Shown one piece after another: positions 1 through 37,791 of a DNA stretch of 37,791 bases. The notes under the pieces are model-generated. The model saw only the letters and a program-made list of their open reading frames with translations, was not told the origin of the DNA and ran no database searches. The DNA comes from Marivita sp. XM-24bin2. GTDB lineage: Bacteria > Pseudomonadota > Alphaproteobacteria > Rhodobacterales > Rhodobacteraceae. Both the position numbers and the translations under genes were made by a program. Every line of letters starts with the position of its first letter. Position 1 is the stretch's first letter. The DNA is taken from contig QCWH01000039.1 of the NCBI GenBank assembly GCA_003149565.1, forward strand, positions 1 through 37,791, in the 5' to 3' direction.

Positions 1-9
1 CCGGGGGTA

Positions 10-702
10 ATGGTGATGGACGGAAGCAAAACGCCGACAACCGCCCCGGTCCTGATCCTGCTTGGCCCTCCGGGCGCTGGCAAGGGCACGCAGGCGCGCA
101 TGCTGGAAGACCAGTTTGGCCTTGTCCAACTGAGCACCGGTGACTTGCTGCGCGCAGCCGTGGCTGCAGGCACCGAAGCAGGCAAACAAGCGAAAGCCGT
201 GATGGACGCGGGCGAGCTGGTGAGCGATGATATCGTGATCGCAATCCTGCGCGACCGTCTGACGGATGCCGACTGTGGCAAAGGCGTGATCCTTGATGGG
301 TTCCCGCGCACCACGGTACAGGCCGAGGCGCTGGACCTGCTGTTGGCCGAAAGCGGCCAGAAAATTGATGCCGCGGTCAGCCTCGACGTGGATGATGCCG
401 CGATGGTCGAGCGGATTTCCGGCCGCTTCACCTGCGGCGGCTGCGGCGAAGGCTACCACGACACGTTCAAGGCGCCTGCCGAGGCAGGCATCTGCAACAA
501 ATGTGGCGGCACGGATTTCAAACGGCGCGCCGACGACAACGCCGAAACCGTTGCCGCACGCCTTGACGCATATCATGCCCAAACAGCCCCGCTTATCGCA
601 TTTTACGACGCGCAGGGTGCGCTTGCCCGAGTGGATGCGATGGGAGCTATTGACGACATTGCCAGTAAACTTGGCGACATCGTCCGACGCGCCACCGCCT
701 GA
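10..702 (+). CDS. adk: Adenylate kinase, zinc-LID type
   Basis: Cytosolic enzyme converting AMP + ATP to 2 ADP. The P-loop GPPGAGKGT is at residues 19-27, the AMP-site GFPRT at 97-101, and the LID carries four cysteines (142, 145, 162, 165) in CxxC...CxxC spacing, the structural zinc form. At 230 aa it is slightly longer than usual because about 13 residues precede the first beta strand; ATG codons at 10 and 16 are both possible starts and the upstream region is cut by the window edge. It precedes an acetate-type permease pair. Because acetyl-CoA synthetase releases AMP, a nearby adenylate kinase would fit acetate use, but that link is inference. Roseobacters normally also carry adk in the ribosomal protein operon, so this may be a second copy. 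Family assignment is secure. Confidence 0.95.
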   Translation: MVMDGSKTPTTAPVLILLGPPGAGKGTQARMLEDQFGLVQLSTGDLLRAAVAAGTEAGKQAKAVMDAGELVSDDIVIAILRDRLTDADCGKGVILDGFPRTTVQAEALDLLLAESGQKIDAAVSLDVDDAAMVERISGRFTCGGCGEGYHDTFKAPAEAGICNKCGGTDFKRRADDNAETVAARLDAYHAQTAPLIAFYDAQGALARVDAMGAIDDIASKLGDIVRRATA

Positions 703-795
703 GCGGTGGCCACACGCGGCCCGTGTGCCGCGCCAAAACGGAGACGTTCCCCGCTTTTCCGGGGCACGAACAACGAGGGAAGAGGAGGAGCCGCA
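703..795 (+). promoter_or_regulatory. adk-symporter spacer with small hairpins and strong SD
   Basis: Ninety-three bases between adk and the DUF4212 gene. A 6-bp stem CACACG/CGTGTG lies near 710-727 and a second hairpin CCCCG-CTTTTC-CGGGG spans 749-764. Neither has a T-run, so these are more likely mRNA processing or leader structures than a terminator. A purine-rich Shine-Dalgarno stretch (agaggaggag, 781-790) sits just before the ATG at 796. No -10/-35 pair stands out. Confidence 0.4.
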
Positions 796-1083
796 ATGGC
801 GGACCAAACATCTCAATCAGCGCAGGCTGGCGAAAAGTCCGATGCGGGCTATTGGTCGGCGAATGTGCGCATCATTCTGGTGAGCCTTGTGATCTGGGCC
901 ATCTGTTCTTTCGGATTCGGCATTCTGCTGCGTCCGATGCTGTCGGGTATCCAGGTCGGTGGCACCGATCTTGGCTTCTGGTTTGCCCAGCAGGGGTCGA
1001 TCCTCGTCTTTCTGGCGCTGATCTTCTTCTACGCCTGGCGCATGAACAAGCTCGACCGTGAATACGGCGTCGAGGAGGAATAA
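796..1083 (+). CDS. DUF4212 small membrane subunit of sodium:solute symporter
   Basis: A 95-aa inner-membrane protein with two predicted transmembrane helices (about residues 19-41 and 59-80) and charged ends, of the DUF4212 family that is almost always encoded directly before a VC_2705-type sodium:solute symporter, much as YjcH precedes ActP. It is thought to be an accessory subunit of the permease. The reading frame is open back to 706, but the ATG at 796 is chosen because a very strong GGAGGAG precedes it and the family begins close to the first helix. Only 5 nt separate its stop from the symporter, and the symporter SD (gaggaggaa) lies inside its last codons, so the two are translationally linked. 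Confidence 0.9.
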   Translation: MADQTSQSAQAGEKSDAGYWSANVRIILVSLVIWAICSFGFGILLRPMLSGIQVGGTDLGFWFAQQGSILVFLALIFFYAWRMNKLDREYGVEEE

Positions 1084-1088
1084 GAGCC

Positions 1089-2870
1089 ATGGATCAGTTT
1101 ACCATCAACCTGCTCTTTGTGGGCGCGTCCTTTGCGCTTTACATCGGAATCGCGATCTGGGCCCGTGCCGGGTCCACATCGGAATTCTACGCCGCCGGGC
1201 GCGGCGTTCACCCGGTCACCAACGGTATGGCGACCGCTGCGGACTGGATGTCGGCGGCGTCGTTCATCTCGATGGCGGGCCTCATCGCCTTTACCGGCTA
1301 CGACAACTCGACCTTCCTGATGGGCTGGACGGGTGGCTATGTGCTTTTGGCGCTGCTGCTGGCCCCCTACCTGCGGAAGTTCGGCAAGTTCACCGTGTCC
1401 GAGTTCATCGGTGACCGCTTCTACAGCCCGACAGCGCGCGTCGTCGCGGTGATCGCGCTTCTGGTGGCCTCGCTCACCTACGTGATCGGCCAGATGACCG
1501 GCGTTGGCGTGGCCTTCGGCCGTTTCCTTGAGGTCAGCAACACGGCGGGTCTTCTGATCGGCGCCTGTGTGGTCTTCGCCTATGCGGTGTTCGGCGGCAT
1601 GAAGGGTGTGACTTACACCCAGGTGGCGCAGTACGTCGTTCTGATCATGGCTTACACGATCCCGGCGATTTTCATCTCGCTGCAGCTGACCGGCAACCCG
1701 GTTCCGGCGCTGGGTCTCTTCGGTGAACACCAGGCCAGTGGCGAGCCGCTGCTGCAGAAGCTCGATCAGATCGTGGCCGAGCTTGGCTTCAACGAGTACA
1801 CGGCGCATCACGGCGACACCTTCAACATGGTGCTTTTCACCCTGTCGCTGATGATCGGTACTGCGGGTCTGCCGCACGTGATCATGCGTTTCTTCACCGT
1901 GCCGCGCGTGGCTGACGCCCGATGGTCCGCTGGCTGGGCGCTTGTCTTCATCGCACTGCTTTACCTCACGGCTCCGGCTGTGGGTGCGATGGCGCGGCTC
2001 AACATCACCGAGATGTTCTGGCCGAACGGCACCGATGCGCAGGCCGTGTCGATCGAGCAGATCGAATCCGATCCGGCCTATGACTGGATGGCAACGTGGC
2101 AGCAAACCGGCCTTCTGGGCTGGGAAGACAAGAACGGCGACGGCCGCATCCAGTACTACAACGACGCAAGCCCCGACATGCAGGAACGTGCCGCAGAAGA
2201 AGGTTGGGCCGGCAACGAGCTGACCAACTTCAACCGCGACATTCTCGTTCTGGCGAACCCGGAAATTGCAAACCTGCCGGGCTGGGTGATCGGTCTGGTG
2301 GCTGCGGGTGGTCTGGCGGCTGCTCTGTCGACCGCTGCGGGTCTGCTTCTGGCGATCTCGTCTGCGGTGTCCCACGACCTGATGAAGGGTCAGCTGACCC
2401 CGAACATCTCGGAAAAGGGCGAGCTTCTGTCCGCACGGATCGCTATGGCTGTCGCCATCGCTGTGGCCACCTATTTGGGCCTCAATCCTCCGGGCTTTGC
2501 GGCGCAAACCGTGGCTCTGGCCTTTGGTCTGGCAGCGGCGTCGATCTTCCCGGCACTCATGATGGGCATCTTTACCAAGGTGAACAACAAGGGTGCGGTT
2601 GCGGGCATGCTCGCAGGTCTGATCGTCACGGTGATCTACATCTTCCTGCACAAGGGCTGGTTCTTCATCCCTGACACCAACAGCTTTACCGACGCCGATC
2701 CGCTTCTGGGCACGATCAAGTCGACCAGCTTTGGCGCTGTCGGTGCGGCGATCAACTTTGCCGTGGCCTTCACCGTGTCGAAGATGACCGCCGCGATCCC
2801 GCAAGAGATCGAGGAACTGGTCGAAAGCGTTCGCATCCCCCGTGGTGCAGGCGCGGCTCAGGACCACTAA
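1089..2870 (+). CDS. Sodium:solute symporter (SSS family, VC_2705/ActP-like)
   Basis: Inner-membrane Na+-coupled symporter of 593 aa with about 13 hydrophobic helices; the N-terminus (GRGVHPVTNGMATAADWMSA) is the classic SSS signature of acetate/organic-acid permeases. It pairs with the DUF4212 subunit upstream. A hydrophilic loop around residues 310-390 contains a sequence matching a calcium-binding EF-hand loop (DKNGDGRI, residues 347-354). A strong intrinsic terminator follows, so the permease pair can form its own transcript or read through into the DUF294 gene. Acetate is the likeliest substrate by family, but other short carboxylates are possible. Confidence 0.92.
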   Translation: MDQFTINLLFVGASFALYIGIAIWARAGSTSEFYAAGRGVHPVTNGMATAADWMSAASFISMAGLIAFTGYDNSTFLMGWTGGYVLLALLLAPYLRKFGKFTVSEFIGDRFYSPTARVVAVIALLVASLTYVIGQMTGVGVAFGRFLEVSNTAGLLIGACVVFAYAVFGGMKGVTYTQVAQYVVLIMAYTIPAIFISLQLTGNPVPALGLFGEHQASGEPLLQKLDQIVAELGFNEYTAHHGDTFNMVLFTLSLMIGTAGLPHVIMRFFTVPRVADARWSAGWALVFIALLYLTAPAVGAMARLNITEMFWPNGTDAQAVSIEQIESDPAYDWMATWQQTGLLGWEDKNGDGRIQYYNDASPDMQERAAEEGWAGNELTNFNRDILVLANPEIANLPGWVIGLVAAGGLAAALSTAAGLLLAISSAVSHDLMKGQLTPNISEKGELLSARIAMAVAIAVATYLGLNPPGFAAQTVALAFGLAAASIFPALMMGIFTKVNNKGAVAGMLAGLIVTVIYIFLHKGWFFIPDTNSFTDADPLLGTIKSTSFGAVGAAINFAVAFTVSKMTAAIPQEIEELVESVRIPRGAGAAQDH

Positions 2871-2916
2871 GCCAACAGGACGCGTCACCCTGCGGGGTGG
2901 CGCCCCCTGACAACAC

Positions 2917-2954
2917 GGTCCCGCGCCGGTATTCCGGGGCGGGACCTTTTTTTT
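2917..2954 (+). terminator. Intrinsic terminator after the symporter
   Basis: An outer stem GGTCCCGC (2917-2924) pairs with GCGGGACC (2939-2946), an inner CCGG-TATT-CCGG closes the hairpin, and eight T residues follow at 2947-2954. This is a textbook rho-independent terminator. It also argues that the downstream CDS begins at 2972, not at the ATG inside this hairpin region at 2897. Confidence 0.95.
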
Positions 2955-2971
2955 CGACAACAGGCTTTTCG

Positions 2972-4795
2972 ATGACCCTGAACACCCCTGCCCTTGTGCA
3001 ATTCCTGTCTGCGATCCATCCCTACGACTCGATTGAACCGACCGTTCTGCAAAAGCTGACCGCCGCGTTTGAGGTTCGGCATGTGACTGCAGGCAGTGAA
3101 ATTTACGCGCTTGAGGCACCGCTTGACGGGTTGTTCGTGGTTTACGAGGGCGATGTTGAAATCCGCGATGAACATGGTGTGTCGATTTCCTTGCTTGGTC
3201 CGCGCAATTCTTTTGGTGAACGCGGACTTCTGCGTGACGGCGCCAGCCTGACCTCGGCGCGCGCGGTGTCGGATGCGACCGTTCTGGTACTTCCGGCAGA
3301 ACGATTTCATCAGGCTATGAATGAAGACCCCGCCTTTCGGCGGTTCTTTAATCGCAGCCGAGTAGAAAGGCCGAAAACCGCAAGCCTTGCGACAACCCGG
3401 GTTGAGACCCTGATGGCGCGCGCCCCACTGACCTGCACGCCCCAGACCGATGTCCAAGTCGCCGCGCGCCTGATGCGCGAGGCCCGGGTGTCATCCATCT
3501 GTGTGGCGGATGACGATGCGCTCAAAGGCATTGCAACGATCCGTGACCTCTCAGGCAAGGTCGTCGGTGACGGACTGCCGTTCGACACGCCAATCGCCCA
3601 GATCATGACGGCCGACCCCGTCACCCTGCCGCCGTCGGCCATCGGGTCGGACGTCCTGCATTTGATGATGGAGCGACGCATCGGGCATATCCCTGTGTGC
3701 CAGGCAGGCAGGCTCGTGGGTATTGTTACACAGACCGACCTGACCCGGTTTCAGGCCGTCAGCTCGGCAGAGCTTGTCTCAGAGATCGCTCATTCCGACA
3801 GCGCCCAAGAGATGGCTCAGGTCACCAAACGCATCCCGCAATTGCTCGCGCAGCTTGTTGCGGGTGGCAACCGGCACGAAGTCATTACCCGGCTGATCAC
3901 TGATGTGGCCGACACCGCGACGCGCCGATTGCTCGCTTTGGCCGAAGCCAAACTGGGACCGGCCCCGGTGCCCTACCTGTGGCTCGCCTGCGGATCTCAG
4001 GGGCGGCAGGAACAGACGGGCGTGAGCGATCAGGACAATTGCCTGTTTCTGGACGACAGCGTGACCGACGCCGAAATGCCCTATTTCGAAGCGCTGGCGC
4101 GGTTTGTCTGCGATGGGCTTAACGCCTGCGGTTACGTTTATTGCCCCGGTGACATGATGGCGACCAATCCGCGTTGGCGGCAGCCGGTGCGCGTCTGGCG
4201 CGACTATTTCGCGGGCTGGATCAAGACCCCGTCACCCGAGGCACAAATGCTGGCAAGCGTCATGTTCGACCTGCGCCCCATCGGGGGCACGACGCGGCTT
4301 TTCGAGGACCTTCAGACAGAGACTTTGAAGAAAGCCTCGGCCAATTCGATCTTTGTCGCGCATATGGTGTCGAACTCGCTCAAGCATACACCACCTCTGG
4401 GCCTCTTGCGGGGCTTTGCCACGATCCGGTCGGGCGAGCACAAGAACCAGATCGACCTCAAACACAACGGAGTGGTGCCGGTTGTGGACCTCGGCCGCGT
4501 CTATGCGCTCCAGGGCAAGCTGACTGCGGTGAACACCGCCGCCCGGATTGAAGCGGCAATTGCCGCCGGGGTCCTGAGTGCCTCTGGCGGTCAAGACCTG
4601 CGCGACGCGTATGACCTGATTGCGGAAACGCGGTTGGAACATCAGGCCGCGCAAGTCCGCTCTGGTATCATGCCGGACAATTTTTTAAGCCCGACGGACC
4701 TGTCGGACTTTGAGCGAAGTCATCTTCGGGATGCCTTCGTGGTGATAAAGTCGCTGCAATCCGCAGTTGGGCACGGGCGCGGGATGCTGAGCTGA
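2972..4795 (+). CDS. cNMP-binding / CBS pair / DUF294 nucleotidyltransferase-like protein
   Basis: A 607-aa cytosolic putative signalling protein. Domains in order: cyclic-nucleotide-binding fold (about 1-120; FGERGLLRDGA is the phosphate-binding-cassette region), two CBS domains (about 140-270), a DUF294 nucleotidyltransferase-like domain with GSQGRQEQTGVSDQDN (GlnD-type GSxGRxE and SDxD, about residues 333-348), and a C-terminal DUF294_C helical domain. The family is repeatedly encoded beside acetate-type symporters and DEDDh exonucleases, as here, and is suspected to sense nucleotides or energy state. The start at 2972 is chosen because a frame extension to 2897 would translate through the terminator. 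Actual ligand and nucleotidyl acceptor are unknown. Confidence 0.9.
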   Translation: MTLNTPALVQFLSAIHPYDSIEPTVLQKLTAAFEVRHVTAGSEIYALEAPLDGLFVVYEGDVEIRDEHGVSISLLGPRNSFGERGLLRDGASLTSARAVSDATVLVLPAERFHQAMNEDPAFRRFFNRSRVERPKTASLATTRVETLMARAPLTCTPQTDVQVAARLMREARVSSICVADDDALKGIATIRDLSGKVVGDGLPFDTPIAQIMTADPVTLPPSAIGSDVLHLMMERRIGHIPVCQAGRLVGIVTQTDLTRFQAVSSAELVSEIAHSDSAQEMAQVTKRIPQLLAQLVAGGNRHEVITRLITDVADTATRRLLALAEAKLGPAPVPYLWLACGSQGRQEQTGVSDQDNCLFLDDSVTDAEMPYFEALARFVCDGLNACGYVYCPGDMMATNPRWRQPVRVWRDYFAGWIKTPSPEAQMLASVMFDLRPIGGTTRLFEDLQTETLKKASANSIFVAHMVSNSLKHTPPLGLLRGFATIRSGEHKNQIDLKHNGVVPVVDLGRVYALQGKLTAVNTAARIEAAIAAGVLSASGGQDLRDAYDLIAETRLEHQAAQVRSGIMPDNFLSPTDLSDFERSHLRDAFVVIKSLQSAVGHGRGMLS

Positions 4796-4820
4796 CGCGC
4801 ATCGTTTGGGAGGACGAGAC

Positions 4821-5321
4821 ATGTTTCTGGAATTGATCGCGGTGATCGTGGCCGGCATTGCCGGGGCCGGAGTGATGATGCTGATCTCGCGGATGGCCGG
4901 GGGGCGCATCCCGAAATGGATGGTTCCGGTCACTGCGGGGGCTGCGATGCTCGGCACAACAATCAGCAGCGAATACAGTTGGTTCTCACGCACCGCCGAT
5001 GCCCTGCCCGAGGGGGTCGAGGTGGTGCAGACAGTCGAGAACACCGCGTTCTACCGACCGTGGACTTACCTTGCGCCCTATACCGACCGCTTTATTGCGC
5101 TTGATACCGGGAATGTTCGCGCGAACACGGAAGATGCCGCGCTGTTCATGGCGGATATCTATTTCTTCCGGCGCTGGGGCACGGTGCAATCTGTGGAATT
5201 GATGGTGAATTGCGACACAGGCCAGCGCGCCGACCCGGCCTTCGGCGATGGCGGCGAACCCGTCTGGCGGGATGCCGGCGCTGAGGATCCCATTGTCGGC
5301 CTTGTCTGCGACAGAGGATAG
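4821..5321 (+). CDS. Conserved small membrane protein, unknown function
   Basis: A 166-aa protein. Two hydrophobic stretches (about residues 1-24 and 32-50) suggest an N-terminal membrane hairpin, followed by a soluble domain of about 110 residues rich in acidic and aromatic residues, with two cysteines (CDTG and the C-terminal CDRG) that could pair if the domain is periplasmic. Start at 4821 is set by GGAGG at 4809-4813. It sits 25 nt after the DUF294 gene and only 4 nt before the exonuclease, so it belongs to the same operon. I do not recognise a characterised family; similar small proteins in this position are conserved among Rhodobacteraceae as far as I recall. Confidence 0.75.
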   Translation: MFLELIAVIVAGIAGAGVMMLISRMAGGRIPKWMVPVTAGAAMLGTTISSEYSWFSRTADALPEGVEVVQTVENTAFYRPWTYLAPYTDRFIALDTGNVRANTEDAALFMADIYFFRRWGTVQSVELMVNCDTGQRADPAFGDGGEPVWRDAGAEDPIVGLVCDRG

Positions 5322-5325
5322 CGCC

Positions 5326-6744
5326 GTGCTTTCAAAACTCAGCCTGCGGCTCCGCATCTTTCTGTTCTTCTGCCTGCTCGGATTTGGCGGTCTCGCGTCA
5401 GTGGGCTTGGCCCTGTGGTTTGGCTATGCTCGCGCGATGGAGACGACAGTTGCAAATGGTTTTACCTTTGCAGCAATCCTCGCCGCATTTCTGATCCTTG
5501 GGCTGACCGTCGGCATCTGGCTCTTGTTTGACGAAAACGTCGCCAAACCCATTGAGCGCCTTGCCTCGCAAATGCGCAGCCGCGCACATGCGGGGGTCGA
5601 GGGAGACCTGGACACCAACGCGGCCCGCTATCTGGGCGACCTGGCTCCGGCGGCGTCAGCCGTGACCCGGCAGCTGAACGATACAGCACTCAGCACAGCG
5701 CAGGCTATCGCCAATGAGACCGCCCGCCTGAGCGCTGAAAAAGCCCGGCTGACCGCCCTTTTGACCGAGATCCCGGTGGCGACGATTCTGGTCAATCCAA
5801 ACGGTCAGATCGTGCTTTATGACGGACAGGCTGCCGAGGTTCTGGCCCAACTGGGTGTGCCCCGCCTGAACGCGCAGATCTCTGAATATTTCGATGCCAA
5901 ATCCCTTGGCGCGGCCGTGAACAAGCTGGGTCGCACAGGGATGGACGTTGCCTTTACCGCACACTCCCCCGATCGTGCACAAAGCTTTGACACCAAGCTG
6001 AAGCCAATGGAGGGCGGTGGTTACCTGATGGTGATCGACAGCCAGACACTTGAGATCTCGCCCGATGCTGCCCGTCCGCTGGTTTATGATTTCGACCTTC
6101 TCGACCAACAGCGCGGTGCGGCGGAGATGGATATTCTGGACCGACCGCTCAGGTCTTTGTGTTTCTCGGTGTTCGACACCGAAACGACCGGGCTCTTGCC
6201 GCACAAGGATGACGTCGTACAGCTTGGCGCGGTGCGGGTGCTGAATGGGCGCATTGTAGAAGGCGAACAGATCAACCAACTGGTCGATCCCGGCCGCCCG
6301 ATCCCACCCGCCTCGAGCAAGGTGCACAAGGTCACCGACGCGATGGTGCGCGGGCAACCGGATATTCGGGCTGTCGGCAAAAGGTTCCACGACTTTTCGC
6401 GCGATGCTGTGATCGTGGCGCATAACGCGCCGTTCGACATGGCGTTTCTGCACCGCCACGCCAAAGACACCGGCGTCACGTGGGACCATCCGATCCTTGA
6501 TACAGTGCTGTTGTCTGCCGTGTTGTTCGGCGCCAGCGAACGCCACACACTGGACGCTCTATGCGCGCGCTTGAACGTCACGATCCCGACCGAGCTGCGC
6601 CACACTGCTCTTGGCGATGCACGCGCGACGGCCGAGGTTTTGGTGAAGATGCTGCCGATGCTTGAGGCACGTGGCCTGACGAGCTTTGGTCAGGTGATCG
6701 AGGAGACGCGCCGCCATGGCCGCCTCCTCGAAGATCTCAACTGA
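5326..6744 (+). CDS. Membrane-anchored DEDDh 3'-5' exonuclease with PAS-like region
   Basis: A 472-aa protein. Two transmembrane helices (about residues 9-33 and 40-65), a HAMP-like and coiled region, a PAS-like region (about 145-245), then an exonuclease domain of the DnaQ/epsilon superfamily. Catalytic residues are visible: FDTETTG (D284, E286), HNAPFD (second Asp) and HTALGDA (His and third Asp), so the active site is intact. Start is a GTG at 5326 with AGAGGA 7 nt upstream; the frame is open further upstream but inside the preceding gene. This architecture, next to DUF294 and an acetate-type permease, suggests a signalling or nucleotide-turnover role rather than replication proofreading. 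Its stop overlaps the convergent tctA stop by 8 nt. Confidence 0.88.
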   Translation: MLSKLSLRLRIFLFFCLLGFGGLASVGLALWFGYARAMETTVANGFTFAAILAAFLILGLTVGIWLLFDENVAKPIERLASQMRSRAHAGVEGDLDTNAARYLGDLAPAASAVTRQLNDTALSTAQAIANETARLSAEKARLTALLTEIPVATILVNPNGQIVLYDGQAAEVLAQLGVPRLNAQISEYFDAKSLGAAVNKLGRTGMDVAFTAHSPDRAQSFDTKLKPMEGGGYLMVIDSQTLEISPDAARPLVYDFDLLDQQRGAAEMDILDRPLRSLCFSVFDTETTGLLPHKDDVVQLGAVRVLNGRIVEGEQINQLVDPGRPIPPASSKVHKVTDAMVRGQPDIRAVGKRFHDFSRDAVIVAHNAPFDMAFLHRHAKDTGVTWDHPILDTVLLSAVLFGASERHTLDALCARLNVTIPTELRHTALGDARATAEVLVKMLPMLEARGLTSFGQVIEETRRHGRLLEDLN

Positions 6745-8227
6745 GAGGCACCCGCTTGCGCAAGGTGCTGCGGGTGATCGCAAACACCGTGATCGCCGTC
6801 AGCAACCAGAAGAACCAAGTAATCGGCCCCCGGAACAGGATCAGCGGGTCGCTGCCCGACATCAGCATCGACTGGCGGAAATTGTCCTCGAGCAGCGGGC
6901 CGAGGATGAAAGCAATCAGGAACGGCGCGGCAGGGATGCGGTTACGCATCATGATATAGCCAACCCAGCCCATGACGAACATGACACCCACATCGAAGAT
7001 GTTGTTGTTCACTGCGTAAACCCCGTAGATGCAGAGCACCAGAACGCCCGGCATCAGGATGCGCTTTGGCACATCCGCCACGAACTTGAAGCCGCGGATC
7101 GCGACCGACCCCACCAGCAGCAGGAACACCGAACTGACGATCAGGCCGATGAAAAGGCCGTAGATGATGTCGACGTTCAGGATGAACATCATCGGCCCCG
7201 GCTGAAGCCCGTGCACCATGAACGCGCCGATGATGATGGCGGTGATGACGTCTCCCGGCACACCCAGCGCCAAGAGCGGGATCAGGGTCGCGCCCGCCAC
7301 CCCGTTGTTGCCCGCCTCGGACGCAGCCACGCCTTCGATTTCACCTTTGCCGAAATTCGCCTTGTTCTTCGACGTGCGACGCGCTTCTGAATAACTCAGG
7401 AACGCAGACGGCGCTGCTCCAATGCCGGGGATCGAGCCAAGGAACACGCCGATCATGCTGCCCCGAATGATGCTTTTGAAGCTGCCCAGATAGTCTGCAA
7501 GCGTGCATTTGCTTTTGCCGAGCGCGCGTGTGCGACCCAGATGCGCCACCGGGTTCCACGCCATAGCGATGATCTCGGGGATAGCAAAAAGACCAATCAA
7601 CACGGCAATGAAATTGAGGCCGCCCATCATGTTCGGATCGCCAAACGTAAAGCGGTTGGTTCCGTAAACGAGGTCCAGCCCCACAGTCGCGAGCAGCAGG
7701 CCAGCCAAGGCAGACAGTGCTCCGCGCAGCAGGCTTTCGCCAGATACACCAGCGATGATCGTCAGCGAAAACAGGATCAGCGCAAAGAATTCCGGCGGTC
7801 CGAAGTTCAGCGCAAAAGAGGCCAGCCACCCTGCAAACAGGATCAAAGAAAGGTTCGAGACCGCGTCAGCGGTACAGGACGCATAAAGCGCCATACCCAG
7901 CGCCCGGCCCGCTTCGCCCCGTTCGGCCATTGGGTGACCGTCCAGGATTGTCGCCGATGAGGCTGGCGTGCCCGGTGTCTTGATCAGGATCGCCGGGATC
8001 GAACCGCCGAAGATACCGCCCTTGTAAACTCCCAACAGCAACAGAATGCCATTGATCGGGGCCATCGAGAACGTGAATGGCAAGGTGAGCGCCACCGCCA
8101 TTGTTGCAGAAAGGCCGGGGATGGCGCCGCCGATCACGCCAATGACCAGCCCGCAGAACAGCATGAAAAACGCTTCGACATTGCCGACCAGCGAGAGCCC
8201 GGCAGCAAGGGAGTCCATCAGGCTCAT
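6737..8227 (-). CDS. tctA: Tripartite tricarboxylate transporter permease, large subunit (TctA)
   Basis: A 496-aa inner-membrane permease with about 12 helices. The TctA signature is present near the N-terminus (IPGLSATMAVALTLPFTF), with the duplicated half-repeat around GSIPGIGAAPSAFLSY. It moves a carboxylate delivered by the periplasmic TctC protein using the ion gradient. Start at 8227 overlaps the tctB stop in ATGA, giving translational coupling; an upstream in-frame extension would overlap nearly all of tctB and is rejected. It ends tail-to-tail with the exonuclease gene, with no terminator visible. The substrate is not encoded in the sequence; the neighbouring dicarboxylate-type enzymes suggest a C4-like acid. 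Confidence 0.95.
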   Translation of the reverse strand: MSLMDSLAAGLSLVGNVEAFFMLFCGLVIGVIGGAIPGLSATMAVALTLPFTFSMAPINGILLLLGVYKGGIFGGSIPAILIKTPGTPASSATILDGHPMAERGEAGRALGMALYASCTADAVSNLSLILFAGWLASFALNFGPPEFFALILFSLTIIAGVSGESLLRGALSALAGLLLATVGLDLVYGTNRFTFGDPNMMGGLNFIAVLIGLFAIPEIIAMAWNPVAHLGRTRALGKSKCTLADYLGSFKSIIRGSMIGVFLGSIPGIGAAPSAFLSYSEARRTSKNKANFGKGEIEGVAASEAGNNGVAGATLIPLLALGVPGDVITAIIIGAFMVHGLQPGPMMFILNVDIIYGLFIGLIVSSVFLLLVGSVAIRGFKFVADVPKRILMPGVLVLCIYGVYAVNNNIFDVGVMFVMGWVGYIMMRNRIPAAPFLIAFILGPLLEDNFRQSMLMSGSDPLILFRGPITWFFWLLTAITVFAITRSTLRKRVPLS

Positions 8228-8724
8228 GGCAACCTCACGAAATTGCCTTGCGGGATCGCCACCCCGGCGACATGCGCAAAGAAGGCATAAAGCAAGAGCG
8301 GAACAATCACAGCGCAGACAAGGGCTACAATCGGGTGGCGTGTCCGGAACAGAAACGCACAGGCCGCGAAGGCCAACATTGCCGTCCACACCATGCCCAG
8401 CCTTGGGAGCCCAAACATCACGAGCACCATGATAACCCCAAGCGCGGCCAACCGCAGCCAAGGCGCAGCGCGCTCAGGATGGGCGGTGCCCTCTTCGTCT
8501 TCAAATGGGACGTTCGCCCCGGGCTTGAACGCCGAGGCCAAAAGCCCCAGCCCGATCACTCCGGTCAGCCCAGCCAGAACATAAGGCCAGAACAGCGGCG
8601 ACAGGATGATATTGCCAACATTCGACGGTGCGAAAACAAATGTCGGGATGGCAAAGAGCACGAGGAACAGCGCGAACAGGGACGTGAAAATCCCAAGTCG
8701 CAGATGCAAGGACTTCTCTGACAT
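8224..8724 (-). CDS. tctB: Tripartite tricarboxylate transporter small permease (TctB)
   Basis: A 166-aa membrane protein with four predicted helices (about 10-32, 41-63, 88-125 broken in two, 132-155), typical in size and layout for TctB/DUF1468. Works with TctA as the membrane part of the importer. Sequence conservation in this family is low, so the call rests on topology plus position between tctC and tctA. It overlaps tctA by 4 nt. Confidence 0.9.
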   Translation of the reverse strand: MSEKSLHLRLGIFTSLFALFLVLFAIPTFVFAPSNVGNIILSPLFWPYVLAGLTGVIGLGLLASAFKPGANVPFEDEEGTAHPERAAPWLRLAALGVIMVLVMFGLPRLGMVWTAMLAFAACAFLFRTRHPIVALVCAVIVPLLLYAFFAHVAGVAIPQGNFVRLP

Positions 8725-8750
8725 GGTGTGAGCGGCTCCGCAGGTGGAAA

Positions 8751-8774
8751 CGCCGGGACCAATGGGCCCCGGCG
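8751..8774 (-). other. Stem-loop between tctC and tctB
   Basis: CGCCGGG (8751-8757) and CCCGGCG (8768-8774) form a 7-bp GC-only stem with a 10-nt loop, placed 25 nt after the tctC stop. It lacks a following T-run. A likely role is partial attenuation or 3'-end protection so that the periplasmic binding protein is made in excess of the permease, as seen for many binding-protein operons; that role is inferred. Confidence 0.5.
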
Positions 8775-8799
8775 CATATCAGTTTCGGATCAGGCCAGT

Positions 8800-9777
8800 T
8801 TAGCCTTCGATCCGCATACCCAGTTCATCCACAAGGGCTCTGAACGTGTTGTACTGCTCAAGGATAAAGGCGTTTGCCTCTTCAGGGTCCATCAGTTCGA
8901 TGACAGAGCCGCGTGCTTCCATCGTGGAGCGGAAGGTTTCGTCCTCGGTGGCCGCAGCCATCCATTCGCCCCACTTTGTCGCCACGTCATCCGGCAGCCC
9001 ATCCGGGCCAGCAATCCCGGTCCAGCCCACCAGTTGGTTCAATGCGGGCTTGCCCAAATCGTTCGCTGTCGGAGCGTCAAAGCCAACAACCGGCTCTGCC
9101 GTTGTCACCATCAGCGGCTTGAGCTGACCGTTCGACACAAAGCTCGCCAGAGCGGACGAGTTGGTGCAGATGAAGGTCGCAGTGCCATTCAGAACCGCCG
9201 TCGCGGCTGCGCCACCCCCCTGCTGCGGGATGTGTGTCGCCTGTGAAAGCGGGTCTTCAACACCGAACTCCTTGAGCACCATCGCACCAGCAAGGTGCAA
9301 CAGAGATCCTACGCCGGACGAACTGTAGCTGACGCCGCCCTCTGCAACCTTGGCGACAAGAGCATCCATCGAGTCGATGCCGCTGTCCGGGCGCACCGCG
9401 CAGGCCACCGGGTTGATCTCATAGACTGTCACAAAGCGGAAATCATCCAGCGTGTAGGGCAGTGTCGCCTTCATCGCCGGGTTCACCGAGTGGGAACCGA
9501 CACGCGCAAAAAGCATTGTGTAGCCATCCGGCTTGGCGTTCTGAACGGCAACCGACCCGGTTGCGCCGCCTGCCCCGGTGACGTTTGCCATCACAAGCGC
9601 CTCGCCTACAGCCGAGCCAAGCGGCTCTGCAATGGTCCGCGCCGAGATATCCGTTGCGCCGCCGGCACCGTAGGGGATGATCATGTTGATCGGGCGTTCC
9701 GGATACTCCGCCAGCGCCGGACCGGCAATCAGACCCACCCCAAGCGCCAAAACAGAACCAAGTGTCCGTAGTTTCAT
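8800..9777 (-). CDS. tctC: TctC/Bug-family periplasmic substrate-binding protein
   Basis: A 325-aa exported protein with a Sec signal peptide (cleavage after ALA, about residue 23). Family motifs: PYGAGGATDISAR, corresponding to PxxAGGxxDxxAR whose Asp contacts the ligand, and a GVSYSSSGVGSLLHLAG segment matching the second binding loop. It captures a carboxylate and hands it to TctAB. SD ggaggaga is at 9787-9780. First gene of the tctCBA operon and divergent from a LysR regulator 124 bp away, the usual arrangement for a ligand-induced importer. Confidence 0.95.
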   Translation of the reverse strand: MKLRTLGSVLALGVGLIAGPALAEYPERPINMIIPYGAGGATDISARTIAEPLGSAVGEALVMANVTGAGGATGSVAVQNAKPDGYTMLFARVGSHSVNPAMKATLPYTLDDFRFVTVYEINPVACAVRPDSGIDSMDALVAKVAEGGVSYSSSGVGSLLHLAGAMVLKEFGVEDPLSQATHIPQQGGGAAATAVLNGTATFICTNSSALASFVSNGQLKPLMVTTAEPVVGFDAPTANDLGKPALNQLVGWTGIAGPDGLPDDVATKWGEWMAAATEDETFRSTMEARGSVIELMDPEEANAFILEQYNTFRALVDELGMRIEG

Positions 9778-9901
9778 AGTCTCCTCCCTTTTTAATTTGT
9801 GGCCCTATTGCGGGCTCTTGACTCACGTTAACCTTAAGTAGAGCTTTGACGAAGAAATAAAAAATTACAAGTTCTGTAAGAAAACTAGACATAAACGCCG
9901 A
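9778..9901. promoter_or_regulatory. Divergent tctC / lysR control region
   Basis: A 124-bp AT-richer gap separating divergently transcribed tctC and a LysR regulator. It should hold both promoters and the LysR binding site. A-rich tract (gaagaaataaaaaattac, near 9850-9868) and two TTGAC-like hexamers (near 9819 and 9847) are present, but I cannot assign -10 elements with confidence. Confidence 0.55.
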
Positions 9902-10813
9902 ATGTCCATCAGATTACTCAAAACGCTGGTCGCTGTAGCGGACCATAAAACCTTCAGTGCGGCAGCGGATGCGGTGTTTATCACTCACGCGGCTGTAAGC
10001 CAGCAGATGCGCACGCTTGAGGCTGATCTGGGCATCGCTTTGTTCGACCGCAGCCATCGCACACCAGAATTGACGCCTCTGGGACGGGCCGTTGTTGCGC
10101 GGGCGCGCAAGCTGGTGATGGACTATGACAACCTTGTCCCATCGGTTCTTGGCGATGACGGGCTGCGTGGCGAGATCTTGCTGGGTGCGGTCCCGACCAC
10201 TCTGATCGGCCTTGCGCCGCAATCCATGTCGATCCTGCGCGCCCATTTCCCGGAACTGCGCGTACGGATAACACCTGCCCTGACAGCAACATTGCTGTCA
10301 GGCTTGGACCGGGGGACCTACGATGTTGCGCTGCTGACCAAACCGGCTTTGATGCCCCTCGGCTTGGTCTTTCTGGAGATCGCTGAAGAACCACTACATC
10401 TCATCACCGGGTCTGAAGTGACCGAGACGGATCCGGTGCGCATCCTCGAAACCCAACCGTTCATTCGATTCAACCGAGATGCGGTGGTCGGCACGCTGAT
10501 CGAGGCATGGTTGCAGGAACGCGGTATTCGCGTCGCTGAAGCGATGGAATTGGAGAACCTCGAAGCGATTTCCAGTATGGTTCATGCAAATCTTGGCGTC
10601 TCGATCGTACCGCGAGCCTGCGTGCAAAGCGCCTATGCTCTTCAGCTAAAAACCGTGCCCCTCGGGCCGCAGCCCCCCTCACGCGTATTGGGGTTGGCCT
10701 ATCGCAAAGAACATCCGAAGCTCCGCGTGATCGAGGAAATACACGCCGCCATGCTCCGGGCCGTTGCGGAAAACGCACCCGATGAAACCGCTTCAGGACC
10801 AGATATTTCGTGA
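9902..10813 (+). CDS. LysR-family transcriptional regulator
   Basis: A 303-aa regulator with an N-terminal winged helix-turn-helix (residues 2-60; FSAAADAVFITHAAVSQQMRTLE contains the recognition helix) and a LysR substrate-binding domain (about 88-290). Divergent from tctCBA, so it probably controls that importer and perhaps the convergent enzyme operon in response to the transported acid. Its stop overlaps the GTG start of the downstream TSUP exporter (GTGA), meaning the regulator and exporter are co-translated. Confidence 0.93.
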   Translation: MSIRLLKTLVAVADHKTFSAAADAVFITHAAVSQQMRTLEADLGIALFDRSHRTPELTPLGRAVVARARKLVMDYDNLVPSVLGDDGLRGEILLGAVPTTLIGLAPQSMSILRAHFPELRVRITPALTATLLSGLDRGTYDVALLTKPALMPLGLVFLEIAEEPLHLITGSEVTETDPVRILETQPFIRFNRDAVVGTLIEAWLQERGIRVAEAMELENLEAISSMVHANLGVSIVPRACVQSAYALQLKTVPLGPQPPSRVLGLAYRKEHPKLRVIEEIHAAMLRAVAENAPDETASGPDIS

Positions 10814-11553
10814 CCTTCGACGCTATTCTTTTCATCACGCTGGGCGCGTTTGCCGGCGGTTTTGTAAACGGGTTGGCAGGAACCGGGACTGCTCTGTTTG
10901 CCCTTGGTTTCTTCCTCGTTGCACTGAATCCGGTGAGCGCGGTTGCGGTCGTGGCGCTGATGTCGGTCATCACTGGAATCCAAGGCCTCTGGGTCGTGCG
11001 CGAGGCGCTGAGCCGGAACGTGTCGCGCCTGATGCGGTTTATCATTCCCGGTCTTTTGGGCGTGCCGGTGGGCATCTCGCTTCTGACGTTTATCGACGCG
11101 GATACACTCAAGCTGATCATCGGCGGGCTGCTTATCGTCTACGGCGGCTTCTTCAGCTTCCGGGCAAACCTGCCGAAATTCGAACGCCGCACACCGGTGC
11201 TGGATTCTCTGATCGGACTGACGGGTGGTGTCTTGGGCGGCATGGCCTCGCTTTCTGGGGCCCTGCCAGTGATCTGGTGCTCGATGCGCCCTTGGCCAAA
11301 GGCCGAAACCCGCGCGGTATTGCAGCCTTTCAATGTCAGCGTGCTGTTCACGACAACGGTGATGCTGTGGTGGCGCGGGGCCTATGACACGCCCACGATC
11401 ACCGCGTTCTTAATCGCTCTACCAACATCGCTCCTTGCCGCACAGATCGGCATTGCCGTGTTCCGCCGCATCTCTGACAACGTGTTCCGTCGCCTGCTGA
11501 TCGGCCTCTCTCTGCTCTTGGGACTGGGCATCCTGATCCGCGCTCTATTTTAA
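10810..11553 (+). CDS. TauE/SafE (TSUP) family anion permease
   Basis: A 247-aa membrane protein with about eight helices in two repeats; the first repeat has the family-like FAGGFVNGLAGTGTALFAL and the second GLTGGVLGGMASLSGAL. TSUP members export or import sulfite, sulfoacetate or other organic/inorganic anions; TauE is linked to sulfonate breakdown. Start is GTG at 10810 overlapping the LysR stop by 4 nt. Its coupling to the regulator of a tct importer and its position near a sulfite-oxidase-fold enzyme make sulfite or an organosulfonate a plausible cargo, which is inference only. Confidence 0.88.
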   Translation: MTFDAILFITLGAFAGGFVNGLAGTGTALFALGFFLVALNPVSAVAVVALMSVITGIQGLWVVREALSRNVSRLMRFIIPGLLGVPVGISLLTFIDADTLKLIIGGLLIVYGGFFSFRANLPKFERRTPVLDSLIGLTGGVLGGMASLSGALPVIWCSMRPWPKAETRAVLQPFNVSVLFTTTVMLWWRGAYDTPTITAFLIALPTSLLAAQIGIAVFRRISDNVFRRLLIGLSLLLGLGILIRALF

Positions 11554-11579
11554 GCCTATCATCTGATCGGAGAACGCAT

Positions 11580-12197
11580 GTGCTGACACTGTATTATGCC
11601 AAGGGGTCATCCGCCCTCGCCCCGCATATCCTGCTGGAAGAGGTCGGCGCGCAATATGCCGTTCACGAAGTTCCCATCGCCAAAGGCGCGCACCAGGAAC
11701 CCGAATATCTTGAGATCAATCCCAAGGCGCGTGTTCCCGCGCTGATGACACCTGATGGCCTGATCACCGAGAATCCCGCGATCCTGACCTATATTGCGGA
11801 CACCCACCCTCGGGCAGAAATGTTTCCGGATACCCCGTTCGCCCGCGCCGAGGCGAACGCACTCTGCGCCTATCTGTGCGGAACCGTGCATGTGGCCTTC
11901 GCCCATCTGCAACGTGGCGCCCGCTGGGCTGACAGCGCCGAGGCGCAGGGTGCCATGAAAGCCAAGGTCGTCAGCAACCTGCAGGCCTGCGCGCGGATCA
12001 TCGAAGACCGCCACATGAAGAGCCCCTGGGCTCTTGGGGACCAGTTCAGCCTGTGCGATCCCTATCTGTTTCTCGTGCCGCGCTGGATGGCCAAGGCAGG
12101 AGCCGACTTGTCAGAGTTTCCCAAACTCGCTGCACATCACGATGCGATGTTGAAGCGCCCAGCCGTCCTGACCGTGATGGCCGTGCACGGGCTATGA
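11580..12197 (+). CDS. Glutathione S-transferase family protein
   Basis: A 205-aa soluble protein with a thioredoxin-fold N-terminal domain (1-78; the active-site region is AKGSSALAPHI, Ser where beta-class enzymes have Cys, and the glutathione gamma-glutamyl contact ENPAIL) and an all-helical C-terminal domain. Start is a GTG at 11580 with GGAG 7 nt upstream; the ATG two bases earlier is out of frame and stops at once. Third gene of the lysR-TSUP-GST run, and convergent with the ThDP enzyme gene 4 nt away. Substrate unknown. Confidence 0.88.
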   Translation: MLTLYYAKGSSALAPHILLEEVGAQYAVHEVPIAKGAHQEPEYLEINPKARVPALMTPDGLITENPAILTYIADTHPRAEMFPDTPFARAEANALCAYLCGTVHVAFAHLQRGARWADSAEAQGAMKAKVVSNLQACARIIEDRHMKSPWALGDQFSLCDPYLFLVPRWMAKAGADLSEFPKLAAHHDAMLKRPAVLTVMAVHGL

Positions 12198-12201
12198 TCG
12201 T

Positions 12202-13767
12202 TTAGCGAAGCACCGGCGCAGGCAAGCCCTCGATCATGACATTGACGCATGATGGCTTACCCGACGCGATGGCGCGGCGCAGCGCGTCCGGCAGGTCTGC
12301 GTGGTGCGTCACGTATTCACCATGTCCACCCAGAGCCATGACCACCTCATCGTAGCGCGCACCGCTCAGTTCACAGCCCGTCAGACGCTCGGCACCGAAT
12401 TCACGCATTTGGATCTGGTGTTCCGCGTTCCACCTCATGTCGTTTCCGATCACTGCGACGAACGGCACGTTTTCCCTTACCGCTGTCTCAAACTCGGCAA
12501 GATGAAATCCTGCTGTGCCATCCCCCATCATCGCGATCACGGTCGCCTCAGGGTCTGCCGCCCGCGCCGCCATGGCATAGCACAGCCCACCGCCGATTGC
12601 CCCCGAGACCCCGTTAATCAAACGCCGGGGCGCTGACAGACCGGCCTGCGCCCATTGGCCAAACTCACCGCCGTCGCAGACAAGGATGGGTGCTGTCGTG
12701 TCTTCAAGTGCCGCCTCCACGGCAGCGCATAGAGCCATGGAATTCATCATGAAATCAGACCGATCCTCAACCCGCCGCGCGCAGGCATCACGGACTTTTC
12801 CCAGCCAGCCGTCTGGCCGTTCTGGCGGTGTTCCAACTGACAAACCGCGCGCGACGTCAACCGGATCAGCCTCGAGGCTGCGGGTCAGTCTTTCGGCGCA
12901 ATTATTGCGTGCGCGGGACAATTCAGCTGGGTCCGCGTGCACAATCGCCCACCCTGCCTTTGGCGCGGCCGCTGCGAATTGCAACGTGAAATCCAGCGGC
13001 TTGCCCAGAAGCAGCACCCGATCCGCTTCGGCAAAGACCTGCGCAATCGCCCCCAAGGACGGGTCATTCAGCCCGCGCGGACTTTCCATGACCACGGTCG
13101 GCGCGCCTGTCGTCTTCTCGAACCGTTCCGCCAGTCCCGGCTGACGGGTCATGTTCAGGGACGGACCAAAGACAACGATCGGGCGCTGTGCGCCGTCCAG
13201 CCAATCGCGCAGCGCGGAGGTGTTGGTCGGCTCGATTGGCGCTTTTGGCGGCAAAGAAAAGCCCTCCGCCGCCTGCAGCACCACGTCAGCTGGCAGAGAG
13301 ACATGCACCGGACCGGGCCGGCCCTGCTGCGCCATGCACACCGCCTTGTCGATCACATCGGCCAGATCCGCCGCCCGTGTCACACGCACCGACCATTTGG
13401 TCAGCGACTGTGTCAACGCGACCTGATCCATCTCCTGAAACGCGCCCTGTCCGTCCTTTGCCACCGGGCTGTCCCCACTGAGCAACAACACCGGCGTATC
13501 CGAGGCCCGCGCGGTCAGCAGCGGGCCTATGGCATTTCCAAGCCCTGCACCGGCGGTGACCAGCGCCACGCCCAGACCACGTGAGACCTGCGCATAACCT
13601 TCGGCCATATAGACAGCCGCAGCCTCGTGCCGCGTGTGATAAAGACGGATGCCGACATCAAGGCTCGCATCGAAGAGCGGCATGATCTGGTTACCCGAGA
13701 GCGCGAAGATGTCCTTGACCCCATGCGCCGCAAGGGTCTGCATCACGACATCCGCACCGCGCGTCAT
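12202..13767 (-). CDS. ThDP-dependent acetolactate synthase/decarboxylase family enzyme
   Basis: A 521-aa three-domain ThDP enzyme: PYR domain with the cofactor-activating Glu48 (HTRHEAAAVYMAEGYA), central domain, and PP domain with the metal/diphosphate motif GDG (415-417) to N442. It resembles IlvB-type proteins but is shorter than true acetolactate synthases (about 560-590 aa), and no small regulatory subunit gene is nearby, so branched-chain synthesis is unlikely. In this operon it could decarboxylate a 2-oxo acid made by the hydratase and dehydrogenase. Sulfopyruvate decarboxylase and Xsc belong to the same superfamily but cannot be assigned. Last gene of the eight-gene operon; its ATG overlaps the molybdoenzyme stop by 4 nt. 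Confidence 0.88.
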   Translation of the reverse strand: MTRGADVVMQTLAAHGVKDIFALSGNQIMPLFDASLDVGIRLYHTRHEAAAVYMAEGYAQVSRGLGVALVTAGAGLGNAIGPLLTARASDTPVLLLSGDSPVAKDGQGAFQEMDQVALTQSLTKWSVRVTRAADLADVIDKAVCMAQQGRPGPVHVSLPADVVLQAAEGFSLPPKAPIEPTNTSALRDWLDGAQRPIVVFGPSLNMTRQPGLAERFEKTTGAPTVVMESPRGLNDPSLGAIAQVFAEADRVLLLGKPLDFTLQFAAAAPKAGWAIVHADPAELSRARNNCAERLTRSLEADPVDVARGLSVGTPPERPDGWLGKVRDACARRVEDRSDFMMNSMALCAAVEAALEDTTAPILVCDGGEFGQWAQAGLSAPRRLINGVSGAIGGGLCYAMAARAADPEATVIAMMGDGTAGFHLAEFETAVRENVPFVAVIGNDMRWNAEHQIQMREFGAERLTGCELSGARYDEVVMALGGHGEYVTHHADLPDALRRAIASGKPSCVNVMIEGLPAPVLR

Positions 13768-14870
13768 TTGCTGGCCTCGGCCACATGCACCCGCACGCGG
13801 TGAACGGAATTGTTGGCAAAGCCTGCCATATCGAACGGTGCCTCCAAAGGTTGGGTATTGCCGTTCGCGTCCGTCGCCCGGCAGGCCAGATCATAGACGC
13901 CCGGCACAGCCTCCCAGTTGATGCGCCAGCCGGTCCAAGCATATGTGTCACGACGCCCGGTCAATTCGGCGTCGTGCCATGTGTCGCCCAAGAGCACCTC
14001 TACCCGCGTGATCGGAACACCGACACCGGACCAAGCCCGCCCTTCAAGCGTCACGGGGCCCGCCTGTAACCAGCGCTGCCGCGTCACCCAATCGGGCACT
14101 CCCGGCGGTTTCATCAGTGACTTCACCCGGATCGCCGTAACCGGCGTGCCAGGATCGTTCTTGTCCTTGCGCAGACGGTAGGTCTGCACTTGCTGAAACC
14201 CTTGGTAGCGCTCTGTCAGCGCCTCAATCGTCGTCAGCCATTTGACAGACGCCATTCCGTACCAACCCGGCACGATGATCCGCAAAGGCGCACCATGCTG
14301 CGGCAGAAGCGGCTGGCCGTTCATCCCCCAGACCAGCATCACGTCCAGATCGGCGATCTGGTCCGGCGTCAGGCTGCGGCCAAAGTAATGCGCGTGGCCT
14401 TTGTCGAAGCCATAATCCGCGCCGAGAAAGGCAAAATCCTGCACACCGCTTTGCGGTTTGGCCCGCTCCAGCAAAGGCGCAAGCGGCGTGCCGGTCCATT
14501 CCGAAGTACCCACCGCCTCAAACATCCATGGCATTGAGAAACACCGCGGGCTGACCCCGGCCCGCCCGTTACCCGCGCATTCGAGTGTCACCGGCCGCGT
14601 CACCTCGGGCAGCGCGCGGATCTCCTGCATGCCAAGCGCATAAGGCGCATCGAACGCACCTTCAAAGCGCAGCACATGGTCAGCATCCGTCAAGACGGGC
14701 ACATCGAAATGGTTGAGCAGGTAGTGCGTGCCTGTGGGTGTGATCTCCAACCCCAGCGTTTCCAGCAGCGCGCCCGAATTGCGGTTCGCAAGTGCCACTT
14801 CCTCGGGCGAGAAGACGCCTTCTGTCACCTCGGGCCGTTTGGCTCCCGGCGCAAATGGGTTCTGGATCAT
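13764..14870 (-). CDS. Sulfite-oxidase-fold molybdopterin enzyme, cytoplasmic
   Basis: A 368-aa molybdoenzyme of the sulfite oxidase superfamily. The Mo-ligating cysteine is C98 in LECAGNGR, and a C-terminal Mo-co dimerisation domain (about 255-365) follows. No Sec or Tat signal and no heme domain are visible, so it should stay in the cytoplasm and use an unknown electron acceptor. Known relatives oxidise sulfite (periplasmic SorA/SorT with signal peptides); cytosolic members are uncharacterised. Start at 14870 overlaps the upstream hydratase stop as ATGA. In this operon it might remove sulfite released from a sulfonate, a hypothesis only. Confidence 0.87.
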   Translation of the reverse strand: MIQNPFAPGAKRPEVTEGVFSPEEVALANRNSGALLETLGLEITPTGTHYLLNHFDVPVLTDADHVLRFEGAFDAPYALGMQEIRALPEVTRPVTLECAGNGRAGVSPRCFSMPWMFEAVGTSEWTGTPLAPLLERAKPQSGVQDFAFLGADYGFDKGHAHYFGRSLTPDQIADLDVMLVWGMNGQPLLPQHGAPLRIIVPGWYGMASVKWLTTIEALTERYQGFQQVQTYRLRKDKNDPGTPVTAIRVKSLMKPPGVPDWVTRQRWLQAGPVTLEGRAWSGVGVPITRVEVLLGDTWHDAELTGRRDTYAWTGWRINWEAVPGVYDLACRATDANGNTQPLEAPFDMAGFANNSVHRVRVHVAEASK

Positions 14871-15532
14871 ATCACCTCGTCCGACCGGTCGTCGCTTTCG
14901 CCGTAGCGCTTGAGCACGGCGGGTTTCGTGCCTTCGTAGACCCGCTCGATATTCTGTGCGATCTTGGCATTTTCCCGTTCGAAGAGGCAATCGCCATTCA
15001 TGTCCGAGGCCACGATGAACGGCCCCATCTTGTTGCACCTGATGACCCACATGGCCTGCGCAAGACCCAGTTCCTCGTTCCAATGGACAGCTTCAACGTT
15101 TTCAACACCCCGCCCAAGCAGAGCGCCGGTGCCATAGCCCACGGTCGACAGGTAGACCGCGCCGTTGGGCACAAAGTAGGATTTGTAATCCTTCGAAGAC
15201 ATCCCGCCCTTGCCGATGATCAGCTTCGCGCCGGTCTTTTCCATCCATTCCGGCAACCACTTGGCAAAGCGGAAGGAGGCCGTGGCGGTCACTGCGCCCA
15301 TATCAAAGCTGCCATCCGCGTTGATCCGCGCCGCAGGAGAGCAGTGGAAATTGGCGGCGCTTTCGGACGGCAACTCCATGGGAATATTGGCTTTATCCTC
15401 CAGCGCACGCATGTAGACGCCTTCCCGGGCGGTGTACATCAGCCCGTCCAGATAGACGATGTCGCCCAATCGCAGCTCGGCAATCGCCTCGGGTGTGGGT
15501 GTGGTCGAAAGTCGAATCTCACGCGGTTTCAT
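14867..15532 (-). CDS. Class I fumarase-like hydratase, beta subunit
   Basis: A 221-aa protein matching the C-terminal half of iron-sulfur class I fumarases (the TtdB-like subunit of two-subunit enzymes). The swivelling-domain opening LRLGDIVYLDGLMYTAREGVY and the GTGALLGRGVENVEAVHWNEELG segment are recognisable. In this family the first loop usually reads RDxxH; here it is REGVY, which may alter specificity. Start at 15532 is set by AAGGAAGG just upstream; an ATG five codons earlier (15547) is possible. It is separated from the alpha subunit by a triple palindrome, and overlaps the next gene by 4 nt. Confidence 0.88.
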   Translation of the reverse strand: MKPREIRLSTTPTPEAIAELRLGDIVYLDGLMYTAREGVYMRALEDKANIPMELPSESAANFHCSPAARINADGSFDMGAVTATASFRFAKWLPEWMEKTGAKLIIGKGGMSSKDYKSYFVPNGAVYLSTVGYGTGALLGRGVENVEAVHWNEELGLAQAMWVIRCNKMGPFIVASDMNGDCLFERENAKIAQNIERVYEGTKPAVLKRYGESDDRSDEVI

Positions 15533-15562
15533 CAGCCTTCCTTCCATAAAAGTGCTTGGACC

Positions 15563-15629
15563 AAGCCGCTTCGAAGCGGCTTCGCCCGCGATTTCGAAAT
15601 CGCGGCGCAAAGGCTTTTCGAAAAGCCTT
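15563..15629. repeat. Three consecutive perfect 20-nt palindromes, TTCGAA-centred
   Basis: AAGCCGCTTCGAAGCGGCTT (15563-15582), CCGCGATTTCGAAATCGCGG (15586-15605) and AAGGCTTTTCGAAAAGCCTT (15610-15629) are each perfect palindromes sharing a TTCGAA core, with centres 23 and 24 nt apart. They fill the gap between the hydratase alpha stop (15636) and beta SD. In the transcript they would fold into three adjacent hairpins. They may be a repeat element inserted in the operon or an RNA-stability or attenuation signal setting the alpha:beta ratio. Confidence 0.9.
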
Positions 15630-15635
15630 CCCGCC

Positions 15636-16592
15636 TCACTCTGCCGCCTCGCGCATCGGGTCCCATTCAACAGTCTCGCGCCGCTGGTACGGCGTGAACC
15701 AATCGGGGTCTGTACGGTGCTCGACCCGGCCATCGGGATAAATCCGCGCCACGGCCCGGCGCGAGGACAGGCAGAAGGCGTGCACGGACATCGGCATTCC
15801 GCCAGTGTGGCAGTAGCCCACCTCAATATTGCAATCGATCACCATGTTCTTGCCGACAAACCCCATCGCGCCCATGCCGATGGAGTTGCCCAGCTCCTTG
15901 AACTCATCCTCCATCTCGGCAATGCGCGGATCGGAGTTGCGGCTTCCCACGGTGCGCAAGACCGAGGCGCGCTTGCCCAATGTCATGCAGATGTCTTTCG
16001 ATCCTCCCAGCCCGATCCCGATGATCGCAGGCTGGCAGGCCAGACCGCGCTTGCCAAAGGCCATCAGGCTGTCGAGGTAGAACCGTTTGATCCCCTGAAT
16101 GCCATCACTCGGGAAGAGCATCCGGTAGTCCGTGCCGAAGAGCCCGCCCTTGTGAACGGTAATGAGATCAATCCATTCACCCTCCGGCTCGAACCCGTAT
16201 TCGATCTCGGGCGCACCAATGCCCACATTGTTGTTGTGATCGGTCCGCCAGAGCGGGTGTACCCGATTGGGCCGAAGCGGCACGCCATTGGTCGCCGAGG
16301 CCGTCGCTCTCCGCAGCGCGGTTTCCAGCGCACACATGCCGCCTTCGACACGCGCGTCATTGCCCAGCTTGACGAACCAACGCGGCACGCCCGTATCCCC
16401 ACACATCGCGCGGCGGTCTTCCTTGGCGGCTTCGTAGTTCTCCAGCATCGCCTTCAGGACAAAGGACGAGAGATCGCCGTCTTCGGTCTCAGCGGCCTTC
16501 TTCAGCCCGTCGAGATAGTCCTCGGGGATCTCGATGGCGGCCTTGTCCATTAGGGACTCAGCCGTTTTCTGGATCAGATCTATCGGGATCAT
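15636..16592 (-). CDS. Class I fumarase-like [4Fe-4S] hydratase, alpha subunit
   Basis: A 318-aa protein matching the N-terminal half of class I fumarases and TtdA of L-tartrate dehydratase. Three cysteines expected to ligate the cluster are present: C64 (CGDTG), C186 (CQPAIIGIGLGG) and C274 (FCLSSRRA). With the beta subunit it should hydrate or dehydrate a C4-type dicarboxylate. Its gene follows the SDH-like flavoprotein, so an alkene product of that dehydrogenase is a natural substrate. Start at 16592 has GAGG a few bases upstream. A long structured spacer lies between it and the flavoprotein gene. Confidence 0.9.
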   Translation of the reverse strand: MIPIDLIQKTAESLMDKAAIEIPEDYLDGLKKAAETEDGDLSSFVLKAMLENYEAAKEDRRAMCGDTGVPRWFVKLGNDARVEGGMCALETALRRATASATNGVPLRPNRVHPLWRTDHNNNVGIGAPEIEYGFEPEGEWIDLITVHKGGLFGTDYRMLFPSDGIQGIKRFYLDSLMAFGKRGLACQPAIIGIGLGGSKDICMTLGKRASVLRTVGSRNSDPRIAEMEDEFKELGNSIGMGAMGFVGKNMVIDCNIEVGYCHTGGMPMSVHAFCLSSRRAVARIYPDGRVEHRTDPDWFTPYQRRETVEWDPMREAAE

Positions 16593-16620
16593 TCTGGGCC
16601 TCGCGTGTGAGCGTTGCTTC

Positions 16621-16699
16621 GTCCGGCGCAAGCCGGACAGCCCCCGACCGCCCCCCCGGGCGGGGGCTTCACCCCCACCCGCAGTCGCGGGCTGTCCGG
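16621..16699 (-). other. Mutually exclusive stem-loops before the hydratase alpha gene
   Basis: Reading the transcript (- strand): CCGGACAGCCC (16699-16689), a central GCCCCC/GGGGGC hairpin (16667-16650), GGGCTGTCCGGC (16643-16632), a TTGC loop, then GCCGGAC (16627-16621). The third element can pair either with the first (11 bp) or with the last (7-bp hairpin, 16638-16621). Such alternative pairing resembles an attenuator or translation switch. The last hairpin ends about 28 nt before the hydratase ATG. No T-run follows, so termination by itself is not evident. Confidence 0.65.
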
Positions 16700-16746
16700 T
16701 GCCAAATGTCGGTCCGGGCTATCCATGTCTTTCACGGCTGATTTCA

Positions 16747-18510
16747 TCACTGCGCCGCCACCAATGTCTCTGGCTCCCCCTCGGGCAGCACGGTTTCGCC
16801 CGGCCGCACGATGGTGAACTGCACATCCTCGCGCCCCACCTCGACCGCGCCATCCACCTGCCGCGCGACGGTGAAATAGCTGTCCTCCATCGCGCCCGCG
16901 TCGGGGAAATCCTCGCGGTAATGCGCCCCGCGCGAGTTCTCCCGCGCCAGTGCCGCCTTGGTGATGACCTCGGAAATATCGCAGAGAGACCGCAGGTTCA
17001 GCCAATCGTGCCAGGTGAGGTTGAACGCCAGATTGTCGGCGGCAACACCCACATCGCCCAGCGCGCCCGAGATCTCGGCAATTCGGCTCAAACCACGCTT
17101 CAGACCGGCTTCGGTGCGCATGACACCCACCTCGTCCCACATCGCCTCTTGCAGCTGCTTGCGCAGCGGCAGAACCAGCTCTGGTTTGCGCGTCAGCGGA
17201 TGACAGGCGCGCATCAACTCCGCTTCCATCACGCCCTCATCCGGATCGCGCAGCGCGCCCATGCCGCGAATGTCGGCCCCCATCACATCGCCCGCGATGC
17301 CGCCATAGACGGTGGAATTGGCAACGCCGTTGCCGCCCAGTCGGTTCGATCCGTGCGCGCCTCCCGCGTCCTCCCCCGCCACGTAGAGCCCTTCCATCGC
17401 CGTGCGCGTGTCCACATCGACCACGACGCCGCCCATGAAGTAATGCGCCGTCGGCACCACCTCGACGAGACCACCTGCCAGATCGAACCCGCAATCGGCA
17501 CAGCGCTTGACCATGCCCTTGAACTTTTCCCGCACCATGTCCGGCCCGAGATGCGACATGGAGATGAACACACCCTCCTGCTCGGGATTGTTGTTCTTGC
17601 GCATTTCCGCATAGATGCCCCGGCTCACCACATCGCGGGTCGCACGTTCGCCCTTGGTGTCATAATCAAACATGAAGCGCTGGCCGGAATGGTTCACCAA
17701 CTGCCCACCTGCCCCGCGCAGACCTTCCTCCAGCACTGTCCCGGTCATCCGCGTGTGATCGCCGGCCAGCAAGCCGGTCGGATGGAACTGCACCATTTCC
17801 ATATCGCGCAGCGGCAGACCCACGCGCAGCGCCATGGCCAGCCCGTCCATCGTCTTGTCACCGGACGGCGTGTGATACTTGTACATGGTCGGGCCACCGC
17901 CCGTCGCCATCAACACGGTCTTGGCGCGCACAAAGCGGAACCGCCCGGTGCGCATGTCGATCATGAGCACACCTGCCAGTGCCGACCCATCCTTCGTCGG
18001 GATCAGGCCAATCGCGCGGTGCTCCTGCAGCTTCTCCACGGGGCGCGACAGAACCTGCTCCATCAGACGGTTGATGATCTCGATCCCCGTCAGGTCGCCC
18101 TTGTGCACCGTCCGGTCCGCCGTCTGACCAGCGAAGGCCTTCTGGTGCAACGACCCATCCGCGTTGCGGTCGAAGAAACACCCAACCTCGTTCTCCAGCT
18201 CGCGGATGCGCACCACCGCCTGTTCGCAGAGCCGCCACGCCATGTCCTGATTGGGCAGCCATTTGCCGCCCTCGATCGTGTCCATGAAGTGCCGCTCGAC
18301 GCTGTCCCCGTTGCCCAGTGCCACATTGTAGCCGCCCTGCACCATCCGCGTGCAGCCGCATTTGCCGATCAGCCCCTTGACCGCGATGGTCACCTTGGTG
18401 CCCTCGGGCGCGGATTGCATCGCATGCAGCGCGGCAAACATGCCCGCCCCGCCCGTACCAAGGATCAGAATATCTGTGTCGTGCCGGTCGATGTCTTTTG
18501 TCGTAAACAT
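16747..18510 (-). CDS. SDH/fumarate-reductase-like flavoprotein subunit (SdhA paralogue)
   Basis: A 587-aa FAD protein. Rossmann motif ILGTGGAGMFAA (16-27), substrate-site HPTG, catalytic Arg in the ATRDVVSR stretch, catalytic His in PTAHYFMGG, and SNRLGGNG near the C-terminal carboxylate site are all conserved, so dicarboxylate oxidation or alkene reduction chemistry is expected. The His that covalently binds FAD in SdhA/FrdA is replaced by Cys53 (GKCGCTRMVQGG, aligned on QGG). The operon supplies its own B subunit and two anchors. It is probably a dedicated dehydrogenase for a succinate analogue rather than the TCA enzyme. Starts 1 nt after the anchor gene stop. Confidence 0.9.
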   Translation of the reverse strand: MFTTKDIDRHDTDILILGTGGAGMFAALHAMQSAPEGTKVTIAVKGLIGKCGCTRMVQGGYNVALGNGDSVERHFMDTIEGGKWLPNQDMAWRLCEQAVVRIRELENEVGCFFDRNADGSLHQKAFAGQTADRTVHKGDLTGIEIINRLMEQVLSRPVEKLQEHRAIGLIPTKDGSALAGVLMIDMRTGRFRFVRAKTVLMATGGGPTMYKYHTPSGDKTMDGLAMALRVGLPLRDMEMVQFHPTGLLAGDHTRMTGTVLEEGLRGAGGQLVNHSGQRFMFDYDTKGERATRDVVSRGIYAEMRKNNNPEQEGVFISMSHLGPDMVREKFKGMVKRCADCGFDLAGGLVEVVPTAHYFMGGVVVDVDTRTAMEGLYVAGEDAGGAHGSNRLGGNGVANSTVYGGIAGDVMGADIRGMGALRDPDEGVMEAELMRACHPLTRKPELVLPLRKQLQEAMWDEVGVMRTEAGLKRGLSRIAEISGALGDVGVAADNLAFNLTWHDWLNLRSLCDISEVITKAALARENSRGAHYREDFPDAGAMEDSYFTVARQVDGAVEVGREDVQFTIVRPGETVLPEGEPETLVAAQ

Positions 18511-18511
18511 G

Positions 18512-18850
18512 TCAGATCGCCTGCAAAAGAAAGGTTGTGGAGACAAGGAACGAGCCGGCCACCGCCGCTGCCGCCCATGTCTTTTGAGGCGCGGACCACG
18601 GCAGCCATTCCAACGCAATCAGGCGCAGCCCGCCGAACAGATGCACCGCCAAAAGGAACACCAGACCGAACTCGGCCGCCTTGACCAGCGGCAACTCGGT
18701 CAGCGTCAGAACTGCGTCGAGCCGCGCCGCATCGGTCACCGCCATCGATAGCACCCAAAAATGCAACGGCAGGAACAAAGCCAAACCCAGCCCGGACAGC
18801 CGGTGCAGCAGATAAGCCAGCCAAAGCGGATGAGCGCGTGCAACCTTCAT
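18512..18850 (-). CDS. SdhC/D-type cytochrome b membrane anchor (first)
   Basis: A 112-aa membrane protein with three helices. It carries SGLGLALFLPLHFW in helix 1 (His candidate heme ligand) and HLFGGLRLIALEW in helix 2, the H-x3-G-x-R pattern of SDH anchors. It would anchor the A/B subunits and pass electrons to ubiquinone. Starts in a 4-nt overlap (ATGA) with the other anchor gene; the flavoprotein starts 1 nt after its stop. Assignment as C or D is arbitrary. Confidence 0.85.
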   Translation of the reverse strand: MKVARAHPLWLAYLLHRLSGLGLALFLPLHFWVLSMAVTDAARLDAVLTLTELPLVKAAEFGLVFLLAVHLFGGLRLIALEWLPWSAPQKTWAAAAVAGSFLVSTTFLLQAI

Positions 18851-19176
18851 GCTGTCACCGCCCAGACCGCCTGCGCGCCCAGCAGCAAAAGTCCCAGCCC
18901 GATCAAGGCACTGATCACGTCACGCTGCCCGCCACGCAGTCCGGCCCATTCGCCAAGGATGGTGCGAAGACCGATGGCCGCATGAATCGACACCGCCACC
19001 ACGAACAAGCCGTAGAAGACAAACCAGAAGGCCGAGCCTTGGGTTCGTCCAAGGATCTCCGCCGCTGACAGCCCGCCCTGAATGGCGTAGATCATCACGC
19101 CGATATGCACGACCACAAACGGTGCCATGACCAGCGCCGAGAGGCGTTGCGCCATGTAGAGGTGAAACTCGCTCAT
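18847..19176 (-). CDS. SdhC/D-type membrane anchor (second)
   Basis: A 109-aa protein with three predicted helices. MAQRLSALVMAPFVVVH at the N-terminus matches the RxSG/A...H opening of SDH anchor subunits, and IHAAIGLRTILGEW repeats the H-x3-G-x-R pattern. Together with the other anchor it would form the heme b/quinone domain. The ATG overlaps the iron-sulfur subunit stop by 4 nt, so the frame extension beyond it is ignored. Confidence 0.85.
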   Translation of the reverse strand: MSEFHLYMAQRLSALVMAPFVVVHIGVMIYAIQGGLSAAEILGRTQGSAFWFVFYGLFVVAVSIHAAIGLRTILGEWAGLRGGQRDVISALIGLGLLLLGAQAVWAVTA

Positions 19177-19901
19177 TTGCGCCCCCCGAAAAATCGCTTC
19201 GCCGTCGCGCGCTTCAACCCGGCGATGGCCGAAAGCGGGTCCAACTCGTTCGGGCAATAGGCGGTGCAGGACCCCATAGAATGGCAGGAATGACAGCCAC
19301 CCTTGCCCGACACCGCGTCAAGGATCGCATCGCGGTCGGCGTCCTTGGCGTCATTGTAGAGCGTCCACGCGCGTTGCAGCGCCGCCGGGCCGAGGTAGTC
19401 TGGATTGCCCGCAACGGTGTCGCAGGCGGAGTAGCAGACCGAGCAGTTTATACACTCGATCCCGGCATTCGCCTCCTGCCGCTCCATTGCGACTGGATCA
19501 ATCGCTTCGATGGCATCGTCCCGCGTGCGCGTCGGGTGATGCATGCCTTCGGCGGCGACCCATTTGTCAAAGAACGGGTCCATGTCAGCGGCGAGGTCCT
19601 TGATCACAGGCAGGTTGCGTAACGGGCCAACCTCGATCGCGTTGCCGTCGAGAACCTTGCTCACATGGGTGCGACAGGTCCAGCGGGGCACGCCGTTGAC
19701 CATCATCGCGCAGCTTCCACACATGCCGACCCGGCAGGCGAACCGGTAGGTCAGGGTCGGATCGGCGTTCTGCTGAATCCACGACACCACGTCCAGAACC
19801 GTCTGGTTGTCATAAGCCGGCACCTCAAAGGTCTGGGGCCGCAAGGGCGCGTCGGGGCCTCCGCGTTGCACCGTCACAGTCAAGTGGTCTCGCTCTGGCA
19901 C
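19173..19901 (-). CDS. SDH/fumarate-reductase-like iron-sulfur subunit (SdhB paralogue)
   Basis: A 242-aa protein with an N-terminal [2Fe-2S] ferredoxin domain (CRVGMCGSCAMMVNGVPRWTC) and a C-terminal domain with two clusters (CINCSVCYSAC and CHSCHSMGSCTAYCP), giving the [4Fe-4S]/[3Fe-4S] pattern of SdhB/FrdB. It transfers electrons from the flavoprotein to the membrane anchors. First gene of the eight-gene operon. The start is a GTG at 19901 with no clear SD; a TTG six codons later is an alternative, so the exact N-terminus is uncertain. Confidence 0.9.
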   Translation of the reverse strand: MPERDHLTVTVQRGGPDAPLRPQTFEVPAYDNQTVLDVVSWIQQNADPTLTYRFACRVGMCGSCAMMVNGVPRWTCRTHVSKVLDGNAIEVGPLRNLPVIKDLAADMDPFFDKWVAAEGMHHPTRTRDDAIEAIDPVAMERQEANAGIECINCSVCYSACDTVAGNPDYLGPAALQRAWTLYNDAKDADRDAILDAVSGKGGCHSCHSMGSCTAYCPNELDPLSAIAGLKRATAKRFFGGRK

Positions 19902-20021
19902 CTGAGAGCCCGCCTTTCGTCATTCCCAATGATGAAGACTAGAATAACGGTCAGCTACGGTAACGAAAAGGCAAATAATTTAACGGTATCTGTAAGGCAG
20001 GCTTTCAATTTGAGTTTGATA
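19902..20021 (-). promoter_or_regulatory. Upstream region of the eight-gene SDH-like operon
   Basis: AT-richer sequence upstream of the sdhB-like gene, expected to hold the operon promoter and operator. The heptamer TAACGGT appears at 19945-19951 and again at 19981-19987, with a related ACGGTAACG at 19957-19965, so a repeated regulator site is possible. I see no convincing -35/-10 pair. Confidence 0.4.
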
Positions 20022-20049
20022 CGATCTTTTACCAATCGGGAAAAGATCG
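20022..20049 (-). terminator. Inverted repeat after the molybdenum hydroxylase gene
   Basis: CGATCTTTT (20022-20030) and AAAAGATCG (20041-20049) form a perfect 9-bp stem with a 10-nt loop, 8 nt past the stop of the IorB-like gene. It could end that transcript, although no T-run follows, or act as an operator for the downstream SDH-like operon. Confidence 0.45.
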
Positions 20050-20056
20050 CTTCTAC

Positions 20057-22291
20057 TCACACGAAACTCACCGACTTGTTGAACGGCATCTCGCGCAACC
20101 GCATGCCGGTCACCGCCCAGATCGCCCCCGCCAAGGCAGGCGCTGCTGGCGGCACGGGTGGTTCCCCGATCCCCAGAACCCGGTCGCCGTTTTCCAGCCC
20201 GCGCACAAAGATGTTGGGACATTGATGCAGGCGCATGCCGGGGTTCAGGTCGAAATTCGACTGTTCGGCGACGCCACCCGCATAGGTGATTTCGGAATTC
20301 ATCGCGTGACCCAGCGCATAGATCACCCCACCCTGAACGAGGTTCTCGAAATTGACCGGATCGACCACACGACCCACTTCCGCAGCGACCCAGACGTTGT
20401 CAATCCGGATGCCAGCGTCACTGTCCGTGACCTCGATCACCTGTGCACAGTGCACACCGAACGACTTGGTCAGCGCCACACCGCGTCCGGTCTTGGACCC
20501 ATTCGCAAGCCCACCGATGCCCGACCAATCCGACATCTCGGCCACAGCCTCCAATGCCTGCCGCGCCAGCGGATCGCTGCAGAGGCGCAGACGTTCGTCC
20601 AAGGGGTCGGCTCCCGCTGCCTCGATCAACTCGTCGAGGGCGGCGTTGTAGAAAAACCCGTTGGAGGATGCGCCGACAGAGCGCCAGGAACTGATGGGGG
20701 CCAGTTGCTGCGCACGATAGCCGGTGACCCGCTGGTGCGGGATGGCAAAAGGCTGATCCCACGCGCCCGCAACGATCTGGCTGTCTGGACCGGGCGCGGA
20801 ATGGTTCTGACGGGACAGCTGAGAGGCCATGACCGACGGCATGGCAATGCCGAGATCCAGCGCCTCGACCTGTCCGTTCGCCACTTTTCCCCGCATCCGC
20901 GCCATCGCGATCTGGCGGGGAAAGTCGTGGAGCATGTCCTCTTCCCGCGAGAGGGTCAGCTTGACCGGCGTGCCTTTCATCTGCATCGCAATCTCGGTCG
21001 CCTGTTTCACCACCTCGTCTTCCAGCCGGTGGCCGAAACTGCCCCCCATCATCAGAACATGCACGGTCACTTTGTCGGCCGGAATGCCGGTGATGCGGCT
21101 GACATTGGCCTGAATGAAGCGCGGGATTTGTGTGCCGGTCCAAACCTCGGCGCGGTCACCATCAACGCGGACAATGGCGTTGATCGGCTCAAGTGGCGCA
21201 TGGGCCAGATAGGGCGCGCGGTATTCGGCAGTGAGAATCTCCCCATCGCCGAGGGTGGTTTCCACATCGCCGTCGTTGCGTTTCTGACTGTCCTGCGCCT
21301 CAGAAGTGAACGCCGCCTCAAGTGCGGCCCAATGCTCGGCTTGCTCAAGCGGGAAGCTTGGGTCTTCCCAAGTTACGTTGATCGCCTGCGCCGCACGGAA
21401 GGCGCGCCAGGTGTTGTCGGCGACAATACCGAGACCGCCGGTGATCGGGACCACCGCTTTAACGCCCCGCATCGCAAGCGCCTCGGAGGCGTCGTAACCC
21501 CTCATGCCCCCGCCTTGTGCGGGGTTTATCAGGACAGTGGCATGCACCATGCCGTCGACCGATGCGTCGATGCCGTACTCCTGTGTACCCGTGCTCTTGG
21601 CCAGCATGTCGATCCGCTGCATCGGCCGGCCGATATAGCGCCATTGCGACGGATCGCGGAGCGGAACATCCTGCACCACCTCGGCCCCGGCCAGATCGGT
21701 GTAGGGGATTTTTTGACCATCTGGTAAAATCACGTTGCCGGACGCGGTTGTCAGGTCCGCAAGCGCGACGCCTTCGCGTTCCGCCACCAGCGCTTTGATC
21801 GTCTCACGCGCCGACGCGCCAGCCAGACGCAGTTTTTCGAACTGGTCGGGCACGGTTGTGGATCCGCCAGTGATTTGAAGACCCATGACCTTCATCACAG
21901 AGTTCACGGCGCTCTCGGCCATGTCCTGCATCATGCCAGCGGCCGGCACCAGGAATTCGGCTGCCTCGGCCGCAAGTGCGGTGTTCCAATAGGCCGGGCT
22001 GGGCGGGCCGGGATCGGCCTTGATCTGGTCGAGGTCGACATCCAGCTCTTCGGCGATCAGGGCGGCCTGAACATGGTAGACCCCCTGCCCCGAGTCCGCG
22101 CGGGGGGTGATGAGGATGATGCCATCAGAGGTAATCTTGACATAAGGCGTCAGCACCGCCTCACCCGCTCCTGCCGTCAGCGGGTTCTCATGCGGTTTAC
22201 GCACCGTATAGACGCCGAAAGCAACGCCGCCAACGACGGCAACAGAGCCAATCAAAAATGTGCGGCGGGCGATGGTGTTCATACGTCCCAT
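20057..22291 (-). CDS. Molybdopterin-binding subunit, isoquinoline-oxidoreductase type (IorB-like)
   Basis: A 744-aa xanthine-oxidase-family subunit. A Tat signal (ARRTFLIGSVAVVGGVAFG, about residues 8-26) directs the folded complex to the periplasm. The C-terminal GIGEPPVPPAAPALAGAI holds the catalytic Glu motif, and YRAPYLAHAPLEPINAI and GGSFGHRLEDEV match Mo-cofactor binding regions. With the preceding 2Fe-2S subunit it forms a two-subunit hydroxylase acting on an aldehyde or N-heterocycle, with a cytochrome or quinone as acceptor that is not encoded nearby. Start at 22291 lies 2 nt after the small-subunit stop; the ATG three codons later is an alternative. Confidence 0.9.
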   Translation of the reverse strand: MGRMNTIARRTFLIGSVAVVGGVAFGVYTVRKPHENPLTAGAGEAVLTPYVKITSDGIILITPRADSGQGVYHVQAALIAEELDVDLDQIKADPGPPSPAYWNTALAAEAAEFLVPAAGMMQDMAESAVNSVMKVMGLQITGGSTTVPDQFEKLRLAGASARETIKALVAEREGVALADLTTASGNVILPDGQKIPYTDLAGAEVVQDVPLRDPSQWRYIGRPMQRIDMLAKSTGTQEYGIDASVDGMVHATVLINPAQGGGMRGYDASEALAMRGVKAVVPITGGLGIVADNTWRAFRAAQAINVTWEDPSFPLEQAEHWAALEAAFTSEAQDSQKRNDGDVETTLGDGEILTAEYRAPYLAHAPLEPINAIVRVDGDRAEVWTGTQIPRFIQANVSRITGIPADKVTVHVLMMGGSFGHRLEDEVVKQATEIAMQMKGTPVKLTLSREEDMLHDFPRQIAMARMRGKVANGQVEALDLGIAMPSVMASQLSRQNHSAPGPDSQIVAGAWDQPFAIPHQRVTGYRAQQLAPISSWRSVGASSNGFFYNAALDELIEAAGADPLDERLRLCSDPLARQALEAVAEMSDWSGIGGLANGSKTGRGVALTKSFGVHCAQVIEVTDSDAGIRIDNVWVAAEVGRVVDPVNFENLVQGGVIYALGHAMNSEITYAGGVAEQSNFDLNPGMRLHQCPNIFVRGLENGDRVLGIGEPPVPPAAPALAGAIWAVTGMRLREMPFNKSVSFV

Positions 22292-22293
22292 GA

Positions 22294-22755
22294 TCAGCCC
22301 TCCTGCATCGCGGCAGCGGCGCGTCTCACGGCGGCGCGAATGCGGGGATAGGTGCCGCAGCGGCAGAGATTGCCGGACATCGCATCGTCGATCTCCTGGT
22401 CCGTGGGGTGCGGGTTCTCCGCCAGTAACGAGGCTGCCTGCATGATCTGGCCGGACTGGCAATAACCGCACTGCGCCACCTGTTCAGCCAGCCATGCCTC
22501 TTGCACGGCGTGTCGCAGGTCGGGAGTGCCCAGCCCTTCGATTGTCGTGATCTCGGCCCCTTCGGCGTCAATGGCCCAGGTTTGGCAGGAGCGGACTGCG
22601 ACACCATCGAGATGCACGGTACAAGCGCCGCATTGGGCGATGCCACACCCGAACTTGGTGCCGGTCAGGCCCAACTCATCGCGCAGCACCCAGAGAAGCG
22701 GCATGTCCTCTTCGACATCGACCTCGTGCCGGGTTCCGTTGATCCTGAGTTGCAT
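22294..22755 (-). CDS. (2Fe-2S)-binding subunit, isoquinoline-oxidoreductase type (IorA-like)
   Basis: A 153-aa protein with two [2Fe-2S] domains: plant-ferredoxin type (CGIAQCGAC...C, about 37-57) and the helical CO-dehydrogenase type (CGYCQSGQ...CRC, about 95-135). Passes electrons from the Mo centre. It has no signal peptide of its own and would be exported together with the Tat-tagged large subunit, as is normal for this family. Confidence 0.92.
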
Positions 22756-22864
22756 CGCGGCGCGCTCCCTCGCTTATCGGCGTCGGGCCGTAACATAGGG
22801 GAAGCCGTGGCCTGCGCGAGATATGACCTAGGGTAAGCCTGATGTTATCCCTCGGGTCGCATTC
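22756..22864 (-). promoter_or_regulatory. Upstream region of the IorAB-like pair
   Basis: About 109 bases between the double hairpin and the small-subunit ATG, presumed to contain the promoter because the preceding gene on this strand ends in strong hairpins. I cannot point to clear -35/-10 boxes or an operator. Confidence 0.35.
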
Positions 22865-22910
22865 GGAGCGGCAGGGCCGCTCCGACAGGTGGGGGGACCC
22901 TGTCCCCCCA
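22865..22910 (-). repeat. Tandem hairpins after the DEAD-box helicase gene
   Basis: Two tight inverted repeats in a row: TGGGGGGAC-CCT-GTCCCCCCA (22890-22910) and GGAGCGGC-AGG-GCCGCTCC (22865-22883), with stems of 9 and 8 bp and 3-nt loops. They follow the helicase stop by about 47 nt and are preceded on that strand by cttctttggttttcaaatac. I recall similar 'tttggttttcaaatac plus GGGGG hairpin' sequences downstream of genes in many Rhodobacteraceae, so this may be a lineage-specific repeat or terminator, but I could not verify that here. Confidence 0.7.
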
Positions 22911-22956
22911 CACCCCCCTGAAGTATTTGAAAACCAAAGAAGGGCGCGTTGGTCCG

Positions 22957-24219
22957 TTACGCTGCCTTGCGTGATCGGTTGCGGCGGCGGCGGTTGCCAT
23001 TGGGTTTGGCGACAGCATTGGCCGCCGGACGTCCCTGCCCCTTGCCACGACCCTGACTGCGCTGCTGCGGCTTGCGGGCGACCGGGTTTTTGGGGGCGCT
23101 GCCGCTGGCAACGGGGACCTCGATCTTCATCAGCTTTTCGATCTGGCGCAGCAGGTCCGCCTCGTCCGGCGCACAGAACGCGATCGCCTCACCCTCGCGG
23201 CCTGCTCGGGCAGTCCGGCCAATGCGGTGAACATAGTTGTCCGGCACATCGGGCAGATCGTAATTGATCACATAGGCGACGCCGGGGATGTCGATGCCGC
23301 GAGCGGCCACGTCAGTGGCAACCAGTACCTTGATGTCACCATCGCGGAACGCCTTGATGGCGCGGTCGCGCTGGCCTTGGCTTTTGTTGCCGTGGATGGA
23401 GGCAGCGTTGTACCCATCGGCCACAAGACCCTTCATCAGCTTTTCGGCGCCGTGCTTGGTGCGCGAGAAGACCAATGTGAGCGCGTCCATGTCGCGCGAC
23501 AGGATTTCACGCAGCTTGGCGGGTTTGTCGCCCTTGGAGAGGTGATGCACCGATTGTGTCACTTTGTCGGCGGCTTTGCCCGGAGGTGCGACCTGTACGC
23601 GCTGCGGGTTGGTGAGGTAGGCTTTGCTGAGGTCTTCCATCTGTTTCGGCATAGTGGCCGAGAACAGCATGGTATGGCGCGGCGTGCCGAGCTTGGGCGC
23701 GATGCGGCGCAGGGCGTGGATGAAGCCCATGTCGAGCATCTGATCCGCCTCGTCCAGCACAAGGTGCTTGACCGTGCGCAGATCGACGGCCTTGCGATCC
23801 ATCAGGTCAATCAGGCGACCCGGTGTGGCGACCAGAATGTCCGTGCCCTTGAGCAGGTGATGGATCTGCTTGTTGATGGATTGGCCACCGACCACGACAT
23901 TCACCTTGAGGTGAGTTTTCTTGGTCAGGGTGCGCAGCGCTTCGGCGATTTGGTTCACCAGTTCGCGGGTCGGTGCGAGGATCAGCGATTTCGCGGTTTT
24001 CGCGGCAGGGCGTTCGGGCATGTCCATCAGGTGGCTGACCAGCGGGATGCCGAAGGCCATCGTCTTGCCAGTGCCGGTCTGGGCAAGGCCCAGAACATCA
24101 TTGCCCGCCATCGCCAGCGGGATCGCCTTGTCCTGGATCGGGGTGGGTGTGGTGAGGCCAGCATCTTTAAGCGCGGCGAGGAGAACGGGCTTGAGGCCCA
24201 GAGCGTCAAAATCAGACAA
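22957..24219 (-). CDS. DEAD-box ATP-dependent RNA helicase (RhlE-like)
   Basis: A 420-aa helicase with all core motifs: Q-motif (TPTPIQDKAIP), I AQTGTGKT, Ia PTRELVNQ, II DEAD, III SAT, V ATDVAARGIDIPGV, VI HRIGRTARAGREG. It ends in a basic, Arg/Lys/Asn-rich tail typical of RNA-anchoring extensions. It unwinds RNA in ribosome assembly, decay or cold adaptation. A TTG start at 24219 is chosen because AAAGGA lies 6 nt upstream and the protein then begins SDFDALGL as relatives do; a GTG at 24255 would add 12 residues. Confidence 0.92.
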   Translation of the reverse strand: MSDFDALGLKPVLLAALKDAGLTTPTPIQDKAIPLAMAGNDVLGLAQTGTGKTMAFGIPLVSHLMDMPERPAAKTAKSLILAPTRELVNQIAEALRTLTKKTHLKVNVVVGGQSINKQIHHLLKGTDILVATPGRLIDLMDRKAVDLRTVKHLVLDEADQMLDMGFIHALRRIAPKLGTPRHTMLFSATMPKQMEDLSKAYLTNPQRVQVAPPGKAADKVTQSVHHLSKGDKPAKLREILSRDMDALTLVFSRTKHGAEKLMKGLVADGYNAASIHGNKSQGQRDRAIKAFRDGDIKVLVATDVAARGIDIPGVAYVINYDLPDVPDNYVHRIGRTARAGREGEAIAFCAPDEADLLRQIEKLMKIEVPVASGSAPKNPVARKPQQRSQGRGKGQGRPAANAVAKPNGNRRRRNRSRKAA

Positions 24220-24468
24220 AAGGTATCCTTTGCGACCGCGTGCGATTGCGCACACGGAGGGTGTGGTGCCGCATCATCGCGACAAACGAGGGTGTCGCAG
24301 GACCTTAAGACATCACGGGAGCGCCCCGCACCGTCTGGTGCTGCGTCAGGGACCCTGCGTGATGGGGAACTGAATTCTTGTATCGCCGGTGCGCCCAAGA
24401 TGACGGGCGCGGCAAGCTCACGCGGCTGCGCGGCGATGAGCTGCACATGGGGCCTAAACTCCGCGAAG
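24220..24468 (-). promoter_or_regulatory. Structured leader of the helicase gene
   Basis: A 249-nt non-coding stretch with no convincing gene. A GTGCG-ATTG-CGCAC hairpin (24240-24253) lies 8 nt upstream of the helicase SD (24226-24231). Long structured 5' leaders are common for cold-inducible DEAD-box genes, so the region may control translation, but promoter position is not visible. Confidence 0.4.
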
Positions 24469-24861
24469 TCAACCGATAAAGCGGTGCAGCACATAGGCTG
24501 CGGCAACAATGTGGATCAAAGTGATCACAACCGAGAGGCCGTGCAATAAGCCGAAGCGGCGTTTGTTTCCGTTATCGGTGGCGGCATTGATCGCGGGCAT
24601 CAGGATTTGGCGGGTTGGGATCGTCGTCAGCGCGATGGCGGCCATGATCGCGGCGCCTAGCGGGTCGGTCATCACGAGGAACACAGCTGACAGCCCTGCC
24701 CCGGCGATCACGAAGAGATAGAAATGCGGAAAGGCGCGGCGGATAGTCGGGCCGGCGGTCTCGGCGGGCAAGGCTGTAAAGAGGAAGGCCGCAAAGCCGA
24801 AGGAGTAGAGCACCATTCCCCCGAAGAGGAGCGCGGTCGAGAGCAAGGCAAGGGTTGTCAT
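24469..24861 (-). CDS. DUF4149-type membrane protein
   Basis: A 130-aa integral membrane protein with four helices (about 4-27, 46-66, 70-86, 105-127) and conserved-looking FGGMVLYSFGFAAFLF and FPHFYLF segments typical of DUF4149/TMEM205-like proteins. Function unknown. It begins 1 nt after the UbiG-like stop (TGACATG), so it is the last gene of a four-gene operon. Confidence 0.8.
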   Translation of the reverse strand: MTTLALLSTALLFGGMVLYSFGFAAFLFTALPAETAGPTIRRAFPHFYLFVIAGAGLSAVFLVMTDPLGAAIMAAIALTTIPTRQILMPAINAATDNGNKRRFGLLHGLSVVITLIHIVAAAYVLHRFIG

Positions 24862-24862
24862 G

Positions 24863-25585
24863 TCAGGCTCCTGTCTGGCCGTTTTTTCGGGCGGTGCCCA
24901 TGTAGATGATCATCGTTCCGGGCACGCGGCCGAAGGTGAAATCGCCCCGGCCGTTGACCCCGCGCGGGCCGAGGCCGACCATCTTGCCAGTGGTAAATCC
25001 GGCATGGTCCAGTTCGGCGCGCAACTCGGCGGGTTTGATGAACATGTCAGGGTCATGGGTGCCCTTGGGCAAGAGCTTGAGCACGTCCTCGGCCATGGTG
25101 ATCGTGGCCAGACGGGCGATGGGATTGCGGTTGATCGTGTCGAAGAGGAACATGCCACCGGGGCGCAGAACGCGGGCCACTTCGGAGATGACTTTAGGCA
25201 GGCTCTGTACGTGCTCCAGCACGTCGACACAGACCACGGCGTCAAAGCTTGCATCGGCATAGGGCAGCGCCTCGCCGACGCCGACGTCGTAGCGGATGGA
25301 CCGCCCTTCCAGTGCGGCATGGGCAAGCGCTGCTGCGATGGCCTCTGCCGCGGGGTCGATGCCCGTGACGCGGGCGCCGAGATCGTCGATAGCCTCGGCC
25401 ATAAATCCACCCGCACAGCCAAGGTCGAGCACGTCTTTGCCCTGCCAGTCGAACTTGCGGTCGAACCAACTGAGCCGCCCCGGCACCATGTTCTTGAGCG
25501 TGCGGACCCAGCGAATGTCGTCAGACCACCAGCGCTCGGCGACATCGTCGTAGATCTCAAGGTTGTTGCGCCGGGTTTGCGCCAT
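24863..25585 (-). CDS. UbiG-like SAM-dependent O-methyltransferase
   Basis: A 240-aa class I methyltransferase. SAM motif I VLDLGCAGGFMAEA (about 53-66), the acidic end of beta-2 GIDP, motif II-like VCVDVLEHV, and the UbiG-specific run WW near residue 20, LLPKGTHDPDMFIKP and TINRNP are present. UbiG methylates hydroxyl groups in ubiquinone synthesis. This may be the true UbiG or a paralogue, since its partners here are not quinone genes. The upstream membrane methyltransferase gene overlaps its start by 29 nt. Confidence 0.82.
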   Translation of the reverse strand: MAQTRRNNLEIYDDVAERWWSDDIRWVRTLKNMVPGRLSWFDRKFDWQGKDVLDLGCAGGFMAEAIDDLGARVTGIDPAAEAIAAALAHAALEGRSIRYDVGVGEALPYADASFDAVVCVDVLEHVQSLPKVISEVARVLRPGGMFLFDTINRNPIARLATITMAEDVLKLLPKGTHDPDMFIKPAELRAELDHAGFTTGKMVGLGPRGVNGRGDFTFGRVPGTMIIYMGTARKNGQTGA

Positions 25586-26396
25586 CTTTCGGCTCCTTGA
25601 TGTTCAGTTTCGGAAGGACATAGGGCACCCTGTCGCGATAGCGATCAAAGGCTGTGCCATAGCGTTGCTCGAACCGCCTTTCCTTGAGACGCGGGGCGAG
25701 CAGGCAATAGGCGGTGTAGCTGACCGCGAGAGCCATTTGGTCGGGCGTCCAGACCGGCACCGCCCATAGGGTCAACGCGAAGGCGACGTAGATCGGTTGG
25801 CGGATCAGGCGGAAGAGGCCCTGCGTTGGCATGCCGGGGAACACCGGCTTGATTTTGCCCAAGAGCGACATCCAGCCCAGCGCGCCGGATTGCACCTCGG
25901 CGCCGGCGTCGAAGCTGGCTTTGAGCAGCAGGAGCCATGTGGCGGCGTAGGCGATGCAGATCAAGACGAAGGCAGTGCCTTCAGCGCGGTACCAGATAAT
26001 GCCGCTGGGCGTCCAAAGCAGGAAGAGGGCGCTGAGTTGGAGCGACGCGATGATGGCGTAAGTGGTGGTGGCCAGCGTGCCGCCATGCGGACCGGGGACC
26101 AGGCGGGACACGATCTTTGTGCCGCGTTTGGACAACAGGAAGGAATGCAGCAGCGGGAATTGCAGGATGAGCACGGCATTGACGAGGATCGCCCAAGGCC
26201 ACGGGACGGTGCCGAAGCTTTCGCTCATGCCAAAGAACATGGCGACCATCATCGACAGGACGGCAATGGCAAAGATCACGTGGCAGAGCGCGCCCATGAT
26301 GAGCGCAAGCGCAATCCGACCCTTGCCCGGCGGTGGGGTTAGTGCGGCTTGGATCAAGGTGATCAGCCTTTGGATGCGGGGATCTTTCAGGGTCAT
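25557..26396 (-). CDS. Isoprenylcysteine/methanethiol methyltransferase-like membrane protein (NnrU/MddA type)
   Basis: A 279-aa membrane protein with about six helices. The C-terminal half carries the ICMT/PEMT SAM-binding pattern: RLIRQPIYVAFALTLW (the R-x-P-x-Y motif), then ERRFEQRYGTAFDRYRDRVPYVLP. NnrU-domain proteins of this size include MddA, which methylates methanethiol to dimethyl sulfide, as well as uncharacterised lipid or small-molecule methyltransferases. Start at 26396 overlaps the FAD-oxidoreductase stop as ATGA. Which thiol, lipid or acid it methylates cannot be told from sequence. Confidence 0.8.
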   Translation of the reverse strand: MTLKDPRIQRLITLIQAALTPPPGKGRIALALIMGALCHVIFAIAVLSMMVAMFFGMSESFGTVPWPWAILVNAVLILQFPLLHSFLLSKRGTKIVSRLVPGPHGGTLATTTYAIIASLQLSALFLLWTPSGIIWYRAEGTAFVLICIAYAATWLLLLKASFDAGAEVQSGALGWMSLLGKIKPVFPGMPTQGLFRLIRQPIYVAFALTLWAVPVWTPDQMALAVSYTAYCLLAPRLKERRFEQRYGTAFDRYRDRVPYVLPKLNIKEPKDGANPAQQP

Positions 26397-27316
26397 GCGC
26401 AGCGCAGGATGTCCTCTGCGATGGCGGTGCCGCTTTGCCAGGCGTGTTCGATATGAGGTCCGAGGCACCAGTCGCCACCGGCGTAGACCGTGCCGTCCGT
26501 TGAAGCGACGAAGGCTTGGCCCAGCGGTTCTTTAACCAGAGCATAGCGCCAGCGATGCGCAGTGGCGTATGCGACCTCTGTCGCGTCAAGTCCATGATGG
26601 GTAAGGAAGAGGTCGAGCATCAGCGTGGCGATTTCGTCCTTGCTCCGTTCCAGATGTGTGGCGCTCCAATCTGCGCTGGACTGCGCGACCCAGCAGTGTC
26701 GCGAAGGTCGGCCCGGTTTCGCGCTGTCCAGGGCGATCCATGCCAAGGCATCGGTCGGATTGGTCTGTGTGATCGGCGCATCCAGCGGGCGGTTGAGGGC
26801 AACCATCAAGGTCAGGCTCGGGGCGTAGGACACTTGATCGAGCGGTTCGGTCAGAGCGTGGCCCACCAGTCTGTCGGTCTGCGGCGCGGGTGCGGTGCAG
26901 ATCACGCGATCATATGTGCCAAGCGGCTGGTCAGCAGTCAGTTCCCAGCCAGCGTCGGTCTGGGTCACCGATGTGATTTCGGTTTGCTGATGCAGGTCAA
27001 GGTCTTGGGCCAGATATTTGGCGAGGGCCGTCATGCCCGGCGTGCCAACGGCATTTGCATTGCCGTCGCCCATATCCCATTGCGCGACATGGCCGCTGGC
27101 CTTTGCCTGTTCAAGCAAACTGCGGAATGCAGCATCTTCACACGGGATCATCTGCGCACCGTGATCGAACTGGAAACCGCCCTCGGCCCGGCGGGTTGCC
27201 ATCCGCCCGCCCAAACCCCTGCCCTTGTCAAAGACGGTCGGTGCAAAGCCGGCATTAGACAGCCGCGCAGCACAGGTGAGCCCGGCCATACCCGACCCGA
27301 TGATGGCGATTTTCAT
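26393..27316 (-). CDS. Renalase-like NAD(P)/FAD-dependent oxidoreductase
   Basis: A 307-aa flavoprotein with an N-terminal dinucleotide-binding motif IAIIGSGMAGLTCAARL (about 3-19), the second FAD signature KGRGLGGRMATRR (31-43), and a C-terminal FAD segment VYAGGDWCLGPHIEHAWQSG. Bacterial relatives are renalase-like oxidases of dihydropyridine-type NAD(P)H isomers or amine oxidase-like proteins. First gene of the run FAD enzyme, membrane methyltransferase, UbiG-like, DUF4149. Confidence 0.85.
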   Translation of the reverse strand: MKIAIIGSGMAGLTCAARLSNAGFAPTVFDKGRGLGGRMATRRAEGGFQFDHGAQMIPCEDAAFRSLLEQAKASGHVAQWDMGDGNANAVGTPGMTALAKYLAQDLDLHQQTEITSVTQTDAGWELTADQPLGTYDRVICTAPAPQTDRLVGHALTEPLDQVSYAPSLTLMVALNRPLDAPITQTNPTDALAWIALDSAKPGRPSRHCWVAQSSADWSATHLERSKDEIATLMLDLFLTHHGLDATEVAYATAHRWRYALVKEPLGQAFVASTDGTVYAGGDWCLGPHIEHAWQSGTAIAEDILRCA

Positions 27317-27450
27317 GTTGCTGTGCCTCGTCTAAGTTTCCTGTCGGGCGGTAGCTAAAACGAAGAGCGCGCCCGTCTAGGGGCGCGCTGTCGCAGTGGC
27401 CTTGCTTGAACGCGACCCAAACGCCTCAGCAGGTCGAACGGGCTACAGAC
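27317..27450. other. Spacer before the FAD-oxidoreductase operon
   Basis: A 134-bp gap downstream of the XRE-cupin gene and upstream of the FAD-oxidoreductase gene, both on the - strand. It should contain the promoter of the latter. No terminator hairpin with a T-run, RNA gene or clear operator is seen. Confidence 0.3.
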
Positions 27451-28077
27451 CTACCACGTGATCCGTATCGGCGACATGGCCCAGACCATCGTTGCCTCTT
27501 TGTCAGTCCGATTGCGAAACCTGTGCGAGATCATGGAGGGATAGGAAAAGCTGTCGCCTTCACGCAGGACAATGACTTCATCGCCCAAACGCAGTTCGAC
27601 CTCACCCGTCAGTACAATCGCATGCTGTTCACCCTCGAAGGAATAGCCTTCCAATGGTTCCGGCGGTGAGCCCGCACCGGGGCGGAACCGGGACAGGATC
27701 AGGTAGCATTGGCCCGAGAGGGTGCTCGATAACAATTCATCCTCGAACCCCAATTCCTCCGGCGTGCGTGTGTACATGCCTGATAAGGCCCGGCGGTTTT
27801 CAGCGCGCACAACATGTTTGCGCTCAAGCGGACCTTCGCCTGACTGTTTGGGAAAGAACCAATCCGGATCGACCGCAAGCGCTGCGCTGATTTCACGTAG
27901 CAGCTCGGCTGACACATTTGCCGAGCCAAGCTCGATCCGGCTTAGATACGCCGTTGAGCAGGACACTGCCTCGGAAAGCTCCTGCAAAGTGAGGCTACGC
28001 GCCTTGCGCACCTCCCGGATTTCGCTGCCAAGGCGCTGCGCGTCCGTTTCCTCGGAATCGATCGGATTTGTTTTCAT
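27451..28077 (-). CDS. XRE-family regulator with C-terminal cupin domain
   Basis: A 208-aa one-component regulator: helix-turn-helix of the lambda-repressor type (about residues 16-72; LTLQELSEAVSCSTAYLSRIE contains both helices) and a cupin effector domain (about 115-200; ends H-R-F-R-N...MVWAMSP). Such proteins usually repress a neighbouring catabolic operon until a small ligand binds the cupin. It is divergent from the LLM monooxygenase operon, and a perfect palindrome in between is a likely operator. Confidence 0.92.
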   Translation of the reverse strand: MKTNPIDSEETDAQRLGSEIREVRKARSLTLQELSEAVSCSTAYLSRIELGSANVSAELLREISAALAVDPDWFFPKQSGEGPLERKHVVRAENRRALSGMYTRTPEELGFEDELLSSTLSGQCYLILSRFRPGAGSPPEPLEGYSFEGEQHAIVLTGEVELRLGDEVIVLREGDSFSYPSMISHRFRNRTDKEATMVWAMSPIRITW

Positions 28078-28118
28078 GCCTCCGAGATAGAAGATTCTTG
28101 TTGATTTTCTACAAAAAA

Positions 28119-28133
28119 TTCAACTTAGTTGAA
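28119..28133. promoter_or_regulatory. Candidate operator palindrome for the XRE-cupin regulator
   Basis: TTCAAC-TTA-GTTGAA is a perfect 6-bp inverted repeat with a 3-nt centre in the 100-bp AT-rich gap between the regulator and the LLM operon. A further GTTGA half-site lies about 20 nt upstream near 28100. Size and position suit a dimeric HTH regulator controlling both directions. Confidence 0.6.
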
Positions 28134-28177
28134 AAAGTAATAAATTTTAAACCAATTTTCCAATCTGGGAGGCCACG

Positions 28178-29368
28178 ATGCGCTTTGATTTGATTGCCAA
28201 TTTCAGCCCAGGACAGACGATTCCCTGGACCAGAACGCTTGAAATGATCCTTGAACAATGTTCGCTGGCCGAGCAGGCCGGGTTCACAACCGCCTGGTTC
28301 ACCGAGCATCACTTTGCCCATAACGGTTACATGAACGCGCCGCCCAATCCGATCCAGATGGGCACGCATGTCGCGGCGCATTGCAAAAAACTGCGCGTCG
28401 GCACAGCGCCGATCATTCTGCCCGATTGGCACCCGCTGAGAGTGGCCGAAGATGCGGCAATGTTGGATAACATGACCCAAGGGCGGTTCGACTTCGGCGT
28501 TGCCAAGGGCATCAACGAACGCTCGACCATCCAGTTCAATCGTGAGGCCGACCGGCGCGACAACGCCAAGGTGATGCGGCTTTATCAGGAAAGCCTGGAG
28601 GTCATCCTGAAAGCCTGGACCAATGAGGCATTCACGCATCATGGCGAGTTCTACCAGTTCCCGGTTCCCGGCTGGAAAGAAACCAATCGCTTTTTCGACC
28701 CGCTTGATCCGCGCTATCACGCCGAAGACGGCGAATATAAAGCGATGTATGTGCATCCGCGCCCGTATTCCGATCCACATCCCCCTGTCTGGTTGATGTC
28801 CAACGCGCCACCCACGTTCAAACTGGCCGGCGAAAAAGGCTGGGGTGTGATTTCCATGTCCGCAGGGCCCAAGGCGACACGCGCATGTTGGGAGCCGTAC
28901 CGCGAGGCTTTGTCCAACCGTGAGGGACGCGATGTGAAAATAGGAGAAGGCGTCGGCGTCTGCACCGCCTTCTATGTCGGCGAAAGCATGGAAGACGCGA
29001 TCAACACGATCCGGGGACCAATCAATGCATATTACGAGTTCTTAGGAGGATCGCGTCCCAAGGGAGAATGGACCAAGCACGGTTATCTCGACATCGGCGA
29101 GGACATGACGCCTGAGGACGAGGGGATGGACTGGTTCGACTTCCTCAACAAGCGTGGGATCATCGTGGTGGGCGATGCGGCCTATGTGGCCGAACGGTTC
29201 GCAGAGAAGCAGGAGACCATTGGTCTTGATCACCTGATGCTGATGCAGCAATACACTGGCGTACCTTACAAGAAAATCCTGGCAAGCTGGGATCGTCTGT
29301 TCGAGCATGTCGTGCCACGCTTCGGCACGCAGTCCATCGCTGAAAAACGGGTGCTGGAACATGCTTGA
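28178..29368 (+). CDS. LLM-class flavin-dependent monooxygenase
   Basis: A 396-aa bacterial-luciferase-like TIM-barrel protein. Typical features: GFTTAWFTEHHF near residue 35, VGTAPIILPDWHPLRVAEDAAMLD, and QGRFDFGVAKG. Such enzymes use FMNH2 and O2 to oxygenate an organic substrate; a flavin reductase gene lies two genes downstream to supply FMNH2. SD GGGAGG precedes the ATG by a few bases. First gene of a five-gene operon whose members overlap; its end overlaps the GST start by 8 nt. Substrate unknown. Confidence 0.92.
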   Translation: MRFDLIANFSPGQTIPWTRTLEMILEQCSLAEQAGFTTAWFTEHHFAHNGYMNAPPNPIQMGTHVAAHCKKLRVGTAPIILPDWHPLRVAEDAAMLDNMTQGRFDFGVAKGINERSTIQFNREADRRDNAKVMRLYQESLEVILKAWTNEAFTHHGEFYQFPVPGWKETNRFFDPLDPRYHAEDGEYKAMYVHPRPYSDPHPPVWLMSNAPPTFKLAGEKGWGVISMSAGPKATRACWEPYREALSNREGRDVKIGEGVGVCTAFYVGESMEDAINTIRGPINAYYEFLGGSRPKGEWTKHGYLDIGEDMTPEDEGMDWFDFLNKRGIIVVGDAAYVAERFAEKQETIGLDHLMLMQQYTGVPYKKILASWDRLFEHVVPRFGTQSIAEKRVLEHA

Positions 29369-30038
29369 GATTTGGGGGCGCCCTTATTCATCAAACGTGA
29401 TCCCGGTAATCTGGACGGCGAACGAGCTTGGTCTGGACTACACGCTGCAGCTTGCCGGTGGCAGTTTCGGCAAGCTGGACACGGACGCCTACGCGAAAAT
29501 CAACCCGAACCGAATGATCCCAGCAATCAGGGATGTCGATTTTGCGCTGTGGGAAAGCCTCGCCATCGTGCGCTATCTGTGTGATCGCTATGGTGCCGGC
29601 ACACTAAGCCCATGCGACATTCAGACCCGAGCGATTGCAGATCAATGGATGGAGTGGTCAGCCAGCCGCGCCTTAATGCCGGTAATCTATCTTTTCTTTG
29701 CGACCGTTCGCACGCAGCCCAACCAGCGGGACCCGGCAAAGATCGCCAAGCTGCGGGACGAGGCGCACGAAGCTCTGACGATCCTCGATGCTCATCTCGC
29801 AGACAAAGCGTTTGTCTGCGGTGACATGTTCACAATGGGCGATATCCCACTGGGATGCGTGGCATATCGGTACTTTACCGTCGAGGTAGAGCGACCACCG
29901 CTGCCGAATGTCGAAGCGTGGTATCAGCGGCTGGCAGAGCGCGAAGCCTATAAGGATCACGTCATGCGCCATTTCGGAACCAACCCCGATGAATGGGCTG
30001 CGTTGGAGAAAGCCTGTGCAAGTGAGGGAGTGCTGTGA
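29361..30038 (+). CDS. Glutathione S-transferase family protein
   Basis: A 225-aa protein with thioredoxin-fold N-terminus (WGRPYSSNV with catalytic Ser candidates; NPNRMIPAI cis-Pro; WESLAIVRYL glutathione contact) and a theta-type helical C-terminal domain. In catabolic operons such enzymes isomerise or remove groups from glutathione-reactive intermediates. The ATG at 29361 lies 8 nt inside the LLM gene, and the next gene starts at its stop codon (TGATG). Confidence 0.88.
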   Translation: MLEIWGRPYSSNVIPVIWTANELGLDYTLQLAGGSFGKLDTDAYAKINPNRMIPAIRDVDFALWESLAIVRYLCDRYGAGTLSPCDIQTRAIADQWMEWSASRALMPVIYLFFATVRTQPNQRDPAKIAKLRDEAHEALTILDAHLADKAFVCGDMFTMGDIPLGCVAYRYFTVEVERPPLPNVEAWYQRLAEREAYKDHVMRHFGTNPDEWAALEKACASEGVL

Positions 30039-30520
30039 TGGATGTCCGTGATTATCGCCGTGCTTTGGGATCTTTCCCCACCGGCGTCACCATCGTGACC
30101 GCGTATGACATGGATCATCAGCCGTGGGGACTGACGGCCAATTCCTTTACGTCGGTTTCGTTGGAACCCGCGATCGTTTCGATCTGCATCGCCAAATCCG
30201 GGCGTGTCTTTCCGACGCTTTCAATGTCGGGGCATTTCGGAGTGAATATCCTGGCCGCCGCGCAACAGGATCTGGCGCTTCACTTTGCCAGCAATGTTGA
30301 AAACCGCTTTACGGATAAGGATTGGTCCGCCGGTCGGACCGCTCCTCTTTTGCCCGGGGCGGCGGCGCATCTCGATTGCGTCGTGCACGAGCGGGTCGAT
30401 GCAGGCGACCATGAAATCCTCTTGGGGCGGGTTGTCGACTACACACATACCCCCGTTCCCCCCCTCGTTTACTGCCGCGGCACGTTTTTCGCCGCACCAC
30501 AGCCGGAGGCTTTGCCATGA
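30038..30520 (+). CDS. Flavin reductase family protein
   Basis: A 160-aa FMN-binding split-barrel protein of the HpaC/flavin-reductase family: RRALGSFPTGVTIVTA, GLTANSFTSVSLEPAIVSICI and a GHFGVNIL segment are typical. It would reduce FMN with NAD(P)H for the LLM monooxygenase. ATG at 30038 is preferred over the GTG at 30035 because GGGAG upstream is then correctly spaced. Confidence 0.92.
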   Translation: MDVRDYRRALGSFPTGVTIVTAYDMDHQPWGLTANSFTSVSLEPAIVSICIAKSGRVFPTLSMSGHFGVNILAAAQQDLALHFASNVENRFTDKDWSAGRTAPLLPGAAAHLDCVVHERVDAGDHEILLGRVVDYTHTPVPPLVYCRGTFFAAPQPEALP

Positions 30521-31413
30521 GCGATCCCCTCACCTACCACACACGTTTCACTCCCGATGAGTTCGACGCGCAGTATAACCTGCGCGCGGGGCGCCCGGAT
30601 TACGAAGTGACCGTCATTCCCGGTTGGTCTGCTGACAGTGAAACCGCGCGTGCAACGTTGGAGTGCGCCCTCGACATCCGGTATGGCGAGGGCGAAAAAC
30701 AAAAGCTTGATGTTTTTCGGTGTGGCGATCCGTCAGCGCCAACGCTTGTCTATTTTCACGGCGGCTACTGGCAGCGTGGCGACAAATCCATCTACAGTTT
30801 CATCGCCCCACCGTTCGTCGAAGCCGGGATCAATGTGGTGGTTGTCGGCTATGACCTTTGTCCCAGCGTCACCATCACCCGCATCTCGGAAGAAGCGCGC
30901 GAGGCGATGGCCTATATTTGGCGCAATGCAAGGACTTTGGGCATAAATCGCGACCGGATCACCGTCATGGGCCATTCCGCGGGCGGACACATCACGCAGA
31001 TGATGATGGCCACAGATTGGCCCGCGTTTGGTGATGGACTGCCGGTCGATCTGATCAAGGCGGGCATCCCGGTGTCGCCGCTCAGCTATCTAGAACCTGT
31101 ACGCCTGACTGAAGCGCTGAATGCGGGCATCCGCATGGACCCGTCCGAGGCCGAGGCCGAAAGCCCAATGACACAGCACCCGCCTGTCACCAACGCCCCA
31201 CAGCTTGTTGTGGTCGGCGGGGCCGAAACAGACGAATTCCACCGACAGGCACGGATGTATGTAGATAAATACGCGTCTGAGGATCGGCCGATGGGTCTCT
31301 ATTTCGTGCCAGAGGTCGATCATTTCGACGAACTGAACGTGCTCGTGGACACAACCAGCTCGTTTTTCAAACACACCTGCGACATGCTTCAGGGAAAGGG
31401 ACCAAACGCATGA
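30517..31413 (+). CDS. Alpha/beta hydrolase (HGGYW, kynurenine-formamidase/HSL type)
   Basis: A 298-aa cytosolic hydrolase. Oxyanion-hole motif HGGYW at 81-85 and nucleophile Ser154 in GHSAGG; a late VDHFDEL supplies the probable catalytic His. The HGGYW form is found in kynurenine formamidases and carboxylesterases, so an amide or ester formed by the monooxygenase is a reasonable substrate. Starts in a 4-nt overlap with the flavin reductase. Confidence 0.88.
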   Translation: MSDPLTYHTRFTPDEFDAQYNLRAGRPDYEVTVIPGWSADSETARATLECALDIRYGEGEKQKLDVFRCGDPSAPTLVYFHGGYWQRGDKSIYSFIAPPFVEAGINVVVVGYDLCPSVTITRISEEAREAMAYIWRNARTLGINRDRITVMGHSAGGHITQMMMATDWPAFGDGLPVDLIKAGIPVSPLSYLEPVRLTEALNAGIRMDPSEAEAESPMTQHPPVTNAPQLVVVGGAETDEFHRQARMYVDKYASEDRPMGLYFVPEVDHFDELNVLVDTTSSFFKHTCDMLQGKGPNA

Positions 31414-31784
31414 CCACTCTCACCCGCAAGATCGTCGACTCGGTTGGCGACGCCTTCAATGCAAATGACATCGACGCTGTGATGAAACATTTTGCCGAGG
31501 ACGCGGTGTTTGATCACGCCGTCGGCCCTGATGAACACGGCATCCGTTTCGAAGGTGCACAAACCATTCGAGGCGTGTTTGACGGACTTTTCCAAAAGGT
31601 CGCAAATGTCCATTGGGAGACACTCGACTGTGCGATCGTCGGCAACAAGGCGTATTGCGAGTACCGCCGCACAGCAACGCACAAGGATGGCAAGAAGGAC
31701 GAGTTCCTCAGCGTCGATATCCTGACTTATCGTGGTGGTCTCATCGTGCACAAGGACACGTATTACAAGCAGCGGACTGCCTGA
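31410..31784 (+). CDS. NTF2-like / SnoaL-type protein
   Basis: A 124-aa protein with the cone-shaped NTF2-fold signature (FNANDIDAVMKHFAEDAVFDH, then a central ...G...IRGVF segment and a C-terminal LIVHKDTYY strand). Members are small isomerases, cyclases, hydrolases or ring-hydroxylase partners. Overlaps the hydrolase by 4 nt and ends the operon. Specific reaction unknown. Confidence 0.85.
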   Translation: MTTLTRKIVDSVGDAFNANDIDAVMKHFAEDAVFDHAVGPDEHGIRFEGAQTIRGVFDGLFQKVANVHWETLDCAIVGNKAYCEYRRTATHKDGKKDEFLSVDILTYRGGLIVHKDTYYKQRTA

Positions 31785-31846
31785 ACGAGCGCCAGACACC
31801 ACGAATGCCAACACAGGGTCATGTCCGACACAAGAGGCCGGGCATC

Positions 31847-32287
31847 TCAGGCCGGAATTTTCGCGACCAGCTCGACTGTGTTTCCGTCCGGATCAAAGGT
31901 GAACACGCCACGCCACCCGACCCAATCGAACGTCTCTACATTGTAGTTCAGACCCAGCTTTTCATACCACGCCATGACCGCCTCCTGCTCGTCCCAAGGC
32001 AGGCTGAGGGCAATGTGGTGCAACGATGACCCGGGTCCTGTCGCTGGTGGCGTCTGGCTCGCCCGGGTCCGCCCAGCGCCTTCGATATCGTGACGGAAAA
32101 GCGCGAGCACCGCTGTATGGCCGCCAAAGCCCTCGGCGATCTTGAAGAATACGATATTGCCGTTCTCGGGATCGTTCATCAGTTCAAGCCCGATGACATC
32201 ACGATAAAACGCTACCATTGCGTTCAGATCGACGCATCTGATGGCAATCTCTCCAAGGGCCCGTACGGCAAATCCTCTTTCAGACAT
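31847..32287 (-). CDS. VOC-family (glyoxalase/dioxygenase-like) protein
   Basis: A 146-aa protein with two beta-alpha-beta-beta-beta modules: IAIRCVDLNAMVAFYRDVIGLEL at the N-terminus, HHIALSLP in the middle (His a metal ligand candidate), and DPDGNTVELVAK at the end (Glu a metal ligand candidate). Could be a glyoxalase, ring-cleavage or epimerase-type enzyme. Start at 32287; the open frame beyond it is ignored. Convergent with the NTF2-like gene, 62 nt apart, with no terminator seen. Confidence 0.85.
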   Translation of the reverse strand: MSERGFAVRALGEIAIRCVDLNAMVAFYRDVIGLELMNDPENGNIVFFKIAEGFGGHTAVLALFRHDIEGAGRTRASQTPPATGPGSSLHHIALSLPWDEQEAVMAWYEKLGLNYNVETFDWVGWRGVFTFDPDGNTVELVAKIPA

Positions 32288-32408
32288 GACACATTCCTTA
32301 TTTGATCTTCCGCTGCAGTATACAGGGAAAACCAACCAGTGCGCGGCGGATCAGATGTAGCATTCCCACTGCGACCGGCTGCGCATGGAAATGGGCCTCC
32401 GCACGTCA

Positions 32409-33314
32409 TCAAGTGTTTTTGAGTTCCTCCAAAATCCAATTGCGCAGCGCCATAATATTCGGCCGGCGGGAATGGGCCTCTGGATAGACAAGGTAAAAGG
32501 TTGAACCGAGCGGAATAGCCAGATCAAACAGCTCGACCACGCGGCCGGCCAAAACGTCTTTTGCGGATAGAAAACGCCATCCCAAAACAACGCCGGCCCC
32601 ATCAATGGCAGCTTGGAGGCCATGATCCGGCAAGCTGAAATGCATACCCCGCGACGCATCGACATCCAGCGTACCGCTTGCCTGTAACCAGGTCTCCCAC
32701 GTCGGAGCATTGGGATCGAAATCCATGGAATGATTATGAAGCAAGACATGGTTTTTGAGGTCCGAAGGCGTTCTTATCCCGTTTGGGCCTTCAAGCAGTC
32801 TTGGGCTGCACATTGGTATTACGGACTCGTCGAACAGTTTGACCGCCTCTAGACCCAGCCATTGCCCGTGACCAAGCCTGATGGCTGCATCAAAATCGTC
32901 GCGTTGAAAGTCCACAAGCGCCAGGCTCGTCGAAATGCGCAGATCAATTTCCGGATACTGAGAGTAGAAGTTCTGCAATCTCGGGATCAGCCACATCGCG
33001 GCAAATGTCGGCGCGACGGTCAACGCCAATGAGCCGCCCCTGTCGGCCTCCATCACGTTTTCCATTGCGCGATCGAGACCCATGAAAACGGAGTGAAGGT
33101 CCTTTGCCAGGAGCTGCCCCGTTTCGACAAGAACCAACCCGCGTGTACGCCTGCGGAACAGCGGCGCTCCAAGATAGTCTTCCAGCTTTTTGATTTGGTG
33201 ACTGATCGCGGCGGGCGTCACCGAAAGCTCTTCTGCCGCGGCAACAAAGCTTAGATGTCGCGCCGCAGACTCGAATGCGCGCAATGCGTTCAGAGGGTGG
33301 TTCTTACGGCTCAT
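32409..33314 (-). CDS. LysR-family regulator, GcvA type
   Basis: A 301-aa regulator starting MSRKNHPLNALRAFESAARH, characteristic of GcvA-like LysR proteins, with the recognition helix in VTPAAISHQIKKLE and a substrate-binding domain from about residue 93. Divergent from the PPOX-hydrolase-PhzF set, which it probably controls through the 140-bp intergenic region. Ligand unknown. Confidence 0.92.
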   Translation of the reverse strand: MSRKNHPLNALRAFESAARHLSFVAAAEELSVTPAAISHQIKKLEDYLGAPLFRRRTRGLVLVETGQLLAKDLHSVFMGLDRAMENVMEADRGGSLALTVAPTFAAMWLIPRLQNFYSQYPEIDLRISTSLALVDFQRDDFDAAIRLGHGQWLGLEAVKLFDESVIPMCSPRLLEGPNGIRTPSDLKNHVLLHNHSMDFDPNAPTWETWLQASGTLDVDASRGMHFSLPDHGLQAAIDGAGVVLGWRFLSAKDVLAGRVVELFDLAIPLGSTFYLVYPEAHSRRPNIMALRNWILEELKNT

Positions 33315-33454
33315 ACAATGACCAAGTTTTTCTAAGCCTGCGCTAGATAACGTCGTTTGTCAAATTGGGTGAAACCACACCAAATAAACGTCATCAAGGG
33401 GCCCGCTTGGAGCCTGAACTCAGAATAACTAATGCACCTCGAAAGGATAGCGCA
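33315..33454. promoter_or_regulatory. Divergent LysR / PPOX-gene control region
   Basis: A 140-bp gap. An imperfect inverted repeat TTGGGTG...CACACCAA (about 33365-33383) could be a LysR site. SD AAAGGA for the PPOX gene is at 33443-33448. The frame of the PPOX gene stays open back to a TTG at 33365 but that would translate through the putative operator. Confidence 0.4.
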
Positions 33455-34096
33455 GTGGCACGAGCTTTTGCGAACATTGCCTTCACGCCCGCCGTACGCG
33501 CCGAGCAAGCCCGAATGGGTTCTGCTGCCGGGTATGCCAAATTTCTCGAAGGCGACGCGACCTTTGGAGATGAGCTGGGGCCGGAAGAAGCCAGCTTCAT
33601 CATGGCGCGCGACGGGTTTTACCAAGCCACTGTTTCCCAAACCGGTTGGCCCTATGTGCAGTTTCGCGGAGGCCCGCGCGGCTTTCTGAAGGTGCTGACG
33701 TCGCGAACCGTTGCATATGCCGACTTTCGCGGAAACCGCCAATACATCAGCACCGGCAATCTCTCCGGAAATGACCGCGTATCAATGATCTTGATGGATT
33801 ACCCGAACCGAAGCCGTCTGAAGCTCTGGGGCCGCGCGCATCTGATCGAAGGCCACGAAAACCCAGAGGTGATGGACCAGTTGCATGACCGAAGTTACCC
33901 CGCCCGCCCGGAACGCGCAGTACTGATAAAACTCGAAGCGTTCGACTGGAATTGCCCAAGCCATATCACGCGCCGATTCACCGCTGAAGAGGCACATGAA
34001 GAGATCGCGGTGCTTCGCCGTGAAAACGAGGCCTTAAGGGCCAAAATCAACGCCCATCGCACGTCAAAAAGCACCGGGCCCACCCATCAAACTTGA
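33455..34096 (+). CDS. Pyridoxamine 5'-phosphate oxidase-like flavoprotein
   Basis: A 213-aa FMN split-barrel protein: [29 protein letters not shown] forms the first strands, and [23 protein letters not shown] the FMN-binding strand pair. The C-terminus ends in a short charged helix ([20 protein letters not shown]) that could form a coiled coil. PPOX-like proteins reduce or bind flavins, F420 or heme. Start is GTG at 33455 with AAAGGA 7 nt upstream. The exported hydrolase starts 13 nt downstream. Confidence 0.88.
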
Positions 34097-34109
34097 AAGG
34101 ACCATTTCA

Positions 34110-35072
34110 ATGAAAAACGAAATTCTCAGCTCATCTTTTGCAGCGCTTCTTGCCGGAACGACGCTGCTGCCTGTGACACTGCCAAATTCCGCAATTGCGG
34201 CGCAGAGCCCGTTTGCAGTCAACATGAAGACGATGGAGATTGACGGAGTGAACATCGCCTATCGCGAGGCGGGCGATCCATCAAACCCAACCGTACTGCT
34301 GCTTCATGGGTTTCCGACCTCATCGCACATGTTTCGGGACCTGATCCCGGTCCTGGCCGAAGACTATCACGTCATCGCTCCCGACTACCCGGGTTTCGGG
34401 GCCTCCGACATGCCCGACGCGACGACATACGAATACAGTTTCGCAAATGCGGCCGAGACGATGACACATCTCATTGATGCAAAAAGCGTTGACACCTATG
34501 CCGTCTACTTGATGGATTACGGTGCCCCTATCGGCTATCGCATGTTCGCCAAGCACCCTGAGCGCGTCACTGGGTTCATCATCCAAAACGGCAATGCGTA
34601 TGATGAAGGCCTGAGGGAGTTCTGGGATCCGATCAAAGCGTATTGGGCCGATCCCAGCGCCGAAAACGGCGACGCCTTGCGCGCTTTTCTGACAATGGAC
34701 GCTACAAAATGGCAGTTCACGCACGGGGTTGGCGATGTCTCAAAAGTAAGCCCGGACAATTTCTGGCACGTACAATACCTGCTTGATCGCCCGGGAAACC
34801 AGGAGGTGCAGTTGGAGATGTTCCTCGACTACGGTACCAATGTCACGGAATACCCCAAATGGCAGGCCCTGTTCCGGGCGCATCAGCCCCCTGCCCTGAT
34901 CGTTTGGGGGCAAAACGACTACATCTTCCCGGCAGAGGGCGCACACCCTTATAAGAATGACCTGAACGACGTCGAGTTTCACCTTCTGAACACCGGGCAT
35001 TTTGCGCTCGAAGAATATGGCGAGGTGATCGCGGCCGAGATGCAGGACTTTCTCGAGCGCATCAATGACTGA
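34110..35072 (+). CDS. Exported alpha/beta hydrolase with Asp nucleophile
   Basis: A 320-aa hydrolase with a Sec signal peptide (cleavage after AIA, about residue 30). The oxyanion motif is HGFP (66-69) and the nucleophile elbow reads [10 protein letters not shown], so the nucleophile is Asp136, as in haloalkane/haloacetate dehalogenases and epoxide hydrolases rather than esterases. Acid is likely Asp in WGQNDYIFP and the base His in NTGHFALEE. Periplasmic location of such an enzyme is notable. SD AAAGGA precedes the ATG. Confidence 0.9.
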
Positions 35073-35199
35073 CCGCTGACCACCCTGGCGGCTCGGGCCG
35101 CCGGGGCACAGCGCATTTTACAAATTGCAACCTAGTCGACAGGACCGATCTGTCGCGCCGGGTCCACAGAGGCCAGCTGACATACAAGGACGAATTTCG
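35073..35199 (+). other. Spacer before the PhzF-like gene
   Basis: A 127-nt gap. The PhzF-like frame is open back to 35125 but ATG 35200 with AAGGA at 35185-35189 is preferred. No clear terminator or operator. Confidence 0.3.
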
Positions 35200-36042
35200 A
35201 TGGAATATGACACCGCAGTAAAAGTACAACGCCTCAGCGCGTTTTCCGACGGCACGCGCGGAGGCAATCCTGCTGGCGTCGTGGTTGGCGCCAGCCTTCC
35301 TTCCGAAGCAGACATGCAACGGATCGCAGCCGAGGTCGGATATTCCGAAACCGTCTTTGCGGCGCCGCACAATCCCGGCTGGCGCGTGCGGTACTTTTCG
35401 CCAAAACAAGAAGTGGCCTTCTGTGGTCATGCCACAATCGCCTTGGGCAGTGTGCTGGCTAAAGTAGAAGGGACTGGCGTTTTCCCTCTCTATATCAATT
35501 CAGGCCAGATCAGTGTCGCAGCCAATTCTGATGGCACCGCAACCCTGACGTCTCCATCCACGCACAGCACCAGAGCGGACCCAGCTTTGGTCGACGCGGC
35601 GCTCGACCTTTTCAACCTCGCACTCCCCGACCTTGACCCTGCACTTCCGCCAGCGCTGGCGAATGCCGGAAACAACCATTTGATCCTGGCCCTCCGGGAC
35701 AGAGCAAGGCTTGCGAAAATGAACTACGCATTGGAAGTCGGCGCGCGGCTCATGAGGGAACACGAGCTTACCACGATCAACCTCTTATGGGCCGAAACGC
35801 CTCAGCGATTTCACAGCCGCAATGCCTTTGCGATCGGCGGCGTACTCGAAGACCCTGCAACCGGAGCCGCTGCCGCCGCTCTGAGTGGATATCTGCGTGA
35901 CATTAAGTGGCCGCATGACGGACGGATCGATATCACTCAAGGAGAAGACATGGGCGCAAGGTCATTGCTGCGTGCAGAATTCGAGCAGGACTCCAACGCA
36001 GGTATCCGTGTCTCCGGGTCAACCCGGAGCATGGCCGACTGA
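35200..36042 (+). CDS. PhzF-family isomerase/epimerase
   Basis: A 280-aa two-domain protein of the diaminopimelate-epimerase fold. Hallmarks: FSDGTRGGNPAGVV at the N-terminus, SETVFA with the catalytic Glu, RYFSPKQEVAFCGHATIA, and the second-half DPATGAAAAAL. PhzF relatives isomerise trans-2,3-dihydro-3-hydroxyanthranilate or unknown small molecules; no phenazine genes are nearby, so another substrate is likely. Third gene of the set divergent from the GcvA-type regulator. Confidence 0.9.
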   Translation: MEYDTAVKVQRLSAFSDGTRGGNPAGVVVGASLPSEADMQRIAAEVGYSETVFAAPHNPGWRVRYFSPKQEVAFCGHATIALGSVLAKVEGTGVFPLYINSGQISVAANSDGTATLTSPSTHSTRADPALVDAALDLFNLALPDLDPALPPALANAGNNHLILALRDRARLAKMNYALEVGARLMREHELTTINLLWAETPQRFHSRNAFAIGGVLEDPATGAAAAALSGYLRDIKWPHDGRIDITQGEDMGARSLLRAEFEQDSNAGIRVSGSTRSMAD

Positions 36043-36149
36043 TACAGATAGAAACATCAAGCGCTGCGCCCCCACCGTGGGCGGCCCGTGGCGCAAAAAA
36101 TTCCGGAGTGCTTTGAAAGGAAGCAGAGTAACGTTTTCGCGGGGACAGG

Positions 36150-36177
36150 TGGCGGAGGCTCAGGGATTCGAACCCTG
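36150..36177 (-). other. 3' end of a tRNA-Ser gene (attachment site fragment)
   Basis: On the - strand this reads CAGGG-TTCGAAT-CCCTG (T arm, 36177-36161), AGCCTCC (acceptor 3' strand, 36160-36154), discriminator G and CCA (36152-36150). Discriminator G, the CCA and a possible long variable arm (GGTG...CACC at about 36192-36178) point to tRNA-Ser. No D arm or 5' acceptor strand follows on the integrase side, so only the duplicated 3' portion is present: this is the distal attachment site of an element, with the intact tRNA expected beyond the right edge. Confidence 0.82.
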
Positions 36178-36254
36178 GGTGTGTCAAGCACCTTTTTTCA
36201 TTGATTATTAGACACATAAAAGGCCAAACGTGTGTGGTTTTTCTGGAGAGAGCC

Positions 36255-37484
36255 TTGCCCAAATATCTGCAAAAGCGCCGTCGTGTCTGGTATGCTGTCC
36301 TTGAGATACCCCGCTCACTGAGACCCCATTTCAGGCGCAAGACACGTCTGGTCAAATCCCTACAAACAGAAAGCCTGACAGATGCTGAGCGGCTTGTTCT
36401 TGGCGTCGTGGCAACATGGAAAGCCATCTTTGAAGCAAAGCGAAACGGTATCGCCTCAGAGGACGCCATCCAAGCATTGCAGGCACAAGCTGAGGAACTT
36501 CGCCTTCAGGGTTGGAGCGCATACGACATTGAACACCACCAAAGGGAAATCGGTGAACTCTTCAAAGACGACGATCTCCGAAACGCTGCTGCAGTAGTAC
36601 ATGGCGAAGTAATCCAACTGGACCAGCACATTGACGATTATATTGCTATGGCTGAAGGCACACAGAAAACAAAGGACATGAAAACTGCAGACTTGAGAAG
36701 GTTTGCCAAGAAATTCATCTATGCTGACGATGCAACCCGCCTGCAGATCATGGACTGGGTAGAGGCTGATCTTATGGGCGAAGAAAAGTTATCTGCAGCC
36801 ACCTGCCGCCGGATCATTTCAGCATGTCGCGGGTACTGGTCTTACTTGGAACGTCACCACAAACTGAACATCCCCCAGCCCTTCGATAAGGTCGTGCCCA
36901 GCGCGCCACGCAAGAAGACCAAACAAGACATCCAGAAGCGCAGAAAGCACTTTACTCAGCGTGACTACCAAAAACTCCTAGATGGCTCTCAGCGACGCGC
37001 TGAGGCGCTCTCAGCACTCATTCAGATAGGTGCCTACACAGGCGCACGGATTGAAGAGCTTTGCTCCTTGAAGCTAGAGAACGTCACAGAAGACCGCTTC
37101 AAGATCGAGGACGCCAAGACTTCTGCAGGTATCAGGGAGATTCCCATTCACAGACACATCAAGAAGCTGGTCGCGCAACTCAAGAAAGACAGCGAAGACG
37201 GGTATCTGCTATCCGGCCTGACCTTCAACAAATACGGTGACCGCTCCAACGCGATTGGCAAACAGTTTGGCAGGTTGAAGACGGAACTTGGCTATGGTCC
37301 CGACTACGTGTTCCACTCACTCCGAAAGGGCGTAGCCACACAACTTGAGACCGCAGGAGTCGCCGAAAACGTAACAGCAAGACTTCTGGGCCATGATTTC
37401 CAAACTATGTCTTACGGCCTGTATTCGGGTGGTGTGAACTTCGACGTATTGGCCAAGGCGCTGGGCAGAATTAGCTGGACATAA
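36255..37484 (+). CDS. int: Tyrosine-family site-specific integrase
   Basis: A 409-aa phage-type integrase. N-terminal DNA-binding part (about 1-110), SAM-like core-binding domain (about 120-220), catalytic domain with GARIEEL (first Arg), a Lys-containing beta hairpin, HSLRKG (His-x-x-Arg), LLGHD (His) and YGLYSGG (Tyr nucleophile near the C-terminus): all residues for recombination are present. A TTG start at 36255 giving PKYLQKRRRVWYAV is preferred because GGAGAG lies upstream and relatives start this way; the frame is open to 36201, inside the att region. Located next to the tRNA-Ser fragment that is its likely target. Confidence 0.92.
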   Translation: MPKYLQKRRRVWYAVLEIPRSLRPHFRRKTRLVKSLQTESLTDAERLVLGVVATWKAIFEAKRNGIASEDAIQALQAQAEELRLQGWSAYDIEHHQREIGELFKDDDLRNAAAVVHGEVIQLDQHIDDYIAMAEGTQKTKDMKTADLRRFAKKFIYADDATRLQIMDWVEADLMGEEKLSAATCRRIISACRGYWSYLERHHKLNIPQPFDKVVPSAPRKKTKQDIQKRRKHFTQRDYQKLLDGSQRRAEALSALIQIGAYTGARIEELCSLKLENVTEDRFKIEDAKTSAGIREIPIHRHIKKLVAQLKKDSEDGYLLSGLTFNKYGDRSNAIGKQFGRLKTELGYGPDYVFHSLRKGVATQLETAGVAENVTARLLGHDFQTMSYGLYSGGVNFDVLAKALGRISWT

Positions 37485-37588
37485 TTTAACTCTTCCTAGT
37501 AATGACTAATGCAGTAAGCACAGTAGTAGGAAGGAAACTGTAAGAACCAATCTATAATTAATAATAATTCTTGGAAAGCCTATAACCT
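37485..37588. other. AT-rich spacer after the integrase
   Basis: 104 bases of AT-rich DNA containing tracts such as ctataattaataataattc. No gene, tRNA or clear hairpin. It separates the integrase from a convergent partial gene and may hold termination signals for both. Confidence 0.4.
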
Positions 37589-37791
37589 TTAAGGTCCCAT
37601 CCAGTAAGTGTTGTTATAATTCTTTGATCTGTACTTCATAAATCTTAGTAATCTCTCTTCATACTGAGGTGTCTTGTCCTTAATTGATAACACTTCACTA
37701 TAAGTATCCAGATACCTGTCCCTATCATACTTAGACATTCTTAAAACATCATTATAACCCAGAGTCGATTGTTCCGATGATAAGTGAAGGA
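37589..37791 (-). CDS. C-terminal part of an unrecognised island gene
   Basis: On the - strand an open frame runs from the window edge to a TAA at 37591-37589, 66 codons without a stop. Sequence pieces: SEQSTLGYNDVLRMSKYDRD, RYLDTYSEVLSIKDKTPQYE and a C-terminus ending NNTYWMGP. It is hydrophilic and rich in Tyr, Asp, Arg and Lys, coherent enough to look like real protein in AT-rich DNA where chance frames are short. The start is outside the window, though an internal ATG (MSKYDRD, 49 codons) could be the start. I recognise no family; a phage or plasmid protein is likely from context. Confidence 0.5.
   Translation of the reverse strand, partial: LHLSSEQSTLGYNDVLRMSKYDRDRYLDTYSEVLSIKDKTPQYEERLLRFMKYRSKNYNNTYWMGP

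Follow-up and report, generated by a model that had tools for sequence, protein, structure and literature searches.

The abundant sulfonates sulfoquinovose and DHPS give rise to 3-sulfopropionate (3-SP) and 3-hydroxypropanesulfonate, and 3-SP is the exact sulfonate counterpart of succinate. The sulfolactate pathway, with its SlcHFG importer, ComC-like dehydrogenase and SuyAB, shares the TTT importer and exporter families with the locus described here. In the sections of PMC11489063 that concern these organisms, Roseovarius nubinhibens is stated, with reference to a thesis, to break down homotaurine by way of 3-SP, sulfoacrylate and sulfolactate, and Bilophila wadsworthia to respire 3-SP by a route given there as unknown. 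The R. nubinhibens ISM route has the same succinate-to-malate-like logic and roseobacter host as our locus, whereas those sections of PMC11489063 name no genes, and we infer a possible identity with our operon. We found no description of 3-SP breakdown genes in the literature.

The window is the whole stretch of DNA that was analysed (37,791 nucleotides). In a profile search, every gene between 6737 and 19901 exceeded its Pfam cut-offs:

6737..8227, minus strand: TctA, large membrane subunit of a tripartite tricarboxylate-type importer (PF01970, 472 bits)
8224..8724, minus strand: TctB, small membrane subunit (PF07331, 41.7 bits)
8800..9777, minus strand: TctC, periplasmic binding protein, candidate 3-SP binder (PF03401, 107 bits)
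9902..10813, plus strand: LysR-type regulator (PF03466 and PF00126; LysR_substrate, 117 bits)
10810..11553, plus strand: TSUP/TauE-family exporter, candidate sulfite exporter (PF01925, 109.9 bits)
11580..12197, plus strand: glutathione S-transferase-family protein, optional accessory (GST_N, 54.5 bits)
12202..13767, minus strand: ThDP enzyme, acetolactate synthase/2-hydroxyacyl-CoA lyase/benzaldehyde lyase superfamily (TPP_enzyme_N, 122 bits; TPP_enzyme_C, 94 bits)
13764..14870, minus strand: SorX, sulfite-oxidase-fold molybdoenzyme (Oxidored_molyb, 158 bits; Mo-co_dimer, 51.5 bits)
14867..15532, minus strand: FumB-like beta subunit of a class I hydratase (PF05683, Fumerase_C, 71.7 bits)
15636..16592, minus strand: FumA-like alpha subunit of a class I hydratase (PF05681, Fumerase, 225 bits)
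16747..18510, minus strand: SdhA-like flavoprotein, candidate 3-SP dehydrogenase (PF00890, FAD_binding_2, 233 bits; Succ_DH_flav_C, 102 bits)
18512..18850, minus strand: membrane-anchor cytochrome b-type subunit (PF01127, Sdh_cyt, 41 bits)
18847..19176, minus strand: second membrane-anchor subunit (PF01127, Sdh_cyt, 31.7 bits)
19173..19901, minus strand: SdhB-like iron-sulfur subunit (PF13085, Fer2_3, 94 bits; TIGR00384, 182.8, cut-off 88)

Thus, tctCBA, lysR-TSUP-GST and the eight-gene operon are all found where the initial annotation had placed them. The operon reads sdhB-sdhC-sdhD-sdhA-fumA-fumB-sorX-thdp on the minus strand, and lysR-TSUP-GST (plus strand) is convergent with it and divergent from tctCBA. 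With starts shifted to the first plausible Met of the translations, the SdhB/SdhC, SdhC/SdhD, FumB/SorX and SorX/ThDP pairs overlap by 4 nt and the SdhD-SdhA gap is 1 nt; the SdhA/FumA (154 nt) and FumA/FumB (103 nt) junctions are looser. The profile search recovered a complete sdhABCD subunit set and, with TctA, TctB and TctC all above cut-off, a full tripartite tricarboxylate transporter set.

Since the genome encodes elsewhere a canonical SDH (33% identical) and a class I fumarase (27% identical), the operon copies are paralogs. With complex II (SDH/FRD), the operon proteins share a four-subunit organization, FAD and Fe-S subunits, two small anchors and the catalytic His, Arg and Gln, which are invariant in all 107 rows (106 distinct) of the SdhA-like alignment. 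Unlike in complex II, however, the Thr of the second-carboxylate site is replaced by Glu in 107/107 SdhA-like rows (a Glu-Glu motif), and RGEGG by RGAGG in 106/107. The Thr-Glu motif (TE), which we take to be the second-carboxylate site of SDH/FRD, is retained in the genome's own SDH and in FrdA. Among the matches listed (25 of 30), the flavoprotein reaches no NCBIfam cut-off, scoring 413.6 against TIGR01812 (cut-off 567.3) and 333.9 against TIGR01816 (cut-off 727.35). These scores, the change in every row, the canonical enzymes already in the genome and the TSUP/YeiH association of the core described below all argue against the operon being an additional succinate dehydrogenase and fumarase that would serve common C4 acids in particular circumstances, a reading that overall homology would suggest and that we consider very unlikely.

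It is not obvious how the substituted Glu would pair with a sulfonate, which counts against 3-SP. In the portion of the urocanate reductase work drawn on here, Asp388, located in the corresponding helix, binds an imidazole, and the operon substrate could accordingly bear an NH or a cationic group. On this likeness, the operon might act on another sulfur compound, or on an NH-bearing propionate analogue bound by the Glu, which would be dehydrogenated and hydrated with sulfite released later; the variable accessory inserts found at some loci (isochorismatase-like, homocysteine-methyltransferase-like) are consistent with such a substrate. However, where urocanate reductase, according to the same portion, has a Tyr, the second-carboxylate His is conserved in 107/107 SdhA-like rows, so that the second group of the substrate should still be anionic, and we regard this alternative as improbable.

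The operon hydratase has what defines a class I [4Fe-4S] hydratase, namely three cluster cysteines and both domains. Cys63, Cys185 and Cys273 of the FumA-like subunit are invariant in six aligned sequences and match the cysteines of 7xky_A, and the motifs common to fumarase 7xky_B retain their Thr, Arg and Lys in 110/110 FumB-like sequences. The alpha/beta split, the cluster cysteines and the Thr/Arg and Lys motifs are thus shared with two-subunit class I fumarase/L-tartrate dehydratase (PDB 7xky; TtdAB), whereas the operon hydratase differs from 7xky in having C-[G/A]-D-T-G (113/113) in place of CQDTG and TATASFRF in place of GPTTSARM. The alpha subunit passes TIGR00722 (213, cut-off 100.65), the beta subunit misses TIGR00723 (114.5, cut-off 145.15), and neither reaches an NCBIfam equivalog cut-off.

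To compare gene contexts, we retrieved 80 FumA loci as the main sample and 28 further loci, of which 18/80 and 9/28 are shorter than 20 kb, with 20 windows as controls. The conserved unit is sdhBCDA-fumAB, and the other operon and neighbor genes are optional. SdhA and FumB each accompany FumA in 79/80 loci, and the remaining partners are TSUP (58, vs 0/20 controls), TctA (37, vs 1/20 controls for the family), ThDP (21, >100 bits), SorX (17) and GST (16), with LysR in 70/80 loci vs 1/20 controls. The co-occurrence of modules that the initial annotation had asked for is seen widely for the core, lysR and TSUP, and for TctA in 37 loci; its eight-gene pathway unit holds for sdhBCDA-fumAB but not for ThDP and SorX, which are not core. 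The unit ranges from Rhodobacterales to Cupriavidus and Pseudomonas, where FumA identity falls to 65-69%. Because synteny is retained across other genera and the SdhA-like protein occurs in 34/295 sampled family genomes and 16/17 own-genus genomes (own genome counted), the operon reflects more than chance. A defined gene set of this spread would make the aerobic fate of 3-SP and 3-hydroxypropanesulfonate testable, and would show a retooling of citric-acid-cycle enzymes for sulfonates.

SorX shares with SorA/SorT/SoxC the fold, the Mo-ligand Cys (ECAGNGR in 27/27 orthologs) and the C-terminal dimerization domain, but differs from them in lacking the substrate Arg, in showing no signal peptide by eye and in scoring far under the SorA family cut-off (160, cut-off 600). 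At the position of SorA R55, presumably the substrate arginine of sulfite dehydrogenase, all 27 orthologs have Leu; in this genome family, the more distant SO-family paralogs all have the Arg (16/16). Given this Leu, and in contrast to the initial annotation, SorX is unlikely to be a regular sulfite oxidase. The SdhA-like protein is also present in 8/10 SorX genomes (Fisher p 5e-7). The ThDP enzyme reaches no NCBIfam cut-off among the matches listed (25 of 51). We rejected its assignment as Xsc (TIGR03457, 160.5 vs cut-off 676.4); a separate Xsc of 917 bits lies on contig C7.

The proposed link to sulfite or sulfonate export is supported by the gene contexts: TSUP or YeiH, with the reservation that not all TSUP proteins are sulfite exporters, adjoins the core in 58/80 main and 13/28 further loci vs 0/20 control windows, and adding SorX and SorT/SoxC gives 60/80, 14/28 and 0/20. 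No sulfite-related gene is found in 20/80 and 14/28 loci. Ten genomes carry 2-10 TSUP genes apiece; by coordinates, seven of them have one within the operon locus. TauE- and YeiH-type genes accompany the core in Pseudomonas sp. MPC6, Methylobacterium nodulans, Pseudorhizobium/NT-25 and Paracoccus. In Pseudomonas sp. MPC6, SorT (667, equivalog cut-off 570) lies ~7 kb downstream with a cytochrome c; in M. nodulans, one cytochrome c lies next to an annotated SoxC and another next to a second molybdopterin oxidoreductase, placing sulfite dehydrogenases within 6 kb of the core. In Paracoccus, YeiH overlaps fumB and is followed by TauE, beyond which P. versutus has sulfolactate-dehydrogenase-like genes, a TTT, a hisD/SDR/ADH set, two UxaA-family genes, a second YeiH and a SorA-like gene, its sulfite dehydrogenase lying ~30 kb from the core; the NCBIfam matches of these genes are under cut-off, hisD excepted. 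The core in P. versutus sits inside a sulfonate island, whereas the window operon contains none of those sulfolactate-type enzymes. Altogether, we judge the core to be quite probably a catabolic module for some sulfonate.

From gene context and residues, we tentatively suggest that the sdhBCDA-fumAB substrate is a three-carbon sulfonate, with 3-SP the leading candidate at somewhat below an even chance. TctCBA, under the likely control of LysR, would import 3-SP; the SdhABCD-like membrane complex, as its homology and retained catalytic residues suggest, would remove two hydrogens to yield (E)-3-sulfoacrylate, the fumarate counterpart, passing electrons to quinone; and the FumAB-like hydratase would add water to sulfoacrylate. 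Addition at the carbon adjoining the carboxylate would give 3-sulfolactate, to be desulfonated by known enzymes, and addition at the sulfonate-bearing carbon an unstable product that would fall apart into malonate semialdehyde and sulfite, the sulfite then being oxidized or exported by TSUP (or YeiH). The second option, C-S cleavage by an adapted SDH/fumarase pair that would need no oxygen, ThDP, radical or classical sulfo-lyase, is rather unlikely; if true, it would be a new desulfonation mechanism in marine roseobacters, extending to beta- and gammaproteobacteria.

The initial annotation had favored sulfosuccinate, with sulfofumarate formed by dehydrogenation and water then added to the sulfonated carbon, giving oxaloacetate and sulfite. 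The enzyme logic is identical to the 3-SP scheme, the exporter and sulfite genes lie near the core, and the importer is of a dicarboxylate-like type. However, sulfosuccinate keeps both carboxylates of succinate, which would leave the second-carboxylate site change (107/107) without a reason. 3-SP also fits better because it gives a role to neighboring dehydrogenases of the alcohol, succinate-semialdehyde and malonate-semialdehyde types, none of which occurs in more than a minority of the loci; sulfosuccinate offers them no role. ALDH-ADH precedes sdhB in L075, L076, L091, L095 and L100, both enzymes lie elsewhere in L105, and among these six loci TSUP occurs only in L075 and L076; ADH exceeds 100 bits in 23 loci, 11 of them without any sulfite-related gene. 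In NT-25/NT-26, a GabD-type SSADH (691, cut-off 646) and a sulfolactaldehyde-reductase-like protein that misses its cut-off (324, cut-off 348) form a single run with YeiH, TauE, TRAP genes and the core. Full-length MMSDH, found in 0/80 nearer and 3/28 other loci, follows fumB directly in L156 and also occurs in L157 and L183; the L183 copy is the sole MMSDH found in genome G795. Among the matches listed, no literature title concerned bacterial genes for sulfosuccinate, and the surfactant review PMC5445686, in its relevant part, covers only the biodegradability of alkyl sulfosuccinates. We therefore hold sulfosuccinate to be an unlikely substrate.

In L167 and L168, genes for a CaiB-type CoA-transferase and a RipC-like/CitE-like lyase (in L167 RipC-like, 157 bits, cut-off 375) adjoin the core instead, and L168 also has MaoC-like (FAS1_DH_region) and MmgE/PrpD proteins. 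Together with CaiB directly after fumA in 10 loci and the loci without sulfite-related genes, this would suit a non-sulfur homolog such as methylsuccinate, converted via mesaconate to citramalate and, after CoA-transferase activation, to acetyl-CoA and pyruvate. Yet CaiB exceeds 100 bits in only 9/80 and 3/28 loci, and TSUP, YeiH and the sulfite dehydrogenases across alpha- and gammaproteobacteria would go unexplained, so that we doubt such a substrate.

Returning to 3-SP, the indications for the side of water addition are in conflict, MMSDH pointing one way and the sulfolactate-type genes of Paracoccus the opposite way, and different lineages may differ in this respect. Among 36 operon genomes, Xsc over cut-off and a GD_AH_second protein are both missing from G346 (87% complete), G353 and G497, and MMSDH is also missing from G346 and G353. 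The window TctC is 58-79% identical to the core-adjacent TctC in L156, L161, L162 and L163, and only 30% identical to the TctC adjoining the sulfolactate-type genes of P. versutus (L160). Seven Roseovarius-titled loci carry the core (L048, L088, L093, L103, L104, L109 and L110).

Six-frame ORFs, translations and Pfam scans recovered all of the genes described in the initial annotation, on the strands assigned to them there, including the operon on which this analysis centers:

19901 down to 12202, minus strand: eight-gene operon sdhB-sdhC-sdhD-sdhA-fumA-fumB-sorX-thdp (ORFs and Pfam)

Adjacent genes overlap by 4 nt at four of the seven operon junctions; lysR-TSUP-GST is convergent with the operon, and tctCBA is divergent from lysR. 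The genome, 4.43 Mb in size with the window as its contig C39, encodes elsewhere a canonical succinate dehydrogenase (SDH) and a class I fumarase that are 33% and 27% identical, respectively, to the operon versions. The best named relative is a Marivita MAG, whose FumA is 98% identical.

Scanning genomes for FumA-like proteins gave 302 confirmed loci, and the best 80 were retrieved for neighborhood counts; this sample is biased to close relatives, and its loci are mutually related. L035 and L061 apparently lie on one contig; L159 nearly duplicates L187, as L160 does L185. Each neighborhood profile rests on one sequence or a few, and the neighbor names YeiH, SorA-like, alcohol dehydrogenase (ADH) and aldehyde dehydrogenase (ALDH) are annotations or our own labels, which fall below NCBIfam cut-offs where tested. 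Among these best 80 of 302 loci, SdhA and FumB were each found in 79, the single locus without SdhA (L090) lying at a contig end, with fumA its first gene. The other genes are less frequent: LysR in 70 loci, TSUP in 58, TctA in 37, SorX in 17, GST in 16, and the ThDP enzyme in 24 at E 1e-10, or 21 above 100 bits. Because SdhA and FumB are near-constant at FumA loci, sdhBCDA-fumAB forms the real unit, usually accompanied by lysR and a TSUP exporter. Of the modules whose co-occurrence the initial annotation proposed to check, this core, lysR and TSUP are widely found together, TctA is in fewer than half of the loci, and the ThDP enzyme and SorX do not belong to the core. The importer type itself differs among loci (TctCBA-type [TTT], TRAP, ABC, and DctA-type, by annotation); SlcHFG is named among TTT systems in an excerpt of PMC5812351.

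SdhA-like proteins occur in 34/295 genomes of the family and in 16/17 of the genus, and FumA-like proteins in 24/385 genomes of the class and 10/398 of the phylum, own genome counted. Plasmids or megaplasmids in Sulfitobacter, Paracoccus, Pseudorhizobium, Methylobacterium, Cupriavidus, and Pseudomonas also carry FumA-like genes. Among plasmid matches, identity drops from 65% to about 33% with nothing between; therefore, the FumA-like proteins form a family with a clear edge.

Roseobacters with the core include Tateyamaria omphalii and strains of Marivita and Roseovarius. Some cores contain inserts (L051:10951-12096, L042:10955-11872, and L049:9381-10001), which are single genes at fixed positions; the window has none. 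Directly after fumA, a CoA-transferase III gene is present in 10 loci and a homocysteine-methyltransferase-like gene in 6, and an isochorismatase-like gene lies between sdhA and fumA in 6 loci, two of them apparently on the same contig. A nitroreductase-family gene, absent from the window, occurs in 35/80 loci (range L047-L119), in 33 of them divergent to the core and about 4-5 kb upstream of fumA.

To relate the core to sulfur metabolism, its neighborhoods (the 80 nearer loci and 28 further ones) were set against 20 control windows of 20 kb, which were drawn from arbitrary positions of 13 genomes that bear the operon and are about equal in size to the loci. TSUP or YeiH, both candidate sulfite exporters, were found in 58/80 nearer and 13/28 further loci vs 0/20 controls, and inclusion of SorX and SorT/SoxC raised these counts to 60/80 and 14/28, again vs 0/20. 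For other families, the control windows matched TctA, TctC, LysR, ThDP, and SdhA once each and alcohol dehydrogenase twice, weakly. Counting against the sulfur link, 20/80 and 14/28 loci are without any TSUP, YeiH, SorX, or SorT/SoxC gene. The ten genomes checked have 2 to 10 TSUP genes each, and in seven of them one lies within the operon locus.

Individual loci show this association in several forms. In Pseudomonas sp. MPC6, genes flanking the core encode TctCBA, TauE, a malonate-semialdehyde-type dehydrogenase (MMSDH) that starts on the final base of fumB, and YeiH, with a SorT sulfite dehydrogenase (667 bits vs an equivalog cut-off of 570) and a cytochrome c about 7 kb downstream. In Methylobacterium nodulans, genes for an annotated SoxC and another molybdopterin-dependent oxidoreductase each adjoin a cytochrome c gene, and YeiH and TauE are also present. 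YeiH and TauE directly follow fumB in NT-25/NT-26, in the same run as the core; Paracoccus versutus and P. ferrooxidans have a YeiH gene that overlaps fumB and is followed by TauE. Altogether, the exporter counts support the sulfonate reading of the initial annotation, and we regard a sulfonate as the likely substrate class of the operon.

Almost the entire operon flavoprotein aligned to Escherichia coli FrdA, and 107 ortholog rows (106 distinct) share without exception the Gln, the two His, and the Arg residues that line the SDH site. In the TEG motif, the Thr, which contributes to binding succinate's second carboxylate, is Glu in 107/107 rows, and RGEGG is RGAGG in 106/107, whereas the genome's own canonical SDH retains both motifs. 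The first-carboxylate and catalytic residues are thus kept and the far end of the pocket is altered, as would suit a succinate analogue bearing a different group at one end; this reading does not account for Glu as the replacement. The hydratase retains all three cluster cysteines together with the class I Thr/Arg/Lys motifs and differs from class I enzymes near the substrate, with C-G/A-D for CQD and TATASFRF for GPTTSARM. Among the families listed, neither protein scored above the cut-off of an NCBIfam equivalog.

Among succinate analogues, 3-sulfopropionate is suggested by neighboring oxidoreductases. ALDH, ADH, and sdhB are co-directional in L075, L076, L091, L095, and L100, with a 4-nt ADH/sdhB overlap in L075, whose ALDH is of the succinate-semialdehyde type (608-612 bits, below cut-offs) and is 76-88% identical to the other locus ALDHs. 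NT-26 has a succinate-semialdehyde dehydrogenase that exceeds its subfamily cut-off and a sulfolactaldehyde-reductase-like protein that narrowly misses its own, and NT-25 has a likewise annotated pair. Such enzymes would convert 3-hydroxypropanesulfonate via 3-sulfopropanal to 3-sulfopropionate, an alcohol-aldehyde-acid series ending in a succinate isostere. Excerpts of PMC11489063 and PMC5320631 describe 3-sulfopropionate formation from homotaurine by enzymes of 4-aminobutyrate breakdown or homologs, and the former, citing a thesis, has Roseovarius nubinhibens degrade homotaurine via 3-sulfopropionate, sulfoacrylate, and sulfolactate. Full-length MMSDH lies close to the core in L156, L157, and L183, i.e., in 3/28 distant and 0/80 nearer loci (an M. 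nodulans match, a 128-bit fragment, was excluded), and in genome G795 no MMSDH other than the L183 copy was found. MMSDH occurs in 31/36 operon genomes, a count that does not discriminate since the enzyme is common, so that only local adjacency was used. TSUP is present in only 2/6 ALDH loci, and 11/23 ADH loci are without a sulfite-related gene. Given the few TSUP genes at ALDH loci and the lack of MMSDH at the nearer ones, we place less weight on 3-sulfopropionate and put its chance of being the substrate at somewhat under even. The same two facts also slightly lower the small chance given to desulfonation by hydration at the sulfonated carbon and slightly raise three rival readings. Sulfosuccinate, which the initial annotation had put forward as an example that could be converted via sulfofumarate to oxaloacetate and sulfite, is less likely still, as it accounts for none of the ALDH/ADH neighbors, the MMSDH neighbors, or the R. 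nubinhibens route. Homarine, another conceivable substrate in a roseobacter, was dropped, with no lead among the 20 papers listed of 4,343 matches.

For 3-sulfopropionate, the fate of sulfur would depend on where water is added. A hydratase handling the carboxylate as in malate would yield 3-sulfolactate, the product in the thesis as cited in the excerpt of PMC11489063. Were water added to the sulfonated carbon, sulfite would leave at once and MMSDH would complete the route. The P. versutus neighborhood suggests the 3-sulfolactate product. There, L186 (pTAV3 664000-700000), with L160, is a ~35-kb sulfonate island that includes the core. Beyond TauE, it encodes a protein with a best NCBIfam match to L-sulfolactate dehydrogenase (204 bits vs a cut-off of 500), a hydroxyacid dehydrogenase, a TTT system, a hisD/SDR/ADH trio, a second YeiH, a SorA-like protein (259 bits vs 600), and two UxaA-family genes, the longer best matching galactarate dehydratase, far below cut-off. 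We take these genes to resemble slcC-comC-slcHFG, hpsNOP, and suyAB-suyZ. Across operon genomes, Xsc exceeds its cut-off in 21/36, and a GD_AH_second protein occurs in 27/36, many of which look altronate- or galactarate-type by length. Neither is found in G346 (87% complete), G353, or G497, and G346 and G353 are also without MMSDH.

SorX aligned to SorA, and the R55 position is Leu in 27/27 orthologs vs Arg in 16/16 more distant sulfite-oxidase-family paralogs in genomes of that family. SorX is thus probably not an ordinary sulfite oxidase: the fold named in the initial annotation stands, and a plain sulfite-oxidizing role is weakened by the missing substrate Arg. SdhA-like proteins occur in 8/10 SorX genomes vs 34/295 overall (Fisher p 5e-7, or 4e-6 excluding the own genome; paralog control p 0.03), a value that overstates independence because the loci are related. 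This enrichment therefore ties SorX to the pathway, even though SorX and SdhA-like genes lie on different contigs in G109 and G133. In L038:7388-10463, ThDP and SorX adjoin a broken FumB remnant, the SdhA-like gene being on another contig of G109.

The ThDP enzyme belongs to the acetolactate synthase/2-hydroxyacyl-CoA lyase/benzaldehyde lyase superfamily; its identity as Xsc was rejected on score. A 2-hydroxyacyl-CoA lyase role with CaiB, converting sulfolactyl-CoA to sulfoacetaldehyde for Xsc, is a guess, because CaiB and ThDP often occur apart, despite the frequency of Xsc. In L167 and L168, from 2.4- and 2.6-Mb genomes of one family, a CitE-like lyase and CaiB adjoin the core, with MaoC-like and MmgE/PrpD proteins also in L168.

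Judged by title or the opening of the abstract, no description of the operon was found among the papers listed on sulfosuccinate (20 of 447 in the wider listing), the enzyme combination, sulfopropionate, sulfopropanoate, sulfoacrylate, homotaurine with sulfolactate (12 of 21), and 3-hydroxypropanesulfonate, a scope outside which most subscription journals fall, and its genes are unnamed in excerpts of PMC11489063, PMC12890257, PMC5320631, PMC7921117, PMC5812351, and PMC5445686. If the sulfonate assignment is true, the chemistry of complex II and class I fumarase has been turned to a sulfonate.

Elsewhere in the window, a molybdopterin-binding subunit of the xanthine-dehydrogenase type (20057-22291, minus strand) lies just upstream of the operon and is kept there in only 8/80 loci (six titled Marivita, plus two alphaproteobacterial MAGs). 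By eye, 28178-31784 (plus strand) encodes a luciferase-like monooxygenase, GST, flavin reductase, alpha/beta hydrolase, and SnoaL-like protein and looks like another small catabolic locus close to the operon, and an integrase-like protein at 36201-37484 (plus strand), near the contig end, possibly marks a mobile region.
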